Source of the DNA: Streptomyces sp. NBC_01445
Lineage (GTDB): Bacteria > Actinomycetota > Actinomycetes > Streptomycetales > Streptomycetaceae
Direction of reading: 5' to 3'
Assembly: GCF_035918235.1 (NCBI RefSeq)
Contig: NZ_CP109485.1
Location: forward strand, 5,815,501 to 5,879,500
Length of the DNA stretch: 64,000 bases
The notes under the pieces were generated by a model. That model was not told where the DNA came from and made no database searches. It saw only the letters and a program-made list of their open reading frames with translations. This document shows positions 1 to 64,000 of this stretch, in pieces. The first letter of the stretch is position 1. The number at the start of each line of letters is the position of its first letter. The translations under genes were made by a program, and so were the position numbers.

Positions 1-84
1 CTGCATCTCAAGCGGGCCTGGGTGCGCGCCGGGACGGGCCGTACGGCGCGCGAGACGGAGGAGGAGCTGGCGGCGGCGCTGTGA
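1..84 (+). CDS. C-terminal end of an unidentified protein (partial)
   Basis: Frame 1 is open from the first base of the window to a TGA at 82-84 and gives the last 27 residues of a protein. The tail is charged and alanine-rich, ending ETEEELAAAL, a normal Streptomyces C-terminus. Codon use has the expected G/C in third positions. No domain can be recognised in so short a piece, so no function is proposed. Confidence 0.6.
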   Translation: MHLKRAWVRAGTGRTARETEEELAAAL

Positions 85-511
85 CGTCCGGGGCCGCGCT
101 CAGGGCGGGGCGAACCCATGTACGGAGGGTCACGGAACGTCGATATCGGGTTGTGTCCTGCGCGGGACTCGTCACGGCACGGAGTCGGGGTCCCGCTCGG
201 GTACCTTGTGTGGGATGCGAGTGGTTCCGAGTCCGAGCCATCCCGGTGTTGCCCCTGAGGCGGCTCCGGATCCGGCGATGCGCGCCGTTCGCAGCGCATG
301 GGAGGGCCGCACGCCCGCCCGTTCGACTCCCCGCAGGACGCGTCGCACAGTATGGCGCACGCGTACTCCTTCGCGCTGGAATATGCCCGAAGCGCTTGTT
401 GGGGTGACTGTACGTCAACCATGCTGTCTCCCAAGGGGATCACGGTCCGTGAGCTCCTTGACTTGTCACAGTCCCGAGGCGTTGTGTCCGCCGGTTCGGA
501 TGGTGTGAGCG
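85..511. other. Intergenic region with no convincing gene
   Basis: These 427 bases separate the truncated first gene from the ATPase at 512. Open frames exist on both strands but lack a ribosome binding site and sensible codon bias. One stretch in frame 1 near 421-510 translates to residues resembling the start of a PucR-type N-terminal domain (ITVRELLDL), without the rest of that domain; it is treated under findings. The sequence just before 512 presumably carries the ATPase promoter, but I cannot assign boxes. Confidence 0.4.
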
Positions 512-973
512 GTGCAGGTGCTTCAAGTTCAGCTGGAGGTCGGGGCGGATCCCGCGGAGGTGGGGCGAGCCCGCAGGTGGGCGCGCTCGCGCCTCGCAGG
601 GTCGGGGATAGAGGCCGATGAGCCACTGGCGGAGACGCTCATCCTGATCGTCTCCGAGCTCGTCACCAACGCCGTGGTGCACACCGGCTGTCCGGCCGTC
701 CTGCGCATGCTGCTGCCGGGCGTCCCGGCGGAGGCCAGCGCCGGCACGGTCCGCGTGGAGGTGGCCGACGCCAGCGACCGGCCCCCCGCGCCGCGGCACG
801 CCGACGGGGACGAGACCAACGGCCGCGGCCTGGAACTCGTCGACGGTCTGGCGGACCGCTGGGGCTGGCGGCCCGAGGGCACGGGCAAGGCCATCTGGTG
901 CGAGATCGACCGCTGCGGCGCGCAGGGCGCGGGGGCGGGGACGTATCAGGGGATGGCGTACGAGGCCGTGTAG
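512..973 (+). CDS. ATP-binding protein, HATPase_c (anti-sigma-factor/RsbW-like)
   Basis: This 153-residue protein is a stand-alone GHKL-type ATPase domain of the kind abundant in Streptomyces. The N box is visible as ISELVTNAVVH-like residues (VSELVTNAVVHTG, about 46-58). The G1/G2 region follows as VADASDRPP and GRGLELVDGLADRWG, and it ends in the common GKAIWCEI strand. Such proteins usually act as anti-sigma factors or serine kinases on anti-anti-sigma factors, or as partners of HTH/DUF397 regulators. The GTG start at 512 is the first start that preserves the whole domain. No anti-sigma antagonist gene lies next to it, so its partner is unknown. Confidence 0.85.
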   Translation: MQVLQVQLEVGADPAEVGRARRWARSRLAGSGIEADEPLAETLILIVSELVTNAVVHTGCPAVLRMLLPGVPAEASAGTVRVEVADASDRPPAPRHADGDETNGRGLELVDGLADRWGWRPEGTGKAIWCEIDRCGAQGAGAGTYQGMAYEAV

Positions 974-1326
974 TCCGCCTCCCGGTGCGTCAGTTCCGAC
1001 TTCCGGTGCGCCGGCGTGCCTCGCCGTTCCCCGGTGTGCGTCGGTTCGCGCCGGGCGTGCGCCGTCATAAAAGTCACATAACTGGCAAATCTCCTTACGG
1101 GTGTTGACGCCGGGTGTCCGTTTGATCACGCTTGTGGTCAGCGATTCGTGGCGAGGGGACGCCAAGGGTTCCGGTGACGGGAGCCCACGGTGAGTACGGG
1201 TCGTGCCGCGGCGGGCGGCTCTCCCAGAGGCCGGGGGAGCAGGGCCCGGGCGCCGGGGCCCGGACGGCGGTGCGAGCGCATCGCCGTCCGGGCCTGAACT
1301 CGCCTACGGGGCAAGCCTCTTGATGC
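974..1326. other. Convergent intergenic region
   Basis: This region lies between the 3' ends of the ATPase and the cyclase-family gene. It contains a comparatively AT-rich patch near 1066-1100 and a strong GC hairpin at 1257-1294. I see no credible gene in it. Confidence 0.5.
1257..1294. terminator. Bidirectional hairpin terminator candidate
   Basis: A perfect 13-bp stem (arms 1257-1269 and 1282-1294) encloses a 12-base loop. It sits between two convergent genes, 33 bp past the stop of the minus-strand cyclase gene. There is no U tract, which is usual for Streptomyces terminators. Confidence 0.6.
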
Positions 1327-2253
1327 CTAAAGGATCGCGACCGGGGCCACGGGTGTGCCCGTGCCGCCCACGAAGGGCTCGGGCATCGCCGACAGCAGGA
1401 ACGCGTAGCGCGCATCTTGTGCACAGGCTGTGGACAAGTTCTCCAGATTCCAGTTCTGGCCCTGGATCATGCCCATTTCGACCAGGTCGAGGGCGTGCAC
1501 CGGCAGCCAGAGGTTCTCGTGCTCCGGCGGGAAGATCTCGAAGGTGAGGGTGTCGTTCGCGACGGCGGCCACGTCGCGCGCGTGGAACCACTCGGGCGTG
1601 CGCACGGACAGGCCGGGGGACGGATAGCCGTACGCGTGCTTGTCGCCCGCGAGATACGTCTGGATCTGGCCGGTGCGGACGAGGACGATGTCGCCGGCGC
1701 GGACGGTGACGTGGCCGAACTCCTCGGCCTCGGACAGGTCTTCGGGGGTCACGGCGTGGTCGCCGGGCAGCCGGTCCACGCCCTTCGCCGCCGCGACGTC
1801 GAGCAGGACGCCGCGCGAGACGATGTACGGGGCCTTGTCGATGCCGCTGAACCGGGCGCCGCCGTGCGCCGTGATCGTGTCGGCGGGGCGGCCGTTGTAG
1901 ATCCGGCCCGAGTGCGAGATGTGGGTGAGGGCGTCCCAGTGTGTGGCCGCCTGGAGCCCCATGGTCACCGCGTCGTCGCTGGTGGCGACGGTGCCGGGGC
2001 CGAACAGCTCGTGGTTGATCTGCACCATGGTGTGGAGCGGGTTGACGCGGCCCGGGATCAGTCCGGTCTGCACCCCGTCCTCCTTGAGGGGCAGCGCGAG
2101 CGGTACCCGGCGGCCCGTGCGGACGGTCGACGCGGCCTCGCGCACGACCTCGTCGGTGACCAGATTGAGCGTGCCGATCTCGTCGTCGGCGCCCCAACGT
2201 CCCCAGTTGTTGACGCGCTTGGCCATCTCGTGGAACTCGGCAGGCAACGACAT
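1327..2253 (-). CDS. Cyclase family protein (kynurenine formamidase-like metal hydrolase)
   Basis: The 308-residue protein belongs to the cyclase/formamidase family (PF04199), metal-dependent hydrolases that act on amides, lactones or strained esters. The characteristic metal-binding motif is present as THWDALTHISHSG about one third along, and a C-terminal HALDLVEMGMIQGQN segment matches the family. The ATG at 2253 is chosen because a GGGGAG ribosome binding site lies 5 bases upstream. A longer form starting at 2295 is possible but would run into the operator. The gene diverges from the SDR operon at 2338, with a palindromic operator (2300-2316) between them, so the two units are probably co-regulated. 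The substrate is not predictable; a ring-opening or ester-hydrolysis step in the neighbouring pathway is an inference. Confidence 0.88.
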   Translation of the reverse strand: MSLPAEFHEMAKRVNNWGRWGADDEIGTLNLVTDEVVREAASTVRTGRRVPLALPLKEDGVQTGLIPGRVNPLHTMVQINHELFGPGTVATSDDAVTMGLQAATHWDALTHISHSGRIYNGRPADTITAHGGARFSGIDKAPYIVSRGVLLDVAAAKGVDRLPGDHAVTPEDLSEAEEFGHVTVRAGDIVLVRTGQIQTYLAGDKHAYGYPSPGLSVRTPEWFHARDVAAVANDTLTFEIFPPEHENLWLPVHALDLVEMGMIQGQNWNLENLSTACAQDARYAFLLSAMPEPFVGGTGTPVAPVAIL

Positions 2254-2299
2254 GAGTGCTCCCCGGGGCTTGTCTTCCAGTGTCTGACGGGTCATAGAA

Positions 2300-2316
2300 T
2301 CTAACGGTCCGTCAGA
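2300..2316. promoter_or_regulatory. Palindromic operator, catabolic regulon site 1
   Basis: TCTAACGGTCCGTCAGA is a near-perfect 17-bp palindrome matching the window-wide motif CTGACGnnnCGTCAG. It lies between divergent genes starting at 2253 (-) and 2338 (+). Confidence 0.7.
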
Positions 2317-2337
2317 AACCGCGGGAAGGGGCCGGAC

Positions 2338-3249
2338 GTGGGGAACTTCTTGGCAGGCAAGGTGGTGGCTGTCACCGGGGCCGGGCGCGGCATCGGCAGG
2401 GCCGTCGCGCTCGCCTGCGCCGCCGAGGGCGCACGGGTCGTCGTCAACGACTACGGGGTGTCCATCGAGGGCGGCGAACCGGCGAGCGAGATCGCCGAGT
2501 CCGTCGTCAAGGAGATCGAGGCATCCGGGGGCGAGGCCGTCGCCGTCGCCGACGACATCTCGACCATGGCGGGCGGTCAGCGGATCGTCGACGTGGCGCT
2601 CGCCCGGTACGGGCGGATCGACGGCGTCGTGTGCGTCGCCGGGATCCTGCGCGAGCGGATGCTGTTCAACATGTCCGAGCAGGAGTGGGACCCGGTGGTC
2701 GCCACGCACCTGAAGGGCACGTTCACCGTGTTCCGGGCGGCGTCCGCCGTCATGCGCAAGCAGGGGTCGGGCACGCTCATCGGTTTCACCAGCGGCAACC
2801 ACCAGGGATCCGTGGCGCAGGCCAACTACAGCGCCGCCAAGGGCGGGATCATCTCGCTCGTGCGCAGCGCCGCGCTCGGGCTGCACAAGTACGGCGTCAC
2901 GGCGAACGCGGTCGCGCCCGTCGCCCGTACGCGGATGTCGGCGAACGTGCCCATGGAGCTCAAGGAGATCGGGGAGCCGGAGGACGTCGCCGCGCTCGTC
3001 GTCTATCTGCTCAGCGAACGCGCCCGTGCCGAGAAGATCACCGGACAGGTGTACACGATCGCCGGGCCCAAGATCGCGGTCTGGGCCCAGCCGAGGGAGC
3101 TGCGCTCGGGCTACGCGGAGGGCGGCTGGACGCCGGACAAGATCGCGGACTTCCTGCCGGGCACCGTGGGCGTCGATCCGATGCCGATGCTCGCGCAGTT
3201 GGAGGCGATGGCCGAGGCGGCCGCCGCGAAAGCGCGGCCCAATCAGTGA
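2338..3249 (+). CDS. SDR family oxidoreductase (3-hydroxyacyl-CoA dehydrogenase-like)
   Basis: The 303-residue protein is a classical short-chain dehydrogenase. The NAD(P) glycine motif TGAGRGIGRA is near residues 14-23, an NDYG segment follows beta-2, and the active-site YSAAKGG is near residue 163. An Asn in place of the usual acidic residue and an insertion after beta-2 resemble the N-terminal dehydrogenase domain of multifunctional beta-oxidation enzymes (HSD17B4 type), and the C-terminus is extended by about 50 residues. A 3-hydroxyacyl-CoA dehydrogenase role is therefore likely but inferred. The GTG at 2338 follows a GGGAAGGGG site. The gene leads an operon with the acyl-CoA dehydrogenase (24-bp gap) and alcohol dehydrogenase, behind operator 2300-2316. 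Confidence 0.88.
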   Translation: MGNFLAGKVVAVTGAGRGIGRAVALACAAEGARVVVNDYGVSIEGGEPASEIAESVVKEIEASGGEAVAVADDISTMAGGQRIVDVALARYGRIDGVVCVAGILRERMLFNMSEQEWDPVVATHLKGTFTVFRAASAVMRKQGSGTLIGFTSGNHQGSVAQANYSAAKGGIISLVRSAALGLHKYGVTANAVAPVARTRMSANVPMELKEIGEPEDVAALVVYLLSERARAEKITGQVYTIAGPKIAVWAQPRELRSGYAEGGWTPDKIADFLPGTVGVDPMPMLAQLEAMAEAAAAKARPNQ

Positions 3250-3273
3250 CGTCGAGGCCGGGGGCGGAGGCGC

Positions 3274-4476
3274 GTGGTGGAGTTCGGGTTCGGGGATGAG
3301 GACGAGGCGTTCCGGCGGGAGGCCCGCGCGTGGCTCGCGGAGCACCTCACCGGTGAGTACGCCGTCGCCCGGGGGCGCGGCGGGCCCGGGAGCGAGCACG
3401 AGGACGCCGGCGTACGGCGGTCCTGGGAGCGGGAGTTGGGCGCGTCCGGGTGGATCGGGCTCGGCTGGCAGCGCGACGGGTACGGCAACCGGGTCGCCTC
3501 ACCGACCCAGCAGGTCGTCTGGGCCGAGGAGTACGCGCGGGCCCGCGCGCCCGCACGCCACGGGCACATCGGCGAGAACCTGCTCGCCCCGACCCTGATC
3601 GCGTACGGCGACGAGGAGCAGCAGCGGCGCTTCCTGCCGCCGGTCGCCTCCGGCGAGGAGCTGTGGTGCCAGGGCTACAGCGAGCCCGGTGCCGGTTCCG
3701 ACCTCGCGAACCTGCGCACGACCGCCGTACGTGACGGGGACACGTACCGTGTCACCGGGCAGAAGGTGTGGACGTCGCTCGCGCACGAGGCCGACTGGTG
3801 CTTCGTGCTCGCGCGCACCGAGGCCGGGTCGCGGCGTCATCACGGCCTGTCGTTCCTCCTCGTGCCGATGGACCAGCCGGGCCGGATCGAGGTGCGGCCC
3901 ATCCGGCAGCTGACCGGCACGGCTGAGTTCAACGAGGTGTTCTTCGACGGGGCGCACGCGCGCGTGGAGCACGTCGTCGGCGGCGAGGGGAACGGCTGGC
4001 GGGTCGCGATGGGGCTGCTCGCCCTGGAGCGCGGCGTCTCGACGCTCGCCCAGCAGATCGGGTTCGCCGCCGAACTCGCCGAGGTCGTACGGACCGCGGT
4101 GCGTACGGGCGCGGCCGACGACCCGCTGTTCAGGGACCGCCTCGTACGGCAGTGGGCCGAGCTGCGGGTCATGCGGTTCAACGCGCTGCGCACGCTCGGT
4201 GGCGCGCAGGACCCGGGCGCCCCGAGCGTCGCCAAGCTCCTGTGGGGCCGCTGGCATCAGCGTCTGGGCGAACTCGCCCTCCAGGCGCGGGGCGCGCTCG
4301 CCGCCGCCGGGCCCGGGGACTGGACGCCTGACAGTCCGTACGAACTCGACGCCGCACAGCGGCTGTTCCTCTTCAGCCGGGCCGACACGATCTACGGCGG
4401 CTCGGACGAGATCCAGCGCAACATCATCGCCGAGCGCGTGCTCGGGCTGCCCAGGGAGACGAGGGAGTCGTCATGA
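3274..4476 (+). CDS. Acyl-CoA dehydrogenase
   Basis: The 400-residue, full-length flavoprotein of the acyl-CoA dehydrogenase family would perform FAD-dependent alpha,beta-desaturation of an acyl-CoA and pass electrons to ETF. The middle domain shows the FAD-contacting segment YSEPGAGSDLANLRT and the KVWTSLAHEADW strand. The C-terminal helical domain ends with YGGSDEIQRNIIAERVLGLP, the usual family signature. It starts with GTG after a GGCGGAGG site and its last codons overlap the ATG of the downstream alcohol dehydrogenase (ATGA). It resembles the FadE subfamily that handles branched or ring-containing acyl-CoAs, but chain specificity cannot be read from sequence alone. Confidence 0.92.
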   Translation: MVEFGFGDEDEAFRREARAWLAEHLTGEYAVARGRGGPGSEHEDAGVRRSWERELGASGWIGLGWQRDGYGNRVASPTQQVVWAEEYARARAPARHGHIGENLLAPTLIAYGDEEQQRRFLPPVASGEELWCQGYSEPGAGSDLANLRTTAVRDGDTYRVTGQKVWTSLAHEADWCFVLARTEAGSRRHHGLSFLLVPMDQPGRIEVRPIRQLTGTAEFNEVFFDGAHARVEHVVGGEGNGWRVAMGLLALERGVSTLAQQIGFAAELAEVVRTAVRTGAADDPLFRDRLVRQWAELRVMRFNALRTLGGAQDPGAPSVAKLLWGRWHQRLGELALQARGALAAAGPGDWTPDSPYELDAAQRLFLFSRADTIYGGSDEIQRNIIAERVLGLPRETRESS

Positions 4477-5522
4477 GGGGTGTCGTGTTCGACGGGGTCC
4501 GGGCCGACGTGGTCGACGATCTCGAGATACGCGATCCGGGACCGGGCGAGGTGCTCGTCGACGTCGCCGCCGCCGGGCTGTGCCACAGCGACCTGTCGGT
4601 GATCGACGGGACTATTCCGTTCCCGGCGCCGGTCGTGCTCGGGCACGAGGGCGCGGGCGTCGTGGAGGCCGTCGGCGCGGGCGTCACGCATGTGGCGCCC
4701 GGGGACCATGTGGCGCTGTCCACGCTCGCCAACTGCGGCGCCTGCGCGGACTGCGACCGGGGGCGGCCGACCATGTGCCGCAAGGCGATCGGGAGGCCCA
4801 CGCAGCCGTTCTCGCGGGGCGGCACACCGCTCTACCAGTTCGCCGCGAACTCCTCGTTCGCCGAACGGACCGTCGTGAAGGCCGTGCAGGCCGTGCCGAT
4901 CCCCGCCGATATCCCGCTGACGTCGGCCGCGCTCATGGGGTGCGGGGTGCTGACCGGCGTCGGCGCCGTCCTCAACCGGGCGCGCGTCGGCCAGGGCGAC
5001 ACCGTCGTCGTCATCGGGACCGGCGGGATCGGCCTCAATGTGCTCCAGGGCGCCCGGATCGCGGGCGCGTCCAGGATCGTCGCCGTCGACGCGAACCCCG
5101 ACAAGGAGGCGGTGGCGCGGCAGTTCGGCGCGACGGACTTCCTGACCTCGGCCGCCGGGGTCAGGGACGTCCTGCCGCACGGCGCCGACCACGTCTTCGA
5201 GTGCGTCGGCCGCGTCGAGCTGGTCCGCCAGGCCGTCGACCTCCTCGACCGGCACGGCCAGGCCGTACTCCTCGGCATGCCGGGCGCCGACGCGGAGGCG
5301 TCCTTCGTCGTCGCCTCGCTCTTCCTCGACAAGTCCATCCTGGGCTGCCGCTACGGCTCTTCGCGGCCCCAGCGCGACATCAGGCTCTACGCCGACCTGT
5401 ACCGCCAGGGCCGGCTGCTGCTCGACGAGCTGGTCACGGAGACGTACCCGGTCGAGGACTTCGCGAAGGCGGCACAGGACGCGCAGCAGGGGAGGGTGGC
5501 GCGGGGGGTGCTGGTGTTCTGA
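4473..5522 (+). CDS. Zinc-dependent alcohol dehydrogenase (MDR family)
   Basis: The 349-residue medium-chain dehydrogenase carries the catalytic zinc motif GHEGAGVVEAVG, with a preceding Cys in AAGLCHSD. The structural zinc site is CGACADCDRGRPTMC and the coenzyme-binding motif is GTGGIGLNVLQGA, followed by an acidic VDAN segment that favours NAD. It is closest in feel to mycobacterial AdhD/formaldehyde-type alcohol dehydrogenases. The start overlaps the stop of the acyl-CoA dehydrogenase, so translation is probably coupled in a three-gene operon. An alcohol-to-aldehyde or ketone conversion on the same catabolic substrate is a reasonable inference. Confidence 0.9.
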   Translation: MRGVVFDGVRADVVDDLEIRDPGPGEVLVDVAAAGLCHSDLSVIDGTIPFPAPVVLGHEGAGVVEAVGAGVTHVAPGDHVALSTLANCGACADCDRGRPTMCRKAIGRPTQPFSRGGTPLYQFAANSSFAERTVVKAVQAVPIPADIPLTSAALMGCGVLTGVGAVLNRARVGQGDTVVVIGTGGIGLNVLQGARIAGASRIVAVDANPDKEAVARQFGATDFLTSAAGVRDVLPHGADHVFECVGRVELVRQAVDLLDRHGQAVLLGMPGADAEASFVVASLFLDKSILGCRYGSSRPQRDIRLYADLYRQGRLLLDELVTETYPVEDFAKAAQDAQQGRVARGVLVF

Positions 5523-5529
5523 GCCGGGC

Positions 5530-6552
5530 CTACGTGTTCTGCATCGCGCCCTGCACGGTCGTGGCGTGGAACGTGCGGCGGTACGCCGTCGGCGTCACGC
5601 CCAGTGCCGCCTGGAGGTGCTGCCGCATCGACTGCGCCGTGCCGAAGCCCGACTCGCGCGCCACCTGGTCCATCGACAGGTCGCTCGACTCCAGGAGGTG
5701 CCGGGCCCGCTCCACCCGCTGCTGGGTGAGCCACTGGCCCGGGCTGACGCCGGCCTCTTCGCGGAAGCGGCGCGTGAAGGTGCGTACCGACATCGCCTCC
5801 TGGGCGGCCAGGTCGCGCAGCTGGAGCGGTTCGTGAAGGTGGGCGAGCGCCCAGGCGCGCGCCTTCGTCGTCGTCGCGAGCTGGGGTTCGGGGACGGGGC
5901 GGTGGATGTACTGGGCCTGCCCGCCGTCGCGGTGGGGCGGGACGACGGTGTGGCGGGCCACCTCGTTGGCCACCGCCGTGCCGTGGTCCCGGCGGACCAG
6001 GTGCAGGCAGAGGTCGATGCCCGCGGCGACGCCGGCCGACGTCAGGACGTCCCCGTCGTCGATGTACAGGACGTCCGCGTCGACCTTGATCTCGGGGAAG
6101 AGCCGCTGGAAGTGTTCCGCCGACGTCCAGTGAGTGGTCGCCGGGCGCCCGTCCAGATAGCCGGCCGCCGCGAGGACGTAGCTGCCGGTGCAGATCGACA
6201 CCATCCGTGTACCGGTCCTGACCTGCGCGAAGGCCGCCGCCAGCTCGTCGGTGAGTACGCCCTCGTCGACGACGGGGCCGAGCTCGTACGACGCGGGCAC
6301 GACCACGGTGTCCGCGGTGGCGAGCGCCTCCGGGCCGTTTCTGATCAGGACGGCGAAGTCGGCGTCCGTCTCCACGGGGCCGGGTTCCCTGACCGAGCAC
6401 GTCACGACCTCGTAGAGCGGCCGGCCCGCGGAGTCCTTGGCGCGGCTGAAGATGCGCTGGGTGATGCCGAGTTCGAAGGGGAGCACGCCGTCGAGGGCCA
6501 GGACGACCACACGGTGGGGGCGCTGCGTTCGGGGCGCGGGAGTCTCGGGCAT
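5530..6552 (-). CDS. GlxA-type AraC family transcriptional regulator
   Basis: The 340-residue protein has an N-terminal DJ-1/PfpI-like domain (about residues 12-180, starting with VVVLALDGVLPFELGI and containing the nucleophile-elbow-like VSICTGSYVLAAAG) and a C-terminal AraC DNA-binding domain with two helix-turn-helix units (EAMSVRTFTRRFREEAG, then LSMDQVARESGFGTAQSMRQHL). This architecture defines the GlxA group. The start at 6552 excludes an upstream extension that has no ribosome binding site. It converges with the alcohol dehydrogenase and diverges from the MFS transporter at 6627, which it may regulate. The ligand is unknown. Confidence 0.9.
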   Translation of the reverse strand: MPETPAPRTQRPHRVVVLALDGVLPFELGITQRIFSRAKDSAGRPLYEVVTCSVREPGPVETDADFAVLIRNGPEALATADTVVVPASYELGPVVDEGVLTDELAAAFAQVRTGTRMVSICTGSYVLAAAGYLDGRPATTHWTSAEHFQRLFPEIKVDADVLYIDDGDVLTSAGVAAGIDLCLHLVRRDHGTAVANEVARHTVVPPHRDGGQAQYIHRPVPEPQLATTTKARAWALAHLHEPLQLRDLAAQEAMSVRTFTRRFREEAGVSPGQWLTQQRVERARHLLESSDLSMDQVARESGFGTAQSMRQHLQAALGVTPTAYRRTFHATTVQGAMQNT

Positions 6553-6626
6553 GGCTCCGAGTGTATGGCCCGATCCTAGCGAAGGCTGTCTTTCGGGCCA
6601 CTCGCCCGGAGCGGGTCCGTGATCCG

Positions 6627-7979
6627 ATGCTGTCTGCTGTGACGCACACAACCGACATCGACGCCGCGGCCAAGGGCTCGCCCGGCGCGGGCGCATCCCG
6701 TCCGCCCCGCCCCCGTCCCCGTATCCACCGCGCCTGGTTCGTGGCCGCCGTCACCTTCGTGACGATCATCGGAGCCGCCGCCTTCCGGTCCCTGCCGGGG
6801 CTCTTGATCGACCCGCTGAACGAGGAGTTCCACTGGTCGCGCGGCACCATCGGGCTCGCCGTCTCCATCAACCTCGCGCTCTACGGGCTGACCGCGCCCT
6901 TCGCCGCCGCCCTCATGGACCGGTTCGGCATCCGGCGCGTGGTCGCCGTCGCCCTGGTCGTCATAGCGGCCGGCTCCGGCCTGACCGTGTGGATGGACTC
7001 GGCCTGGCAGCTCCTGCTGTGCTGGGGCCTGCTCGTCGGACTCGGCTCCGGCTCGATGGCCCTCGCCTTCGCCGCGACCGTCACGAACCGGTGGTTCACC
7101 GCCCGGCGCGGGCTCGTCACCGGGATCCTCACGGCCGCTTCCGCGTCGGGGCAGCTCATCTTCCTGCCGCTGCTCTCGTGGATCGTCGAGGTGCACAAGT
7201 GGCGGCCCGCGGCCGTGACGGTGGCGCTCGCGGCCCTCGCCGTCGTGCCGTTCGTGTGGCTGCTGCTGCGCGACCACCCGGCCGACGTGGGGACCACCCC
7301 GTACGGCTCCTCGGAGTTCGTCGAGAAGCCGCCGCCCGTCACCGGGGCCGCCCGCCGCACCTTGAGCGTGCTCTTCAAGGCCGCCCGTACGGGTCCCTTC
7401 TGGCTGCTCGCCGGGACGTTCGCGATCTGCGGCGCCTCCACGAACGGGCTCGTCCAGACGCACTTCGTACCGGCCGCGCACGACCACGGGATGCCGATCA
7501 CCGCGGCGGCCTCGCTGCTCGCCGTGGTGGGGGTCTTCGACGTCGTCGGGACCGTGGCGTCGGGCTGGTTCACCGACCGCTTCGACCCGCGGCGGCTGCT
7601 CGCGGTGTACTACGCGCTGCGCGGGGTCTCCCTGCTGTTCCTGCCGATGCTCCTCGCCCCGTCCGTCCACCCGCCGATGATCTTCTTCATCGTCTTCTAC
7701 GGGCTCGACTGGGTCGCCACCGTGCCGCCCACCCTGGCCCTGTGCCGTGAGTACTACGGCGAGGACAGCGCGATCGTGTTCGGCTGGGTGCTCGCCTCGC
7801 ACCAGGTGGGCGCCGCGCTCGTCGCCTTCCTCGGCGGCGTCGCCCGTGACACGTTCGGCTCGTACGACGTCGTCTGGTACGCGTCCGGCGCGCTGTGCGC
7901 GGCGGCGGCCCTGATGGCGCTGGTCATCCGGCGCCGGAACGCCGATGCCGATGGCCTGCTGGTGGCCGACCTCGCCTGA
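6627..7979 (+). CDS. MFS transporter
   Basis: A roughly 450-residue major facilitator with 12 predicted membrane segments. Between segments 2 and 3 is the family motif region (ALMDRFGIRRV), and a second copy of this pattern, GWFTDRFDPRRLL, lies in the second half. A cytoplasmic loop separates the halves near residues 210-240. The ATG at 6627 is selected; a GTG at 6639 is the alternative. The protein resembles carriers of small carboxylates (monocarboxylate/oxalate-formate type). Its position beside a GlxA-type regulator and a catabolic block suggests uptake of the substrate or export of an intermediate, but this is not proven. Confidence 0.88.
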   Translation: MLSAVTHTTDIDAAAKGSPGAGASRPPRPRPRIHRAWFVAAVTFVTIIGAAAFRSLPGLLIDPLNEEFHWSRGTIGLAVSINLALYGLTAPFAAALMDRFGIRRVVAVALVVIAAGSGLTVWMDSAWQLLLCWGLLVGLGSGSMALAFAATVTNRWFTARRGLVTGILTAASASGQLIFLPLLSWIVEVHKWRPAAVTVALAALAVVPFVWLLLRDHPADVGTTPYGSSEFVEKPPPVTGAARRTLSVLFKAARTGPFWLLAGTFAICGASTNGLVQTHFVPAAHDHGMPITAAASLLAVVGVFDVVGTVASGWFTDRFDPRRLLAVYYALRGVSLLFLPMLLAPSVHPPMIFFIVFYGLDWVATVPPTLALCREYYGEDSAIVFGWVLASHQVGAALVAFLGGVARDTFGSYDVVWYASGALCAAAALMALVIRRRNADADGLLVADLA

Positions 7980-8597
7980 TCAGTGCTCGAAGCGGCCGAA
8001 CACGCCCTTGTGGAACAGCAGCGGGGACGCCTCGCCCTCCGTCGTCCCGAGCGCCTCCACCCGGCCCACCACGATGAGGTGGTCCCCGCCCGTGTGGACC
8101 GCGTGGATCGTGCAGTCGACCCACGCGGGTGCGCCCGCGAGCCGCGGCGAGCCCGTCACCGGCGCCGCGTCGTGCTCGACGCCCGCGAACTTGTCCGCGC
8201 CGCTCACCGCGAAGGACCGGCACAGCGCGCCCTGGTCCGCGCCCAGGACGTTCACGCAGAAGACGCCGGCGCTCGCGATGCGCGGCCAGGTCGTGGACGT
8301 ACGGGCCACCATGAACGCCACCAGTGGCGGGTCCAGGGAGAGCGAGGAGAAGGACTGGCAGGCGAAGCCGGCTGGGGGAGCGCCGGGGTGCGGGGGCGGC
8401 GCCGTGACGACCGTGACGCCGGTGGCGAAGTGGCCGAGGACGCGGCGGAACTCGCCGGGGTCCAGTGGCGCCCGCTCGTCCTCGCCCACCGCCCGTAGCT
8501 CCGGACGCGGCAGTGCGTCCACCGGCTCGGCCGACGTGGGCGCACCGACCGACCGGAGGTACCTGACCACCGTCGCTGCCATTCCTGCGTGTCCCAT
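7980..8597 (-). CDS. Flavin reductase family protein
   Basis: The 205-residue protein carries the flavin reductase-like (FMN-binding split barrel) domain: FRRVLGHFATGVTVVTA, then FACQSFSSLSLDPPLVAF, and a terminal LLFHKGVFGRF segment. Family members reduce free FMN/FAD for two-component monooxygenases, or act as the reductase of HsaB-type systems. An N-terminal extension of about 45 residues precedes the domain. The start at 8597 is chosen over 8582, whose purine-rich stretch abuts the ATG too closely. A clean operator (8615-8629) lies 18-32 bp upstream, so this gene has its own promoter although it follows the enoyl-CoA hydratase on the same strand. Confidence 0.87.
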   Translation of the reverse strand: MGHAGMAATVVRYLRSVGAPTSAEPVDALPRPELRAVGEDERAPLDPGEFRRVLGHFATGVTVVTAPPPHPGAPPAGFACQSFSSLSLDPPLVAFMVARTSTTWPRIASAGVFCVNVLGADQGALCRSFAVSGADKFAGVEHDAAPVTGSPRLAGAPAWVDCTIHAVHTGGDHLIVVGRVEALGTTEGEASPLLFHKGVFGRFEH

Positions 8598-8614
8598 CAC
8601 ACCTACGATTGAAG

Positions 8615-8629
8615 CTGACGATGCGTCAG
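8615..8629. promoter_or_regulatory. Palindromic operator, site 2
   Basis: CTGACGATGCGTCAG is a perfect match with both half-sites intact. It is located between the end of the enoyl-CoA hydratase gene and the start of the flavin reductase gene, both on the minus strand. Confidence 0.75.
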
Positions 8630-8680
8630 ATAGGAAGTGGTGGGCCCGAATTCGATGACGGCGGCCGGCTGCGAAGTCGG

Positions 8681-9469
8681 CTACCGGCCCTTGTACGTCG
8701 GGTCGCGGCGCTCCTTGAAGGAGGCGACGCCCTCCTGTGCGTCCGCCGTCGTCATGTTGATCTCCTGTGCCGTCGCCTCCGCCGCGAACGCCGTCGCGCG
8801 GTCCGACTCCAGGGAGGCGTTGACCAGCTGCTTGGTCATGGCGATGGCCCGCGTCGGACCGCTCGCCAGGCGCGCCGCCCACTCCTGGGCCGTCTTGCGC
8901 AGCTCCCCGTCCGGGACCGTGCGGTTGACCAGGCCCAGGCGTTCCGCGTCCGCCGAGGAGAGCGCGTCGCCGAAGAACATCAGCTCCTTGGCCCGCTGCG
9001 GCCCGATGAGGCGCGGCAGCAGATAGGCGCCGCCCCCGTCGGGGACCAGGCCCCGGCGCGCGAAGACCTCGATGAACCGGGCCGACTCCGCCGCGAGCAC
9101 CAGATCGCACGCGAACGCCAGATGCGCCCCGATCCCGGCCGCCGTCCCGTTGACCGCCGCGACGACCGGCTTCTCGCAGTCCATGACCGCCGCGATCAGG
9201 CGCTGCGCGCCCAGCCGGATCGTGCGGGCCACGTCACCGGGCACGCGCGGCCCCGAGGCCGGCGCACCCCGCAGGTCCGCCCCGGCGCAGAACCCCCTGC
9301 CGGTCGCCGTGATGACGACGGCGCGCACGTCCGGGTCCGCGGAGGCGCTGTTCAGGATGCCGATGATCTCCTCACGCTGGTCCCAGGTCAGCGCGTTCAT
9401 GGCCTCGGGACGGTTGAGTGTGATCCAGGTGACGGCGTCGGCGGTGGTGCACTCGATGGTGGCGGACAT
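8681..9469 (-). CDS. Enoyl-CoA hydratase/isomerase family protein
   Basis: The 262-residue crotonase-fold protein begins the conserved core with VTWITLNRPEAMNAL. The oxyanion-hole regions are GRGFCAGADLRG and NGTAAGIGAHLAFACDLVLA, followed by the FARRGLVPDGGGAYLLPRLIG segment that carries catalytic residues in hydratases. It would add water to a 2-enoyl-CoA in beta-oxidation. It lies 64 bp downstream of the acyl-CoA synthetase gene on the same strand and has no operator of its own, so it is probably co-transcribed from 11750. Confidence 0.9.
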   Translation of the reverse strand: MSATIECTTADAVTWITLNRPEAMNALTWDQREEIIGILNSASADPDVRAVVITATGRGFCAGADLRGAPASGPRVPGDVARTIRLGAQRLIAAVMDCEKPVVAAVNGTAAGIGAHLAFACDLVLAAESARFIEVFARRGLVPDGGGAYLLPRLIGPQRAKELMFFGDALSSADAERLGLVNRTVPDGELRKTAQEWAARLASGPTRAIAMTKQLVNASLESDRATAFAAEATAQEINMTTADAQEGVASFKERRDPTYKGR

Positions 9470-9533
9470 GACCTCTTCTTCCCTGTACGGAGGCGGGCGC
9501 GGGCGGCAGGCGTGTGCGCGGTACCGGCTGGGC

Positions 9534-11750
9534 TCAGTGGCAGACGGCCAGCGCGTCGAGCGCCACCGCGCCCTGGCCCCTGGGGAGCACCATCAGCGGG
9601 TTGATGTCCAACTCCGCCAGGTCGTCGCCCAGTTCGAGGGCCATCCGCTGGACCCGCAGGACGACCTCCACCAGCGCGTCCATGTCCACGGGCGGCGCCC
9701 CCCGCATCCCGTCCAGAAGAGGCCTGCCCCGCAGTTCGTCGAGCATCGCCCGCGCCTGGTCCTCCGCGAACGGCGGCACCCTCACCGCCGTGTCCCGCAG
9801 CACCTCCACGAGTACGCCGCCCAGGCCCACCGTCACCGTCGGGCCGAACAGGTCGTCCTGCGTGACCCCGACGACCATCTCGACGCCCCGCTCGACCATC
9901 TGGCAGACCAGGACGCCGTCCAGGTCGAGGCCCTCGTAACGGGCGATGTCGGTGAGTTCCCGGTAGGCGTCCCTGACCTGGCTGGCCGAGGTCAGGCCGA
10001 CCTTGACCAGGCCGAGGTCCGACTTGTGGGCCAGCCGCGCCCCGGACGCCTTCATGACGACGGGGTAGCCGACCTGCCCGGCCGCCCGTACGGCCGCCGC
10101 GGCGCTGGTGACGAGCTGCTCGCGCGGTACGCGGATGCCGTACGCCCGCAGGAGCTGCTTCGCGGCGTGCTCGCTGAGCTGGCGGCCCGGGCGCATCAGG
10201 GCCTGGGCCTTGCGGAAGGAGGGGGAGGGTGTGCGGGGCGCCTCGGTGAACGGCGAGCGGTAGGCGGCCGTGAACCGGTGGTGGTCCAGATAGGCGCGCA
10301 CGGCCGTGATGCAGTTCCCGAACGTGCGGAACGTCGCGAGGCGCGAGGAGCCGAGAAGCGTCTCGCGGTAGGCGTCCTCGGTGCCCAGCGGCGAGCCCCA
10401 GACGACGCAGATCAGCTTGTCCGTGCGCTCCGCGGCCTCTGCCAGGTCCCGGGCCAGCTTGTCGCTCATCGGGGGGAACGGGCCGGTGATCGGGCAGATC
10501 AGGACGCCTATGGACGGGTCCTGGAGGATCGACTCGATGATTTTGGGGCCGCGCCAGTCACCCACGGGGTGGCCGCCGTTGTCGATCGGGTTCGCGACGT
10601 TGAGGTACTCCGGGATCCACTGGTGCAGCTCCTGCTGCTTCGCCTCGGACAGCGCCGGCAGGGTCAGGCCCGCGCGCGTGGCCAGGTCGGCGAAGTGGGC
10701 GCCGGTGCCGCCGGATATCGAGTAGACCGCCACGCCGTCGGCGCGCGGGGGCCGCGCCCGCGCCAACAGGGCCGCCGTGTCCTGGAGTTCGTCGAGTCCG
10801 TCGACCCTGATCACGCCGAACTGGCGCATCGCCGCGTCCACCACCGTGTCCGCGCCGGTCAGCTTGCCCGTGTGCGAGGCCGCCATGCGGGCACCCGTCT
10901 CGGTGCGGCCGACCTTGACGGCCACGACGGGTACGCCGTTGCGCGCCGCGCGGTCCGCCGCGAGCAGGAAGCCGCGCCCGTCCTTGAGGCCCTCCACGTA
11001 ACACGCGATCGCCCCGACCTCCGGGCGCTCGGCGAAGTACGAGATGAAGTCCGCCGTCTCCAGGTCCGCCTCGTTGCCCGTGGGCGCCCAGTGCGAGAGC
11101 CGTACGCCCAGCTCCTGCATCGTGTAGAGGGGGCGGCCCTGATGGCCGGACTGCGTGATCAGGGCGATGGCCGGCCCTTCGAGGTCCTCGCGGAACTCGG
11201 AGAACGCGTTCAGGTTGGTGTTCGGGCCCAGCAGGCGCATACCCGAGCGGCTGACCGCCGCGGACAGGGACGACTGCGCGGCCGCCCCCTCCTCGCCCGT
11301 CTCGGCGAAGCCCGACGCGAAGGCCACCGCGAACTTCACCTTGGCCTGCGCCAGTTCCTCGATGACCGGCAGCGGGTCCGAGATGAGGAGAACGGCGAGG
11401 TCGACGGGTTCGGGCAGCGCGGAGACGCCCGGCGAGCACGGGATGCCGAAGACGGTCTCGCGGGTGGGGTGCACGGGGTGGAGGCGGGCGCCCACGCGCT
11501 CCGCCCACGCGATCAGCTGCCGCGTGATGCCCGTGTTCGGGCGGCCCTCGGCGTCGGACGCGCCGATGACCGCTATCGATTCGGGCCGGAAGAAGCGGTC
11601 CAGGTCGGGCACCTCACGGTGCAGTGGCCTGCCGCTCACGTCCAGGTCGTCCGCCCTGCTGTGCACGGCGGGTGCCGGCTGCTCTCCGCAGGCGATCGTG
11701 CGGGCCCGGCGGGGGTCGGTGGTCAGGGTGCCGTATGTCGATCCAAGCAT
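9534..11750 (-). CDS. Acyl-CoA synthetase, NDP-forming type (acetate-CoA ligase family)
   Basis: The 738-residue protein fuses the two parts of an NDP-forming acyl-CoA synthetase. It has an N-terminal CoA-binding Rossmann domain (RFFRPESIAVIGASD from about residue 50), succinyl-CoA-ligase-like domains in the middle (SQSGHQGRPLY, HTGKLTGADTV) and a C-terminal ATP-grasp domain (YGIRVPREQL, YPVVMKASGARLAHKSDLG) ending ELDINPLMVLPRG. It would couple ATP hydrolysis to CoA-thioester formation. The start at 11750 lies 36-50 bp downstream of the first of two operators (11786, 11810). It forms an operon with the enoyl-CoA hydratase. Substrate specificity is unknown; members act on acetate, propionate, aryl or pimeloyl-type acids. 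Confidence 0.9.
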   Translation of the reverse strand: MLGSTYGTLTTDPRRARTIACGEQPAPAVHSRADDLDVSGRPLHREVPDLDRFFRPESIAVIGASDAEGRPNTGITRQLIAWAERVGARLHPVHPTRETVFGIPCSPGVSALPEPVDLAVLLISDPLPVIEELAQAKVKFAVAFASGFAETGEEGAAAQSSLSAAVSRSGMRLLGPNTNLNAFSEFREDLEGPAIALITQSGHQGRPLYTMQELGVRLSHWAPTGNEADLETADFISYFAERPEVGAIACYVEGLKDGRGFLLAADRAARNGVPVVAVKVGRTETGARMAASHTGKLTGADTVVDAAMRQFGVIRVDGLDELQDTAALLARARPPRADGVAVYSISGGTGAHFADLATRAGLTLPALSEAKQQELHQWIPEYLNVANPIDNGGHPVGDWRGPKIIESILQDPSIGVLICPITGPFPPMSDKLARDLAEAAERTDKLICVVWGSPLGTEDAYRETLLGSSRLATFRTFGNCITAVRAYLDHHRFTAAYRSPFTEAPRTPSPSFRKAQALMRPGRQLSEHAAKQLLRAYGIRVPREQLVTSAAAAVRAAGQVGYPVVMKASGARLAHKSDLGLVKVGLTSASQVRDAYRELTDIARYEGLDLDGVLVCQMVERGVEMVVGVTQDDLFGPTVTVGLGGVLVEVLRDTAVRVPPFAEDQARAMLDELRGRPLLDGMRGAPPVDMDALVEVVLRVQRMALELGDDLAELDINPLMVLPRGQGAVALDALAVCH

Positions 11751-11785
11751 CGGGTCCGCCCGCTCCTCGACTGGTGCTCACGTAA

Positions 11786-11800
11786 CTGACGTAGTGTCAG
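11786..11800. promoter_or_regulatory. Palindromic operator, site 3
   Basis: CTGACGTAGTGTCAG has intact outer half-sites with one inner substitution. It lies 36 bp upstream of the acyl-CoA synthetase start. Confidence 0.7.
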
Positions 11801-11809
11801 ATTACTGAA

Positions 11810-11824
11810 CTGACGCTGTGTCAG
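11810..11824. promoter_or_regulatory. Palindromic operator, site 4
   Basis: CTGACGCTGTGTCAG is a second copy, 24 bp from site 3 centre to centre. The pair therefore lies on roughly the same helical face upstream of the acyl-CoA synthetase gene. Confidence 0.7.
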
Positions 11825-11969
11825 GAACAGGGCTGCACGCAAAGGCTGTTACGGGTGTTCCCGCGGGCGTGCGGGTTGGAACGGCGGGATGTGGCCACTG
11901 TGCAATGGGTGGCGTCGCGAGCGGATGGCTGTGTGCGGGTCGGTGGCCGGCCGGCGGCGCCGGCCGGGA

Positions 11970-13121
11970 TCAGCCCGCGATCGCCCTCGCGATCTTCCGT
12001 GCGTCCAGGGCCAGTTCGCGGAACATGCCGCTGATCGGGTTCGTGTAACCCGTGAAGTAGAGGCCGGGCGCGGCGGGATCGGTCCGCCGGCCGTGCCTGG
12101 TCGGGCGGCCCCGGTCGTCGAGGACGCCGAGGTGGCCCACCAGGTCTTCCAGTGCGCGCCGGTACCCCGTCGCCGCGATCACCGCGTCGGGGGTGATGTG
12201 CGCGCCGTCCGCCAGGACCACCTTGCCGTCCTCGAACGACTCGACGGCCGCGACCGGTTCGACCCGGCCCGTGCGTACGGCGTCGATCAGGCCGACGTCC
12301 TGCACGGGGATCGCGCCCTCGCGCACCCGCGAGTAGAGGCCGGTCGTGGGTCTGGGCAGGCCCTGTTCCGCCAGGTCGGGCACGCTGAGCTTCGCCATCG
12401 GGCGGGCCAGGCGGTCCACGAGCGCCACGGGCAGCCTGCGGCACAGGATGCCGGTCCGCTGTGTGGGCCAGCCCGCGGTGGACCGGCGCACCATGTGGGG
12501 CGCCGTGCGGACCGCGAGCCGGACGCGGGACGCGCCGCCCTCGGCGAGGTCCACGGCGATCTCGGCGCCGGTGTTGCCGACGCCGACGACCAGCACGTCA
12601 CGGCCCGCGTACGGCTTCGCGTTGCGGTAGTCGCCCGCGTGGAGGAGCTCGCCCGTGTACGAGGAGCGGCCCGGCCAGTCGGGCAGGCGCGGGGTGTGGT
12701 TGTAGCCCGTGGCCACCACGACGGCGCTCGCGGCCAGTTCACGGCCGCCCGAGGCGCGTACGAGCCAGCCGTCCTCTGTGCGCTCCACGCGCGAGACCGC
12801 CACACCCGTGACGATCTCCAGCTGGTGGTGCTCGGCGTACTTCTCCAGGTAGCGCACGACGTCGTCGCGGGACACCCAGCGGCCGAAGCGGCGCGGGATC
12901 GCGAGGCCCGGGAGCCCGGAGAGCTTGCGGGTGGTGTGCAGGTGGAGGCGGTCGTAGTGGCGGCGCCAGGACGCCCCGACGTGCTCCGACTTCTCCAGGA
13001 TCACGGCGCGTACGCCCCGCTCGCGCAGCGCCGCGGCTGCGGCGAGGCCGCCCGGGCCGCCCCCGATGACGTACACGGGGCGGTCCTGGTTGCGTGCGGC
13101 GGGCGCGGGGGTGGTGACCAT
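11970..13121 (-). CDS. FAD-dependent monooxygenase, flavin-containing monooxygenase type
   Basis: The 383-residue flavoprotein has the FAD Rossmann motif VIGGGPGGLAAAAAL at the N-terminus, an FMO/BVMO-like fingerprint YTGELLHAGDY, and a second NADPH Rossmann motif VVGVGNTGAEIA near residue 175. The C-terminus ends with YFTGYTNPISGMFREL, seen in FMO-like proteins. Such enzymes hydroxylate nucleophilic atoms or perform Baeyer-Villiger oxidation. The ATG at 13121 is preferred; a GTG six codons upstream is possible, and neither has a clear ribosome binding site. It diverges from the DoxX-like/DUF35 pair, with operator 13233-13247 closer to the latter. Confidence 0.88.
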   Translation of the reverse strand: MVTTPAPAARNQDRPVYVIGGGPGGLAAAAALRERGVRAVILEKSEHVGASWRRHYDRLHLHTTRKLSGLPGLAIPRRFGRWVSRDDVVRYLEKYAEHHQLEIVTGVAVSRVERTEDGWLVRASGGRELAASAVVVATGYNHTPRLPDWPGRSSYTGELLHAGDYRNAKPYAGRDVLVVGVGNTGAEIAVDLAEGGASRVRLAVRTAPHMVRRSTAGWPTQRTGILCRRLPVALVDRLARPMAKLSVPDLAEQGLPRPTTGLYSRVREGAIPVQDVGLIDAVRTGRVEPVAAVESFEDGKVVLADGAHITPDAVIAATGYRRALEDLVGHLGVLDDRGRPTRHGRRTDPAAPGLYFTGYTNPISGMFRELALDARKIARAIAG

Positions 13122-13232
13122 GAGTGCGAGCGTAATCACGGTTCGATTTGATGGGTCTCGGTCAAGACCGGAATCGGTTGCGAATTCATCACGGCGTACG
13201 CCCCTTGCGGTAGCGCCCCCGCGTGCGCTGAA

Positions 13233-13247
13233 CTGACGTTCCGTCAG
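13233..13247. promoter_or_regulatory. Palindromic operator, site 5
   Basis: CTGACGTTCCGTCAG is a perfect copy, 24 bp upstream of the GTG of the DoxX-like gene and 112 bp upstream of the divergent monooxygenase. Confidence 0.75.
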
Positions 13248-13270
13248 AAACGGAGAGGAGGGCCCCGGTC

Positions 13271-13723
13271 GTGGACTCGATCTGGCTCGACGGCGTCGAA
13301 TGGCTGGCCGTGCTGCGCATAGGCCTCGGACTGTGGTGGCTGGAGAGCTGGCGGCACAAGGACAAGAAGGGCTGGTTCGAGCGGGGCACCGGCATCGCCT
13401 GGGCCGCCGACGTCGCCGCGAAGCACCGGTGGAACGCCGTGCGCAGCGGCTTCGGCGCGGTCGTCACCCCCCGGCCGAAAGTGATGGCGTACATCGTCGT
13501 CTACGCCGAACTGGCCCTGGGCCTCGGGCTCGTGGTGGGCCTGCTGACACCCGTGGCCCTCATCGGCGGGCTGCTCCTGAATCTCCTGTACCTGGTCCTG
13601 ATGATCCACGACTGGGCCGAGCAGGGACAGAACGCGATGATGGCCCTCATCTCGCTCGTGGCGCTCTTCGCCATGTCCTGGCAGGCATGGTCTCTCGACG
13701 CGGCGATCGGACTCTTCCTGTGA
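13271..13723 (+). CDS. DoxX-like small integral membrane protein
   Basis: The 150-residue protein has four predicted membrane segments (about residues 9-27, 75-95, 98-117 and 125-145) and resembles the DoxX/DoxD (thiosulfate:quinone oxidoreductase small subunit-like) group. Its cytoplasmic stretch after segment 1 is unusually basic and aromatic (WRHKDKKGWFERG). The GTG at 13271 follows a GGAGAGGAGG site. Its stop overlaps the GTG of the DUF35 gene (GTGA), which implies stoichiometric translation of a membrane protein with a CoA-type accessory protein. The function is unknown; an electron-transfer or anchoring role is speculation. Confidence 0.8.
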   Translation: MDSIWLDGVEWLAVLRIGLGLWWLESWRHKDKKGWFERGTGIAWAADVAAKHRWNAVRSGFGAVVTPRPKVMAYIVVYAELALGLGLVVGLLTPVALIGGLLLNLLYLVLMIHDWAEQGQNAMMALISLVALFAMSWQAWSLDAAIGLFL

Positions 13724-14136
13724 CTCTTCCCGCGACCGTACGGTTCGACCTGCCCGAGCCCGACGCGTTCACCCGCCCCTACTGGGACGCGGCCGCCGAC
13801 GGGACCCTGCTGCTCCGCCGCTGCCGCGCGTGCGAGCGGGCCCATCACTATCCGCGCGAGTTCTGCCCGCACTGCTGGAGCGAGGACGTCGTGTGGGAGC
13901 GGGCGTCCGGGACGGCCGTCCTCTACACCTGGTCCGTCGTCCACCGGAACGACCTGCCGCCCTTCGGCACCCGCACCCCGTACATCGCAGCCGTCGTCGA
14001 CCTCGCGGAGGGCCCGCGGATGATGACGGAAATCGTGGACGCGGAGGGCGACGAGCTGCGCGCAGGAATGCCCCTGGAGGTCACCTTCCGCCAGGTGGAG
14101 GGCTTCGCCGTCCCCGTATTTCGCTCGCGGACGTGA
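13720..14136 (+). CDS. Zn-ribbon/OB-fold protein, DUF35 family
   Basis: The 138-residue protein has the two-part DUF35 layout. A rubredoxin-like zinc ribbon with Cys at about 35, 38, 49 and 52 (CRAC and CPHC) is followed by an OB fold (TAVLYTWSVVHRNDLPPF to the end). DUF35 proteins bind acyl-CoA ligands and pair with thiolase-fold enzymes. In mycobacterial cholesterol degradation, the DUF35 domain of ChsH2 binds the Ltp2 aldolase. The likely partner here is one of the two Cys-less thiolase-fold proteins at 19177 or 29431, but neither is adjacent. Translation is coupled to the DoxX-like protein by a GTGA overlap, and transcription is probably controlled from site 5. Confidence 0.9.
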   Translation: MTLPATVRFDLPEPDAFTRPYWDAAADGTLLLRRCRACERAHHYPREFCPHCWSEDVVWERASGTAVLYTWSVVHRNDLPPFGTRTPYIAAVVDLAEGPRMMTEIVDAEGDELRAGMPLEVTFRQVEGFAVPVFRSRT

Positions 14137-14160
14137 GGGGACGCGCGGCACCATGCGGTC

Positions 14161-15048
14161 ATGACAGAGAGCCCCGCTCCCCTGCCCGGCTGGCACCTCA
14201 CCGCTGACGTCGACGACTTCCTCGCCCGCGCGGGCGACTACCTGCGCGCCGAGCCCGCCCTGCACACGGTCGCCCTCAGCGTCACCGCGAGCCTGCGGGA
14301 ACGGGGGCCGGCGGTGTACGGGGCGCGGGGGCAGCTCTTCGGGGTGCTGTACGGGCCGGACGGCCGCGTGAGCGGGACGTTCCTGTGGACGCCGCCGTTC
14401 CGGATCAGCATCAGCCCCCTGGACGGGGAGCAGGCGGACGCTCTCGCGGTCGCGCTCCAAGGGCGGCCGGTGCCCGGCGTGTTCGGGGTCGACGCGGCCT
14501 CGGCCGCCTTCGCCGACGCCTGGCAGTCCCGTACGGGAGCGCGGGCCCACCGCGCCGTCGAGCAGCGCCTCTACCGGCTCGGGGACCTCACCCCGCCGCA
14601 TCCCGCACCCGCCGGGCGGCACCGCGTCGCCACCGAGGCGGACCGGGAGCTGCTGGTCCGGTGGCGCAACGCGTTCGCCGCGGACGCCGGCACTCCGGGC
14701 GGCGCCTCGGGCGCGGAGGAATGGGCCGACGAGCGGATCTCGTACGGCGGCGTCACCCTCTGGGAGACCCCGGACGGCGCGCCCGCCTCCATGGCCGGCG
14801 TGACCCGCGAGGCCGCCGGAGCGGTCCGGGTCGCGCCCGTCTACACCCCCAAGGAGCTGCGCGGCCACGGCTACGCGGGAGCGGTCACCGCCGAGGTCAG
14901 CCGCGCCGCCCGGGCCGCGGGCGCGAGCGAGGTGCTCCTCTTCACCGACCTCGCCAACCGGACCAGCAACGGCCTCTACCTGCGCATCGGCTACCGTCCC
15001 GTGCGGGACTTCGCCGTCCACACTTTCACCGCCCCCGAGAACGGCTGA
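14161..15048 (+). CDS. GNAT family N-acetyltransferase
   Basis: The 295-residue protein has a divergent N-terminal half and a C-terminal GNAT domain. The acetyl-CoA-binding loop is visible as VYTPKELRGHGYAGAVTAEVSRAA (Q/RxxGxG/A pattern around residues 232-243), followed by the LLFTDLANRTSNGLYLRIGYRPVRDF beta-alpha-beta end. The acceptor is unknown. It begins 24 bp after the DUF35 gene and might read through from that operon, although no catabolic logic requires it. Confidence 0.85.
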   Translation: MTESPAPLPGWHLTADVDDFLARAGDYLRAEPALHTVALSVTASLRERGPAVYGARGQLFGVLYGPDGRVSGTFLWTPPFRISISPLDGEQADALAVALQGRPVPGVFGVDAASAAFADAWQSRTGARAHRAVEQRLYRLGDLTPPHPAPAGRHRVATEADRELLVRWRNAFAADAGTPGGASGAEEWADERISYGGVTLWETPDGAPASMAGVTREAAGAVRVAPVYTPKELRGHGYAGAVTAEVSRAARAAGASEVLLFTDLANRTSNGLYLRIGYRPVRDFAVHTFTAPENG

Positions 15049-15054
15049 CAGCTC

Positions 15055-15630
15055 ATGACCGACACTCCTGAGATACGTGGCCACGGACTGCTTCTGCGGG
15101 CCTGGCGGCCCGGGGACGAGGGGGACGCCGCCGCCGTACTGCGCGGGCTCGGCGATCCCGAGTTCCGGCGCTGGAACACCCCGCTCACCCCGGTCGACGA
15201 CCTCGCCGGGGCCCATGAGTACCTGCGCTCGCGCCAGGAGGCGCTGGCGAGTGGTGAATCCGTGGCGTGCTGCGTCGCCGACGAGAGCACGGGGGAGGTC
15301 CTCGGGCACGTGGGTCTCAACGCGATCATGCCCGCGTTCCGCAGCGCCCACGTCGGCTACTGGGTGCTGCCCGAGGCCCGTGGGCGCCGTGTCGCGACCC
15401 GTGCGCTGAACCTCGCGTCCCGGCTGGCCTTCGGTGAACTCGGCCTCCACCGGCTCGAACTCGGCCACGCACTCGGGCACGAGGCGTCCTGCCGGGTCGC
15501 CGACCGCGGCGGCTACCGGTACGAGGGCACGCTGCGGGGCGCGATGTTCGAGGCGGGGCGGCAGGACGTCTTCCGCGACGTGCACCTGCACGCCCGCCTC
15601 GCCTCGGACCCCGAGCCGCCGGTGGCGTGA
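15055..15630 (+). CDS. GNAT family N-acetyltransferase (RimJ/RimL-like)
   Basis: The 191-residue protein follows the RimJ/RimL-type pattern: LLLRAWRPGDEGD at the N-terminus, a mid-domain HVGLNAI strand, and YWVLPEARGRRVATRALNLASRLAFGELGLHRLEL containing the acetyl-CoA loop. It then has the typical EASCRVADRGGYRYEGTLRGA ending. Members acetylate protein N-termini or small amines. It lies 6 bp after the previous GNAT gene, so the two are probably co-transcribed, and it converges with pdxH. Confidence 0.87.
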   Translation: MTDTPEIRGHGLLLRAWRPGDEGDAAAVLRGLGDPEFRRWNTPLTPVDDLAGAHEYLRSRQEALASGESVACCVADESTGEVLGHVGLNAIMPAFRSAHVGYWVLPEARGRRVATRALNLASRLAFGELGLHRLELGHALGHEASCRVADRGGYRYEGTLRGAMFEAGRQDVFRDVHLHARLASDPEPPVA

Positions 15631-15640
15631 GCCGGCCGCG

Positions 15641-16294
15641 TCACGGCCAGAGCAGCTCCCGTACCCAGCCCGTCTCCGTGCTGCGGTACCTGAGGCGGAT
15701 GTGGCGGCGGCGGGTGTCTCCCTGGAAGAACTCCACCTCGCGCGGGGCCAGCGCGTACGCCGTCCACGTGGGGGCGGGGGCCTTCGGGTCGGCTTGCGCG
15801 CGCTCCCAGGCCGCGACCGACGCCCGCTCCAACTCCTCCTGTGAGACCAGGACTTCGCTCTGGTGGCCGACCAGGGCTGCGGCCAGCGCTCCCGTCGAGC
15901 GGACGTGCAGGTCGGCCTGGCCCACCTCGGGGGACTGAGTGGTGACATCACCGCGAACACGGATCTGGCGGCCCTGCGACGGCCAGTAGAAGCCGAGCGC
16001 GGCCCGGGGGTGCGCCGTGAGCTGGCGGCCCTTGGCACTGCCCGCGTGGGAGGCGAAGTGGAAGCCGTCCTCGTCGGCGCCGTGCAGCATCACCGTACGG
16101 ACGTCGGGCAGGCCGTCCCCGTCCACCGTCGCGAGCGACATGGTGTGCGGCTCGGTCTGGCCGGCGGCCACCGCCTCGGCGAACCACTCGACGAAGAGCG
16201 GCAGCGGGGCGGACGGGGCCGCGGACGGGTCGAACGCGGGCAGTTCGGTGTCCCAGACGCGCAGGGACTTCAGGATCTCTTGCAGTTCGGGCAT
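15641..16294 (-). CDS. pdxH: Pyridoxamine 5'-phosphate oxidase
   Basis: The 217-residue FMN enzyme oxidises pyridoxamine or pyridoxine 5'-phosphate to pyridoxal 5'-phosphate in the B6 salvage route. Family features are clear: PHTMSLATVDGDGLPDVRTVMLHGADEDGFHFASHAGSAKG in the N-terminal half, ALGFYWPSQGRQIRVRGDV, and the C-terminal strand WTAYALAPREVEFFQGDTRRRHIRLRY. The ATG at 16294 gives the usual family length. A longer upstream frame lacks similarity. It sits apart from the catabolic genes and looks like a housekeeping neighbour. Confidence 0.88.
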   Translation of the reverse strand: MPELQEILKSLRVWDTELPAFDPSAAPSAPLPLFVEWFAEAVAAGQTEPHTMSLATVDGDGLPDVRTVMLHGADEDGFHFASHAGSAKGRQLTAHPRAALGFYWPSQGRQIRVRGDVTTQSPEVGQADLHVRSTGALAAALVGHQSEVLVSQEELERASVAAWERAQADPKAPAPTWTAYALAPREVEFFQGDTRRRHIRLRYRSTETGWVRELLWP

Positions 16295-16320
16295 GCACCG
16301 ATTCTCGCGGTGAACGCGAG

Positions 16321-16355
16321 CGCCCCGCCGACCGGTCCGTCCGGAAGGCGGGGCG
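16321..16355 (-). terminator. Hairpin terminator candidate
   Basis: Perfect 9-bp arms, CGCCCCGCC at 16321-16329 and GGCGGGGCG at 16347-16355. They lie 38 bp beyond the stop of the minus-strand permease and before pdxH. Confidence 0.55.
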
Positions 16356-16392
16356 ACGCGTACGACAGGCGAGTCCCGTCGGATGAGCCGCG

Positions 16393-17943
16393 TCAGATGA
16401 GGTCCATCGCCGCGACCTCGTCCGGGCTGCCGTAGCTGACCGGGCCCTGGAAGCGGCGGCGGGCCGTCGCGAACCACCACACCGTCGCGATCACGAGTAC
16501 GGCGACCAGGGCGATCGGCGCGTAGTTGAACGACGTCGCGTTGATCGGGGACGCCTGCGGCAGCATGAACAGGACGCTGCTCGCCACGATCCAGACCACC
16601 GCGATCGCGGCGACGGGCTTGCCCCAGCGTCCCAGGTTCCACGGCCCCTGCTGGAAGTCGTCGTGGCGCAGACGCAGATAGATCGGGACGGCGTACGCGA
16701 GGTAGAGACCCACGACGTTGACGCTCACGATCGCGGTGAACGCCGTGTGCGACCACCAGCCCGGCACCACGAGGACCAGCGAGCAGGCCGCCGCGAGCCA
16801 CACGGCCTTCACGGGCGTGCGCGTGCGCGACGAGACCGAGTGCCACCAGCGGGAGCCCGGCATGGCGCCGTCACGCGAGAAGGCGAAGATCTGACGGGTG
16901 TTGCTCGTCATGTTGGCCAGGCCGCAGAACAGCATCGAGCCGATCACGATCAGCAGCAGGAGCTTCGCCGTCGTCATGCCGAGCGCGTCGATGAGGATCT
17001 GCACGGGCGGCGCCGACGCGCTCGCCTCCGCCGCGTAGTCCCCGATCGCGAAGACGAGGGCCAGCATCAGGATCAGGCCGGTGACCGCGGAGTAGCCGAT
17101 CGCCCGCATGATGCCCTTGGGCGCGTTGACCGTCGCCTGGACCGTCTCCTCCGACATGTGGAAGCTGCCGTCGAAGCCGGTGAACGTCCAGCTGGTCACG
17201 AGGAGGCCGAGCAGGGCCGCGTAAATCCCGTTGGAGAACCCGGTGTTGTTGGTGAACTGCGTGACGACCGACGCGGACTGGTGGTGGTCCGGTACGGCGA
17301 TCAGCGCGACCACGATGACCACCATGCCGACGAGGAGCCACCACACGGAGATCCGGTTCACCAGTGCCACCAGCTGCACCGTGTACGTGTTGGCGAGCGC
17401 CTGGAGCAGCAGGATCACCGCCGTGATCAGAACCGTCTGCTGCGCCGTCGCGTGGTACGACGGCCACTGCATGACGACGAACGCCTGGATGAACGTCGCC
17501 GCCGCGTAGCCCGTCGCCGCCGTGCCGCCGACCTGCCCCACGAAATTCAGCCAGCCCGTGTACCAGGACCAGGCGCCCTTGTGCCGTTTCGCCAGCTTTC
17601 CCGCCGAGAAATAGAGCGCACCGCTCGTCGGATACGCCGATGCAATTTCGGCCATCGACGCTCCGACGAAAAGCACCATGGCCGCGACGGCTATCCAGCC
17701 GAACACGAGAATGCGCGGTCCGCCGGCGTTCATCCCGAACCCGAAGGAGGAGAAGATGCCGGAGATGATGTTGATGATCGTGAAGGAAATCGCGAAATTG
17801 TCGAACGCCTTGAAGCGCCGGGTCAGCTTCCGCGGGTAGCCCATCGCGTGCAGCGTCGCGTCGTCGTCGAGCGCGGCGGCGGGCCGCCCGGATCTGCTGG
17901 GGGACGTGGGGGGAGTGGGTGTGCTGGTCAGGGGGTCGGACAC
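16393..17943 (-). CDS. Amino acid permease (APC superfamily)
   Basis: The 516-residue transporter has about 12 membrane segments. The first follows KAFDNFAISFTIINIISGIFSS, and the SAGKLAKRHKGAWSWYTGWLNF segment is typical of GABA/amino acid permeases of the APC type. A proline/serine-rich hydrophilic N-terminus of about 45 residues precedes it. The GTG at 17943 is chosen for a nearby GGAAGG/GAGG stretch. An upstream start at 18027 overlaps the neighbouring gene and lacks a site. It starts 53 bp after the stop of the unknown 17997-18953 gene on the same strand. The substrate could be GABA, choline-like or an aromatic amino acid. Confidence 0.87.
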   Translation of the reverse strand: MSDPLTSTPTPPTSPSRSGRPAAALDDDATLHAMGYPRKLTRRFKAFDNFAISFTIINIISGIFSSFGFGMNAGGPRILVFGWIAVAAMVLFVGASMAEIASAYPTSGALYFSAGKLAKRHKGAWSWYTGWLNFVGQVGGTAATGYAAATFIQAFVVMQWPSYHATAQQTVLITAVILLLQALANTYTVQLVALVNRISVWWLLVGMVVIVVALIAVPDHHQSASVVTQFTNNTGFSNGIYAALLGLLVTSWTFTGFDGSFHMSEETVQATVNAPKGIMRAIGYSAVTGLILMLALVFAIGDYAAEASASAPPVQILIDALGMTTAKLLLLIVIGSMLFCGLANMTSNTRQIFAFSRDGAMPGSRWWHSVSSRTRTPVKAVWLAAACSLVLVVPGWWSHTAFTAIVSVNVVGLYLAYAVPIYLRLRHDDFQQGPWNLGRWGKPVAAIAVVWIVASSVLFMLPQASPINATSFNYAPIALVAVLVIATVWWFATARRRFQGPVSYGSPDEVAAMDLI

Positions 17944-17996
17944 AACCTCGGCCTTCCGGTGTGGGGGAATTTCCGAAACCTGTGGGGCGGGTGGGG

Positions 17997-18953
17997 TCAG
18001 GTGCCGTGGGGGACCGGCAGGCCGCACGCGCGCCGCGCCCTGCTGAGCTGTTCTCCGGGGTCACCGAAGACGCTCCACGGCATGCGGGACGCGTACGGGC
18101 CCATGGCCGTGAGCACTGCCCGCGCTTCGAAGGCGCACTGCGCCATGTGCAGCGCGTGCGCCAGATACGCCAGGTCGAGGACCGGCGTGAAGCGGTAACC
18201 GGCCACCTGCGGCAGCCAGTTCCGGTACGCGCCGAGCGCCGTCGCCTTCCACTGCGGCTGGTCCCAGGTGTGCTCGGCGAGGAGGTGCGCCGGGTTGTGG
18301 CCCTCGACGAGGGTGACCAGGGGCAGCAGGCGCAGCGGCGACGAGGCCGGGGCGCGCTGGCTCAGATACGCGGCCACGTCCCAGGCCGCGTTCGCGGTGC
18401 CGCCGTGCCGGGTGAAGAAGAACGCCAGGAACTGGTGGTGGGCCTCGCGGTGCCAGGGGTCGAGGCGCGTGACGTGCTCGAACTGGGCCCAGGGGCCGCG
18501 GGGTTCGGTGAGCAGGCCCTGCGGCGCGCGGTCGCGGGGCCGCTGGAGGCGGGCCATGGAGAGCCGGGCGGCCCACGGGGTGGGGTCCTTGGGCGCGAGG
18601 TCCGCGGCCCGGTCGCAGGCGGCGAGCGCTATCCGCCCGAGCGTCCCGATGCGCCGGTCGTGGGACTGGGCGGCGCGCAGGGTCCGGAACACGGCGACGC
18701 GCGCCCACAGCAGGGCGGCGTCGGGGCCGGGCTCCTCCTCCAGCCAGCGTTCCGCGAGGTCGGAGTCGGCGGCGACGGAGGCCAGGACGAGGGAGCGGTG
18801 GGCGCGCAGTCCGAAGTCGCCGTGCGTCTCCTTGAGGACCGAGTGCGCGCCGAAGTAGCGGCCCGCCTTTAAGTCCGTGCAGGCCCTGGCCAGCTCTCGG
18901 TCGTCGGCGGCGGGATGCCAGACGTACTGTCCTTCGAACGAGCCGGCGGTCAT
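17997..18953 (-). CDS. Conserved hypothetical protein with TPR-like helices
   Basis: The 318-residue protein has no signal peptide or membrane segment. Its sequence is dominated by alternating helices with repeated A-x-x-A and W/L positions (ADSDLAERWLEEEPGPDAALLWARVAVF, TPWAARLSMARLQ, DPWHREAHHQFLAFF), suggesting a TPR-like solenoid. I do not recognise a family with a known function. The ATG at 18953 is preceded by GGGGAG at short spacing. It sits upstream of the permease on the same strand, with an unusually AT-rich promoter region beyond its start (about 19000-19150). Confidence 0.78.
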   Translation of the reverse strand: MTAGSFEGQYVWHPAADDRELARACTDLKAGRYFGAHSVLKETHGDFGLRAHRSLVLASVAADSDLAERWLEEEPGPDAALLWARVAVFRTLRAAQSHDRRIGTLGRIALAACDRAADLAPKDPTPWAARLSMARLQRPRDRAPQGLLTEPRGPWAQFEHVTRLDPWHREAHHQFLAFFFTRHGGTANAAWDVAAYLSQRAPASSPLRLLPLVTLVEGHNPAHLLAEHTWDQPQWKATALGAYRNWLPQVAGYRFTPVLDLAYLAHALHMAQCAFEARAVLTAMGPYASRMPWSVFGDPGEQLSRARRACGLPVPHGT

Positions 18954-19176
18954 GCTCCCCTGCCACTGTTCTGCTTTTCCGTACGGACGACGGGGAGCAC
19001 CCTACTCAGGATCATGGCCCACGGAAACTGTGCATCCCAAATAACAGGTTCCGGGTTGTTTATGACGCGGCGCGCGTCCCACCATCCGATTTCGGGTTCG
19101 CGAGCGGTTTATTGAAATTGCAAATTTATTGTGCCGGTTCCCGGTTTCTTATGGACGCGGGCTCATGGACGAGGTC
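18954..19176. other. AT-rich intergenic segment
   Basis: The sequence from about 19015 to 19155 is far richer in A and T than the rest of the window, with several runs such as AAATTGCAAATTTATT in the 19100s. It separates the end of the thiolase-like gene from the start of the unknown gene at 18953. It probably holds the promoter for 17997-18953. Confidence 0.45.
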
Positions 19177-20355
19177 TCAGGATGTGCCGAGCACCACCGT
19201 TCCCGACGAGCAGAACCATCCGCCCGTGCCGGACGCCACCGCGAGCCGCGGCAGCCGTCCGCCCCCCTTGCGCACCTGGCGCTCCCCGGCCTCGCCCCGC
19301 AGCTGCCGTACCGCTTCCACCAGCAGGAACAGGCCCCGCATTCCCGGGTGTTGGGCCGACAGGCCACCGCCGTCCGTGTTCGTGGGGAGCTCGCCGTCCC
19401 GCAGCAGCCGTCCCTTCTCCACGAACGGTCCGCCCTCGCCCTTCGCGCAGAACCCCAGATCCTCCAGCGTCACCAGCGTCATGTACGTGAAGGCGTCGTA
19501 GATCTCCGCGAGGTCGACCTCGTCGGGCGTTACGCCCGCCCGCTCGAAGGCGAGCTTCCCGCTGACGGCCGCCGGGGACACGGTGAAGTCGTCCCACTCG
19601 GACATCGTCGTGTGCGACACGTGCTCACCCGAACCGAGCACCCACACCGGGGACTTGGCGCAGTCGGGGAGCAGGTCCTCGGCGACGAGCAGCACGGCGG
19701 CGCCGCCGTCCGAGCGTATGCAGCAGTGCAGTTTCGTGAACGGGTCCGCGATCATCGGCCCGTCGAGCACGTCGTCCACGGTGACCGGGTCGCGGAACAT
19801 GGCCTCCGGGTTCAGCGCGGCGTTCGCCCGCGCCTGCACGGCGACCTCGGCGAGCTGTTCAAGGGTGGTGCCGTACTCGTGCATGTGGCGCCGCGCCGCC
19901 ATCGCGTACTTGGCGATCAGCGAGTGCCCGTACGGCACCTCGAACTGGAGGGGGCCGCGGGCGCCGAAGCTCAGGTTCGACGTGCGCCGTCCGGCCTTGA
20001 TGTCGGCGCGGGCCGTCGACCCGTAGACGAGCAGGACCGCGCGGGCATGGCCCTGGGCGATGGCGTCCGCCGCGTGCGCCGCCATCACCTCCCAGGTGGA
20101 ACCGCCGACCGAAGTCGAGTCCACCCAGCGGGGTTTGAGCCCCAGATACTCGGCGACCTCGATCGGCGCGAGGATGCCGAGGCCCGCGCTGGCGAACCCG
20201 TCGACGACGTCGGGGGTGAGTCCGGCGTCGGCCACGGCGCGGCGGGCGGCCTGGGCGTGCAGGGCGTAGGGAGTGGCCTCGTCCACGCGGCCGCAGTCGG
20301 AGAGGGCGATGCCGGCGATGGCGACCCGGCGGGAACCGTGAAGTGCGGCAGTCAT
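19177..20355 (-). CDS. Thiolase-fold protein (lipid-transfer/acetyl-CoA acetyltransferase family) lacking the nucleophilic Cys
   Basis: The 392-residue protein has the SCP-x/Ltp-type thiolase fold: RVAIAGIALSDCGRV at the N-terminus, RRHMHEYGTTLEQLAEVA in the middle, EIYDAFTYMTLVTLEDLGFCAKGEGGPFV and GGGLSAQHPG near the end. Where thiolases have a catalytic Cys before GST, this protein reads DSTSVGGSTW, with Ser in the aligned place, so a normal thiolytic mechanism is unlikely. Cys-less relatives such as Ltp2 act as retro-aldolases with a DUF35 partner. The operator at 20359-20375 lies immediately upstream of the ATG, overlapping the expected promoter. Aldolase activity is an inference. Confidence 0.88.
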   Translation of the reverse strand: MTAALHGSRRVAIAGIALSDCGRVDEATPYALHAQAARRAVADAGLTPDVVDGFASAGLGILAPIEVAEYLGLKPRWVDSTSVGGSTWEVMAAHAADAIAQGHARAVLLVYGSTARADIKAGRRTSNLSFGARGPLQFEVPYGHSLIAKYAMAARRHMHEYGTTLEQLAEVAVQARANAALNPEAMFRDPVTVDDVLDGPMIADPFTKLHCCIRSDGGAAVLLVAEDLLPDCAKSPVWVLGSGEHVSHTTMSEWDDFTVSPAAVSGKLAFERAGVTPDEVDLAEIYDAFTYMTLVTLEDLGFCAKGEGGPFVEKGRLLRDGELPTNTDGGGLSAQHPGMRGLFLLVEAVRQLRGEAGERQVRKGGGRLPRLAVASGTGGWFCSSGTVVLGTS

Positions 20356-20358
20356 GAA

Positions 20359-20375
20359 TCTGACGGTACATCAGA
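20359..20375. promoter_or_regulatory. Palindromic operator, site 6
   Basis: TCTGACGGTACATCAGA is a 17-bp palindrome with one mismatch. It begins 4 bp upstream of the thiolase-like start, a position that would block transcription directly. Confidence 0.72.
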
Positions 20376-20435
20376 TCGGCTGATCCGCCAGAGGATGTCT
20401 CCGTGCGCACGTCCGTGCACACCCCTGCGCTTACG

Positions 20436-20479
20436 TCTGCGCATATCGCTGTACACGCCTCTGCGCATATCTCTGTGCA
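20436..20479. repeat. Tandem 24-bp repeat in a divergent promoter region
   Basis: TCTGCGCATATCGCTGTACA (20436-20455) recurs at 20460-20479 with 18 of 20 bases identical. Degenerate copies seem to precede it from about 20399. The repeats lie between operators 20359 and 20501. Confidence 0.6.
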
Positions 20480-20500
20480 TCCCGTCCCCGCCGCCCTAAC

Positions 20501-20515
20501 ATGACGCCCCGTCAG
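20501..20515. promoter_or_regulatory. Palindromic operator, site 7
   Basis: ATGACGCCCCGTCAG has one base changed in the left half-site. It is 43 bp upstream of the acyl-CoA dehydrogenase at 20558. Confidence 0.68.
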
Positions 20516-20557
20516 AACAGGGGTTCCGGGGTCGCCGGACCCCGGGGAGGAGCCCGT

Positions 20558-21766
20558 ATGGACGCCGCCTTCACCGCGGAACAGGACGAGATCCGCCGCA
20601 CCCTGCACGAACTCATGAACAAGCGCTGCGGCCCCGAGGACGTCAAGGCCGCCGTCGGCACCCCCGCCGGCTACGACCCGGCCCTGTGGTCGGCCCTCGG
20701 CGGCGAACTGGGCCTGCCCGGCCTGGCCCTCCCCGAGCAGTACGGCGGAGTCGGCTGCGGGACCACCGAACTGGCCCTGGCCTGCGAGGAGTCGGGCCGC
20801 GCACTGGCCCCCACCCCGCTCCTGGCCACCGCGGCGCTCGCCGCCCCGCTCGTCCTCGCCCTCGGTACCGAGGCCCAGCGTGCCGAACTGCTGCCCCGCG
20901 TCGCCTCAGGCGCCCTGACCGCCACGCTCGCCGTACCCGGCGAGGGCCTCGCCACCGCGCTCGGCCTGACCGGCGACAACCGCGGCGACTGGTCGGGCGG
21001 CGGCCGCGCGGGCGGCGTCCAGGCCAGGCGGGACGACCGCCATGACGGTGGCTGGAGGCTGTACGGGCAGGCCGACCAGGTCCTCGACGGACACAGCGCC
21101 GGCCTCTTGATCGTCGCCGCGCACACCGGCGGCTTCGCCCGCTCACGCACCCTGCTCTTCCTCGTGGACGGCGACGCGGAGGGAGTCGTCAGGACCCGCC
21201 AGACGTCCCTCGACGAGACACGCCCCCGCGCCCGGGTCGAACTACGGGACGTGGCAGCCGAGTTGCTCGGCTCGGCGGGGGGTGAGGGCGGCGAGGTGGC
21301 CGGCGCCCTCGCCGCCATGGGCGACGCGGCCGCGACCGTACTCGCCGCGGAAGCCGTCGGCGCCGCCGAGCGCGCCCTGGAACGGACCGTCGAGCATGTG
21401 CGCCAGCGCGAGCAGTTCGGGCGGCCCATCGGCTCCTTCCAGGCGGTCAAGCACCGCCTCGCGGACGTCTATGTCCAGGTGCAGGCGGCGCGCTCCGCGG
21501 CGTACTACGCGGCCTGGGCGGCGGGCTCCGGGAGCGGCGAACGGACGGGCGGTCTCGCTCTCGCCCAGGCCCTGGAAGCGCTGCGCACCGCAGCGTCCGA
21601 GGCCGTCCAGCTGCACGGCGGCATCGGCTTCACCTGGGAGCATGACGCCCACCTCTACCTCAAGCGCGCGACCGGCGACGAACTCCTCTTCGGGCCCGTC
21701 CACCTGCTGCGCGCACGCGCCGCGGAATCCGCCGAGCTCTTCACCCGCCAGGAGGCGACTGCCTGA
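20558..21766 (+). CDS. Acyl-CoA dehydrogenase (second)
   Basis: The 402-residue member of the acyl-CoA dehydrogenase family has a helical N-terminus (FTAEQDEIRRTLHELM), a less conserved middle domain interrupted by a glycine/arginine-rich insert near residues 145-165, and a canonical C-terminal domain (REQFGRPIGSFQAVKHRLADVYVQV, QLHGGIGFTWEHDAHLYLKRA). It resembles the smaller subunits of heteromeric FadE complexes in steroid side-chain degradation, which have a degenerate FAD-contact middle domain. That resemblance is only suggestive. The ATG at 20558 is preceded by GGGGAGGAG. Its stop overlaps the ATG of the deazaflavin-dependent reductase. Confidence 0.9.
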   Translation: MDAAFTAEQDEIRRTLHELMNKRCGPEDVKAAVGTPAGYDPALWSALGGELGLPGLALPEQYGGVGCGTTELALACEESGRALAPTPLLATAALAAPLVLALGTEAQRAELLPRVASGALTATLAVPGEGLATALGLTGDNRGDWSGGGRAGGVQARRDDRHDGGWRLYGQADQVLDGHSAGLLIVAAHTGGFARSRTLLFLVDGDAEGVVRTRQTSLDETRPRARVELRDVAAELLGSAGGEGGEVAGALAAMGDAAATVLAAEAVGAAERALERTVEHVRQREQFGRPIGSFQAVKHRLADVYVQVQAARSAAYYAAWAAGSGSGERTGGLALAQALEALRTAASEAVQLHGGIGFTWEHDAHLYLKRATGDELLFGPVHLLRARAAESAELFTRQEATA

Positions 21767-22242
21767 TGGCACCACCCGGAGCAAGACTGATGCAGAAGGT
21801 CTCGTCGACCCGAGCCTTCGCCCGCGTCGCCCCCCATTTCATCCCCGCGATGGACCGCACCGTGCACCGGCTCACCCGGGGAAAGGTGCTGCTCAGCGCC
21901 CAGATGCTGCCGGGCGTCATCCTGACCGCGCGCGGCGCGAAGAGCGGGCTGCCACGGCGTACGCCACTCGCCTGCATGCCTGAGGGCGAGGCGGGCACCT
22001 GGCTGCTGATCGGGTCCAATTTCGGCCGCCCGGGACACCCCGCGTGGACGGCGAACCTGATGGCCCACCCGGACGCCGAGATCAACTGGAAGGGTGAGGA
22101 CATCCCGGTCACCGCCCGGCTGCTCGACTCCGGCGAGCGGGCACAGGCCTGGGCGGCGGTGCTCACGTTCTGGCCGCCGTACGCGAAGTACCAGGCGAGG
22201 GTGGAGCGGGAGATCAGGCTCTTCCGGCTGGTGCGCCGGTAA
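21766..22242 (+). CDS. Deazaflavin (F420)-dependent nitroreductase family protein
   Basis: The 158-residue split beta-barrel protein belongs to the DUF385/Ddn family. Visible marks are GKVLLSAQMLPGVILTARGAKSGLPRRTPLACMP, the GSNFGRPGHPAWTANLMAHPDAEI segment that contacts F420, and a terminal FWPPYAKYQARVEREIRLFRLV. Family members use reduced F420 to reduce quinones, nitro compounds or enones. The ATG overlaps the stop of the acyl-CoA dehydrogenase, so both are made from one transcript. FbiC, encoded at 51675, would supply the cofactor precursor. Confidence 0.9.
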   Translation: MAPPGARLMQKVSSTRAFARVAPHFIPAMDRTVHRLTRGKVLLSAQMLPGVILTARGAKSGLPRRTPLACMPEGEAGTWLLIGSNFGRPGHPAWTANLMAHPDAEINWKGEDIPVTARLLDSGERAQAWAAVLTFWPPYAKYQARVEREIRLFRLVRR

Positions 22243-22267
22243 GGCGGGCCAGCGGCTGAAACTGCAA

Positions 22268-22302
22268 CAGCGGCGGCTCACGTGAGACGCGAACCGCCGC
22301 TG
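22268..22302. terminator. Bidirectional hairpin terminator candidate
   Basis: Perfect 9-bp arms, CAGCGGCGG (22268-22276) and CCGCCGCTG (22294-22302), lie between the convergent reductase and TetR genes. Confidence 0.6.
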
Positions 22303-22341
22303 CTCGACAGGACCGGGAAACCCGAAGGACCGCTTCGGGGG

Positions 22342-22989
22342 TTACTTCGTCGGCTTCTTGCCGGTGACGCCCAGGTGCACCAACAGGGCCAGATTGGGCT
22401 TGAGTTCGGCCTGCTTGACGCCCCAGGTCTGGAAGCCCTTCTGATGAGAGGCCACCGCCGCGAGCATCGCGACGAGCGAACCGGCCATCGCGGCGGGGCT
22501 CACGTCCTTGTCGACCTTGCCCTTGGCCTGGAGCTCCTTGACCGTGTCCGTAAGGGAGTTGTTCACGGAGTTCAGGATCTTCATGCGGATCTTGTAGAAG
22601 CGCTTGTCGCCCTCGGCCGCGCCGAGGTCGACGACGCGCAGGATCGCATCGTTCTTTCGCCAGAACTCCAGGAACCCGTCCACGAGTTCCTGCGAGGTCT
22701 GCCAGCCGGCCTTGCCGACCCACGAGCGGCCCTCGAGGAGCTGGGTCAACCCGGCTCCCTCCGTGGCCATTTGCTCGGCAATCTCCAGGACGGCGCCCTC
22801 GACGTCCGGGAAGTACTGGTAGAAGGTCGCCGGTGAGGTGCCTGCCTTCCGGGCCACATCAATGACTTTGACGTCCCGGTAGGGCGAGGAGCTGAGCATC
22901 TCGCCGAGGCACTCCAGCAGCTTCTGACGCGTCGCCTGACCACGCCGTCCGGCCACTCGGCCGTCGACGGTACGTACTTGTCCTGTCAT
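22342..22989 (-). CDS. TetR family transcriptional regulator
   Basis: The 215-residue protein has an N-terminal TetR helix-turn-helix: RQKLLECLGEMLSSSPYRDVKVIDVARKAGTSPATFYQYFPDVEG, with the recognition helix around SPATFYQYF. The C-terminal ligand-binding domain is predominantly helical and unlike TetR itself. A lysine-rich tail (GKKPTK) ends it. Its ATG is overlapped by a half-degenerate copy of the window's palindrome (22983-22997), consistent with autorepression. It is the only TetR protein I see in the window and is the prime candidate to bind the 13 other sites. This assignment is an inference and could be wrong if the cognate regulator lies outside the window. Confidence 0.9.
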   Translation of the reverse strand: MTGQVRTVDGRVAGRRGQATRQKLLECLGEMLSSSPYRDVKVIDVARKAGTSPATFYQYFPDVEGAVLEIAEQMATEGAGLTQLLEGRSWVGKAGWQTSQELVDGFLEFWRKNDAILRVVDLGAAEGDKRFYKIRMKILNSVNNSLTDTVKELQAKGKVDKDVSPAAMAGSLVAMLAAVASHQKGFQTWGVKQAELKPNLALLVHLGVTGKKPTK

Positions 22990-22997
22990 GCCGTCAG
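22983..22997. promoter_or_regulatory. Degenerate operator overlapping the TetR start codon
   Basis: Read on the minus strand this is CTGACGGCATGACAG. The left half-site is perfect, the right half matches 4 of 6 bases, and the ATG of the TetR gene lies inside it. Confidence 0.45.
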
Positions 22998-23122
22998 CTT
23001 ACCGAGGGGTGATCGGAGCGCGATTCGGCCGACTGCAAATGGGGTTGGAGGCTCCGGCACATGGGTTGATGAGGGGCCACCCGGGGCTTTTGCGCATGTG
23101 GGGGCCGGTGGGGTCGCGAACG

Positions 23123-23155
23123 TTATCAACAGCCTGTGGAAAACCCCGTGGATAA
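23123..23155. promoter_or_regulatory. Three DnaA-box-like 9-mers at 12-bp intervals
   Basis: TTATCAACA (23123-23131), the reverse complement of TTTTCCACA (23135-23143) and the reverse complement of TTATCCACG (23147-23155) each differ by one base from TTATCCACA. Their centres are 12 bp apart. The cluster is in the divergent TetR/VOC intergenic region, not beside dnaA. Confidence 0.45.
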
Positions 23156-23288
23156 AATTGGCCAAGTGTTCGAATTGTGCGTGTCGCCGGCCCGCGGACG
23201 CGGCACCCTGCCACCCAGGAGACACCCATCCCCATAGTGACGTACGGCACACCCGCGTACGGCAGGTGAACAGGAAGGACGCACGCCG

Positions 23289-23975
23289 ATGGAGTTCGCC
23301 GAGGGCGCCCCCTGCTGGGCCGACGCCGCGCTCCCCGACGTGGAGTCGGGCAAGCGCTTCTACGGCGACCTCTTCGGCTGGACCTTCGACGAGGGCGCGG
23401 GTGCGGAGTACGGCTACTACACGCAGGCCTACAGCGACGGCAGGAGCGTCGCCGCCCTCGCCCCGGACCGCGACGGCCGCACGCCCACCGGCTGGACCGT
23501 CTACTTCAAGGCCCGCGACGCCGAGACGCTCGCCTCCGCCGTGCGGGACGCCGGCGGGCGGCTGCTCGTCGAACCCCTCTCCATCGGCCCCTTCGGCACG
23601 ATGGCGCTCGCCGCAGACCCCGAAGGAACCGTCTTCGGTCTCTGGCAGCCCGGCACCCACATCGGCTTCGAGGTGCAGGGGGAACCCGGCACGTTCCGCC
23701 GGACCGAACTCCACGCGCGCGACAGGGTGACCGTCGCCCCCTTCTACGCGTCGGTCCTCGGACACGGCCCCAGTGACCTCGGCTTGTCCATCGCCACTGG
23801 CGACGCCCCCGCCCACTTCCTCGTCCACTTCGCCGTCACCGACTGCGAGGCCACGGCCGACGCCGCCACCCGCCTCGGCGGCCGCGTAAAGGAAGAACCG
23901 TTCGACACCGCATACGGACGCGTGGCCGTCCTCACCGACAACCAGGGCGCCGACTTCGCCCTCCACCAGGGCTGA
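23289..23975 (+). CDS. VOC family protein with two glyoxalase-like domains
   Basis: The 228-residue protein consists of two betaalphabetabetabeta modules. The first runs about residues 8-115 (CWADAALPDVESGKRFYGDLFGWTF ... GTVFGLWQPG) and the second about 120-226 (HARDRVTVAPFYASVLGH ... LTDNQGADFALHQG). The PDVESGKRFYGDLFGW pattern is typical of the Streptomyces glyoxalase/hydroxylase-like group related to CFP-30B. It may bind a metal or simply a small ligand; I cannot assign a reaction. The ATG at 23289 is preceded by AGGAAGGA. The gene lies upstream of afsK with its own short intergenic region. Confidence 0.85.
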   Translation: MEFAEGAPCWADAALPDVESGKRFYGDLFGWTFDEGAGAEYGYYTQAYSDGRSVAALAPDRDGRTPTGWTVYFKARDAETLASAVRDAGGRLLVEPLSIGPFGTMALAADPEGTVFGLWQPGTHIGFEVQGEPGTFRRTELHARDRVTVAPFYASVLGHGPSDLGLSIATGDAPAHFLVHFAVTDCEATADAATRLGGRVKEEPFDTAYGRVAVLTDNQGADFALHQG

Positions 23976-24200
23976 ACGGGCCCCTCCGCGCCCCTCCCAC
24001 TCCCTCCCGCCCCTCTTCCTCCTCCGCGGAACCCACCCGTAATGCGGCACCTCTCCCGTGACACCCCGATTTGCCCCCGGGTTCGCAACCGGAGCCCCGT
24101 ACAGGAAGAATCGGGGTGCGTGCCGCCGTAGCGCTTCGGTGGTGAGACGCTGACCGGGGACTGTGCACAGCGACCCGGTCCCGTACGGGGAGGCAGGCAA

Positions 24201-26606
24201 GTGGTGGATCAGCTGACGCAGCACGATCCGAGGCGGATCGGCCCGTTCGAGGTCCTGGGACGGCTCGGCGCCGGCGGCATGGGACTCGTCTATCTCGCGC
24301 GCTCGGCATCCGGCCGGCGCGTGGCGATCAAGACCGTGCGGACCGAACTCGCCGAGGACCAGCTCTTCCGCGTCCGCTTCACCCGCGAGGTCGAGGCGGC
24401 CCGCGCCGTATCCGGCTTCTACACGGCAGCCGTCGTCGACGCCGACCCGCGCGCCGCCGTGCCGTGGCTCGCCACCGCCTACGTCCCCGCGCCCTCCCTC
24501 GAAGAAATAGTGAACGAGTGCGGGCCGCTGCCGGCCCAGGCGGTGCGCTGGCTCGCCGCCGGAATCGCCGAGGCCCTCCAGTCCATCCACGGCGCGGGCC
24601 TCGTCCACCGCGACCTGAAGCCGTCGAACGTGCTCGTCGTCGAGGACGGCCCCCGCGTCATCGACTTCGGCATCGCGTCCGGCGTCTCCAACACCCGCCT
24701 GACCATGACGAACGTCGCCGTCGGCACCCCCGCCTACATGTCGCCCGAGCAGGCCAAGGACTCTCGGAGCGTCACCGGGGCCTCCGACGTCTTCTCCCTC
24801 GGCTCCACCCTCGTCTTCGCCGCCACCGGACACGCCCCCTTCCACGGCGCCAACCCCGTCGAGACCGTCTTCATGCTGCTGCGCGAAGGCCCCGACATCG
24901 AAGGACTGCCCGCCGAGCTGCGGCCGCTCATCGAGTCCTGCATGAAGATGGAGGCACCGCTGCGGCCCTCGCCCGCGGACCTCCAGGCCCAGCTCGCCCC
25001 GCACCTCTTCGGCTCCGGCAGCGACGACAGCGGCACCGCGTCCGCCTGGCTCCCCGAGCGCTCCGTCGCGCTCATCGAGGAACGCAGGGGCGGACGGCCC
25101 CCGGTCAAGAGCAGCGGGCCAGGCCGCGGCGGCAGCGGCGGACGGGGCGTGCACGGCGGCGCCCCCGGCCCCATGCCGGCCATGCCTGCCCAGCCCCCCG
25201 GCCCGCCCCCGTCCCACGCCCCCGGCACCGGCGGCTGGCGCCCCGCGCCCGCGCCCGTCGGCACCTCGGGCCTCGCAGCCGACGCCGGGCCCGTACGCCT
25301 GGCCGGGGCGAAGGTCCCGATCGGCCCCGGCCCGCGCGTCGCCGACGCCCGCGCCGCCGCGGTGAAGGCACCGCCTGCCGACGCGGGCCTCGCCGCGTCC
25401 TGGTCCCGCCCCAAACCCGGCGTCAACGGCGCCCCCGATCCCGTGATCCCCGCCCCGGCCCCCGAGGCGGGCGCCGCCTGGCGGCCCTGGCGCTTCCGCA
25501 TGTCGAACGACGTGTGGGGCACCCCGTCCGTGGCCGGCGACCTCGTCTACGTGACCTCTTTCGAGGTGCACGCACTCGACGTGTCCACCGGCCGCCGCCG
25601 CTTCAAGACGCGCGACGTCGCCTGGTCCATGGCCGTGGCCGACGGCCGTATCCACGCCTCCGACGGCCCCACCCTCTACGCACTCGACGCCCGCGAGGGA
25701 CACGACCTGTGGCGGCTGCAGACCGACGCCTGGGTGTACTCCCTCAAGGCCGACCGCGGCACCGTCGTCACCGGCACCCGCGGCGGTGGCGTACAGGCCT
25801 GGGAAGCCGTCAACGGCGACAAGCTGTGGGAGATCACCGGCGCCCAGACCGACTTCGAGTCCCCCGAAGCCGGACCCGTCATCCACGACGGCACCGTCTA
25901 CGTCTGGAAGGACGCCCGGCTGCGCGCGCTGGAGGCCCGTACCGGCGAGGAGCGCTGGTCGTACCCGATCGGCGACGCGGCCTCCTGCGGCGGCGTCCCC
26001 GTCCGCCTCACCCAGGCCTCCGACGGCTACGTCTACGTGGCCGCCGGCACCCGCGTCCTGGCCGTCGACGTCGCGAGCGGCCACGTCCGCTGGCACTTCG
26101 AGGCGCCCGCCGTGTTCCTCTGCCCGCCCGCCTTCGCCCCCGGCCCGGCCGTCACCGGCGGCGGCGTCTACCTCGCCGACCACCTCGGCACCGTCTACGC
26201 CCTCGACGCCACCGACGGCCGCGACCGCTGGCGCATCGCGACGGAACCCCGCCCCTCCTCCATCGAGCCGGTTCTCGTCTCGCACGGCCACGTCCACGTC
26301 GGCAGCGGCCAGGGTCTCTACACCCTCGACGCCGTCACCGGCACGCCCAAGTGGCGCTTCCAGGCGGGCGGCGAGGTCGTCGGCTCACCCGTCGTCGCCG
26401 ACAACCGCATCCACTTCGGCGCCACCGACCACCTCCTCTACACCCTCAAGGCCGACGACGGCCGCCTCCGCTGGAAGCTCGCCACGGGCGGCGAGATCAC
26501 CGGCGCACCCGTGGTCAAGGACGGCGTGGTGTACGCGTGCAGCAAGGACCGCTGCGTGTACGCACTGGACGCGGAAAAGGGCACGGGGACGGCCTCGGCG
26601 CGCTAG
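24201..26606 (+). CDS. afsK: Serine/threonine protein kinase AfsK with PQQ-like beta-propeller
   Basis: The 801-residue protein has an N-terminal Hanks-type kinase domain with a glycine loop [10 protein letters not shown] (residues 22-31), Lys44 in VAIK, the catalytic HRDLKPSN (136-143) and DFG (155-157). A Pro/Gly/Ala-rich linker leads to a C-terminal PQQ-like beta-propeller from about residue 428, with repeated blades such as GRRRFKT and GHDLWRL. Length and architecture match AfsK of Streptomyces coelicolor, which autophosphorylates and phosphorylates AfsR to stimulate afsS transcription. There is no transmembrane segment, agreeing with AfsK being peripheral to the membrane. It starts with tandem GTG codons. 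It converges on afsS/afsR but about 9.3 kb away, an arrangement broken by other genes. Confidence 0.92.
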
Positions 26607-27364
26607 GGCTTGTCGGTCGGCCTGTCACCCGGGTGCCGGCCAGGCTGCTCACCCGGCTGCTCGTAGGGCTCGGTCGGCCTGTCGCGAGGCTGCTCGCCCG
26701 GCTGCTCGTACGGCGCCGTGTCGTCGTGCCGCCGCTCCTCCTCGTACCGCTCGTCCTCGTAAGGCGGCTCCTCGTAAGGGGGATCCGGATACGGGGGCTG
26801 CTCGGCGTACGGCTGCATCGGGCCCTCCAGCGTGTGCTGGGGACCGTCGAGCGTGGGTGCCGGCGGCGGGACGGGGTCGGTGAAGTGCGTGGGCTCCGGG
26901 CCGCTGTCACCGGCGTACCCCTGGTCCGCGTCAGCGGGGAGCCGCTTCTGCCGCCCGCTCATCACGGCCGCACCCAGCAGCAGCAGGACGCCGCCGACGG
27001 CCGCGCCGGCCACCCCCACACCGAGCCCGGAACCGTCACCGGCCACCACCATCCGCCCCTCCGCCTGCCCCACCCGCACCATCCACAGCACGGTGAACGC
27101 GAGCACCACCACGCCCGCGAACGCGACGAGCAGCCGCGACCGCAGTACGAGTCCGATCAGCGTCGCGGCGGCGGCCACCGCGAACGGCAGCAAGAGGGAA
27201 CCGAACAACTCCGCACGCGCGTCCGTCACTCCGGCACCCGAGAACAGGTCACCGAGGCGGTAGTAGCGCCCGTGACGGCCGTCGTACCACGCACGGAAGG
27301 GGCTGGAAACGGCGGCCGTCGCTCCGAGGAGAGCGAGGATCGACCCAAGGACGTTGCGGACCAT
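26603..27364 (-). CDS. Membrane protein with proline/glutamate-rich cytoplasmic or surface tail
   Basis: The 253-residue protein has four predicted membrane segments in its first 135 residues ([69 protein letters not shown]). A charged, low-complexity tail with [20 protein letters not shown] and YEQPGEQP repeats follows. The N-terminal loop with [13 protein letters not shown] is a conserved pattern in actinobacterial membrane proteins of unknown function. It overlaps afsK tail to tail by 4 bases, so the two are convergent without an intergenic terminator. No role is known. Confidence 0.82.
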
Positions 27365-27506
27365 GCGCAGCCTCCTGAGTGCGGCCCGGTTCGGCTCTCG
27401 GTCCCGACGCTACGCCGGGAGCACACCCCTCGCCACGCGGCGCTGCTACGGTGTCGGGTCGCCAAAAGGAACGCACGGATCACCATATTTTCGGGGGAGC
27501 AGAAGG

Positions 27507-28100
27507 ATGCTGCGACGAGGACTGAAGCTCACGGCACTGGCGGCCGTGGTCGTACTCGCACTGACCGGATTCTCGACGGGCCGCGGTCACGGTTCGGGCA
27601 AGAGCAGGGGGCACAGCAGCAGTAGCAGCGGAGGCGGCTGCTCCAGCTCGAAGCAGAACCACAGCGGATCGTCGTCGAGCACGACAGGCGGTTCGAGCTA
27701 CGACGATGACGACGACTCGTACGGCAGCTCCAGCTCGGGCTCCTCGGGCTACACGTCGGGCGGCAGCAGCTACAACAGGCGCCCCACCCGCACCCCCAGC
27801 ACCTCCAGCACCTCGGGGAGCGGCCGGAGCGCCGACATCACGGCGAAGGTCCTCAAGTGCGCGGGCAAGGACTCCCCGTACGCGTCCGTCGAGCTCAGGA
27901 ACCGCGGCGGCCGGGAAGGCCGCTACAACCTCACCATTCACTTCCAGGACGCGAGCGACATCACCGTCATCGACGGCAGCACGACCGTCACCGTCCCGGC
28001 CAACGGCACGAAGGTCGCCAAGGTGAAGCCCGGCGGCGGCGCGGACCTGCTCCAGTCCATCGACCACTGCCAGCTCGACGGCGCCCCTGCCCCGAGCTGA
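27507..28100 (+). CDS. Secreted Ser/Gly-rich protein
   Basis: The 197-residue protein starts with MLRRGLKLTALAAVVVLALTG, a Sec signal peptide, then a long Ser/Gly/Asp-rich linker with an acidic patch DDDDDSYGSSSSGSSG. A compact C-terminal domain of about 90 residues follows (SADITAKVLKCAGKDSPYASVELRN ... HCQLDGAPAPS) with two cysteines that could pair. The C-terminal part looks like an immunoglobulin-like beta sandwich found in many Streptomyces secreted proteins. The start at 27507 follows GGGGGAG. The linker resembles a cell-wall-spanning spacer. Confidence 0.8.
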   Translation: MLRRGLKLTALAAVVVLALTGFSTGRGHGSGKSRGHSSSSSGGGCSSSKQNHSGSSSSTTGGSSYDDDDDSYGSSSSGSSGYTSGGSSYNRRPTRTPSTSSTSGSGRSADITAKVLKCAGKDSPYASVELRNRGGREGRYNLTIHFQDASDITVIDGSTTVTVPANGTKVAKVKPGGGADLLQSIDHCQLDGAPAPS

Positions 28101-28119
28101 GGCGCTTCCCCGCCGCCGG

Positions 28120-28893
28120 TCACCGCACCCGGAACCCGCCCGGCCGCCGGGCGGCGAACAGCTCCGCCTGCCGCTCCGGAGGCAGATTTCCCAGGGCGAT
28201 CAACTGCGGCGCGTGCGCGAGGGCCTGCGTGCGCGCCGCCTCCTTGGCCGCCCACACCGCCCGCACCGTGCCCTGCACGGCCTCGGTCGGATACGACGCG
28301 ATCGTCTCGGCGCAGCGCACCGATGCCGCCAACACACCGCCGGGTGCGGTCAGTTCGGACACGAGCCCGGTCTCGTGAGCGCGCCGGGCCGAGATCCGCT
28401 CGGCGGTCCCCATGAGCGCCATCCGAGCCACCTCGCCGAACGGCATGCGCTGGGCGAGGTAGATGGTCTCGTAGGCGCTGACCATGCCGTAGGTCGTATG
28501 CGGGTCGAAGAACGTGGCGCTCTCGTCGGCCACGACGAACTCGCTCTCGCCGATGAGATAGAACGCCCCGCCGCACGCCATCCCGTTGACGGCGGCGACG
28601 ACGGGCTTCCACAGGTCATTGGCCTTCGGCCCGACCGCGACGAGCGGATCGTCGATGCTGTACGGGGAGTGCGGCTGCGGCACATCGGCGTCGCGGTCGA
28701 TCCCCGTACAGAAGGCCCGCTCACCGGCGCCGGTGATGACGACGGCGCGCACGGAGTCGTCGAACCTGAACCCCCGCCACACAGCGGCGAGTTCATCGGC
28801 GGTCGCCAGGTCGATCGCGTTGTGACGCTCGGGCCGGTCGAGCGTGACGACCGCGACCCCGCTCTCCTTGTCGGTCTCGACGCGCACGCTCAC
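28120..28893 (-). CDS. Enoyl-CoA hydratase/isomerase family protein (second)
   Basis: The 257-residue crotonase-fold protein shows GVAVVTLDRPERHNAIDLATADEL, then GERAFCTGIDRDADV and NGMACGGAFYLIGESEFVVADESATF in the oxyanion-hole regions. The usual hydratase Glu pair is not obvious; the equivalent loop reads HTTYGMVSAYETIYLAQRM, so it may be an isomerase or a hydratase for an unusual acyl-CoA. It begins with GTG overlapping the DUF35 stop (GTGA), so it is translated with DUF35 as one unit. The pair probably acts with the Ltp2-like protein upstream on the same strand. Confidence 0.88.
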   Translation of the reverse strand: MSVRVETDKESGVAVVTLDRPERHNAIDLATADELAAVWRGFRFDDSVRAVVITGAGERAFCTGIDRDADVPQPHSPYSIDDPLVAVGPKANDLWKPVVAAVNGMACGGAFYLIGESEFVVADESATFFDPHTTYGMVSAYETIYLAQRMPFGEVARMALMGTAERISARRAHETGLVSELTAPGGVLAASVRCAETIASYPTEAVQGTVRAVWAAKEAARTQALAHAPQLIALGNLPPERQAELFAARRPGGFRVR

Positions 28894-29342
28894 GGCCGCT
28901 CCAGAACCCAGCGCGGCATCGTCACACCGTCGACGTCGGTGAAGGCGACCTGCACCTTGGCGCCGATGCGCAGCCGCGCGGGGTCGACGGAGTTCAGGGC
29001 CGCGTCGGCGGAGGCCACCAGATTCCCGACGAGCCGGATCCGCGGGGCGTCGGCCAGCTCGACGATGATCGCGTTGTACGGGGCGACGGCGGCGTACGCG
29101 GGCAGCAGCGGCGGATGTGGAACGACGTAGGACCAGATCCGCCCGCGCCCGCTCATGAGTCGCCACTCACTCTCGAACGACCCGCAGTGCGGGCAGCACG
29201 GACGAGGCGGAAACCGCAGCTCACCGCAGGTGGGGGAGGCGCAGGACTGGATGCGGAGCTGGGATTGGGCGGCGTAGTGCCAGAAGGGTGCACCGTCGTC
29301 ATCGATGACAGGTGGCAGATAACAGATTTCAGATTCTGTCAT
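28890..29342 (-). CDS. Zn-ribbon/OB-fold protein, DUF35 family (second)
   Basis: The 150-residue protein has a zinc ribbon (CASPTC at 34-39 and CCPHC at 49-53) followed by an OB fold (GRGRIWSYVVPHPPLLPAYAAVAPYNAIIVELAD). It is typical of the accessory domain that binds Ltp2-type aldolases and acyl-CoA ligands. It lies next to an enoyl-CoA hydratase and 88 bp downstream of an Ltp2-like gene, recalling the actinobacterial chsH2/ltp2 arrangement, except that no MaoC-like ChsH1 half is present. Its start codon is embedded in a 12-base direct repeat (see repeat at 29337). Confidence 0.9.
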   Translation of the reverse strand: MTESEICYLPPVIDDDGAPFWHYAAQSQLRIQSCASPTCGELRFPPRPCCPHCGSFESEWRLMSGRGRIWSYVVPHPPLLPAYAAVAPYNAIIVELADAPRIRLVGNLVASADAALNSVDPARLRIGAKVQVAFTDVDGVTMPRWVLERP

Positions 29343-29376
29343 TGGTCAATCCAACTTCCCTCTTTGTCATTGGTCA
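29337..29376. repeat. Direct repeat TGTCATTGGTCA at the DUF35 start
   Basis: The 12-mer TGTCATTGGTCA occurs at 29337-29348 and again at 29365-29376, 28 bp apart. The first copy overlaps the ATG of the DUF35 gene; the second lies in its leader. Confidence 0.6.
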
Positions 29377-29430
29377 GTGCAACGCCGTGAGCCGGACTCC
29401 GTGAGTCCATCCCCGCCCCGCCTCCGCCCC

Positions 29431-30582
29431 TCACGCCCCCCGCAGCAGCAATGCCGACGTAGGTACCCCCTCGCCCGCCGTCACCAGGCATGTCCCCGCG
29501 TCCGGTACCTGCGCCGTGCCGATGCCGCGTAGCTGTTTCACGCCTTCGTTGATCAGGTTGAAGCCGTGGACGTACGCCTCGCTGAGGCCGCCGCCGCCCG
29601 TGTTCAGCGGCAGGCGTCCGCCGATCTCCAGCGCCCCGCCCTCCGTGAACGCCCCGCCCTCGCCCCGCCCGCAGAACCCGTACCCCTCCAGGGACAGCGG
29701 GATCAGTGGCGTGAACGCGTCGTAGATCTGGGCGACGTCCACGTCCTCCGGCCCGAAGTCGGCCTGTTTCCACAGGTGTCGGGCGGCGGTCCAGGCCGGA
29801 CCCGTCAGCGGATCGTCGTTCCAGTAGTTGACCATCCCGTGGTGCTGGGACGGCAGCCCCTGCGCGACCGAGTGCACGTACACCGGCTTCTGGCGGCAGT
29901 CGCGCGCCCGCTCGGCGGAGACGATGACGCACGCCAACGCGCCGTCCGTCTCCAGGCAGTTGTCGAAGAGGCAGAGCGGCTCGCTGATCATGCGGGCCGT
30001 CATATACATGTCGCGCGTCAGCGGCCGCTCGTACATCATCGCGGCCGGGTTCTGGTTGGCGCGGTTGCGGCAGGCGAGCGCGACGTTGAAGAGGTGGTCC
30101 CTGGTCGCCCCGTACTCGTGCATGTAGCGCCGCGCGAGCATCGCGATCTCGTCGGCGGGGCGCAGCAGCCCGTACGGGCGGGTCCACTGTGCCGGCGTCG
30201 GCAGCTGGACGGCCGTGTTCTTCCACGGGCGCGGCCCCGACCCTCGTTTGCGCGAGCGCCAGGCGACCCCGACACTCGCCTGCCCCGTGGCGACGGCGCC
30301 GGCCAGGTGCGCGACCGTCGCGCACGATCCGCCGCCCCCGAATCCGACCTTGCTGAAGAAGGTCACGTCCCCCGCGCCGACGGCCTTGGCGACCTCGACC
30401 TCGTCGGTCTCCTCCATCGTGTACGAGGCGAAGGCGTCGACCTCGGACGGCGCGATCCCGGCGTCGTCGAGCGCGGCGAGAATCGCCCGGCACGCCAACG
30501 TCTTCTCACTCTCGGGGAGTTGTTTGCCGAAGGGCGTCTGCCCGATCCCCACTATGGCCGTCGCGTCCTTGAGCCCCGCCAT
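29431..30582 (-). CDS. Ltp2-like thiolase-fold protein (putative acyl-CoA aldolase)
   Basis: The 383-residue protein aligns by eye with mycobacterial Ltp2, the retro-aldolase of cholesterol side-chain degradation. Shared marks are AIVGIGQTPFGK, VTFFSKVGFGGGGSCATVAH (Ltp2 has TFFSKIHYGGGAACATVQH), RRYMHEYGATRDH, GYGFCGRGEGGAFTEGGALEIGGRLPLN and GEGVPTSALLL. As in Ltp2, the canonical thiolase Cys position is not a Cys. I infer a carbon-carbon cleaving aldolase working with a DUF35 partner, the nearest being at 28890. It diverges from the FadD3-like ligase, with two operators between them, 49 and 76 bp upstream of its ATG. Confidence 0.9.
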   Translation of the reverse strand: MAGLKDATAIVGIGQTPFGKQLPESEKTLACRAILAALDDAGIAPSEVDAFASYTMEETDEVEVAKAVGAGDVTFFSKVGFGGGGSCATVAHLAGAVATGQASVGVAWRSRKRGSGPRPWKNTAVQLPTPAQWTRPYGLLRPADEIAMLARRYMHEYGATRDHLFNVALACRNRANQNPAAMMYERPLTRDMYMTARMISEPLCLFDNCLETDGALACVIVSAERARDCRQKPVYVHSVAQGLPSQHHGMVNYWNDDPLTGPAWTAARHLWKQADFGPEDVDVAQIYDAFTPLIPLSLEGYGFCGRGEGGAFTEGGALEIGGRLPLNTGGGGLSEAYVHGFNLINEGVKQLRGIGTAQVPDAGTCLVTAGEGVPTSALLLRGA

Positions 30583-30630
30583 CGCAAGCCACCTCCGCGC
30601 GTCGTGATGCCACCACGATCGTCCCGTCTG

Positions 30631-30645
30631 CTGACAGCGCGTCAG
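30631..30645. promoter_or_regulatory. Palindromic operator, site 8
   Basis: CTGACAGCGCGTCAG has intact outer halves. It lies between divergent Ltp2-like (30582) and FadD3-like (30706) genes. Confidence 0.68.
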
Positions 30646-30657
30646 GCTACCGTTAAT

Positions 30658-30672
30658 CTGACGGATAGTCAG
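30658..30672. promoter_or_regulatory. Palindromic operator, site 9
   Basis: CTGACGGATAGTCAG is a second copy 27 bp from site 8. It is 34 bp upstream of the FadD3-like ATG. Confidence 0.68.
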
Positions 30673-30705
30673 CTACGGGTCGGCTACGGGTGTGGAGGTC
30701 GTGCG

Positions 30706-32289
30706 ATGCGCGGGGACCTGGAGTGGGGCACCGTTCCCCAACTGGTGCGTGCGGCAGCCGAACGGTACGGGGAGCGTGAGGCCGTCGTCGAGGGCCGTAC
30801 GCGCATCTCGTACGCGGAACTCGGCGACCGCGTCGAACGAGCCGCCGCCGCGTGCATCGCGAGCGGCGTCGAGACGGGTGACCGGGTGGCGATCTGGGCG
30901 CCCAACACCCTCGACTGGATCGTCTCCGCCCTTGGCGCGGTGAGCGCGGGCGCGGTCCTGGTCCCGCTCAACACCCGCTTCAAGGGTACGGAGGCGGCCT
31001 ACATCCTGGCCCGCTCCCGCGCGAAGCTCCTGTTCGTGACGGGTACGTTCCTCGGCACGTCGTACGTTGCATCCCTGCGCCGGGCAAACGCCGAACTCCC
31101 GCACCTGGAACAGGTAGTTGTCCTCGCCGACACGGCCCCGGACACCTCCCCCGCCGAAGATGACCCGCGCGTGTGGCGGACCTGGAAGGACTTCCTGGCG
31201 GGCGGCGAGGGAATATCGGGCGAGACGGTCCGGGCCCGCGCGGCGGGAATCGCCCCGACCTCCCTCTCCGACATCATCTTCACCTCGGGCACCACGGGCC
31301 GCCCCAAGGGCGCGGTGATCACCCACGCCCAGACCCTGCGCGGCTACGCGATCTGGTCCGACCTCGCCGGCCTCCGCGAAGGCGACCGCTACCTCATCGT
31401 GAACCCGTTCTTCCACACCTTCGGCTACAAGGCGGGCATCATCGCCAGCCTGATGCGCGGCGCGACGATGGTCCCGCAGCCCGTCTTCAACGTGGATACG
31501 GTCCTCGCCAACATCGCCGCCGAACGCATCTCCGTACTCCCCGGCCCGCCCACGCTCCACCAGTCACTCCTGGACCATCCGAACCGCACCTCCCACGACC
31601 TGTCGGCGCTACGACTCGTGGTGACGGGCGCGGCGGTGGTCCCCCTCCAGCTCGTCGAGCGCCTCCGCTCCGAACTCCACATCGACACCGTCCTCACCGC
31701 ATACGGCCTCTCCGAGGCGAGCGGCATCGTGACGATGTGCCGCCGCGGCGACGAGGCGTCGGTGATCGCGTCGACGTCAGGCCGGGCGATACCCGACACG
31801 GAAGTACGCGTGGACTCGCCCGGCCCCGGCGAACCCGGCGAGGTCCTGGTCCGCGGCTTCAACGTCATGAGCGGCTACTTCGAGGACGAGGACTCGACGC
31901 GCGAGGCGTTCACGGAGGACGGCTGGCTCCGGACGGGCGACGTGGGCGTGCTGTCCGACTCGGGAAACCTCCGTATCACCGACCGCATCAAGGACATGTT
32001 CATCGTCGGCGGCTTCAACGCCTACCCGGCCGAGATAGAGCAGCTCCTCGGTCTCCACCCGCACGTGGCCGACGTCGCCGTGATCGGCGTCCCGGACGGA
32101 CGGCTCGGCGAGGTCGGCAAGGCGTACGTCGTACGGCGCCCGGGCTCCGTCCTCACGGCCGACGACCTGATCGCCTGGTCCCGCCGCGAGATGGCGAACT
32201 ACAAGGTGCCGCGAGAAGTGGACTTCGTGCCCGAACTCCCGCGCAACGCGAGCGGGAAGGTGGTGAAGGGGGAGTTGCGGGGCCGGTGA
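30706..32289 (+). CDS. FadD3-like AMP-forming acyl-CoA ligase
   Basis: The 527-residue ANL-superfamily ligase has the AMP-binding motif FTSGTTGRPKGAVITH, the PFFHTFGYKAGI and LTAYGLSEASGIVTMC segments, GNLRITDRIKDMFIVGGFNAYPAEIE and the C-terminal Lys motif NASGKVVKG. These stretches resemble mycobacterial FadD3 (the ligase for the steroid-derived acid HIP) more closely than generic fatty-acid ligases. The similarity includes ERISVLPGPPTLHQSLLDHP and VTGAAVVPLQLVERL. The start at 30706 follows GTGGAGG. It is the obvious entry enzyme of the regulon: acid plus ATP plus CoA gives acyl-CoA. I do not name it fadD3 because the other HIP genes are absent. Confidence 0.92.
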   Translation: MRGDLEWGTVPQLVRAAAERYGEREAVVEGRTRISYAELGDRVERAAAACIASGVETGDRVAIWAPNTLDWIVSALGAVSAGAVLVPLNTRFKGTEAAYILARSRAKLLFVTGTFLGTSYVASLRRANAELPHLEQVVVLADTAPDTSPAEDDPRVWRTWKDFLAGGEGISGETVRARAAGIAPTSLSDIIFTSGTTGRPKGAVITHAQTLRGYAIWSDLAGLREGDRYLIVNPFFHTFGYKAGIIASLMRGATMVPQPVFNVDTVLANIAAERISVLPGPPTLHQSLLDHPNRTSHDLSALRLVVTGAAVVPLQLVERLRSELHIDTVLTAYGLSEASGIVTMCRRGDEASVIASTSGRAIPDTEVRVDSPGPGEPGEVLVRGFNVMSGYFEDEDSTREAFTEDGWLRTGDVGVLSDSGNLRITDRIKDMFIVGGFNAYPAEIEQLLGLHPHVADVAVIGVPDGRLGEVGKAYVVRRPGSVLTADDLIAWSRREMANYKVPREVDFVPELPRNASGKVVKGELRGR

Positions 32290-32299
32290 GGCCGTGTGC

Positions 32300-32333
32300 T
32301 GCCGCAGCCGCTCGATCCGGCGGGCAGCGGCAG
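32300..32333 (+). terminator. Weak hairpin after the FadD3-like gene
   Basis: CTGCCGC (32300-32306) pairs perfectly with GCGGCAG (32327-32333), 11 bp beyond the stop. A short frame running through the same region is treated under findings. Confidence 0.35.
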
Positions 32334-32438
32334 GGTCCCGGTGATGGAGAACTGGCGCATCCTGCACTGGGCAGCGAACAACAAGGCGGACCCGGGTAAC
32401 GCCGCCTGAGCCTTCGGCCCCCTGAGCGGCACGGCCGG

Positions 32439-32912
32439 CTACCGCGCGCTGTCCGGTGTCCAGCGAAGCGTCATGTCGGGCAGGTTCTCCATATTGCGAT
32501 CACCATCGCTGGTGTCGAGGACGGTGAAACCGTGGCGCTTGTAGAAGGCCCGGGCATCGGTGTTCTGCTGAAAGACGTGCAGGGACACCCCCTCAGGACT
32601 GTGCCGCCTCACCTCATCGAGCAGTAGCGTGCCGATTCCCTGCCGACGGACGTCCGGACGCAGATAGAGGTGTTCGAGCACGTCGCCGTCGAGAGCCGCA
32701 TAGCCGGCGATCTCCGCATCACGCTCCGCGACCCAGGTACGACATTGCTTGAGCAGGGTGTCCCGGATCCATCGGGTCACCTGCTCGTGATCCCGCTTCT
32801 GCGGGGGCAGATAGGGCATGGTCGCCGACCGAGAGGCCAAGTGGATGCGGGCGATCACGCCTGCATCCGCCTCCGCCGCGCATCGGATACGAGTCTTGCC
32901 GTCATCGCTCAC
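32439..32912 (-). CDS. GNAT family N-acetyltransferase
   Basis: The 157-residue acetyltransferase shows IRCAAEADAGVIARIHLASR at the N-terminus, a GYAALDGDVLEHLYLRPDVRRQGIGTLLLDEVRRHSP core in which RRQGIG is the acetyl-CoA loop, and an ending FYKRHGFTVLDT. The substrate is unknown. It stands between the FadD3-like gene and the HTH/DUF397 pair, with no sign of co-transcription with either. Confidence 0.87.
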   Translation of the reverse strand: MSDDGKTRIRCAAEADAGVIARIHLASRSATMPYLPPQKRDHEQVTRWIRDTLLKQCRTWVAERDAEIAGYAALDGDVLEHLYLRPDVRRQGIGTLLLDEVRRHSPEGVSLHVFQQNTDARAFYKRHGFTVLDTSDGDRNMENLPDMTLRWTPDSAR

Positions 32913-33064
32913 GTCGGGAACCTACAAGGCCGGCCAGGACTCGATCCAGCGGTTAACCCGCTGAAGCGGGACGGGCGGGGATCGGCGGATATGGGTCAGG
33001 GAGGGGGCGCTGTGGCAAGGGCTGGGTGGCCGGGATCTGCCGATCACTGCTCTCTCGCTGAGCG

Positions 33065-33271
33065 TCAGCGCTTCAGATCGGCTACGAAGGCTGCCCAGGC
33101 GGGGGTACGGAAGAGGAGGACGGGGCCTCCGGAGGGGGCGGTTTTGGAGTCCCGGACGGGCACGAGGGCGGGGTGGCCTTGGGCTACCTCGACGCATTCG
33201 CCCCCCGTTCCGTTGCTGTAGCTGCTCTTACGCCAGTGGGCGGCGCTCAAGTCGATCTCAGTGCTTGCCAT
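33065..33271 (-). CDS. DUF397 domain protein
   Basis: The 68-residue protein follows the DUF397 pattern: AHWRKSSYSNGTGGECVEVA, VPVRDSKTAPSGGPVLLFRTPAWAAFV. These small proteins almost always accompany Scr1-type HTH regulators in Streptomyces and likely interact with them. The first codons overlap the 3' end of the HTH gene by 14 bases, a strong sign of one regulatory module. Confidence 0.9.
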   Translation of the reverse strand: MASTEIDLSAAHWRKSSYSNGTGGECVEVAQGHPALVPVRDSKTAPSGGPVLLFRTPAWAAFVADLKR

Positions 33272-34103
33272 TTCGATAGTCCTCTGCCGCTGCCTGGATC
33301 AGGGCCAGGGTCGCCTCTGGCGGCAGTGCGGCGGCCCTGAGCAGATCGTACGACTCCCGGTACTGCTTCACGAGGGCCGGATAATCGATGAGTTGGCCAC
33401 TGTGCAGGCTCTCCGCGTACACCACTGGTGGCGCATCCGAGAAGGTCATGATCCGGGTCATGCCCATCATGAACGGATGGGCTGCGGCGGTTTCCGGAAC
33501 GATCTGCAAAATGGAGCGGCTTGCGTGGACCACTTCCGCGATGTGATCCAGTAGTTCGGCCATCTCCTCGCGCGGGAGGACGCGGCGACGGATCAGCGAT
33601 TCGTCGAGGATTGCCCAGAACGAAGGGGGGTTCTCGGAGTCGAAGAGCCCTGCCCGCGCCATGCGGGCCGCCACCTTCTCCTCGACCTCTTCGCCCCTGG
33701 CCCGGGGCATGGCCGCCTGCACGATTGCGCGCGCGTACGCCGCCGTCTGAAGCAACCCAGGCACGATCATCGGCGCCCAGTCCTCGATGGTCTCCGCGTG
33801 CTGTTCCATCTCGGCGACGTCCGCGAAGTACTCCGCGTGCCCCGACTGCCGCGCCTTGCGCGCATCTTCACAACGCCGTTGGAAAAAGCCGTCGGTACCG
33901 AGCTTCTCGTCCACGTGCCTGGCCAGGTCCAGGGGCATACGGCGCTCGCCGCGCTCGATCTGGCTGAGGAACGGAACCCCACGGAAGCTTCCTTCTGCCA
34001 GTTGTTCGAGGGTGAGCTCCGCCAGTTCCCTCTTGAAGCGCAACTCGGCGCCGTAGAAAGAGGGGACGTTCGCCGACGCGTCGGGATCCTTGCGGGAGGA
34101 CAC
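33258..34103 (-). CDS. Helix-turn-helix regulator, Scr1/DUF5753 type
   Basis: The 281-residue protein has an XRE-type HTH near the N-terminus (LRFKRELAELTLEQLAEGSFRGVPFLSQIERGERRMP) and a long C-terminal DUF5753 ligand-like domain (EDWAPMIVPGLLQTAAYARAIVQA ... ESYDLLRAAALPPEATLALIQ). Such regulators form modules with DUF397 and GHKL ATPase genes, all three of which are here (33065, 34223). The GTG or ATG choice is not critical; the frame start at 34103 fits the family. The effector is unknown. Confidence 0.9.
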   Translation of the reverse strand: MSSRKDPDASANVPSFYGAELRFKRELAELTLEQLAEGSFRGVPFLSQIERGERRMPLDLARHVDEKLGTDGFFQRRCEDARKARQSGHAEYFADVAEMEQHAETIEDWAPMIVPGLLQTAAYARAIVQAAMPRARGEEVEEKVAARMARAGLFDSENPPSFWAILDESLIRRRVLPREEMAELLDHIAEVVHASRSILQIVPETAAAHPFMMGMTRIMTFSDAPPVVYAESLHSGQLIDYPALVKQYRESYDLLRAAALPPEATLALIQAAAEDYRNGKH

Positions 34104-34222
34104 AACTCACCACCACCGTTTGCCAGTTGCTCTGCGTAACCCAAACCCCTTTCACGCTACGCCGTCCACCGCCACTGTGTGACTGATTCGTCACGGAGTG
34201 CACTCGACGGGAAGGCGTACGC

Positions 34223-34642
34223 ATGCACCACCAAACCCCCACCGCTGCCGGCGCGGAGGTAGTGAGCCCGCCTGAACTGGCCGTCGAGCTGCTCGCCGTT
34301 CCGAAGGCCGTGCCTGAGCTGCGCAGAGCGGTGCGCGGGCACTTGGGTGCGGCCTGCTCCGAAGTGCAGCTCTGCGTGAGCGAGTTGCTGGGCAATGTGA
34401 TCCGGCATGTGGGAGAGGGGACGCCGGTTCGGGTGCGGGTGGCCCGCGTGGAGGGTGCCGGGGTCCGGGTCGAGGTCACGGATCCCGACCCGCGCGTCCT
34501 CCCCGTGCTCCTGTGCGCGACGGGGGAGGGCGAGTCGGGGCGGGGCCTCGTACTGCTGGACGCGGTGGCGCTGAGGTGGGGCGTGGAACAGGGCGCGGCG
34601 TCGAAGACGGTGTGGTGTGAGGTCGAAGCGGGGGAGGAGTAG
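34223..34642 (+). CDS. ATP-binding protein, HATPase_c
   Basis: The 139-residue GHKL-type ATPase has VRGHLGAACSEVQLCVSELLGNVIRHVGEG (N box), VEVTDPDPRVLPVLL (G1 region) and GRGLVLLDAVALRWG (G2), ending SKTVWCEV. It diverges from the HTH/DUF397 module and completes the common three-part arrangement. Its stop overlaps the GTG of a small downstream gene. Confidence 0.88.
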   Translation: MHHQTPTAAGAEVVSPPELAVELLAVPKAVPELRRAVRGHLGAACSEVQLCVSELLGNVIRHVGEGTPVRVRVARVEGAGVRVEVTDPDPRVLPVLLCATGEGESGRGLVLLDAVALRWGVEQGAASKTVWCEVEAGEE

Positions 34643-34881
34643 TGCTGCTCGCGCTGCTGGGGCGGGTGCTTGCGTGGCTGTTGCCGGGCGGGGGCACCAG
34701 GCGCCGGGCCGTCTCGGCGGCGAGGCCGGTGCCGGTAGCGCCGCCGCCCCCACGTGCGCGGCCCCGCAGCCCCTACGCCCGCGAGGCGGCGGCGGACCAC
34801 CGAGTCGACGTGTCCGACGAGCCGCTGACCCGCCCCTACTACCGCTACTACCGCCCGACGGAATCCATGTGCGCCGGTTGA
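34642..34881 (+). CDS. Small hypothetical protein
   Basis: The 79-residue product begins with a short hydrophobic stretch (MLLALLGRVLAWLLPGG) and continues as an Arg/Pro-rich segment ending in TRPYYRYYRPTESMCAG. It starts at a GTG overlapping the stop of the ATPase gene, which argues for translational coupling and against a chance frame. No family is recognised. Confidence 0.6.
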   Translation: MLLALLGRVLAWLLPGGGTRRRAVSAARPVPVAPPPPRARPRSPYAREAAADHRVDVSDEPLTRPYYRYYRPTESMCAG

Positions 34882-34904
34882 CCGGCTTGGGGAACACTGC
34901 CCGG

Positions 34905-35795
34905 ATGAGCACCGAAGCCTCCCGGACACCGCAGGAACGGGCCCTTCGTCATGTCGCCTCCGTGGCGTCGGGCCCGCCGGTGGACCCGTCGCTGCGGGTG
35001 ACGCTCAACTTCCACCCGGACCGCCTGCTGCACGGCAAGCCGATCCTGGACGCTCTGGCCGACGACGGCCTCTACCGCTCGCAGTTCGTCACGGGGACGA
35101 GTAATGGTGGGCTGACCGCGTATCCCGGCGGGGACCGGTGGCGCTGGGAGAGCCGGATCTTCGACGCTTCGTACGACGAGGCGCCTGCTCAAGAGCGGCC
35201 GGTCTACGGGGCGTTGAACTTCCGTCGTAAGCCGGTCGGCGGGGCGCCGAGGTTCGGTTCGGCGCACTTCAGGCTGACTGCCGAGGCGGTGTCGCGGACG
35301 ACGTTCTGCTACCCGGACAGTTTCCTTGAGCCCTCGGACTTCGGTGTCGCCGATCGCATGGGGCTCATCGACCTCGCCCTGGCCGACAATAAGGACGACC
35401 TCGACGACTACATCGAGGCACAGGTGCACGGGGCGGTGCGGCCGGACTGCCATGTGGAGGCGCTGGTTCTGGACCCGTGCTACCGGGGAACGCCCGTCGA
35501 GGCGGCGGTGTTGCGCCTCGACTGCCCGGTGGAGTGGCACGGCGGCTTCCGCCTCGGGGTCGAGGAACTCCGCCGTCACCCGGACTACCGAGGCCAGGAA
35601 TACGTCGACCTGGGCACGCGGATTGCCGTCGACGGCGTACTCGATCCCGGCATCATCGGAGACGCGGCGCGCGCCGACCGCTATGACCCGCAGTCGGTCA
35701 AGAAGGTGTGGCACTACTTGGCCCGATTCGGGGCGGGCACGACGACCGGGCCGAGCCGGGCGGGCTCACGGGCCGCCAGAATGCGGCCTGAGTGA
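34905..35795 (+). CDS. DUF3626 domain protein
   Basis: The 296-residue protein shows the DUF3626 signature near the N-terminus (VDPSLRVTLNFHPDRLLHGKPILDALADDGLYRSQFVTGTSNGGL) and GSAHFRLTAEAVSRTTFCYPDS in the middle. The central HFRL/CY pattern hints at an ADP-ribosyltransferase-like or toxin-type fold, but the family has no established function. The ATG at 34905 is 24 bp after the small gene at 34642, so it may share its transcript. Confidence 0.85.
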   Translation: MSTEASRTPQERALRHVASVASGPPVDPSLRVTLNFHPDRLLHGKPILDALADDGLYRSQFVTGTSNGGLTAYPGGDRWRWESRIFDASYDEAPAQERPVYGALNFRRKPVGGAPRFGSAHFRLTAEAVSRTTFCYPDSFLEPSDFGVADRMGLIDLALADNKDDLDDYIEAQVHGAVRPDCHVEALVLDPCYRGTPVEAAVLRLDCPVEWHGGFRLGVEELRRHPDYRGQEYVDLGTRIAVDGVLDPGIIGDAARADRYDPQSVKKVWHYLARFGAGTTTGPSRAGSRAARMRPE

Positions 35796-35800
35796 TCCAC

Positions 35801-35825
35801 CGCGGCCGGACATGACTCGGCCGCG
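35801..35825. terminator. Hairpin between convergent DUF3626 and afsS genes
   Basis: CGCGGCCG (35801-35808) pairs perfectly with CGGCCGCG (35818-35825) around a 9-base loop. It lies just past both stop codons. Confidence 0.55.
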
Positions 35826-35875
35826 ACGGCTCCCCCTCCGCGCCGCCGCGGCCGATCCCCGTCGGGAAGAAAGTC

Positions 35876-36049
35876 TTAGGCGTCCTTGGGCGGAGCCGGC
35901 ATGTGGCTGTCCAGGGTGACTATCGCGTCGTCGCTCGGCGGCGCGGGCATGTGGCTGTCCTGAGTGGTCACCTTGCCGTCGCTCGGCGGCGCGGGCATGT
36001 GGCTGTCCTGAGTAGTGATCTCTTCGCTCTTCTTCTTGGCGTCGCTCAT
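35876..36049 (-). CDS. afsS: AfsS-type regulatory peptide with three DSHMPAPP repeats
   Basis: The frame from ATG 36049 to TAA 35876 gives 57 residues: MSDAKKKSEE, then three near-identical units each containing T-x-DSHMPAPP (starting at about residues 12, 28 and 45). The S. coelicolor AfsS (AfsR2) peptide has 63 residues and three repeats of T--DxHMP-type sequence, and is the downstream target of AfsR. Here the peptide lies directly downstream of afsR on the same strand, as in that species. It is too short to be picked up by length-limited gene finding. AfsS raises antibiotic production through an unknown mechanism; it has no DNA-binding domain. A start-proximal hairpin and an AfsR/PhoP-like box lie upstream. 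Confidence 0.9.
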   Translation of the reverse strand: MSDAKKKSEEITTQDSHMPAPPSDGKVTTQDSHMPAPPSDDAIVTLDSHMPAPPKDA

Positions 36050-36089
36050 ACTCGCGAACTCCCATGGATTGACGGTGTGCTGGGTGGGA

Positions 36090-36133
36090 AACGCCCGTTC
36101 GGCAACTCCCCCGTGGGTCGCCGAACGGGCGTT
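36090..36133. promoter_or_regulatory. 14-bp perfect hairpin in the afsS leader
   Basis: Arms 36090-36103 (AACGCCCGTTCGGC) and 36120-36133 are exact complements with a 16-base loop, in the untranslated region between the AfsR/PhoP-like box and the afsS start. It could terminate afsR read-through or act as a leader structure. Confidence 0.55.
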
Positions 36134-36220
36134 CCGGGGCCGCTCACCCTATCTGTGAGGCCCGTGACAATCCGTCTGCCCCCCGACGCGACGGATCGAT
36201 GAATCGAGAGTCGCAGCTGC

Positions 36221-36241
36221 CCATAAACGTTCGATGAACGC
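36221..36241 (-). promoter_or_regulatory. AfsR/PhoP-type direct repeat upstream of afsS
   Basis: On the minus strand this contains GTTCATCGAAC followed directly by GTTTATGGG, two units with 11-bp period. In S. coelicolor AfsR and PhoP bind overlapping 11-bp GTTCA-type repeats in the afsS promoter. The box is 172-192 bp upstream of the afsS ATG, immediately after the afsR stop. Confidence 0.65.
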
Positions 36242-36253
36242 CAGCCCAGTGCG

Positions 36254-39253
36254 TCAGGCGGCGGCGACCGGAGTGAGAAGCTGACGCAGCTCTACGACCT
36301 CGGGAGCGTCCGACAGTTCATGGATGGCCAAAGCCTCTCGCCAGCAGGCTCGCGCTCGGTCGACCTGGGCAAGGGCGTCGAGAGAACGTCCAAGAAGCGT
36401 CAGCACGTTGGCGCGCATCCACTCGCCGCCTATGCAGCCGGTAGAGAGGGCCTGTTCCGCGTGCTGTGCGGCTTGCGCGGGTCGATGGGCCGAGAGATGT
36501 ACCTGGGCGAGGCGGTAATGCGTCGTGCCTTCCCACAGCCGCTGTCGGTTCTCCACGAAGACCTTCAGTGCCTCGGTGAGTTCTTCCAGCGCCTCGGCTT
36601 GCTCCCCCTTGTTGCTCAGCGCGATTCCCAGGGCGTACCGGGCGTTGGCGAGGCGAAAAGTCAGGCCCAGCTCGTCGTAGATCGTCACACCTTGGCGGGC
36701 CAGTTCGATGGCCGCTGTTGTGCGGCCCATGGAGACAAGGACCCGAGAGAGGTTGCAGACGGCGCTGGCCTCACCGGGACGATTCCCATCTGCCCGGAAC
36801 GACTCGATTGCCGTGAGCAAATGGGATTCGCTCAGTGCCGGCTCGTTTCGGAGAGCAGCGATGATCCCCTGTTCGTTGGGGGCGTTGCCGCTGGTCCATG
36901 GGTCGCCGGACCTGTGCCCAAGAGCTATGGCCTGGTCGGCCTCCGCGCCGGCTTCGTCGAACCTTCCGGCCCTGCTGAGAACTTGTGCAAGAGTCGTACG
37001 AGCTCGGCCCTCGGCGTGCGCTTCGCTGACGCCGGCCGCCGCGTCTCGCGCAGCCATGGCAACGACTTCGTAGCGCAATGCGCTGACTCCGGATTCGGCC
37101 AGGTCTTTCGAAGCCAGCAGGAGATCGACTGCCCGCCGCAGTGTGCCGGCCCCCAGCGACTGCTGAACGCAAGCCAGAATGCAAGCCGCCTCGGCGTGAA
37201 GCCAGTCCAGCGCCTTGCCGTCGTCCGTGAATTCCTGGCCCGGGTGGCGGGTCGCTTCCAAGTGATCCACCGTCCGATCCCCCGGCCGCTCTATCGCATA
37301 AACCCTGGCCGCCGTAGCCAAGTAGAAGTCCAGCAGCCGAGACATGGCCGCCTCCCGCTCCTCCGGCGGCAGTTCATCCCGTTCCGCGCACGCACGCGCG
37401 TAGAGCCGGACCAAGTCGTGGTAGCGGTAGCGGCCGGGTGCGGCGGATTCCAGCAATGACGTGTCGACCAGTGACTCCAGGAGGTCCTCGGTCGACTCGA
37501 CCGGCAGGTCCAGCACCGCCGCTGCCGCCGCCAGGGAGATGTCCGGGCCGTCCGCGAGCCCCAGCAACCGGAACGCTCGGGCCTGGGCCGGCTCCAACTG
37601 GCCGTAGCCCAGTTCGAACGTCGCCTTGACCGCCAGGTCGCCCGCCTGGAGTTCGTCCAGGCGGCGGCGCTCGTCCGCGAGTTTCGCCGCCAGGACCGAG
37701 ACCGTCCATGTGCGGCGGGCCGCCAGGCGCGACGCCGCGATGCGGATCGCCAAGGGGAGGAAGCCGCAGGCGGCGACCACGTCCAGGGCCGCTTCCCGTT
37801 CCGAGGCCACCCTCTCCGCGCCCACGATCTTCGTGAAGAGCTGGAGCGCCTCCTCCGGCGACATCACGTCCAGGTCCACGAGATGCGCGCCGACCAGGTC
37901 GACCATCCGCACCCGGCCCGTGATGAGCGCGGCGCAGCCCTCCGTGCCGGGGAGCAGGGGGCGGACCTGGGCGGCGTCGCGGGCGTTGTCCAGGAGGACC
38001 AGGACGCGGCGGCCGTCGAGCGTGGAGCGGTAGAGCGCGGAGCGCTCCTCCAGGGAGTCCGGGATCGCCGAGTCCGCCGTGCCGAGCGCGCGCAGGAACG
38101 AGCCGAGGACCGTCTCCGGCTCCGCCGCGCGCGAGCCCGCGCCCTGGAGGTCGACGTACAGCTGGCCGTCGGGGAACGAGGGGCGGGCGGCGTGGGCCAC
38201 GTGGACGGCGAGCGTGGTCTTTCCCACGCCGCCGATGCCGGCCACCGCCGACACCGCCATGACCTGGCCCTCCCCGTCGGGGGAGGAGGCCGAGGACAGG
38301 ATGTCGCGCAGCTCGGTCACGAATGAGGCGCGGCCCGTGAAGTCCGGGACCGTTGCCGGGAGCTGGGCGGGCCGGAGGGGGGCCGCCGAAGGTTCCGTCG
38401 TCGGGGTGGAGGGTTCCGCGAGCGCCGGGTCGGCCTGGAGGATGCGCTGCTGGAGTTCGGCGAGGCCGGGGCGCGGGTCGACGCCGAGTTCGTCGGCGAG
38501 GAGGCGGCGCGTGTCGGCGTAGACGGCGAGGGCCTCGGCCTGGCGGCCGGAGCGGTAGAGGGCCAGCATGAGCAGTTCGCGCAGGCGCTCGCGCAGGGGG
38601 TGCGCCGCGGTGAGGGCGGTGAGTTCGGAGACCGCGTCCGCGTGGCAGCCCTGCTCCAGGTCCATGTCGAGGCGGGATTCGAGCAGGCCGAGGCGCCATT
38701 CCTCGAGGCGGGCGCGCTGGGTCTCGGCGTACGGGCCGGGGATGTTGGCGAGAGGCTCGCCGTCCCACAGGGCCAGCGCCCGGTTGACCAGCTCGCGCGC
38801 CTTGCACAGGTCCCCGGCGCCCCGGGCCTTCTCGGCGTCGGAGCGCAGCGCCTCCGCCGCGGCCAGGTCGAGCGCGTCGCCGCTGACGGAGCGGATCGCG
38901 TAGCCGCCGGACTCGCTGACGAGGACGCCGGGGTCGAGGATCTTGCGCAGGCGGGAGGCGTACGTACGGACCGCGGCGAGGGCCTGCGAGGGGGGCTCGT
39001 CGCCCCACAGGGCGTCGATCAGCTCGGCGGCCGTCGCCGTGCGGCCCTCGCGCAGCAGGAGCGCCGCGAGCAGGGCGCGCTGCTGTGGGGAGCCCGTGGT
39101 CAGGGGCTCATCGCCGCGCCAGGCGCGCACCGGGCCGAGCACACTGAAGCGCAGGCCCGCCGGGACCTCCGTGGCCTCGGGCAGCTCGGCGCTCCCGGTG
39201 CCCTCGGAGGTCCCGGCGCACCGCTGCTCCGGTACCCGCGGTACACCGTCCAT
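36254..39253 (-). CDS. afsR: AfsR-type SARP transcriptional activator with NB-ARC and TPR domains
   Basis: The 999-residue protein has an N-terminal OmpR-like winged helix (LRFSVLGPVRAWRGDEPL ..., residues about 33-110), a bacterial transcriptional activation domain (BTAD, about 115-265), an NB-ARC ATPase with P-loop GIGGVGKTT near residue 340, and C-terminal TPR repeats. This is the full AfsR layout (993 residues in S. coelicolor). AfsR integrates signals from AfsK and other kinases, hydrolyses ATP/GTP and recruits RNA polymerase to the afsS promoter. The start at 39253 (MDGVPRVPEQ) is chosen over 39271 because AGGGGGCAG lies just upstream and it matches the known AfsR N-terminus. afsS follows on the same strand. 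Confidence 0.93.
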   Translation of the reverse strand: MDGVPRVPEQRCAGTSEGTGSAELPEATEVPAGLRFSVLGPVRAWRGDEPLTTGSPQQRALLAALLLREGRTATAAELIDALWGDEPPSQALAAVRTYASRLRKILDPGVLVSESGGYAIRSVSGDALDLAAAEALRSDAEKARGAGDLCKARELVNRALALWDGEPLANIPGPYAETQRARLEEWRLGLLESRLDMDLEQGCHADAVSELTALTAAHPLRERLRELLMLALYRSGRQAEALAVYADTRRLLADELGVDPRPGLAELQQRILQADPALAEPSTPTTEPSAAPLRPAQLPATVPDFTGRASFVTELRDILSSASSPDGEGQVMAVSAVAGIGGVGKTTLAVHVAHAARPSFPDGQLYVDLQGAGSRAAEPETVLGSFLRALGTADSAIPDSLEERSALYRSTLDGRRVLVLLDNARDAAQVRPLLPGTEGCAALITGRVRMVDLVGAHLVDLDVMSPEEALQLFTKIVGAERVASEREAALDVVAACGFLPLAIRIAASRLAARRTWTVSVLAAKLADERRRLDELQAGDLAVKATFELGYGQLEPAQARAFRLLGLADGPDISLAAAAAVLDLPVESTEDLLESLVDTSLLESAAPGRYRYHDLVRLYARACAERDELPPEEREAAMSRLLDFYLATAARVYAIERPGDRTVDHLEATRHPGQEFTDDGKALDWLHAEAACILACVQQSLGAGTLRRAVDLLLASKDLAESGVSALRYEVVAMAARDAAAGVSEAHAEGRARTTLAQVLSRAGRFDEAGAEADQAIALGHRSGDPWTSGNAPNEQGIIAALRNEPALSESHLLTAIESFRADGNRPGEASAVCNLSRVLVSMGRTTAAIELARQGVTIYDELGLTFRLANARYALGIALSNKGEQAEALEELTEALKVFVENRQRLWEGTTHYRLAQVHLSAHRPAQAAQHAEQALSTGCIGGEWMRANVLTLLGRSLDALAQVDRARACWREALAIHELSDAPEVVELRQLLTPVAAA

Positions 39254-39382
39254 CGCTGCCCCCTGCCGCATGCGTCAGATCCAAAGACGACGAGGCCAGT
39301 TTGCCTTGTTCATGGCGGATACGTCAGCCGCGCGAGACAGCCATCACAGACACCTCACCTCATGTCCCCGCCGTCCAGAGAG

Positions 39383-39397
39383 CTGACGGGTCGTCAG
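39383..39397. promoter_or_regulatory. Palindromic operator, site 10
   Basis: CTGACGGGTCGTCAG is a perfect copy, 22 bp upstream of the amidohydrolase ATG and 130 bp from the divergent afsR start. Confidence 0.75.
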
Positions 39398-39418
39398 ATC
39401 GGCGCTACCGTGGTCGAC

Positions 39419-40687
39419 ATGGAGACCACGGAGACCAAGAAGGAGACCGGGGAGAGCCCGCGTGCCTTTCCCCGGATCATTTCGGTGGATGACCACACTG
39501 TGGAACCGCCCGGCGTCTGGCAGGACCGCCTCCCGGCCAAGTACCGGGACGAAGGCCCGCGCATCGTGCGCGCCCCCCTGAAGGAAATGACGTTCCTGGG
39601 CGGCAAGTTCGCGCCCGTCATGGGCGCGCCCGGGGAGGAGGGGCCGATAGGTGACTGGTGGGTCTACGAAGACCTGCACCGGCCCCTCACCCGACTCGAC
39701 ACCGCCGTCGGATACGACCGCGACGAGATCAAGCTCGAGGTCATCACGTACGAGCAGATGCGCAAGGGCTCGTACGACGTGCCCGCCCGGCTCGCCGACA
39801 TGGACGTCAACCACGTCCAGTCCGCGCTCTGTTTCCCCACCTTCCCGCGTTTTTGCGGGCAGACGTTCACCGAGGCCAAGAACCGCGAGCTCGGGCTGCT
39901 CGGTGTGCGCGCGTACAACGACTGGATGGTGGAGGAGTGGTGCGGGCCGCAGGCCCAGGGGCGGCTGATACCGCTCACCCTCGTCCCGCTGTGGGATGCC
40001 GAGCTCGCCGCGGCGGAGGTGCGACGCAACGCCGCCCGGGGCGTGCGTGCCGTCGCCTTCTCCGAGATACCGCCCCACCTGGGCCTGCCCTCCGTCCACA
40101 CGGACGAGTGGGACCCCTTCCTGCGGGCCTGTGACGAGACCGGCACCGTCATCGCCATGCACATCGGGTCGTCCAGCAAGATGCCGTCGACCTCGCCCGA
40201 CGCGCCGCCCGCCGTCGGCTCGACCATCACCTTCGCCAACTGCTGCTTCTCGATGGTCGACTGGCTGATGAGCGGCAAGTTCGAGCGCTTCCCGAACCTC
40301 AGGATCATGTATGCCGAGGGCCAGATCGGCTGGATCCCGTACATCCTGGAGCGCGCGGATGTGGTCTGGGAGGAGAACCGCGGCTGGGGCGGCGTCGCCG
40401 ACAAGGTCCGCAAGCGGCCCTCCGAGTACTTCGCCGACCACGTATACGGCTGCTTCTTCGACGACGCGTTCGGGCTCAGGAACCTCGACGCGATCGGCGT
40501 GGCGAACGTGCTCTACGAGACCGACTACCCGCACTCCGACTCCACCTGGCCGAAGTCCAAGGAGGTCGGCGAGGCGCAGATGGGGCACCTGGACGCGGAC
40601 GTCGTCGAGCGCATCGTGCGCGGCAACGCCATCGACCTGCTGGGGCTGACCGACGACGGGCTCTGGGCGGGGCAGGGTGGTGAGTGA
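39419..40687 (+). CDS. Amidohydrolase family protein (ACMSD-like metal-dependent hydrolase)
   Basis: The 422-residue protein has the amidohydrolase-2 (ACMSD/hydratase-lyase) TIM-barrel pattern. RIISVDDHTVEPPGVW is at the N-terminus, an HIGSSSKMPSTSPDAPP segment includes a metal-site His, RIMYAEGQIGWIPYILERADVVWEE follows, and a final NVLYETDYPHSDSTWPKS carries the catalytic Asp. Members hydrolyse or decarboxylate cyclic substrates; related actinobacterial proteins sit in sterol and terpene clusters. It leads an operon with an LLM enzyme and an SDR behind operator site 10. The specific reaction is not predictable. Confidence 0.88.
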   Translation: METTETKKETGESPRAFPRIISVDDHTVEPPGVWQDRLPAKYRDEGPRIVRAPLKEMTFLGGKFAPVMGAPGEEGPIGDWWVYEDLHRPLTRLDTAVGYDRDEIKLEVITYEQMRKGSYDVPARLADMDVNHVQSALCFPTFPRFCGQTFTEAKNRELGLLGVRAYNDWMVEEWCGPQAQGRLIPLTLVPLWDAELAAAEVRRNAARGVRAVAFSEIPPHLGLPSVHTDEWDPFLRACDETGTVIAMHIGSSSKMPSTSPDAPPAVGSTITFANCCFSMVDWLMSGKFERFPNLRIMYAEGQIGWIPYILERADVVWEENRGWGGVADKVRKRPSEYFADHVYGCFFDDAFGLRNLDAIGVANVLYETDYPHSDSTWPKSKEVGEAQMGHLDADVVERIVRGNAIDLLGLTDDGLWAGQGGE

Positions 40688-41633
40688 CCCCATGACGTCC
40701 GGGACGTCGCACCTCGCCTACGGCATCCAGCTCCCCGTCCAGTCCCAGTCCACGATGTACGCCGAGGGCTGGGAGGCCGGGGCCGGCGCCGCCGACCTCG
40801 CCGAGATCGCCCGCACCGCCGACCGCACAGGCTTCGACTACATCGCCTGCTGCGACCACGTCGCCATCCCGCGCCGCCTCGCCGACGCGATGAGCACCGT
40901 CTGGTACGACCCGGTGGCCACGCTCGCCTACCTCGCGGGCATCACCGAGAACGTGCGCCTCATGAGCCACGTCGCGATCGTCGGCCTGCGCCATCCGCTG
41001 GCCACCGCCAAGCAGTACGCCACCCTCGACCATCTCTCCGGGGGCCGCCTGATCCTCGGGGTCGGGGCAGGGCACGTACAGGAGGAGTTCGAGGCGCTCG
41101 GGGTCGACTTCACGCGGCGCGGGGCCGTGCTCGACGAGGCCCTGGACGCGCTGAAGGCGGCGCTCGGGCCCGAGGAGTATCCGTCGTTCAAGGGGGAGCG
41201 GTACGCGTTCGAGGGGCTCGGGCAGCGGCCGCGTCCCGCGCAGAGCCGCGTCCCCGTGTGGGTGGGCGGCTCCTCGGCTCCCGCTGTGCGCCGCGCCGCC
41301 GTGAAGGGGGACGGGTGGCTGCCGCAGGGGGACACGCGCGAGCAACTGCCTGGACAGATCGCGAAGTTGAAGCGGCTGCGGGAGGAGGCGGGCATCGAGC
41401 CTCCCGTCACCGTGGGAGCGATCGCCGAGCCCCTGTACGTGGGCGAGCCCGCGTGGCATGTCGGCCGACGCACCCTGTCCGGCGCCCCGCAGGCCCTCGC
41501 CGAGTCGCTGCGCGCGTACGGCGCGATGGGCGTGAACCAGATCCAGGTCCGGTTCCGCTCCCGGAGCCTGGGTGAACTCACCGACCAGATGGCGGCGTTC
41601 GGCGCCGACGTCGCTCCGCACCTGAACGACTGA
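40677..41633 (+). CDS. LLM class F420-dependent oxidoreductase
   Basis: The 318-residue TIM-barrel protein follows the luciferase-like/F420 pattern: [62 protein letters not shown] and PVWVGGSSAPAVRRAAVKGDGWLP. These match the mycobacterial Rv-type F420-dependent subgroup rather than true monooxygenases. The GTG at 40677 is used; GTG 40680 and ATG 40692 are alternatives because the gene overlaps the end of the amidohydrolase gene. It is the second gene of the operator-10 operon. The three-gene set could oxidise an alcohol or enone in the same route. Confidence 0.87.
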   Translation: MVSDPMTSGTSHLAYGIQLPVQSQSTMYAEGWEAGAGAADLAEIARTADRTGFDYIACCDHVAIPRRLADAMSTVWYDPVATLAYLAGITENVRLMSHVAIVGLRHPLATAKQYATLDHLSGGRLILGVGAGHVQEEFEALGVDFTRRGAVLDEALDALKAALGPEEYPSFKGERYAFEGLGQRPRPAQSRVPVWVGGSSAPAVRRAAVKGDGWLPQGDTREQLPGQIAKLKRLREEAGIEPPVTVGAIAEPLYVGEPAWHVGRRTLSGAPQALAESLRAYGAMGVNQIQVRFRSRSLGELTDQMAAFGADVAPHLND

Positions 41634-41686
41634 GCACCTGAACGACCAGGCAACGACCAGGCACCTCACCGATTGGGAGTACCGGC

Positions 41687-42466
41687 ATGGGCAAGCTGGA
41701 CGGGCGCGTCGTCGTCATCACGGGCGCGGCGCGCGGGCAGGGCGAGCAGGAGGCGCGGCTGTTCGCCGCGGAGGGCGCCAAGGTGGTGCTCGGGGATGTC
41801 CTCGACGACCAGGGCGAGGCGCTCGCCAAGGAGATCGGCGGGCTCTACGTCCATCTGGACGTGAGCCGCGAGGACGACTGGGCGGCCGCCGTCGTCGCCG
41901 CGAAGAAGGCGTACGGGAAGATCGACGGGCTCGTGAACAACGCGGGGATCCTGCGGTTCAACGAGCTGGTGAGCACGCCCCTGGACGAGTTCCAGCAGAT
42001 CATCCAGGTCAACCAGGTGGGTGCCTTCCTCGGGATCAAGACCGTCGCGCCCGAGATCGAGGCCGCCGGCGGCGGTTCGATAGTGAACACGGCCTCCTAC
42101 ACAGGGGTGACGGGCATGGCGTACGTCGGCGCGTACACCGCGACCAAGCACGCCATCGTGGGGCTGACGAAGGTGGCGGCCCTCGAGCTGGCCGCGAAGA
42201 AGATCCGCGTGAATGCCGTCTGTCCCGGCGCCATCGACACCGCCATGAGCAATCCCTCGCAGCTGGACCCGGGCGCGGACACCGAGGAGGCCTCGCAGGC
42301 CCTCGACGAGCTGTACCGCAAGCTCGTGCCGCTGGGGCGGGTCGGGCAGCCCGAGGAGGTGGCGCGGCTCGCGCTGTTCCTCACCGCACAGGAGGACTCC
42401 GCGTACATCACGGGCCAGCCGTTCGTCATCGACGGCGGGTGGCTGGCGGGCGTCAGCGTGCTGTGA
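41687..42466 (+). CDS. SDR family oxidoreductase (hydroxysteroid dehydrogenase-like)
   Basis: The 259-residue classical SDR has [20 protein letters not shown] (coenzyme motif), [14 protein letters not shown] and the active-site YTATKHA with an upstream NTASYTG segment. The GAARGQGE pattern with Gln in place of Ile is typical of the 3-alpha/20-beta-hydroxysteroid dehydrogenase-like group in Streptomyces and mycobacteria. The ATG at 41687 follows GGGAG. It ends the amidohydrolase-LLM-SDR operon. NAD-dependent oxidation of a secondary alcohol is likely; a steroid substrate is only suggested. Confidence 0.88.
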
Positions 42467-42478
42467 TCCTTTCCGGAT

Positions 42479-42493
42479 GTGACGCTGCATCAG
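42479..42493. promoter_or_regulatory. Palindromic operator, site 11
   Basis: GTGACGCTGCATCAG differs from the consensus at two positions. It lies 13 bp after the SDR stop. Confidence 0.5.
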
Positions 42494-42538
42494 GTATTGA
42501 CGCTGTACGGGCACGGTGGAACAGTCGGCACATCGAAT

Positions 42539-42553
42539 CTGACGGTACGTCAG
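42539..42553. promoter_or_regulatory. Palindromic operator, site 12
   Basis: CTGACGGTACGTCAG is perfect, 60 bp downstream of site 11 centre to centre and 60 bp upstream of the LLM start. Flanking T and A extend it to a 17-bp palindrome. Confidence 0.75.
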
Positions 42554-42612
42554 AAAGAGCGCAGAAGCTTCTGACGCAGCCGCCGGTCACAGACAGGGGA
42601 CGGTGAACCTCC

Positions 42613-43731
42613 TTGGAATTCGGGCTCTTTGTACAGGGATATGTGGGCAAGCGGGCCGAGACCGACCCGCTCGCCGAGCACAAGGCGCTGATGGAGGAGA
42701 CCGAGTACGTCATCCAGGCGGACAAGTCGGGCTTCAAGTACGCCTGGGCGTCCGAGCACCACTTCCTGGAGGAGTACTCGCACCTCTCCGCCAACGACGT
42801 CTTCCTCGGCTACCTCGCCCACGCCACCGAACGCATCCACCTCGGCTCCGGCATCTTCAACCCGCTCGCCCAGGTCAACCACCCGGTGAAGGTGGCCGAG
42901 AAGGTCGCCATGCTCGACCATCTCAGCGAAGGCCGGCACGAGTTCGGCAGCGGGCGCGGCGCGGGCAGCCACGAGATCCTCGGCTTCATCCCCGGCGTCA
43001 CCGACATGAACTACACGAAGGAGATCTGGGAAGAGACCATCGCCGAGTTCCCGAAGATGTGGCTCCAGGAGGAGTACGTCGGGTTCAAGGGCAAGCACTG
43101 GCAGCTGCCGCCGCGCAAGATCTTCCCCAAGCCGTACGGGAAGGCGCACCCCGCCATGTGGTACGCGGCCGGCTCCCCGCCCTCGTACGCGATGGCCGCC
43201 AGGAAGGGCCTCGGCGTCCTGGGTTTCAGCGTCCAGAAGGTCTCCGACATGGAGTGGGTGCTCGACCAGTACAAGTCGAACATCGGCAAGGCGGAGCCCG
43301 TCGGGGCGTTCGTCAACGACAACGTCATGGTGACCTCGACCGCGATCTGCGCGCCGACGCACGCGGAGGCCGTACGGATCGCCGCGAACGGCGGGCTGCA
43401 CTACCTCCAGTCGCTCGTCTTCCGCTACCACGACACGTTCCCGCGGCCCGAGGGCTTCCCCGTGTGGCCCGAGACGCTGCCCGAGTTCAACGAGGAGATC
43501 ATCGAACTCCTCATCGCCGAGGAGCTGCTGATCTGCGGCGACCCGGACGAGGTGCTCACGCAGTGCAAGCGGTGGGAGCAGGCGGGCGCCGACCAGCTCT
43601 CGTTCGGCATGCCGATCGGCATCTCCAAGGAGGACACGCTCCAGTCGATCAAGCTCATCGGCGAGCACGTCATTCCGAAGATCGATACGGATCCGGTGCA
43701 CCGGACCACGCGCTTCCGTGAGGCCGTCTGA
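42613..43731 (+). CDS. LLM class flavin-dependent oxidoreductase
   Basis: The 372-residue luciferase-fold protein begins MEFGLFVQGYVGKRAETDPLAEHKALMEETEYVIQADKSGFKYAWASEHHFLEEYSHLS, with the flavin-site HHF motif. AEKVAMLDHLSEGRHEFGSGRGAGSHEI and HPAMWYAAGSPPSYAMAARKGLGVLG follow. It is nearer the alkanal/limonene-monooxygenase branch than the F420 one, so reduced FMN from the flavin reductase at 7980 could serve it. That pairing is inference. The start is TTG at 42613, with the upstream GGGGACGG weakly placed. It is a single-gene unit ending in a strong hairpin (43755-43788). Confidence 0.88.
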   Translation: MEFGLFVQGYVGKRAETDPLAEHKALMEETEYVIQADKSGFKYAWASEHHFLEEYSHLSANDVFLGYLAHATERIHLGSGIFNPLAQVNHPVKVAEKVAMLDHLSEGRHEFGSGRGAGSHEILGFIPGVTDMNYTKEIWEETIAEFPKMWLQEEYVGFKGKHWQLPPRKIFPKPYGKAHPAMWYAAGSPPSYAMAARKGLGVLGFSVQKVSDMEWVLDQYKSNIGKAEPVGAFVNDNVMVTSTAICAPTHAEAVRIAANGGLHYLQSLVFRYHDTFPRPEGFPVWPETLPEFNEEIIELLIAEELLICGDPDEVLTQCKRWEQAGADQLSFGMPIGISKEDTLQSIKLIGEHVIPKIDTDPVHRTTRFREAV

Positions 43732-43754
43732 TCCGGCCGGTCACCCATGGACCG

Positions 43755-43788
43755 CCCCGGCCCCTCCCTTCCCGGACGGGGGCCGGGG
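43755..43788 (+). terminator. Hairpin terminator after the LLM gene
   Basis: CCCCGGCCCC (43755-43764) and GGGGCCGGGG (43779-43788) form a perfect 10-bp stem with a 14-base loop, 23 bp beyond the stop. Confidence 0.65.
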
Positions 43789-43874
43789 CCCCCTGGGGTC
43801 ACGGGTTGCATGGGTGACCGACGCAGGGCTGTGCCCCGGACCCCCTGTCGCCCTTCGGGCTCGTCATCGAACGC

Positions 43875-43933
43875 CGGACGGGCTGGATCGGCGCCCTAAT
43901 CCTCAGACGTGCGGACGGGCTGGAGCGGCGCCC
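43875..43933. repeat. Direct repeat, Streptomyces dispersed intergenic type
   Basis: CGGACGGGCTGGATCGGCGCC at 43875-43895 recurs at 43912-43932 with 20 of 21 identical. The core CGGACGGGCTGGA is a dispersed intergenic word I know from many Streptomyces genomes. The upstream CCCTTCGGGCTCG belongs to the same element. Confidence 0.6.
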
Positions 43934-43975
43934 GCGAACCCGCCACCACTCACCCTTCAGGAGGGGGACGACCTC

Positions 43976-45715
43976 GTGCTCGATCATCTGATCAAGGGAG
44001 CGACCGTAGTCGACGGGACGGGAGCCCCCGCCTACGTCGCCGACGTGGGGATACGCGACGGGCGTATCGCCGTCATCGCCGAGCCGGGGGCCGTGACCGA
44101 GCCCGCGGGCAGCAGTGAGGACGCGCGGGGACGGATTCTCGCGCCCGGCTTCGTCGACCCGCACACCCACTACGACGCCCAGCTGTTCTGGGACCCGTAC
44201 GCGACACCCTCCCTGAACCACGGCGTGACGACCGTCGCGGGCGGCAACTGCGGCTTCACGCTCGCGCCACTGCACCCGGAGCGGCCCGAGGACGCCGACT
44301 ACACGCGGCGGATGATGTCCAAGGTCGAGGGCATGTCGCTGGTCGCGCTGGAGGAGGGCGCGCCCTGGAGCTGGAACTCGTTCGGTGAGTATCTCGACGC
44401 CCTCGACGGCCGGATCGCCGTCAACGCCGGTTTCATGGTGGGGCACTGCGCGTTGCGCCGGTACGTGATGGGCGCGGACGCGGTCGGCGGGCAGCCGACG
44501 CCCGAGCAGCTGGAGCAGATGCTCGCCCTGTTCCACGAGGCGATGGACGCGGGCGCGTGGGGTTTCTCGACCACCCAGTCCTCGACGCACTCGGACGGTG
44601 ACGGGCAGCCGGTCGCTTCGCGGCACGCGCGGCCCGAGGAGCTGCTCGCGCTGAGCCGGGCCGTCGCCGAGCACGAGGGCACGCAGATCGAGGCGATCGT
44701 GGCCGGGTGCCTCGACCAGTTCAGCGACGACGAGATCGACCTGTTCGTGGAGATGAGTGCCGCCGCCGGGCGGCCCCTGAACTGGAACGTCCTCACCATC
44801 GACGCGGCCGTCCCCGAGCGGGTGCCGCGCCAGCTGATCCCCAGCGAGCGGGCCCGCAAGGCCGGCGGCCGGATCGTCGCGCTGACCATGCCGATCCTGA
44901 CGCCCATGAACATGTCGCTCGGCACGTTCTGCGCCCTGAATCTCATCCCCGGCTGGGGCGAGGTCCTCGCCCTGCCCGTCGACGAGCGGATCGCGAAGCT
45001 GCGTGACCCGGACGTGCGGTCCGAGATGCTGCGGCGCGCGGACAGCAAGGAGGCCGGTGTCTTCCGGCGGCTCGCCCACTTCGGGCGGTACGTCATCGGG
45101 GACACGTACTCGGAGGCGAACGAGGGCCTGACCGGGCGCGTGGTGAACGACATCGCGGCCGAGCGCGGCCAGGAACCCTTCGAGTGCCTCGTCGAGATCT
45201 GCGCCAACGACCGTCTGCGAACGGTCCTCTGGCCCATGCCCAGCGACAACGACCCGGACTCGTGGGCGCTGCGCGCCGAGACCTGGAGCCACGAGGACGT
45301 GCTGCTCGGCGGGTCCGACGCGGGGGCGCACCTGGACCGCATGTGCGGGGCGCCGTACACGACGCGCTTCCTCGGGGACTGTCTGCGCGGGCGGAAGCTG
45401 GCCGGGATCGAGGAGGCGGTGAAGATGCTCACCGACGATCCGGCGCGGCTCTTCGGGCTGCGTGAACGCGGCCGGATCGAGGAGGGCTGGCACGCGGACC
45501 TCGTCCTGTTCGACCCGGAGCGGATCGACGCGGGCAAGGCCACCCTCGTCCACGACCTGCCCGGCGACAGCCCGCGCCTCGACTCGAAGGCGATCGGCAT
45601 CAACGCCGTGTGGGTCAACGGCGTCGAGGTCATCCGCGAGGACGTCGTGACCGGGGCCGTGCCCGGGACGGTGCTGCGGTCGGGCCGCGACACGAGGACG
45701 GTGTCCACCAAGTGA
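43976..45715 (+). CDS. N-acyl-D-amino-acid deacylase-like amidohydrolase
   Basis: The 579-residue amidohydrolase-3 family protein has the metal-binding PGFVDPHTHYDAQLFWDPYATPSLNHGVTTVAGGNCGFTLAP near residue 60, GCLDQFSDDE in the middle, and SDAGAHLDRMCGAPYTT toward the end, as in D-aminoacylases and related hydrolases. The GTG at 43976 follows GGAGGGGG. Its stop overlaps the GTG of the aldehyde dehydrogenase (GTGA), so both are translated as a pair. D-Aminoacylase activity is possible, but many of these proteins hydrolyse other amides; no operator of the regulon is seen upstream. Confidence 0.87.
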   Translation: MLDHLIKGATVVDGTGAPAYVADVGIRDGRIAVIAEPGAVTEPAGSSEDARGRILAPGFVDPHTHYDAQLFWDPYATPSLNHGVTTVAGGNCGFTLAPLHPERPEDADYTRRMMSKVEGMSLVALEEGAPWSWNSFGEYLDALDGRIAVNAGFMVGHCALRRYVMGADAVGGQPTPEQLEQMLALFHEAMDAGAWGFSTTQSSTHSDGDGQPVASRHARPEELLALSRAVAEHEGTQIEAIVAGCLDQFSDDEIDLFVEMSAAAGRPLNWNVLTIDAAVPERVPRQLIPSERARKAGGRIVALTMPILTPMNMSLGTFCALNLIPGWGEVLALPVDERIAKLRDPDVRSEMLRRADSKEAGVFRRLAHFGRYVIGDTYSEANEGLTGRVVNDIAAERGQEPFECLVEICANDRLRTVLWPMPSDNDPDSWALRAETWSHEDVLLGGSDAGAHLDRMCGAPYTTRFLGDCLRGRKLAGIEEAVKMLTDDPARLFGLRERGRIEEGWHADLVLFDPERIDAGKATLVHDLPGDSPRLDSKAIGINAVWVNGVEVIREDVVTGAVPGTVLRSGRDTRTVSTK

Positions 45716-47190
45716 CGCGTCAAGTGGACGATTCCCAGCGGCTGTTCATCGGCGGCGAGTGGACCGAGCCGGACGGCGGGCACTACGAGGTCGTCGACCC
45801 GGCGTCGGAGGAGGTCGTGGGGCTCGCCCCCGAGGCGTCCCGCGCGCAGGTCCACGACGCGGCGTCGGCGGCCCGCGAGGCCTTCGGCCCGTGGTCGCGT
45901 ACGAAGCCGGAGGAGCGCGCCGCGATCCTGGACCGGGCCGCCGACGTGATGCAGCGCGACTTCGCGGCGAACGCGGAGCTCGCGCAGGCGGAGAGCGGCG
46001 CGACGAGCGGGACCGCGCGCGGCATGCAGGTCGCGGTGGGCGTGGCGCGGTTCCGCCGCTATGCGAAGGGCGCGCTCGAACCGGTCGAGCAGGCGCTGCC
46101 TCCGCAGATCAGCGAGGCCGGACCCATGGGGAAGGCGGGCCTCCTCGGGGCGCTCGCCGTACGGCAGCCCGTCGGTGTCGTCACCTGCATCACCTCGTAC
46201 AACAACCCGTGGGCGAATCCGGCGGGCAAGGTCGCCCCGGCACTCGCCATGGGAAACACGGTCGTCGTGAAGCCGGCCCCGCAGGACCCGCTGTCGGTGT
46301 ACCGGATGGCGGCCGCTCTGGAGGAGGCGGGGGTGCCGCCCGGTGTGGTGAACGTGGTCAGCGGGACGGCTGTGGACGTGGGTGAGGCGGCCGTCGACTC
46401 GCCGGACGTCGACATGGTCAGCTTCACCGGCTCCACCGCGGTCGGCCGGCGCATCGGCGAGGTGTGCGGGCGCGGCATGAAGCGGCAGTTGATGGAGCTG
46501 GGCGGGAAGGGCGCGGCGCTCGTCTTCGACGACCTGGACGAGGCGGGCCTCGCCTCGGCGGTCGCGGGGATCGGCACGACGTACGCCTTCTACAGCGGGC
46601 AGATCTGCACGGCGCCGACGCGGGTGATCGCGCAGCGCGGGGTGTACGACGCGCTCGTCTCGAAGCTCACCGAGTACATCGGCTTCATGAAGGTCGGGGA
46701 TCCGAGGGCGCGGGGGACGGTCGTCGGGCCGGTGATCTCTGCGGCGCACCGCGACCGCGTCGAGTCGTACGTCGAGCTGGGCCGCAAGGAGGGTGCGCGG
46801 GTCGTCGCGGGCGGCGAGCGGCCCGCCCTCGACAAGGGCTTCTACGTCGCTCCGGCGCTCCTCGCGGACTGCACGAACGACATGCGGGTCGTGCGGGAGG
46901 AGATCTTCGGCCCGGTCGTGGTGGTGGTGCCCTTCGACGAGGAGGAGGAGGGGGTGGCCCTCGCCAACGACAGCGAGTACGGGCTCATCGACTACGTGTG
47001 GTCGGGGGACGTGGCGCGGGCGTTCCGAGTGGCGCGGCGGCTGCGGGCCGGCGGGGTCGGCGTGAACACGGTCGGCCGGAACATGGAGGCGCCTTTCGGT
47101 GGCTTCAAGCAGAGCGGGGTGGGCCGGGACGTGGGCTCGTACGCGCTGCACGCCTACAGCGAGCTCCAGTCGATCGTCTGGCAGGGGTAA
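45712..47190 (+). CDS. Aldehyde dehydrogenase family protein
   Basis: The 492-residue NAD(P)-dependent aldehyde dehydrogenase has VDDSQRLFIGGEWTEPDGGHYEVVDP at the N-terminus, the coenzyme-site SFTGSTAVGRRIGEVC, the catalytic Glu in MELGGKGAALVFDD and the catalytic Cys in YSGQICTAPTR, then KQSGVGRDVGSYALHAYSELQSI. It starts at a GTG overlapping the amidohydrolase stop. The pair could release an acid from an amide and oxidise an aldehyde from the same substrate, but the exact step is unknown. Confidence 0.9.
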   Translation: MTRQVDDSQRLFIGGEWTEPDGGHYEVVDPASEEVVGLAPEASRAQVHDAASAAREAFGPWSRTKPEERAAILDRAADVMQRDFAANAELAQAESGATSGTARGMQVAVGVARFRRYAKGALEPVEQALPPQISEAGPMGKAGLLGALAVRQPVGVVTCITSYNNPWANPAGKVAPALAMGNTVVVKPAPQDPLSVYRMAAALEEAGVPPGVVNVVSGTAVDVGEAAVDSPDVDMVSFTGSTAVGRRIGEVCGRGMKRQLMELGGKGAALVFDDLDEAGLASAVAGIGTTYAFYSGQICTAPTRVIAQRGVYDALVSKLTEYIGFMKVGDPRARGTVVGPVISAAHRDRVESYVELGRKEGARVVAGGERPALDKGFYVAPALLADCTNDMRVVREEIFGPVVVVVPFDEEEEGVALANDSEYGLIDYVWSGDVARAFRVARRLRAGGVGVNTVGRNMEAPFGGFKQSGVGRDVGSYALHAYSELQSIVWQG

Positions 47191-47332
47191 CCGGCAGAAA
47201 CATCACACGGAAAATTTTGAACCCGGCAAAACGGGCACAGCTGCGATTACCGAATATCGGACGCCGACGGTAATTCCTTCCGATGAATGGGGTTAACCTG
47301 AAGATGCCTTGAGGGCATGGGATGGTTACGTG

Positions 47333-47362
47333 AATCGGCCATCGATTCAAAGGTGGCCGATT
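47333..47362. promoter_or_regulatory. Inverted repeat in the promoter of the APC permease
   Basis: AATCGGCC (47333-47340) and GGCCGATT (47355-47362) are exact complements around a 14-base spacer, 51 bp upstream of the permease start and within an AT-rich stretch. Confidence 0.45.
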
Positions 47363-47412
47363 TCAGGCCTTGTCCCCCTTATGCGGAAACCGCAGCATTT
47401 AACGTCCTGTTC

Positions 47413-48978
47413 ATGACTGAGCTGGACGCGCGGCCGACACGGGCTGCCCACGACACGGCAGGCGGCGCCCCCGACGGGGGCGTCCGCAGCAAGGGCCTCG
47501 GCGGGAACTCCGTCGGGCTGGTCGGCAGCGCGGTCATCGGCATCTCGACCGTGGCGCCCGTCTACTGCCTGACCTCCACGCTCGGCTCCACGGCCGGTGA
47601 GGTCGGCCTCCAGATGCCCGCCGTCTTCCTGGCCGGGTTCCTGCCGATGCTGCTCGTCGCCTTCGCGTACCGCGAGCTGAACAAGGCCATGCCCGACTGC
47701 GGCACGTCCTTCACCTGGACCGTGAAGGCCTTCGGCCCGCGCGTGGGGTGGATGTGCGGCTGGGGCCTGGTCATCGCGACGATCATCGTCCTGTCCAACC
47801 TGGCGGGCGTCGCCACGTCGTACTTCTGGCTCCTCGCGGGCGAGATCACCGGCAATGCGTCCATCGGCTCCCTGGACGACAACAAGGCCGTCCACATCGT
47901 CACCTGCCTCGCCCTCATCGCCGCCGCGACGGCGATCAGCTACCGCGGCATGACCGCGACGAAGGGCGTCCAGTTCACGCTGGTCGGCCTGCAGCTCGTC
48001 GTGCTCGCCGTGTTCGTCGTGATGGCCGTCGTGAAGGCGGGATCGGCGGACTTCCCCACGTCCGTGCCGTTCTCCTGGACGTGGCTCGACCCGTTCTCGG
48101 TGAAGTCGTTCGGCGCGTTCACCGCGGGCCTGTCCCTGTCGATCTTCATGTACTGGGGCTGGGACACCTGCCTCACCGCGAACGAGGAGACCATCGGCAG
48201 CGAGAAGACGCCCGGCCGCGCCGCCCTCATCGCGATGGTCGTCCTCGTCGGCTCCTACCTCGCCACCGGCGTCGCCGCCCAGATGGTCGTCGGCTCCGGC
48301 GGCAAGGGCCTCGGCCTCGCCAACCCCGCGACGTCCGACAACGTCTTCGCCGCCCTCGCGGGCCCCGTCATGGGCCCCACTCTCGGCATCCTGCTCTTCG
48401 TCGCCGTCCTCGCCTCGGCCGCGGCCAGCCTGCAGACCACGTTCATCCCGGTCGCCCGCACTGTCCTCGCCATGGCGACGTACGAGGCGCTGCCCGCCTC
48501 CTACGCCCGCGTCCACCCGCGCTTCAAGACCCCGGGCCGCGCCACGGTCACCGCGGGCGTCGCCACCGGCGTGTTCTACACCGTCATGACGCTGGTCTCC
48601 GAGCACGTACTCGTCGACACGATCTACGCGCTCGGCCTCATGATCTGCTTCTACTACGCGCTCACGGCGTTCGCCTGCGCCTGGTACTTCCGCTCCGAGC
48701 TGCTGCGCTCGCCGAGGGACTTCTTCTTCAAGGCGTTCTTCCCGGTCCTCGGCGGCGTCCTGCTGTCCGCCGTGTTCGTGAAGACCCTCGTCGACATGTG
48801 GAACCCGGCCTACGGCAGTGGCTCCTCCGTCCTCGGCGTCGGCTCCGTCTTCGTGATCGGCGTGGGCCTGCTGCTCGTCGGCTTCGTGATCATGCTGGTG
48901 ATGGGACGGCGCAGCCCGGCGTTCTTCCGCGGCGAGGTATTGACGCGGGAGACGCCGGTGCTGGTCGTCGAGGACTAG
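47413..48978 (+). CDS. APC family permease
   Basis: The 521-residue transporter has a hydrophilic N-terminus of about 40 residues and about 12 membrane segments beginning at GLVGSAVIGISTVAPVYCLTSTLGS. The pattern SIFMYWGWDTCLTANEETIGSEKTPGRAA is typical of APC-type amino acid/polyamine permeases. The ATG at 47413 is chosen; a start at 47317 is possible but reads through an AT-rich, non-coding-like stretch. It lies downstream of the amidohydrolase/aldehyde dehydrogenase pair on the same strand, separated by 222 bp. Substrate unknown. Confidence 0.87.
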   Translation: MTELDARPTRAAHDTAGGAPDGGVRSKGLGGNSVGLVGSAVIGISTVAPVYCLTSTLGSTAGEVGLQMPAVFLAGFLPMLLVAFAYRELNKAMPDCGTSFTWTVKAFGPRVGWMCGWGLVIATIIVLSNLAGVATSYFWLLAGEITGNASIGSLDDNKAVHIVTCLALIAAATAISYRGMTATKGVQFTLVGLQLVVLAVFVVMAVVKAGSADFPTSVPFSWTWLDPFSVKSFGAFTAGLSLSIFMYWGWDTCLTANEETIGSEKTPGRAALIAMVVLVGSYLATGVAAQMVVGSGGKGLGLANPATSDNVFAALAGPVMGPTLGILLFVAVLASAAASLQTTFIPVARTVLAMATYEALPASYARVHPRFKTPGRATVTAGVATGVFYTVMTLVSEHVLVDTIYALGLMICFYYALTAFACAWYFRSELLRSPRDFFFKAFFPVLGGVLLSAVFVKTLVDMWNPAYGSGSSVLGVGSVFVIGVGLLLVGFVIMLVMGRRSPAFFRGEVLTRETPVLVVED

Positions 48979-48996
48979 GCGTTGTCGGCCCAGGGC

Positions 48997-50526
48997 CTAC
49001 TTGCCGAGGAACACCGGGTTCGTGAACGCGGTGAGCGCCCCCGGCAGGCCCGGGACCGTCGCCGGGTGCCGGACCTCGGCCCGTACGTAGGCCGCGTACG
49101 ACGCCGTCGTGCGCCACTCGGCCGTGCCCGACCCGGACTCGGGGAGCGCCGGTGCGGTGAACAGGGTGCCCTGGTCCGTGACCAGGTGGAGCGTGCAGCC
49201 CGGGGCGCCCTTGACCTCCAGGCGGACGGTGACCGGCGCGTCGGGGTCCACGTGGAGGCGCTCGCCGATGCCGGCGTGCTCGCCGCGCGAGCCGGACGCC
49301 GTGAACGTCAGCTCCACGGACTTCGACTCGGCGACGTAACTGCGGCCCGCCTTGATGCCCGCCTGGATGGCCTCGCGGGTCAGGTCGTCGGCGAGAACCA
49401 CCGTCTGCGGGCCGCCGATGCGGTCCGGGTCGCGGTGGGCATCGCTGTTTCCCATCGCCGGGATCCACTGACGCGAACCCCGAACGGACGCCACCAGCGT
49501 GTTGTCCCAGTCGGCGAGGGAGATCTCGTCGTCCGCGGTGTACGCGCCGTTCCACACCTCGACGGCGTCCGCCTCGCCGAAGCCGAACTTCCAGTTGCAG
49601 CCGATGCAGGTGGCGTGCGGATGCGCCGGCACGACCAGGCCGCCGGCCCGGCGGACCTCGCGCGCGTACTTGCCGAAGCGGTTGTCGCGGGCACGGTAGC
49701 GCCAGTCGACGAAGGTGCCCGGCTCGGTGCCGAGCGCCACCACGTGCCCGTTACGGGTCGTGATCTCCTCGCCGACCATGATGAGCAGGTCGTCGCCCGC
49801 CTGGTCGGCCCAGTGGGCGTGCGACGAGTGCGTGTTGTGGTCGGACGAGTTGATGAAGTCCAGGCCCGCCTCGCGCGCGAGCGCCGCGATCTCGGCGGGG
49901 GTGCGCCTGCCGTCCGAGTACCACGTGTGCAGATGACAGTCCCCGCGGTACCAGGCGCGGCCCCGGCCCTTGGCGCGCGTGGGCGGGTACACCGGTCGCG
50001 GGGTCTCGCCCTGCTCGCCGTACGTGAGCGTGACGGTCAGCTCGTACGGGAGGCCCTCGGGCGCCACCGTGTACGGGCCGAGCGCGATGTGCCAGGTGCC
50101 CGCGCGGACCGGCCCCGGGATGTAGCCCGGCGTCGCGTCGTCGGCCCGTACGAAGAACTCGGTGCGCGCGCCGCCCGACCAGCCGCGGAAGCCCTCCCCG
50201 CCGAGCGCGGTGCCCCGCTCGTCGAACACCCCGATGTCCAGGGCGTTGTTCTGCGTGCCGGCCGGGACGGTCGCCTTCGTGTAGGTGTACGCGACGTGGA
50301 TCTCGCGGACCCCGCGCGGCACCTCGACCGGTACGTACACGAAGTCGGGCGCGCCGGGCGGCAGCGTCCCCTTCACCGTCCTCGTAGTTTTTGTACCGTC
50401 CGCCGGTGTGCGGCCGTCGGCCGCGCTCGCGAAGTTCACACTGCTCAACGTAAGAGCGGTGGCCGCTCCCGTCACGAACAGCGCTCGTCTTCCCATGCCG
50501 GTCGTGGTGTGGTCGTCCTCGCACAT
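48997..50526 (-). CDS. CehA/McbA family metallohydrolase with Tat signal (PHP domain)
   Basis: The 509-residue protein starts with GMGRRALFVTGAATALTLSSV, a twin-arginine signal, so it is probably exported folded. An N-terminal beta-rich domain (about 45-175) precedes a PHP metal-dependent phosphoesterase-like domain with RGDCHLHTWYSDG, DFINSSDHN, VVPAHPHA and GNSDAHRD metal ligands. The CehA/McbA name comes from carbaryl esterases, but members are diverse. The ATG at 50526 follows CTGGGAGC. It diverges from the LLM gene at 50696, with a 16-bp palindrome between. Confidence 0.88.
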   Translation of the reverse strand: MCEDDHTTTGMGRRALFVTGAATALTLSSVNFASAADGRTPADGTKTTRTVKGTLPPGAPDFVYVPVEVPRGVREIHVAYTYTKATVPAGTQNNALDIGVFDERGTALGGEGFRGWSGGARTEFFVRADDATPGYIPGPVRAGTWHIALGPYTVAPEGLPYELTVTLTYGEQGETPRPVYPPTRAKGRGRAWYRGDCHLHTWYSDGRRTPAEIAALAREAGLDFINSSDHNTHSSHAHWADQAGDDLLIMVGEEITTRNGHVVALGTEPGTFVDWRYRARDNRFGKYAREVRRAGGLVVPAHPHATCIGCNWKFGFGEADAVEVWNGAYTADDEISLADWDNTLVASVRGSRQWIPAMGNSDAHRDPDRIGGPQTVVLADDLTREAIQAGIKAGRSYVAESKSVELTFTASGSRGEHAGIGERLHVDPDAPVTVRLEVKGAPGCTLHLVTDQGTLFTAPALPESGSGTAEWRTTASYAAYVRAEVRHPATVPGLPGALTAFTNPVFLGK

Positions 50527-50651
50527 GCTGCGGCTCCCAGGTGTCTCGTGACCCTCTGTCTGTGACGTGGGTGGTGCAGGCAACTCTGGTATTGAGCCGT
50601 GAACTCTCCCGTAAGGGAAGGGGATCGGAGTCTTACGACTGTCCCTGCCGG

Positions 50652-50667
50652 GGAGTCCATGGACTCC
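50652..50667. promoter_or_regulatory. Perfect 16-bp palindrome in a divergent promoter
   Basis: GGAGTCCATGGACTCC lies between the CehA/McbA (50526, -) and LLM (50696, +) genes, 29 bp before the LLM ATG. It does not match the CTGACG operator and may bind a different regulator. Confidence 0.55.
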
Positions 50668-50695
50668 TGGGGGAGGGCCGGGTAGTAATGCCCCC

Positions 50696-51526
50696 ATGCG
50701 GATCTCGACCACGATTTTCCTGACCGACGAGACCATCACGCCTGTGCGGCTCGCACGTGAGCTGGAGCAACGCGGGTTCGCCGGGCTGTATCTGCCCGAG
50801 CACACCCATATCCCGGTGGAGCGGGCGACGCAGTGGCCGGCCGGGGGCGAACTGCCCGCCGAGTACGGCCGCACCCTCGACCCGTTCGTCGCGCTCGGGC
50901 AGGCCGCCGCCGTCACCGAGCGGCTCGGGCTCGGCACCGGCATCACGCTGATCGCCCAGCACGACCCCATCGACCTGGCGAAGCAGATCGCCACCCTCGA
51001 CCATCTCTCCGGCGGCCGTTTCACGCTGGGCCTCGGCTTCGGCTGGAACGTCGAGGAGGCGGCCGACCACGGCGTCGAATGGCGCACGCGGCGCGAGCTC
51101 GGCCGGGAGCGCATGGCCCTCATGCGGGCCCTGTGGGCGCAGGAACCGACCGCGTACGACGGTGAGTTCGGGGTGTCGGTGCGGGCCAGCCACGCCTACC
51201 CGAAGCCGGTGGGCGGCGCGCCCCGCACGCTGATCGGGGGAGCGGCGGGCCCGAAGCTGTTCGCTCACATCATCGAGTACGCGGACGGCTGGCTGCCGAT
51301 CGGCGGGCGCGGCCTGACCGAGTCGATGCCCGTGCTGCGGGCCGGCTGGGAGGAGGCGGGCCGCGATCCGGCGGACCTGCACGTCGTCCCGTACGCGGTG
51401 CTGCCGAGCCCGGGCAAGCTCGCGCACTACGCGGAGCTCGGCATCGACGAGGTCGTCCTCCAACTGCCCCCGGCGGACGAGACTTCGGTCCTCAAGATCC
51501 TCGACGAGTACGAGCAGTACTTGTAG
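50696..51526 (+). CDS. LLM class F420-dependent oxidoreductase
   Basis: The 276-residue TIM-barrel protein shows [68 protein letters not shown] and [31 protein letters not shown], typical of the F420-dependent (MSMEG_2906-like) branch. The ATG at 50696 fits family length; the GGGAGGG stretch lies 19 bp upstream. It is the gene before fbiC, the F420 precursor enzyme, on the same strand. The terminal codons merge into a tandem repeat (51526-51564). Confidence 0.87.
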
Positions 51527-51564
51527 GCAGTGCCTGTGGGCAGTGTCTGTGGGCAGTGCCTACA
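51526..51564 (+). repeat. Three 13-bp tandem repeats ending in a hairpin
   Basis: GGCAGTGCCTGTG (51526-51538) is followed by GGCAGTGTCTGTG and GGCAGTGCCTACA. The outer ends TGTAGGCA (51522-51529) and TGCCTACA (51557-51564) are inverted, so the array could fold as a terminator after the LLM gene. Confidence 0.6.
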
Positions 51565-51674
51565 GGATCTGTCCAGGACGGGCGGCGGGCGCGGGTGAAA
51601 CGTGTACGTCGCGTGATCCCGCGCACGTCAGCGCGGCGCAGACGTTGTCGGCGGGCGCTCGTATCCTCGGGAGC

Positions 51675-54257
51675 ATGAGTGATCCGGAGGCTGTACGACC
51701 CACTGCCAACGCGATGCGCCGCGCGTTGAAGCGGTCCCGCGACGGCGTTGCCCTCGACATGGCCGAGGCGGCGGTCCTGCTCCAGGCCCGCGGCGACGAC
51801 CTGCGGGACCTGACGGCGTCCGCCGCGCGCGTGCGCGACGCGGGCCTGAAGGCCGCGGGCCGTCCGGGCGTCATCACGTATTCGAAGAAGGTCTTCATCC
51901 CGCTGACCCGGCTGTGCCGGGACAAGTGCCACTACTGCACGTTCGTGACCGTCCCCGGGAAGCTGCGCCGGGACGGTCACGGGATGTACCTGTCGCCGGA
52001 CGAGGTCCTCGACATCGCCCGCCGCGGCGCCGAGATGGGCTGCAAGGAAGCCCTGTTCACGCTCGGCGACCGGCCCGAGGACCGCTGGCCCGAGGCCCGC
52101 GAGTGGCTGGACGCGCACGGGTACGACGACACGCTCGCCTATGTGCGCGCCATGGCGATCCGCGTCCTTGAGGAGACGGGCCTGCTCCCGCACCTCAACC
52201 CCGGCGTCATGACGTGGACCGACCTCCAGCGCCTCAAGCCGGTCGCGCCGTCCATGGGGATGATGCTGGAGACGACGGCGACGCGCCTGTGGTCCGAGCC
52301 GGGCGGCCCGCACCACGGCTCGCCCGACAAGGAACCCGCCGTCCGGCTGCGGGTCCTGGAGGACGCGGGCCGGTCGAACGTCCCGTTCACCACCGGCGTC
52401 CTCATCGGCATCGGCGAGTCGTACGAGGAGCGGGCCGACTCGCTCTTCCAGCTGCGCCGTATCCAGCGCAGCTACCACGGCATCCAGGAAGTCATCGTCC
52501 AGAACTTCCGCGCCAAGCCGGACACGGCGATGCGCGGCATGCCGGACGCCGAGCTGGAGGAGCTGGCCGCGTGCATCGCGGTCGCCCGCCACATCCTCGG
52601 CCCCTCCGCCCGCATCCAGGCCCCGCCGAACCTGGTCGACGAGGAGTACGCGCTCCTGATCGGCGCCGGAATCGACGACTGGGGCGGGGTGTCCCCGCTG
52701 ACCCCGGACCATGTGAACCCCGAGCGCCCCTGGCCGCACATCGACGAACTCGCCGCGAAGACCGGCGAGGCGGGCTTCGAGCTGCGCGAACGCCTCACGA
52801 TCTACCCGGAGTTCATCGAGCGCGGCGAACCGTGGCTCGACCCGCGCCTCCTTCCGCACGTACGGGCCCTCGCCTGTGCCGACACGGGCCTCGCCGACGA
52901 GGGCGCGCGCCCCGAGGGCCTGCCCTGGCAGGAGCCCGACGAGGGCTTCACCGCCACCGGCCGCACGGACCTGCACCGCACCATCGACACGACGGGCCGC
53001 ACGTCCGACCGGCGCGACGATTTCGACGACGTGTACGGCGACTGGGAGGCGCTGCGCGAGCAGGCCGCGCCCGGCATGGTCCCGCAGCGCATCGACAGCG
53101 ATGTGCGCGCCGCGCTCGCGACGGCGGCCGACGATCCGACGAAGCTCACTGACGGCGAGGCACTCGCCCTGCTGCACGCGGACGGCCCGGCGCTCGACGC
53201 CCTCTGCGGCATCGCGGACGACATCCGCAAGACGGTGAACGGCGACGACGTCACGTACATCGTCACCAGGAACATCAACTTCACGAACGTCTGCTACACC
53301 GGCTGCCGCTTCTGCGCCTTCGCGCAGCGCCGCACCGACGCGGACGCGTACACGCTCTCGCTCTCCCAGGTCGCCGACCGTGCCGAGCAGGCGTGGGACG
53401 TGGGCGCGGTCGAGGTGTGCATGCAGGGCGGCATCCACCCCGACCTGCCGGGCACGGCCTACTTCGACATCGCGAAGGCGGTGAAGGAGCGTGTCCCCGG
53501 CATGCATGTGCACGCGTTCTCCCCGATGGAGGTGGTGAACGGCGCGACGCGCACGGGCATGTCGATCCGGGACTGGCTGACCGCGGCGAAGGAGGCCGGC
53601 CTCGACTCGATCCCCGGCACGGCCGCCGAGATCCTCGACGACGAGGTCCGCTGGGTCCTCACCAAGGGCAAGCTCCCCACGGCGACCTGGGTCGAGGTCA
53701 TCAAGACGGCCCACGAGCTGGGCATCCGCTCGTCGTCGACGATGATGTACGGGCATGTGGACCAGCCCCGCCACTGGCTCGGCCACTTCCGTACGCTCGC
53801 CGGTATCCAGCAGGAGACGGGCGGCTTCACGGAGTTCGTGACCCTCCCGTTCATCCACACCAACGCGCCGGTCTATCTGGCGGGCATCGCGCGCCCGGGC
53901 CCGACGACCCGGGACAACAGGGCCGTCACCGCCATGGCCCGCGTCCTCCTGCACCCCCACATCCCGAACATCCAGACGAGCTGGGTGAAGCTGGGCACGG
54001 AGGGCGCCGCGGAGATGCTGCGCTCGGGGGCGAACGACCTGGGCGGCACGCTGATGGAGGAGACCATCTCCCGTATGGCGGGCTCCAGTTACGGCTCGTA
54101 CCGCTCCATCAAGGACCTCATCACGATCGCGGAGGAAGCGGGCCGCCCGGCGAAGCCGCGCACGACGCTGTACGGGGAGGTCCCGGAGGAGCGGCAGCGC
54201 GCGGCGACGGCCTCGGACGGCCACCTGCCGGAACTGCTGCCGGTGCTGGGGGACTGA
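51675..54257 (+). CDS. fbiC: 7,8-didemethyl-8-hydroxy-5-deazariboflavin (FO) synthase, bifunctional FbiC
   Basis: The 860-residue protein fuses the CofG and CofH radical-SAM domains that make FO, the chromophore of cofactor F420. The first CxxxCxxC cluster is C81-C85-C88 (CRDKCHYC) and the second is C540-C544-C547 (CYTGCRFC). Both domains have the usual barrel segments, e.g. [23 protein letters not shown] and [19 protein letters not shown]. The ATG at 51675 follows a GGGAG site. The product is cytosolic; its substrates are tyrosine and 5-amino-6-ribitylamino-uracil. It supplies the F420 needed by the LLM and Ddn-like enzymes encoded in this window. Confidence 0.95.
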
Positions 54258-54280
54258 GCGGGGCTTCTTATGCGGGAGGG

Positions 54281-54314
54281 GGTGCGGAACCCGCGGACTC
54301 TTGGGTTCCGCACC
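54281..54314. terminator. Strong bidirectional hairpin terminator
   Basis: GGTGCGGAACCC (54281-54292) and GGGTTCCGCACC (54303-54314) form a perfect 12-bp stem with a 10-base loop, between the convergent fbiC and FG-GAP genes. Confidence 0.7.
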
Positions 54315-54339
54315 GGTTCCGCACCCCGCCTGCTGTCGT

Positions 54340-55779
54340 CTACCGTGCGCCGAGGTCCTGCCCCAGCTGGGCGTTCTTCTCGGGGACATGGACGGCGGCG
54401 GCGCCGAACGACGTGATGGCGCTCGTGGTGAGCCCGCCGGTGGCCCCGCGCAGCACCCACGCGGCGCCGGAGTCCGTGTACGTGCCGTCCTCCAGGGGAG
54501 CGGCGGCGGTCAGGTCGGCCTTGCCGTCGCCGTTCAGGTCGGACAGGACGACCTGCTGGCCGAAGCCGTCGCCGGTCTCCGAGGCGCCGGGCACGGCGGT
54601 CGTGGACTGGTTGAAGGCCTGCGAGCCCGTGCCGGACAGGCCACCGCGGCCGCCCTTGAGCAGGACGACGCTGCCGGCGTCCTTGATGGTGCCGATGGCC
54701 TCGCCGGGCACGCCGACGGCGATGTCCGCGAAGCCGTCGCCGTTCACGTCACCGGCGGAGATGTCGGTGCCGAACATGTCGCCGCTCTCGCCGACCCCGG
54801 GCACGCCGGACGTGTCCTGCGTGATGGTCTTCGTGCGGGTCGTGGAGGGTCCGTTCGCGGTCCCGTACATGACGAGGACGGTGCCCTTCTCGTACGGGAT
54901 GTCCTCGTAGTTGTCGCCGATGTCGTGGACGACGAGGTCGCCGTACCCGTCACCGTCGACGTCACCGACGGCACCGCGGAACGACGAGGTCAGCGACTTC
55001 GCGGTGTGCGAGACCCCGTCCTTCCCGCCCTTCCAGAACTTGCTGGCGTACGCCATCTCCTCGAAGCCGTGGCTCGTCACGATGTCGTCGGCGCCGTCCC
55101 CGGTCATGTCGCCGACGACGATGTCGGCGGGGCCGAAGGTCTGGCTGGTGACGATGGAGTCCTGGCTCGCCGGCTTGCCGCTCGCGCGGTCGAAGGGGCC
55201 GTAGGAGATGGTCATCCCGGCGTCGTCGTCGTCCGGGTCGTCGCTGCGAGGGTAGTCGTCGGTGACGAGGTCACGGTGCCCGTCGCCGTTGAAGTCGCCG
55301 ACGGCGAACATCCCGGTCGACGTGGGCAGCGCGACACTGCCCTGCCCGCTCAGTCCGGCGGCCGAACCCCACAGCACGACGCTCGGCGAGCCGCCGAGCC
55401 CGGCGACGACGAGGTCGGTGTACGAGTCCCCGTCGAGGTCCCCGCTGGTGACGCGCTCCCCGAAGTAGCCGCCCTCCTCGGCAGCCCCGGGTATCCCGGT
55501 GGTGGAGCGGGTGAAGACCTTGGAGTTTGCGATGTCCGGCCCGTTCTTCCCGCCGTAGACCACGGAGACGGCCCCGGCGGTCTCCTTCCCGGACACGGTC
55601 GCGCCCGGCGCCCCGAGCACGAGGTCCCCGTACCCGTCGTGGTTGAAGTCCGTGGCGGGGACGCGAGGCGGAACGGGTGTGGCAGCGGCGGCCGTACCGG
55701 CGGCGGACGCGAGTCCGAGCGGCACGGCGAGCGCGGTGACGGCAAGGGCTGTGACGAGAGTGCGGCGCACTGTTCCCAT
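54340..55779 (-). CDS. Secreted FG-GAP repeat protein
   Basis: The 479-residue protein has a signal peptide (VRRTLVTALAVTALAVPLGLASAAG) and at least six FG-GAP/calcium-binding repeats with DxDxDG-type loops: DFNHDGYGDLVLG, DLDGDSYTDLVV, DFNGDGHRDLV, DVDGDGYGDLVV, DVNGDGFADIAVG and DLNGDGKADL. It should fold as an integrin-like beta-propeller outside the cell. The ATG at 55779 directly abuts AAGAAGG; a GTG at 55770 has better spacing and may be the true start. The function of Streptomyces members is unknown. Confidence 0.88.
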   Translation of the reverse strand: MGTVRRTLVTALAVTALAVPLGLASAAGTAAAATPVPPRVPATDFNHDGYGDLVLGAPGATVSGKETAGAVSVVYGGKNGPDIANSKVFTRSTTGIPGAAEEGGYFGERVTSGDLDGDSYTDLVVAGLGGSPSVVLWGSAAGLSGQGSVALPTSTGMFAVGDFNGDGHRDLVTDDYPRSDDPDDDDAGMTISYGPFDRASGKPASQDSIVTSQTFGPADIVVGDMTGDGADDIVTSHGFEEMAYASKFWKGGKDGVSHTAKSLTSSFRGAVGDVDGDGYGDLVVHDIGDNYEDIPYEKGTVLVMYGTANGPSTTRTKTITQDTSGVPGVGESGDMFGTDISAGDVNGDGFADIAVGVPGEAIGTIKDAGSVVLLKGGRGGLSGTGSQAFNQSTTAVPGASETGDGFGQQVVLSDLNGDGKADLTAAAPLEDGTYTDSGAAWVLRGATGGLTTSAITSFGAAAVHVPEKNAQLGQDLGAR

Positions 55780-55896
55780 CCTTCTTGGTGTCCTGTGGGG
55801 GTGTTCCTGGTTACGTGAAGAAAGACAGGCCACCCAAGGAAAACGTTGTACGCGCCCCGGAGTACGTACGTCCCAAGCCTGTAACAGCGCATGCGG

Positions 55897-55934
55897 AGGC
55901 CCTCGTTCGGGGCGTGGATCCCGAACGAGGGCCT
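55897..55934 (-). terminator. Strong hairpin terminator after the tyrosine phosphatase gene
   Basis: A perfect 15-bp stem (arms 55897-55911 and 55920-55934) with an 8-base loop lies 21 bp past the minus-strand stop at 55955. Confidence 0.7.
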
Positions 55935-55954
55935 GATCGCTGAAGAGAAGGGGG

Positions 55955-57037
55955 TCAGCCGACCAGCAGGTCCTCGCGCAGGTCGCGTACGTCGTGGTGG
56001 CTGAGGCCGAGGGCCTTGTCCAGGTAGTGGTCGAACGTGCCGTAGCGGCTCGTCACTTCCTGGAAGCCCGAGTTCAGGTACTCGGGGCGGACGTCCAGCA
56101 TCGGCTTGTACACGGCGGCCTGGGCGGGCGGCATCGCGGCGAGCGTCGCCGCGTTCTCCTTCGCGCGGTACGTGTTGCTGGCCAGGTAGTCGTTCATCAC
56201 CGTCTCGCGCGGCACGCCGAGCGCGGTCAGGAGCGTGGCGTTCGCCCAGCCCGTGCGGTCCTTGCCGGCCGTGCAGTGGAACAGCGCGTTCGCGCCGTCG
56301 GCGTCCGCGATGCCCTGGAAGACCGTGGTGTAGGCCTTCTGCGCGGTGGGGGCGGAGACCATGGTCTTCTCCGCGTCCACCATCAGCTGGGCGGCGGCAT
56401 CCGGCGTCGCGGGCAGGCCGGACAGGCCACCGAGGTCGCCGAGCACGTCCGCGACGACGTAGCGGGAGCCGGCGGGGACGCGGTCGGGCGCGGAGGTGCG
56501 CTCCTGCTGCGTACGCAGGTCGTAGTCCACGGAGACGCCCAGGCGCTTCAGCTTCGCCAGGTCCCTGTCCGTCAGCTTGTCCAGGGACGCGGTGCGGTAG
56601 ATCTCGCCCATCCGCACCCAGTGCCCGTCGGTGGTGCGGTAGCCGCCCGCGTCACGGAAGTTGACCGCGCCGTCGAGGCGTATCTCGCGGTCGGCGAGGT
56701 GCAGGCCCTGGCCACGGTCGGGGACCAGGTCGAACCACTGGCGGTCGGCGGCGGGCAGGCCGCGCACGGTGACCTTGCCGGTCGAGCCGCCGGAGGCGAC
56801 GGTGCGGCCGCCCGCGCGGACCGCCACGTGCGGGACACCGGGCGCCTTCCACTCGACGGTGAAGGAGGAGCCGTCCTCGGACGCCGTCACGGTCGCCGCT
56901 GTGAACGGGATGCGGTGGTGCGAGGTCTGCCCGTCGTGGGAGGCGGGGTGCGCGACGGCGACAGGTGCGGAGAGGCCCACGAGGAGGGCGGCGGCCAGGG
57001 CGTACGAGGAGGCCCTGACACGAGTCATCTGCGTCAT
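55955..57037 (-). CDS. Secreted tyrosine-protein phosphatase (IphP-like)
   Basis: The 360-residue protein has an N-terminal signal peptide (SSYALAAALLVGLSAPVAVA), an immunoglobulin-like region with VTASEDGSSFTVEWKAP, and a dual-specificity/IphP-type phosphatase domain. In that domain RDAGGYRTTDGHWVRMGEIYRTASLDKLTDRD precedes the catalytic CX5R motif HCTAGKDRTG near residue 255. Secreted members dephosphorylate tyrosine or phosphoinositides. The ATG at 57037 is the first start that keeps the signal peptide. It diverges from the ADP-ribosylglycohydrolase gene. Confidence 0.88.
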   Translation of the reverse strand: MTQMTRVRASSYALAAALLVGLSAPVAVAHPASHDGQTSHHRIPFTAATVTASEDGSSFTVEWKAPGVPHVAVRAGGRTVASGGSTGKVTVRGLPAADRQWFDLVPDRGQGLHLADREIRLDGAVNFRDAGGYRTTDGHWVRMGEIYRTASLDKLTDRDLAKLKRLGVSVDYDLRTQQERTSAPDRVPAGSRYVVADVLGDLGGLSGLPATPDAAAQLMVDAEKTMVSAPTAQKAYTTVFQGIADADGANALFHCTAGKDRTGWANATLLTALGVPRETVMNDYLASNTYRAKENAATLAAMPPAQAAVYKPMLDVRPEYLNSGFQEVTSRYGTFDHYLDKALGLSHHDVRDLREDLLVG

Positions 57038-57300
57038 GGTGCGGATGTTCCGGGTGTCCGGCGATGCGTGAGTCAACGCACGGTGAACGGCGCACGTCGG
57101 ACGGCCGTCGAGCGGCGCCGCGCCGCAGGTCCCCGGGCCGCGCCCAGGGACATCGTCCGGTTTGCGGAAGAAAAGCGGGTGAATTGGTCTCAAGGGCGAC
57201 TTCGCCTGTGCCGCTTCGGCTCTCAACCGCGTGCGCCCCGTCGATTACAGTGCTGCGCAGTCGTCGCACGCGTAACGAGACCCGGAGGGGAGAGCTCCCC

Positions 57301-58440
57301 GTGGCAGCCCCACTGACCCCCAAGCAGGGGGGACCCTCATCGGCCGTATGGGGCCGCGCCGAGCAGCAGGATTTCCGCAGCCGGGTCCGCGGCACGCTCA
57401 TCGGGGCCGCGCTCGGCGATGCCCTCGGGGCGCCGCTGGCCGGACTCTCCCTGGAGGAGGTCAGGGCCGCGCACGGCCCGCAGGGACTGACCGACCTCGC
57501 TCCCGCCTACGGGCGTCGCGGCGCCGTCACCGCCGCCACCCAGCAGGCGCTCTTCACCGTGGACGGTCTGATAAGGGCGCAGGTGCGGCGCGACACGGGC
57601 GCCTGGCATCCGCCGACCGACGTGCACCGCGCCTACCTCCGCTGGGCCGCGACCCAGCGCGACTGGGGCCCGGACGAGCGCCGCAAGGAGGACGGCTGGC
57701 TGGCCCGCGAGGAGTGGCTGTACTCGCGCCGCGACCCCTCCCGCGACTGCCTCCTCGGACTCGGCAACGACGTCATGGGGACCCTGGAGAAGCCGAAGAA
57801 CGTGGCCGCCGCCGGATCCGCGCCGGCCGCCCGCTCGGCCCCGTTCGGGCTGCTCGTCGGCTGGGAGCCGCAGCTCGTCTTCCAGCTCGCCGCCGAGTGC
57901 GCGGTCCAGACGCACGGCGCGCCCGCCGCCTACCTCTCCGCGGGCGCGTACGCCGTCGTGGTGCACGGACTCGCGCGCGGCGAGAGCCTGGACGGCGCCG
58001 TCCAGCGCGCCCTCGTCCTGCTGGCCGCGCGGCCGGGGCACCAGCCGGTCACGGACGCGCTCAAGCACGCGCTCGGCGCGGTCCGCCAGGGCATGCCGTC
58101 GGCCGCCCGTGTCGACGAACTCGTGGGTGACGGGCTCGCGGAGGGCGTGCTCGCCGTGGCGGTGTACTGCGCACTCGTCGGCGAGGACATACGGCACGGA
58201 CTGTGTCTCGCGGTGAACCACGGCGGCCCGTCCGAGGCGGCCGGCGCGCTGTGCGGGGGCCTGCTCGGTGCCCTGCACGGGGAGACCGCGCTGCCGCCGG
58301 GCTGGGTGACCGAGCTGGAGGGCCGTCCCACGGTCCTGGAGCTCGCCGACGACTTCGCGATGGAGATGACGCAGGGGCCCGCCCTGCACAGCCCCGCGGC
58401 GTCCTCGCCGGGGTGGCTGGCCCGCTACCCGAGGGCGTGA
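57301..58440 (+). CDS. ADP-ribosylglycohydrolase family protein
   Basis: The 379-residue protein has the DraG/ADP-ribosylglycohydrolase pattern: RVRGTLIGAALGDALGAPLAGLSLEEVRAAHG at the N-terminus, APFGLLVGWEPQLVFQLAAECAVQTHGAPAAYLSAGAYAVVVHGLA in the middle, and a terminal NHGGPSEAAGALCGGLLGALHGETALPPGW carrying metal ligands. Such enzymes remove ADP-ribose from arginine or other acceptors. The GTG at 57301 follows GGAGGGGAGAG at 57282-57292. No partner transferase is adjacent. Confidence 0.9.
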   Translation: MAAPLTPKQGGPSSAVWGRAEQQDFRSRVRGTLIGAALGDALGAPLAGLSLEEVRAAHGPQGLTDLAPAYGRRGAVTAATQQALFTVDGLIRAQVRRDTGAWHPPTDVHRAYLRWAATQRDWGPDERRKEDGWLAREEWLYSRRDPSRDCLLGLGNDVMGTLEKPKNVAAAGSAPAARSAPFGLLVGWEPQLVFQLAAECAVQTHGAPAAYLSAGAYAVVVHGLARGESLDGAVQRALVLLAARPGHQPVTDALKHALGAVRQGMPSAARVDELVGDGLAEGVLAVAVYCALVGEDIRHGLCLAVNHGGPSEAAGALCGGLLGALHGETALPPGWVTELEGRPTVLELADDFAMEMTQGPALHSPAASSPGWLARYPRA

Positions 58441-58448
58441 ACGCCGAA

Positions 58449-58482
58449 GCGCCGGACCGGCTGTGATCAGCCCGCCCGGCGC
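58449..58482. terminator. Weak hairpin between convergent genes
   Basis: GCGCCGG (58449-58455) pairs with CCGGCGC (58476-58482) over a 20-base loop, between the ADP-ribosylglycohydrolase and symporter stops. Confidence 0.35.
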
Positions 58483-58499
58483 CCGGTGAGGAACGAGTC

Positions 58500-60086
58500 C
58501 TACGAGAGTCGGCCCGGCGGCTGCGTGCCGACCGTCCCGTCCTGCGGCTCCGCCGGCGCGGGAACCGCCGCCGCTCCGGTGGACCCGTCGTCGTCCGTGT
58601 TGATGCGCTCGATGAGCGCGTCCCGCTCCGGGGTGTCCTCCGGCTTGATGTAGCCGATGACGATGTAGAGCACGAGCGAGACGGCGAGCGGGATCGACAC
58701 CTGGTACTGGAGCGGGACGCCGCCCTCGACGTTCCAGCTGATCGGGTAGTTGACCAGCCAGAACGCGAGCAGGCCCATGGCCCAGCTGGTGAGCGCCGCG
58801 GTCGGTCCGGACTTGCGGAAGGTACGCAGCAGACCCAGCATCATCGGGATCGCGATCGGCCCCATCAGACCGGCGACCCACTTGATGACGACGGTGATGA
58901 TGTCCTTGAACGTGGGCGAGTTGACCTGCGTGGCGACCGCCATGGACAGACCGAGGAAGACCACCGTGGTGAGGCGGGCGGCGAGCAGCCCCTTGTTCCC
59001 GATCCACTGCTCCTTCGCCCTCTTCGAGACCGCGGGCGCCACGTCCCGGGTGAAGACGGCGGCGATCGCGTTGGCGTCGGAGGAGCACATGGCCATCGTG
59101 TGCGAGAAGAAGCCGACGATGACCAGGCCCAACAGGCCGTGCGGCAGCAGCTGTTCGGTCATCAGGCCGTACGAGTCCGAACCGTCCGGCTTCTGCGCGT
59201 GCACCAGGAGCGGCGACACCCACATGGGGAAGAAGAGGACAACGGGCCAGACCAGCCACAGGATCGCCGAGAGGCGTGCCGAGCGCGTGGCCTCGCGGGC
59301 GGAGCCGGTGGCCATGTAGCGCTGGGCCTGGTTGAGCATGCCGCCGTTGTACTCGAAGAGCTTGATGAAGAGGAATGCCAGCAGGAACACCGTGCCGTAC
59401 GGGCCGACGAGCGGCTTGCCGTGTCCGGCGAGCTCGGGCTCGTCCCAGACCCCGAAGATGCCGCCGAACGGGCCGAGCTTGGAGACGACGGCGACGAACA
59501 TCGCGACACCGGCGATGAGCTGGATGATGAACTGGCCCAGCTCGGTCAGCGCGTCGGCCCACAGGCCGCCGATGGTGCAGTAGATCGCCGTGATGGCACC
59601 GGTGATCAGGATGCCCTGGTTGATCGAGATGCCCGTGAAGACGGACAACAGGGTGGCGATGGCGGCCCACTTGGCGGCCACGTCCACGATCTTCAGGAGC
59701 ATGCCGGACCAGGCGAGCGCCTGCTGGGTGCCCAGGTTGTAGCGGTTCTTGAGGTATTCGAGCGGGGACGCCACGTGGAGCCGTGAGCGCAGCCGGTTGA
59801 TGCGCGGCGCGAACAGCTTCGAGCCGATGGCGATGCCGAGCGCGATCGGGAACGACCACGTGACGAACGACGTGACGCCGTACGTGTACGCGATGCCCGC
59901 GTATCCGGTGAACATCACCGCGCTGTAGCCGGACATGTGGTGCGAGATGCCGGACAGCCACCAGGGCATCTTGCCGCCGGCCGTGAAGAAGTCGGAGACG
60001 TTGTCCACACGCTTGTGGGACCAGACGCCGATCGCGACCATGATGCCGAAGTAGCCGATGAGCACGGCCCAGTCGAGACTGTTCAT
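58500..60086 (-). CDS. Sodium:solute symporter family protein
   Basis: The 528-residue transporter has about 13 membrane segments starting with LDWAVLIGYFGIMVAIGVW. It shows the SSS signature FFTAGGKMPWWLSGISHHMSGYSAVMFTG followed by GIAIGSKLFAPRINRLR, and a cytoplasmic tail rich in Asp and Pro. Family members co-transport sugars, acids or amino acids with sodium. The ATG at 60086 follows GGAGGGG. Two TGAAC-type palindromes lie upstream (60118-60130 and 60209-60224). It is not linked to an operator of the catabolic regulon. Confidence 0.9.
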   Translation of the reverse strand: MNSLDWAVLIGYFGIMVAIGVWSHKRVDNVSDFFTAGGKMPWWLSGISHHMSGYSAVMFTGYAGIAYTYGVTSFVTWSFPIALGIAIGSKLFAPRINRLRSRLHVASPLEYLKNRYNLGTQQALAWSGMLLKIVDVAAKWAAIATLLSVFTGISINQGILITGAITAIYCTIGGLWADALTELGQFIIQLIAGVAMFVAVVSKLGPFGGIFGVWDEPELAGHGKPLVGPYGTVFLLAFLFIKLFEYNGGMLNQAQRYMATGSAREATRSARLSAILWLVWPVVLFFPMWVSPLLVHAQKPDGSDSYGLMTEQLLPHGLLGLVIVGFFSHTMAMCSSDANAIAAVFTRDVAPAVSKRAKEQWIGNKGLLAARLTTVVFLGLSMAVATQVNSPTFKDIITVVIKWVAGLMGPIAIPMMLGLLRTFRKSGPTAALTSWAMGLLAFWLVNYPISWNVEGGVPLQYQVSIPLAVSLVLYIVIGYIKPEDTPERDALIERINTDDDGSTGAAAVPAPAEPQDGTVGTQPPGRLS

Positions 60087-60117
60087 TGAGCCCCCTCCAG
60101 GGGTCTGGTCCTACTTG

Positions 60118-60130
60118 TGAACGCCGTTCA
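60118..60130. promoter_or_regulatory. Palindrome TGAACGCCGTTCA upstream of the symporter
   Basis: A perfect 13-bp inverted repeat, 32 bp upstream of the symporter ATG; a likely repressor site. Confidence 0.5.
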
Positions 60131-60208
60131 TGGTGTGGGGAGCCGAAGGGCCAGGACAACGCACCGGAGGGTCAAGGGACAGTAAAATCGTTCTACTTAT
60201 TGACCTGT

Positions 60209-60224
60209 GTTCATGTCCGTGAAC
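60209..60224. promoter_or_regulatory. Palindrome GTTCATGTCCGTGAAC upstream of the symporter
   Basis: The outer 5-base arms GTTCA and TGAAC are exact complements. It lies 123 bp upstream of the symporter start and re-uses the half-sites of 60118-60130 in inverted order. Confidence 0.4.
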
Positions 60225-60236
60225 TGAGATGGGGGC

Positions 60237-60271
60237 AAAAGGGACCGCACGGCGGTGGGTGCCGTGCGGTC
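60237..60271 (-). terminator. Rho-independent terminator with U tract
   Basis: An 11-bp perfect stem (60243-60253 and 60261-60271) with a 7-base loop is followed on the minus strand by TTTT (60240-60237). It is 49 bp beyond the stop of the SDR gene at 60320. Confidence 0.75.
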
Positions 60272-60319
60272 GGGTCCCGGTTGCCCGTGCGGGCCGCCTG
60301 TCGGGGGTGTCTCGCGGAA

Positions 60320-61102
60320 CTACCGCATCAGCTCACCGGCGTTGACCAGAAGGGACTGCCCGGTGATGGCCCGCGCCCGGTCGGACGCGAGGAACACGGC
60401 GGCGTCCGCCACGTCCCCGTCCGTGGCCAGCTCGGGCAGCGCCATCCGCTCGGTGAGCCGCCCCAGGACCTCGTCCTGCGACACGCCCTCGGTGTGCGCG
60501 GTGAACTGGACGTACGCCTCGACCGGCGGCCCCCACATCCATCCGGGCAGCACGGTGTTGACGCGGATGCGGTGCGGGCCGAGCTCGCGGGCCATGGAGT
60601 ACATGGCCGAGGTCAGCGCGCCCTTCGACGCCGCGTACGCGGCCTGCCACACCTGGGAGGGCGCGGCCACGGCCGACTGCGTGCCGATGACGACGACGGA
60701 GCCGCCCCGCTCTTTGAGTGCGGGCAGACAGGCCCGCGTCATGCGCAGCGTGCCCAGCAGGTTCACGTCGATGACCTGCTGCCACGTCGCGAAGTCCGCA
60801 TCCTCGAGGCCGCCGAAGTAGCTGTCCCAGGCGGCGACATGGACCACGGCGTCGACCCCGCCGAACCGCTCGCGCGCGAGACCCGCCAGCGTCTCGCACT
60901 GGCTCTCGTCGGTGATGTCCGTCGCCGCGTACGCGGTGTGCGTACCGCCCGGGTCGATCTCCGCGGCCGACTTGGCGAGGTTCGCCTCCGTGCGCGCGCC
61001 GAGCACGGCGTTGCCGCCGTCGCGCACCACGGCCGCGGCGACCTGGTGACCGAGCCCGGCCCCGACCCCCGACACGACCACTGTCTTTCCGTTCAGGAGC
61101 AT
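60320..61102 (-). CDS. SDR family oxidoreductase
   Basis: The 260-residue classical SDR has VVSGVGAGLGHQVAAAVVRDGG (coenzyme motif) and the active-site YAASKGALTSA with Ser in IGTQSAV. The NNAG tetrad residue is replaced by VAAW (HVAAWDSYF), so the usual catalytic Asn is missing. That is unusual but seen in some steroid-type SDRs. The ATG at 61102 is 30 bp from operator 61132-61146, which also faces the divergent unknown gene. A secondary alcohol or ketone step is likely. Confidence 0.87.
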   Translation of the reverse strand: MLLNGKTVVVSGVGAGLGHQVAAAVVRDGGNAVLGARTEANLAKSAAEIDPGGTHTAYAATDITDESQCETLAGLARERFGGVDAVVHVAAWDSYFGGLEDADFATWQQVIDVNLLGTLRMTRACLPALKERGGSVVVIGTQSAVAAPSQVWQAAYAASKGALTSAMYSMARELGPHRIRVNTVLPGWMWGPPVEAYVQFTAHTEGVSQDEVLGRLTERMALPELATDGDVADAAVFLASDRARAITGQSLLVNAGELMR

Positions 61103-61131
61103 CCGGTCGCCTCCCGGCTATGGCAGTTCTT

Positions 61132-61146
61132 CTGACGGGGCGTCAG
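61132..61146. promoter_or_regulatory. Palindromic operator, site 13
   Basis: CTGACGGGGCGTCAG is a perfect copy in a compact 81-bp divergent promoter between an SDR (61102, -) and an unknown gene (61184, +). Confidence 0.75.
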
Positions 61147-61183
61147 AGTAGGCCCGTCCGGTGGAGGAAGGAAGGGGAGCGTC

Positions 61184-62026
61184 GTGAGCGAGGACACGAG
61201 GAGCGAGGTGTACGCGGAGCTGGCATCGGTCGGCCCGTACGGGGTGCGCCCCGGGCACGCCCTGATCACCATGGTCGAGCCGCACCCGGGCCATGAGTAC
61301 GCGTACAACCGCTGGTACGAGGACGACCACTACTACGCCGGCGCGATGGCCATGCCCTGGATGTACTCGGGGCGCCGCTGGGTGGCCACGCGCGAACTCC
61401 AGCTGCTGCGCTACCCGGAGAAGTCGGCGGTCGCGCAGCCGGTCACCGCGGGCTGCTACATCTCCACGTACTGGATCACCGACGGCCGCTACGACGACCA
61501 CATGAAGTGGACCGTCGGCATCAACAAGCGGCTCAACCGGGACGGGCGCGTCTATCAGGACCGCACGCACGTCTTCACCGCGTTCCAGGACCACGCGGCG
61601 ACCGTGTACCGCGACGGGGCGGCCGGACCGCGCGACCACCACGCACTCGACCATCCCTACCGGGGTCTGGTGGTGGAGGTCATCGACGCCGAAGGGCCCC
61701 AGCAGCGCGACGAGTTGCTGGAGTGGCTGCGCTCGCGCCACCTGCCGAAGCGGATCGCGGGCTCACCGGCGGCGATGGTCACGGTCTTCCGCCCGACGCC
61801 GCTGCCGGGCGACCGGATGTCGTACGTGAAGCAGGTCGAGGGCGTCGACACCCGTCTGACGCTCCTGTGGTTCCTGGAGGCGGACCCGGCGGACTGCTGG
61901 GAGGACCACTTCACGGGGCTGGACACGGCGGTTCACGAGTCGGGCCTCGGCCGCGTCGAGCTGGTGGCGCCGTTCATCCCGACGATCCCCGGCACCGACA
62001 CGTACGTGGACCGGCTGCGCGGGTGA
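61184..62026 (+). CDS. Conserved hypothetical protein, possible dimeric alpha-beta barrel
   Basis: The 280-residue protein has no signal or membrane segment. It shows two similar halves, each with a short aromatic strand: HALITMVEPHPGHEYAYNRWYEDDHYYAGAMAMPWMYSGRRWVATRELQLLRYP and the later TLLWFLEADPADCWEDHFTGL. This resembles EthD-like or antibiotic-monooxygenase-type ferredoxin folds, many of which act as monooxygenases or cyclases on small organic molecules. I do not recognise a named family. The GTG at 61184 is preceded by AAGGAAGGGGAG. It is controlled from the same operator as the divergent SDR, so it is a good candidate for an uncharacterised catabolic enzyme. Confidence 0.8.
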   Translation: MSEDTRSEVYAELASVGPYGVRPGHALITMVEPHPGHEYAYNRWYEDDHYYAGAMAMPWMYSGRRWVATRELQLLRYPEKSAVAQPVTAGCYISTYWITDGRYDDHMKWTVGINKRLNRDGRVYQDRTHVFTAFQDHAATVYRDGAAGPRDHHALDHPYRGLVVEVIDAEGPQQRDELLEWLRSRHLPKRIAGSPAAMVTVFRPTPLPGDRMSYVKQVEGVDTRLTLLWFLEADPADCWEDHFTGLDTAVHESGLGRVELVAPFIPTIPGTDTYVDRLRG

Positions 62027-62032
62027 CCCGCT

Positions 62033-62087
62033 GAAAAAAGCCGAGCCCCCTCGGCCAGGACGGCGGGCCAGTCGAGAGGGCTCTTTC
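62033..62087. terminator. Bidirectional hairpin terminator
   Basis: GAGCCCCCTCG (62043-62053) and CGAGAGGGCTC (62073-62083) pair with one mismatch, preceded by AAAAAAG and followed by TTT. It serves the genes ending at 62026 (+) and 62193 (-). Confidence 0.65.
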
Positions 62088-62192
62088 AGTACCGCAGTGG
62101 TGATCCGGTGGTGCCGAAATGGTGCTGTGGTGCTGAGTTGATGCGGTGGTGCCGAGTTCGTGCTGTGCTGCGATGGGGTGTTCTCCGATGCC

Positions 62193-62402
62193 TCAGGCGG
62201 CGTCGAAGGCGCCCCGGCCGACCTCGGTCACGAAGGAGTTCCATGAATCGGGGGCGAAGCCGATCGAGGGCCCCTCGGGGGCCTTCGAGTCCCGCACCGC
62301 GATCGCGTGCAGGAGGGGGGACTTGACCTCGACGCATGCGCCGTTCCCCGTCGAATAGGAGGACTTGGTCCAGGAATTCGTGCCGCCCTGGTGAATTGCC
62401 AT
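62193..62402 (-). CDS. DUF397 domain protein
   Basis: The 69-residue protein contains TNSWTKSSYSTGNGACVEVKSP and AIAVRDSKAPEGPSIGFAPDSWNSFV, the DUF397 pattern. The start at 62402 (MAIHQGG) is preferred to a longer frame because GGAG lies 7 bases upstream. It belongs with the HTH gene at 62648, 245 bp away on the same strand; the two may form a regulatory pair. Confidence 0.88.
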   Translation of the reverse strand: MAIHQGGTNSWTKSSYSTGNGACVEVKSPLLHAIAVRDSKAPEGPSIGFAPDSWNSFVTEVGRGAFDAA

Positions 62403-62647
62403 TTTTTGCTCCGGTTTAGCCAGTGGTCGAATCGCTGTCACCGCTCCTGTGAAGCGGTTTGCGCCAACGTGGTGCTTGATGGCGTGATCGACGCTACTAG
62501 CCAACATCGGTGCGCGAAGAGGCCATTCACTCGACCGGATGGCATATTCCAGTGGGGTCTTCCGCCCCGCCGCGGCGAAGGTGTACCGTGCGGCACTTTT
62601 CTCGCGGGGGGCGGATTCTGTCCCTCTGGACCGCCTTTGGATCTCCC

Positions 62648-63517
62648 CTAGGCCGCTTCCTGGAGTGCGTATTCCTGGGCGATCTTCGCGATGAACTGTC
62701 TGGATTGTTCCACATTCAACGCCTGTGCCCGCAGATGCTCGTACATCACGCTGTACTTCTGCACATCGTTGGCCTTCTCCAGATAGAGATCACTGGTGAC
62801 GCCCTCGATGTAGACGACGCTCGAATCCGCGGCGTCCGGGAACTCCAGAATCGCGTACTGGCCGTTCAGGCCCGGATGCGCGCCCATGTCGAACGGAATG
62901 ACCTGCACGGTCACATGCGGCAGCTGAGACTGCTCGACCAGGTGCTCCAGTTGCTCGCGCATGACGGTCCGGCTGCCGACGACGCGGCGCAGCGCCGACT
63001 CGTCGAGCACGGTCCACAGCCGCAGCGGGTTGTCCGGGGCCACGATGCGCTCCTGGCGGCGGACGCGGACCTGGACGCGCTTGTCGATGTCGGTCGGCGT
63101 GGTCTCCGGGAGCGCGCCCGTGATCAGCGTCTCCGCGTACGCCCGGGTCTGCAGCAGGCCGGGCACGACCTGCGGATCGTAGACGCGCAGGCTGGCCGCG
63201 TCCGTCTCCAGACCGATGTAGACGCTGTACGGGATGTCGCCGAAGGAGTGCCACCAGCCCTGCTGGCGGGAGTCCTTGGCCATTTGCATGAGTGAGTCGA
63301 CGATGCGGTGGTCCTCGACCTCGTAGACCCCGCACAGGTCGCGGACGTCGCGCTGGCTGATGCTGCGCCGCCCGTTCTCGAGCCTGCTGATCTTCGACTG
63401 TGAGACCAGGAGCCGCTCGGCCACCTCTTCGGCGGTCATGCCTTTGAGCTCGCGGAGCCGGCGCAGCTCCTGGCCCAATCGGCGTCGCCTCACGGTGGGA
63501 TTGACATTGGACGCCAC
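62648..63517 (-). CDS. Helix-turn-helix regulator, Scr1/DUF5753 type
   Basis: The 289-residue protein has an XRE HTH (LGQELRRLRELKGMTAEEVAERLLVSQSKISRLENGRRSIS) and a C-terminal DUF5753 domain (VYDPQVVPGLLQTRAYAETLITGALPE ... AYALQEAA-type end). It is closer to the canonical family pattern than the regulator at 33258. Its start at 63517 fits the HTH boundary. It belongs with the DUF397 gene downstream. No ATPase gene is visible between 62193 and the window end, unlike the module at 33065-34642. Confidence 0.9.
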   Translation of the reverse strand: MASNVNPTVRRRRLGQELRRLRELKGMTAEEVAERLLVSQSKISRLENGRRSISQRDVRDLCGVYEVEDHRIVDSLMQMAKDSRQQGWWHSFGDIPYSVYIGLETDAASLRVYDPQVVPGLLQTRAYAETLITGALPETTPTDIDKRVQVRVRRQERIVAPDNPLRLWTVLDESALRRVVGSRTVMREQLEHLVEQSQLPHVTVQVIPFDMGAHPGLNGQYAILEFPDAADSSVVYIEGVTSDLYLEKANDVQKYSVMYEHLRAQALNVEQSRQFIAKIAQEYALQEAA

Positions 63518-63842
63518 GGGACGTGCACCTCCGGCTGCGTGCCTCTGTGATTCTTTGCGTATCTTGCGAATCTGCTGCTCAGCAGATTGCCACCCTGGGC
63601 TTCATACCGCTGGGAAACGGCGGATATGCGCAGCGGACACGACAGTTGGGCACGTGGCCGGACATGGTGCCGTGGCGGGACGTGTGGCAGTGGCCGGACA
63701 CGCGGCCGCGCGGGGTGCCGGTCCGTGTCGTCGTCCCGACGTCCGGATCCGGCACCCCGCGCGGCTCAGCGGCTCCCGGACCGGTCTTTGGGGACTGCGG
63801 TGCGGCGCTGTTGCGGTGCGGGCTGTTCAGTTGGTGCGGTGC
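63518..63842. other. Intergenic region with a long hairpin
   Basis: These 325 bp contain the promoter region of the HTH gene and the 16-bp hairpin at 63706-63764. Short frames on the plus strand have no ribosome binding site and look like noise. Confidence 0.45.
63706..63764. terminator. 16-bp perfect hairpin terminator candidate
   Basis: Arms 63706-63721 and 63749-63764 are exact complements with a 27-base loop that itself holds a short inverted repeat. It is 79 bp past the stop of the partial minus-strand gene. Confidence 0.6.
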
Positions 63843-64000
63843 TCAGTGCGCCACGGCACGGGCCATCGACCCGTGATGCGGCTGCATCGGAACCCTGCCG
63901 GGCTCCGGCGCTCCCCTGCCCGGCGGGGCCGGGCTGCGGCGTGGCTGAGCGGCCACACCGTTCTGGACGTCCATCACGGCGTGCGCCACGAGGCCGCCCA
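63843..64000 (-). CDS. C-terminal end of an unidentified protein (partial)
   Basis: The minus-strand frame ending at TGA 63843-63845 gives 51 residues to the window edge, including GGLVAHAVMDVQNGVA and a Pro/Arg-rich tail ending QPHHGSMARAVAH. It lies upstream of the HTH gene on the same strand, so it could be that module's missing partner, but no domain can be recognised in this fragment. Confidence 0.55.
   Translation of the reverse strand, partial: GGLVAHAVMDVQNGVAAQPRRSPAPPGRGAPEPGRVPMQPHHGSMARAVAH

Follow-up and report, generated by a model that had tools for sequence, protein, structure and literature searches.

Palindromic sites and genes of the window

The window, the whole 64-kb stretch of Streptomyces DNA analysed here, carries repeated copies of the palindrome CTGACGnnnCGTCAG (in extended form approximately TGAAtCTGACGnnnCGTCAGaTTCA), interpreted below as a putative operator. 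Copies are listed with their matrix scores and adjoining genes, together with two genes that are central to the argument.

2301..2315: one mismatch, score 23.6; between a cyclase-family gene (1327-2253, minus strand) and an SDR gene (2338-3249, plus strand), identified by Pfam
8615..8629: exact, 27.2; about 130 bp upstream of a flavin reductase gene (7980-8489, minus; Pfam)
11786..11800: one mismatch, 30.5; upstream of an NDP-forming acyl-CoA ligase gene (9534-11666/11750, minus)
11810..11824: one mismatch, 22.0; second site in the same promoter
13233..13247: exact, 29.1; between a flavin-dependent oxidoreductase gene (11970-13139, minus) and a DoxX-like gene (from 13271, plus)
20360..20374: one mismatch, 29.2; start of a thiolase-fold gene (19177-20355, minus)
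20501..20515: one mismatch, 25.0; upstream of an acyl-CoA dehydrogenase gene (20558-21766, plus)
22342..22989, minus: proposed regulator, TetR_N plus TetR_C_38 (PF19352), 215 aa, SCO4421 orthologue by gene order
22983..22997: two mismatches, 14.9; over the ATG of the TetR gene, proposed autoregulatory operator
29431..30582, minus: thiolase-fold lyase; best solved relative 6ok1 ('Lipid-transfer protein', E 4.2e-96)
30631..30645: one mismatch, 17.2; upstream of the Ltp2-like gene 29431-30582
30658..30672: one mismatch, 29.6; common to 29431-30582 and a divergent AMP-forming acyl-CoA ligase gene (30745-32289, plus)
39383..39397: exact, 23.7; upstream of amidohydrolase, LLM and SDR genes (39410-42466, plus; Pfam)
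42479..42493: two mismatches, 18.6; upstream of an LLM oxidoreductase gene (from 42643, plus)
42539..42553: exact, 30.0; upstream of the same gene (Pfam)
61132..61146: exact, 22.6; between an SDR gene (60320-61102, minus) and the gene of a 280-aa protein (61184-62026, plus)

The DoxX-like gene is followed by a DUF35/ChsH2-type gene, 29431-30582 by a ChsH2-type OB-fold gene and then an enoyl-CoA hydratase gene, and the LLM oxidoreductase gene by amidohydrolase and aldehyde dehydrogenase genes. We take 6ok1 to be Ltp2, the steroid side-chain aldolase. The 280-aa product had no Pfam match.

All 13 copies of the original prediction were present (5 exact, 7 with one mismatch, 1 with two), two coordinates being corrected by one nucleotide to 2301 and 20360; the site at 22983 is a new addition. 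The five exact matches compare with 0.02 expected, and none of 100 shuffled sequences reached five. A 23-bp position matrix, trained on sites from orthologous loci and then run over the window, recovered the same 13 sites (scores 17.2-30.5) and the one at 22983 (14.9), and no other position in the 64 kb scored 9 or more. The 13 sites first predicted fall within intergenic promoter regions, as had been claimed, except at 20501, where the site runs over an ATG that could serve as an earlier start of the acyl-CoA dehydrogenase ORF. The expected absence from housekeeping genes holds for the fbiC-type gene (51714) and for 15641-16294 (presumably pdxH), neither of which has a site. Site 39383 occupies the gap between the amidohydrolase gene and a divergent AfsR-type gene (36254-39253, minus strand), hence is not wholly apart from the latter.

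In the whole genome of this strain there are 10 exact matches and 146 with at most one mismatch, compared with 3 and 46 for a control with a spacer of 6; a refined pattern gave 79 matches compared with 6 for its reversed form, and 36 compared with 2 when A/T flanks were included. The equal density in other sequence that the original prediction had named as evidence against itself did not materialise, the motif being far denser than its spacer and orientation controls. Roughly 30 operators are predicted genome-wide. Beyond the window, several sites stand before genes with no obvious catabolic role.

Conservation of the site and its link to a TetR gene

The orthologous set comprised 80 Streptomyces loci (1.33 Mb), in which 51 exact matches and 287 with at most one mismatch were found, whereas six spacer and orientation controls gave 0-1 and 1-14, respectively; matrix matches numbered 366, compared with 3 for a half-swapped control. 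In two shared intergenic regions the operator columns were 98% conserved, compared with 54% (66 loci) and 73% (46 loci) elsewhere. Absence of the motif from orthologous promoters had been named as a refutation, and the opposite was seen: the site is kept at orthologues of the thiolase-fold gene 19177-20355 (76/76), the acyl-CoA dehydrogenase (68/68), the Ltp2-like gene (74/74), the AMP-forming (47/47) and NDP-forming (9/10) acyl-CoA ligases, the DoxX-like gene (33/34) and the flavin-dependent oxidoreductase that shares site 13233 (16/27), as well as in 9/9 orthologous regions of an unlinked CYP125/FadA5 promoter. Unlinked neighbour genes had no operator at any of 35 GNAT or 50 AfsK orthologues. 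The motif occurs in 120 of the 121 Streptomyces sampled and, on comparative sequence evidence, is a real and strongly conserved control site in the genus.

The product of 22342-22989 falls in the TetR family by its domains (TetR_N, 26.1 bits with a cut-off of 24; TetR_C_38, 245 bits), and the palindrome is associated with it in putative target promoters. Its orthologues are 92-98% identical across the 80 Streptomyces loci, and a homologue search returned 3731 proteins, which among the 120 listed have generic names where named. EthR of M. tuberculosis, which has a single-target role, is the solved protein most similar to it in sequence (E 4e-6, over the N-terminal half) and appears to be the best fold match also (TM 0.73-0.78 by query among the best 25 matches, 17-18% identity over the fold), according to an all-helical, EthR-like structure model of moderate confidence (pLDDT 78, 16 close sequences behind it). 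KstR2 and FadR-type TetR proteins are acyl-CoA-responsive repressors of lipid catabolism whose operators are not known to match CTGACGnnnCGTCAG. They are distant in sequence from the window TetR, and FadR of Bacillus halodurans was a weaker match than EthR to the modelled fold. By gene order (next to afsK) and TetR family, the protein is the orthologue of SCO4421 of S. coelicolor, the two neighbourhoods sharing the TetR gene, a glyoxalase-like gene and the AfsK-type kinase gene (24201-26606 here). According to the part of PMC3878966 consulted, SCO4421 is close to afsK (SCO4423), is whiA-dependent and expressed in spore chains, and can be deleted without a phenotype; that part of the text gives no operator or regulon.

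The two-mismatch site at 22983 covers the TetR ATG in 79/79 loci, a conservation that is not independent evidence because the whole surrounding stretch is conserved. This site has been lost in three Streptomyces with a diverged TetR (G229, G301, G302) and in one further locus (L151, genome G106). Among the loci of distant homologues, 6 of 11 (L157, L159, L162-L165) have a site of score 16.8 or higher no more than about 50 bp ahead of the TetR gene, and the other five (L155, L156, L158, L160, L161) have no good site near it; in L161 one is found some 260 bp off.

Co-occurrence was assessed in a class sample of 196 genomes. Outside Streptomyces and with family f13 set aside, the 13 genomes with a full-length TetR homologue have 2-17 motif copies (median 12) and the 159 without have a median of 1 (p 2e-8), a difference that is partly phylogenetic because the TetR-less genomes mostly belong to other families. 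Within family f14, 12-17 copies were found with the TetR (5 genomes) and 0-1 without (3), and within family f16, 6-15 with (5 genomes) and 0-5 without (12). G019 and G027 bear the TetR without any surplus of the motif (2 and 4 copies, respectively). In family f13, whose TetR is 40% identical, 78-230 copies were counted, and several of those inspected lie within genes; the family was dropped as an extreme case of the regulon, 3 of 14 scored-site loci in G012 being intragenic and others abutting gene ends, as called by a Streptomyces-trained model. In the five f16 genomes the TetR gene lies among orthologues of the ALDH, LLM, ADH and 40692 genes and in part of CYP125, FadA5 and 61184; this cluster is compact, whereas the Streptomyces counterparts of its enzymes are dispersed, most retaining the operator. 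In three relatives (L199, L200, L202) the 61184 orthologue adjoins the TetR gene and the operator is present. The protein originally guessed as partner is thus the best candidate by co-occurrence, own-start site, upstream sites at distant homologues and gene neighbourhood.

Predicted regulon and its relation to KstR

The putative regulon, scattered over the chromosome and mostly catabolic, would include acyl-CoA ligases, acyl-CoA dehydrogenases, an Ltp2/ChsH2-type lyase, thiolases, hydratases, F420/flavin oxidoreductases, amidohydrolases and CYP125, and is best read as a degradation programme for a lipid that is branched or polycyclic (sterol-like or terpenoid). A single TetR-like regulator of a dispersed catabolic set is the best-supported reading, with the correction that the set, at about 30 places genome-wide, is not purely catabolic. 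Its enzymes resemble those of sterol side-chain catabolism: one motif-bearing promoter pair serves close matches to solved CYP125 (E 2.9e-159) and FadA5 (E 1.8e-153), and an Mce operon with an Mce4_CUP1 domain adjoins an operator.

KstR (Rv3574) of mycobacteria is an autoregulated TetR dimer that binds a palindrome and controls a large scattered set including mce4, ltp2-4, fadE, fadD, fadA5 and the Rv3545c/Rv3546 promoter, according to the part of PMC1995591 consulted. The system proposed here is similar in having a putative TetR on a palindrome and a scattered set with mce-, ltp- and fad-type genes, but KstR has a TetR_C_20 domain and the box TnnAACnnGTTnnA, whereas the window TetR has TetR_C_38 and CTGACGnnnCGTCAG. 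The window TetR is not the KstR orthologue; that is a separate protein of the same genome (L098:3256-3876, solved KstR E 1e-39), near motif-bearing genes, and KstR is not among the best 60 of 67 solved-structure matches of 22342-22989. The two regulators thus coexist, and some promoters bear both kinds of site: in cluster 2, strict KstR boxes stand beside some operators. The CYP125/FadA5 regions have no strict KstR box (0/9), and a hand-over of these genes from KstR was considered and dropped because a one-mismatch extended KstR box is present in 10/10; dual control by KstR and the new TetR is the better reading of these predicted sites.

Proposed mechanism, alternatives and significance

We infer binding, repression, an inducer and a substrate for the protein from this pattern, and propose, with a probability of about 0.85, that the PF19352-type TetR 22342-22989 uses CTGACGnnnCGTCAG as its operator, repressing a scattered, mostly catabolic regulon. 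A TetR dimer would sit on or near the target promoters and at its own start region, its occupancy would keep the target genes off, and an acyl-CoA-like or lipid catabolite would release it.

CTG ACG and CGT CAG are common Streptomyces codons, and a chance palindrome of codon usage would agree with the lack of enrichment at up to three mismatches (45 matches in the window, below the 75 expected) and with some of the 146 one-mismatch genome matches being background, as the spacer control (46) indicates; strict and matrix matches, however, far exceed controls and are placed in promoters, which refutes chance for the strict sites and leaves it a negligible probability. It is unlikely that another, unlinked regulator binds the operator, the TetR being a neighbour and fellow traveller of the catabolic set. 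Such a regulator would fit a link made of co-occurrence and neighbourhood, and Streptomyces G235, which has kept the TetR (74% identity) with no match to the refined pattern, but the motif recurs directly upstream of the TetR gene in families with different neighbours, copy number follows TetR presence within two families, and TetR identity tracks copy number in 18 Streptomyces picked for motif counts (14 low, 4 high; Spearman 0.73, confounded by phylogeny).

That KstR itself binds the sites, the regulon then being its usual one with a box that has drifted, is very improbable. The KstR orthologue near motif-bearing genes and the similarity of the gene set to the mycobacterial regulon, as given in the part of PMC1995591 consulted, speak for it; yet the exact core of the KstR box is in 15/15 Streptomyces KstR promoters and the new operator in 0/15, the strict KstR box is absent from the 64-kb window, 40 genomes with KstR and no TetR have a median of 2 copies compared with 1 in 119 genomes lacking both (p 0.55), and two Streptomyces (G143, G178) without KstR at E 1e-20 have 15 and 5 copies. 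It is also unlikely that the regulon amounts to the strain's full steroid degradation pathway, as its operators at CYP125/FadA5, beside the Mce operon and at the Ltp2-like gene might suggest. The KshA locus (L245, L246), where other ring genes were recognised only by their N-termini, has no operator scoring 12 or more, and KshA is strongly matched (E below 1e-80) in 10/121 Streptomyces (33/121 at any strength over the family cut-off), far fewer than carry the motif; ring degradation is therefore unsupported as the role. The cholesterol pathway was found in roughly one Streptomyces out of more than 50, according to the part of PMC4810484 consulted.

No description of CTGACGnnnCGTCAG as an operator was found in the main texts of open-access papers searched by exact motif strings and topic. 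The operator of the PF19352-type TetR would give a putative DNA site and gene set to an orphan TetR protein that is among the most conserved of its kind in Streptomyces, and would group dozens of dispersed enzymes without a known role into one programme. It offers a possible reason why Streptomyces without a strong KshA match have kept CYP125, FadA5, Mce and Ltp2-type genes, and places predicted sites of two TetR systems, KstR and the PF19352 TetR, on the same promoters. More speculatively, the SCO4421-type TetR may act across the genus as master repressor of a second sterol-type catabolic programme, directed at an isoprenoid lipid that is branched or polycyclic but not a steroid, perhaps one of the organism's own (such as hopanoids or spore lipids), developmentally expressed and cross-wired with KstR at promoters such as CYP125/FadA5. 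The predicted regulon is directly testable in S. coelicolor, for which the SCO4421 report describes an existing deletion mutant, K319, and the site would make a large hidden gene set easy to test.

Operator sites in the window and across the genome

All 13 sites of the palindromic operator, which the original prediction took as the mark of a dispersed catabolic regulon, are present in the window, 11 at the predicted coordinates and two displaced by one nucleotide. Exact sites number five, against 0.02 in shuffled sequence, and with up to three mismatches there is no enrichment (45 observed versus 75 expected); the signal resides in strict sites together with the A/T-rich sequence on either side. 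Sites from orthologous loci, with the window excluded, were used to train a 23-bp matrix, which recovered the 13 sites in the 64-kb window together with one more (22983-22997, score 14.9), and beyond these 14 no site scored 9 or higher; 320 kb of mono-shuffled sequence contained none scoring 11 or higher. The fourteenth site overlaps the ATG start codon of the TetR gene (22342-22989, minus strand) that had been proposed as the partner of the operator. The site at 39383 falls in the gap between an AfsR-type gene (36254-39253, minus strand) and an amidohydrolase gene (39410, plus strand; mapped in only one of 80 orthologous loci), so the AfsR-type regulator might also be touched by the operator.

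Operator-associated genes, as assigned by Pfam
cyclase gene
SDR gene
flavin reductase gene
acyl-CoA ligase genes, NDP-forming and AMP-forming
flavin oxidoreductase gene
DoxX-like and ChsH2-type DUF35 genes
thiolase-fold gene
acyl-CoA dehydrogenase gene
amidohydrolase gene
LLM gene

The solved chain nearest to the thiolase-fold protein 29431 is 6ok1, a "lipid-transfer protein" (E 4.2e-96), presumably the steroid side-chain aldolase Ltp2. The product of gene 61184 had no matches in a Pfam search.

The 11.47-Mb genome of the strain contains 10 exact sites, five of them beyond the window. A refined pattern gives 79 matches versus 6 for its reverse, and 36 versus 2 when A/T flanks are added, the 36 including one site tallied three times in apparent terminal repeats. 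Among the refined-pattern matches, CTGATTAAGAGTCAG occurs in three identical copies within 25 kb (6366350, 6376922 and 6391007 of contig C1) and is probably part of a longer repeat. Operators precede a ligase/amidohydrolase pair located 3 kb ahead of the window and, elsewhere, acyl-CoA dehydrogenase, LLM, DUF35, nitronate monooxygenase and enoyl-CoA hydratase genes, as well as a few genes that do not resemble catabolic ones (ABC transporters, lipoprotein-like). A second cluster (6.94-7.01 Mb) includes an Mce operon with Mce4_CUP1, a KstR orthologue (E 1e-39), and divergent genes for CYP125 (E 2.9e-159 to solved CYP125) and FadA5 (E 1.8e-153) with an operator between them.

Conservation of the operator and its link to the TetR gene

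Relatives of the window TetR are encoded in at least 574 stretches, of which the best 80, all from Streptomyces with TetR identity of 92-98%, served as orthologous loci. In their 1.33 Mb the operator occurs 51 times exactly and 287 times with at most one mismatch, versus 0-1 and 1-14 for six control patterns, and matrix scoring gives 366 sites versus 3 for a half-swapped control; motif density is thus not that of the background. Of the 287 sites, 284 lie outside the interior of mapped genes, these being orthologues of window genes only. The orthologous promoters retain the motif, as the original prediction required: it lies upstream of the orthologues of the thiolase (76/76), acyl-CoA dehydrogenase (68/68), LTP (74/74), AMP-ligase (47/47), DoxX-like (33/34), NDP-ligase (9/10) and flavin-oxidoreductase (16/27) genes, and is absent upstream of neighbours outside the set (GNAT 0/35, 14161 0/30, AfsK 0/50) and of operon-internal genes (F420-type 0/74, ECH 0/52, OB 0/51). 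At two divergent promoters the operator columns are 98% conserved, versus 54% (66 loci) and 73% (46 loci) for the remaining columns.

Among 121 Streptomyces genomes the motif is found in 120 (0-62 copies, median 30; control pattern 0-3), with fewer than 10 copies in 17. A homologue of the window TetR is kept in all 18 Streptomyces selected for low or high copy counts, and within these 18 it is more diverged in the low-copy genomes (59-89% identity). Five genomes (G235, G301, G302, G229 and G295) combine few or no motif copies with a TetR of 59-74% identity; the site at the TetR start is gone in G229, G301 and G302, and in G302 a pair of closely spaced copies with equal scores is found, one on each strand.

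Among 196 genomes sampled across the class, full-length homologues (bits >119, 40-52% identity) were found in 18 non-Streptomyces genomes. With family f13 left out (5 genomes, 78-230 copies), the 13 genomes with the TetR have 2-17 copies (median 12), versus a median of 1 and a maximum of 11, the latter in small genomes of family f21, in the 159 without it (p 2e-8). The same difference is seen within family f14 (12-17 copies, n=5, versus 0-1, n=3) and family f16 (6-15, n=5, versus 0-5, n=12), yet G019 and G027 have the TetR and no motif excess. Of the 11 loci that encode distant homologues, six (L157, L159, L162-L165) have a site scoring at least 16.8 within about 50 bp upstream of TetR, and in L161 it is about 260 bp away; L155, L156, L158 and L160 have no good site close to TetR, which there follows other cluster genes, so that the promoter may be further off. 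In five f16 genomes TetR adjoins orthologues (39-60% identity) of gene 40692 and of the second-cluster ALDH, LLM and ADH genes, joined by CYP125, KstR and FadA5 orthologues in L199 and by a 61184 orthologue in L199, L200 and L202; genes thus clustered are scattered in Streptomyces, yet have mostly retained the operator. In f13 (G012, G031, G046, G059 and G072; L206-L220), where the reversed control has no matches and some copies in G012 lie within genes or abut gene ends, the motif could be so abundant because the regulon is far larger there or because the palindrome serves a different purpose.

KstR and the role of the regulon

KstR, the sterol repressor of the TetR family, was considered as the operator-binding protein and rejected, as all 15 Streptomyces KstR promoters carry a strict KstR box and none the operator. 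Genomes with KstR and without the window TetR (n=40) show no motif excess (median 2 versus 1 in 119 genomes with neither, p 0.55). By contrast with the KstR promoters, 9/9 regions at CYP125 and FadA5 carry the operator. That KstR had handed these genes over, as absence of strict boxes might imply, was also rejected: a one-mismatch extended KstR box, with a chance by shuffling of about 1-4% for each region, is present in the strain and in 9/9 orthologous regions, and dual control is likelier than hand-over. Strict KstR boxes adjoin three operators of the second cluster (KstR-type boxes lie at L098:1104, L098:19587 and L099:19736; CYP125/FadA5 are in L097), which points to promoters common to two TetR systems.

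The ring-degradation enzyme KshA has a strong match (E <1e-80) in 10 of the 121 Streptomyces and a match of any strength above the cut-off in 33, and at the KshA locus of the strain itself no operator reaches a score of 12; given the near-universal motif, the shared programme is therefore not ring degradation as such. That locus (L245, L246; 7.355-7.395 Mb), an apparent steroid ring-degradation island, has neither the operator nor strict KstR boxes, and contains another TetR gene (L245:5035-5655) that looks KstR2-like on visual inspection. The enzyme types suggest a sterol-like side chain or a branched or terpenoid lipid as substrate. The regulon is real and conserved and of a kind already known, that of a TetR repressor of lipid catabolism, with binding by the window TetR predicted; no earlier description of it was found as far as our literature search reached.

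The proposed repressor and its own promoter

The window TetR consists of TetR_N and TetR_C_38 domains, and EthR is the nearest fold to its AlphaFold model (pLDDT 78, with unevenness among the five models). The sequence ...GGTAAGCTGACGGC-ATG upstream of its start is conserved in the 80 loci, along its entire length and not at the operator alone. An operator placed here would overlie both a possible -10 element and the beginning of a leaderless TetR transcript, as expected of an autorepressor. By gene order the window TetR is identified as SCO4421, which PMC3878966 describes as a whiA-dependent TetR gene close to afsK, active in spore chains, and with no phenotype detected on deletion. Expression of this S. 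coelicolor counterpart in spore chains, as reported in PMC3878966, would link a repressor of lipid catabolism with sporulation.
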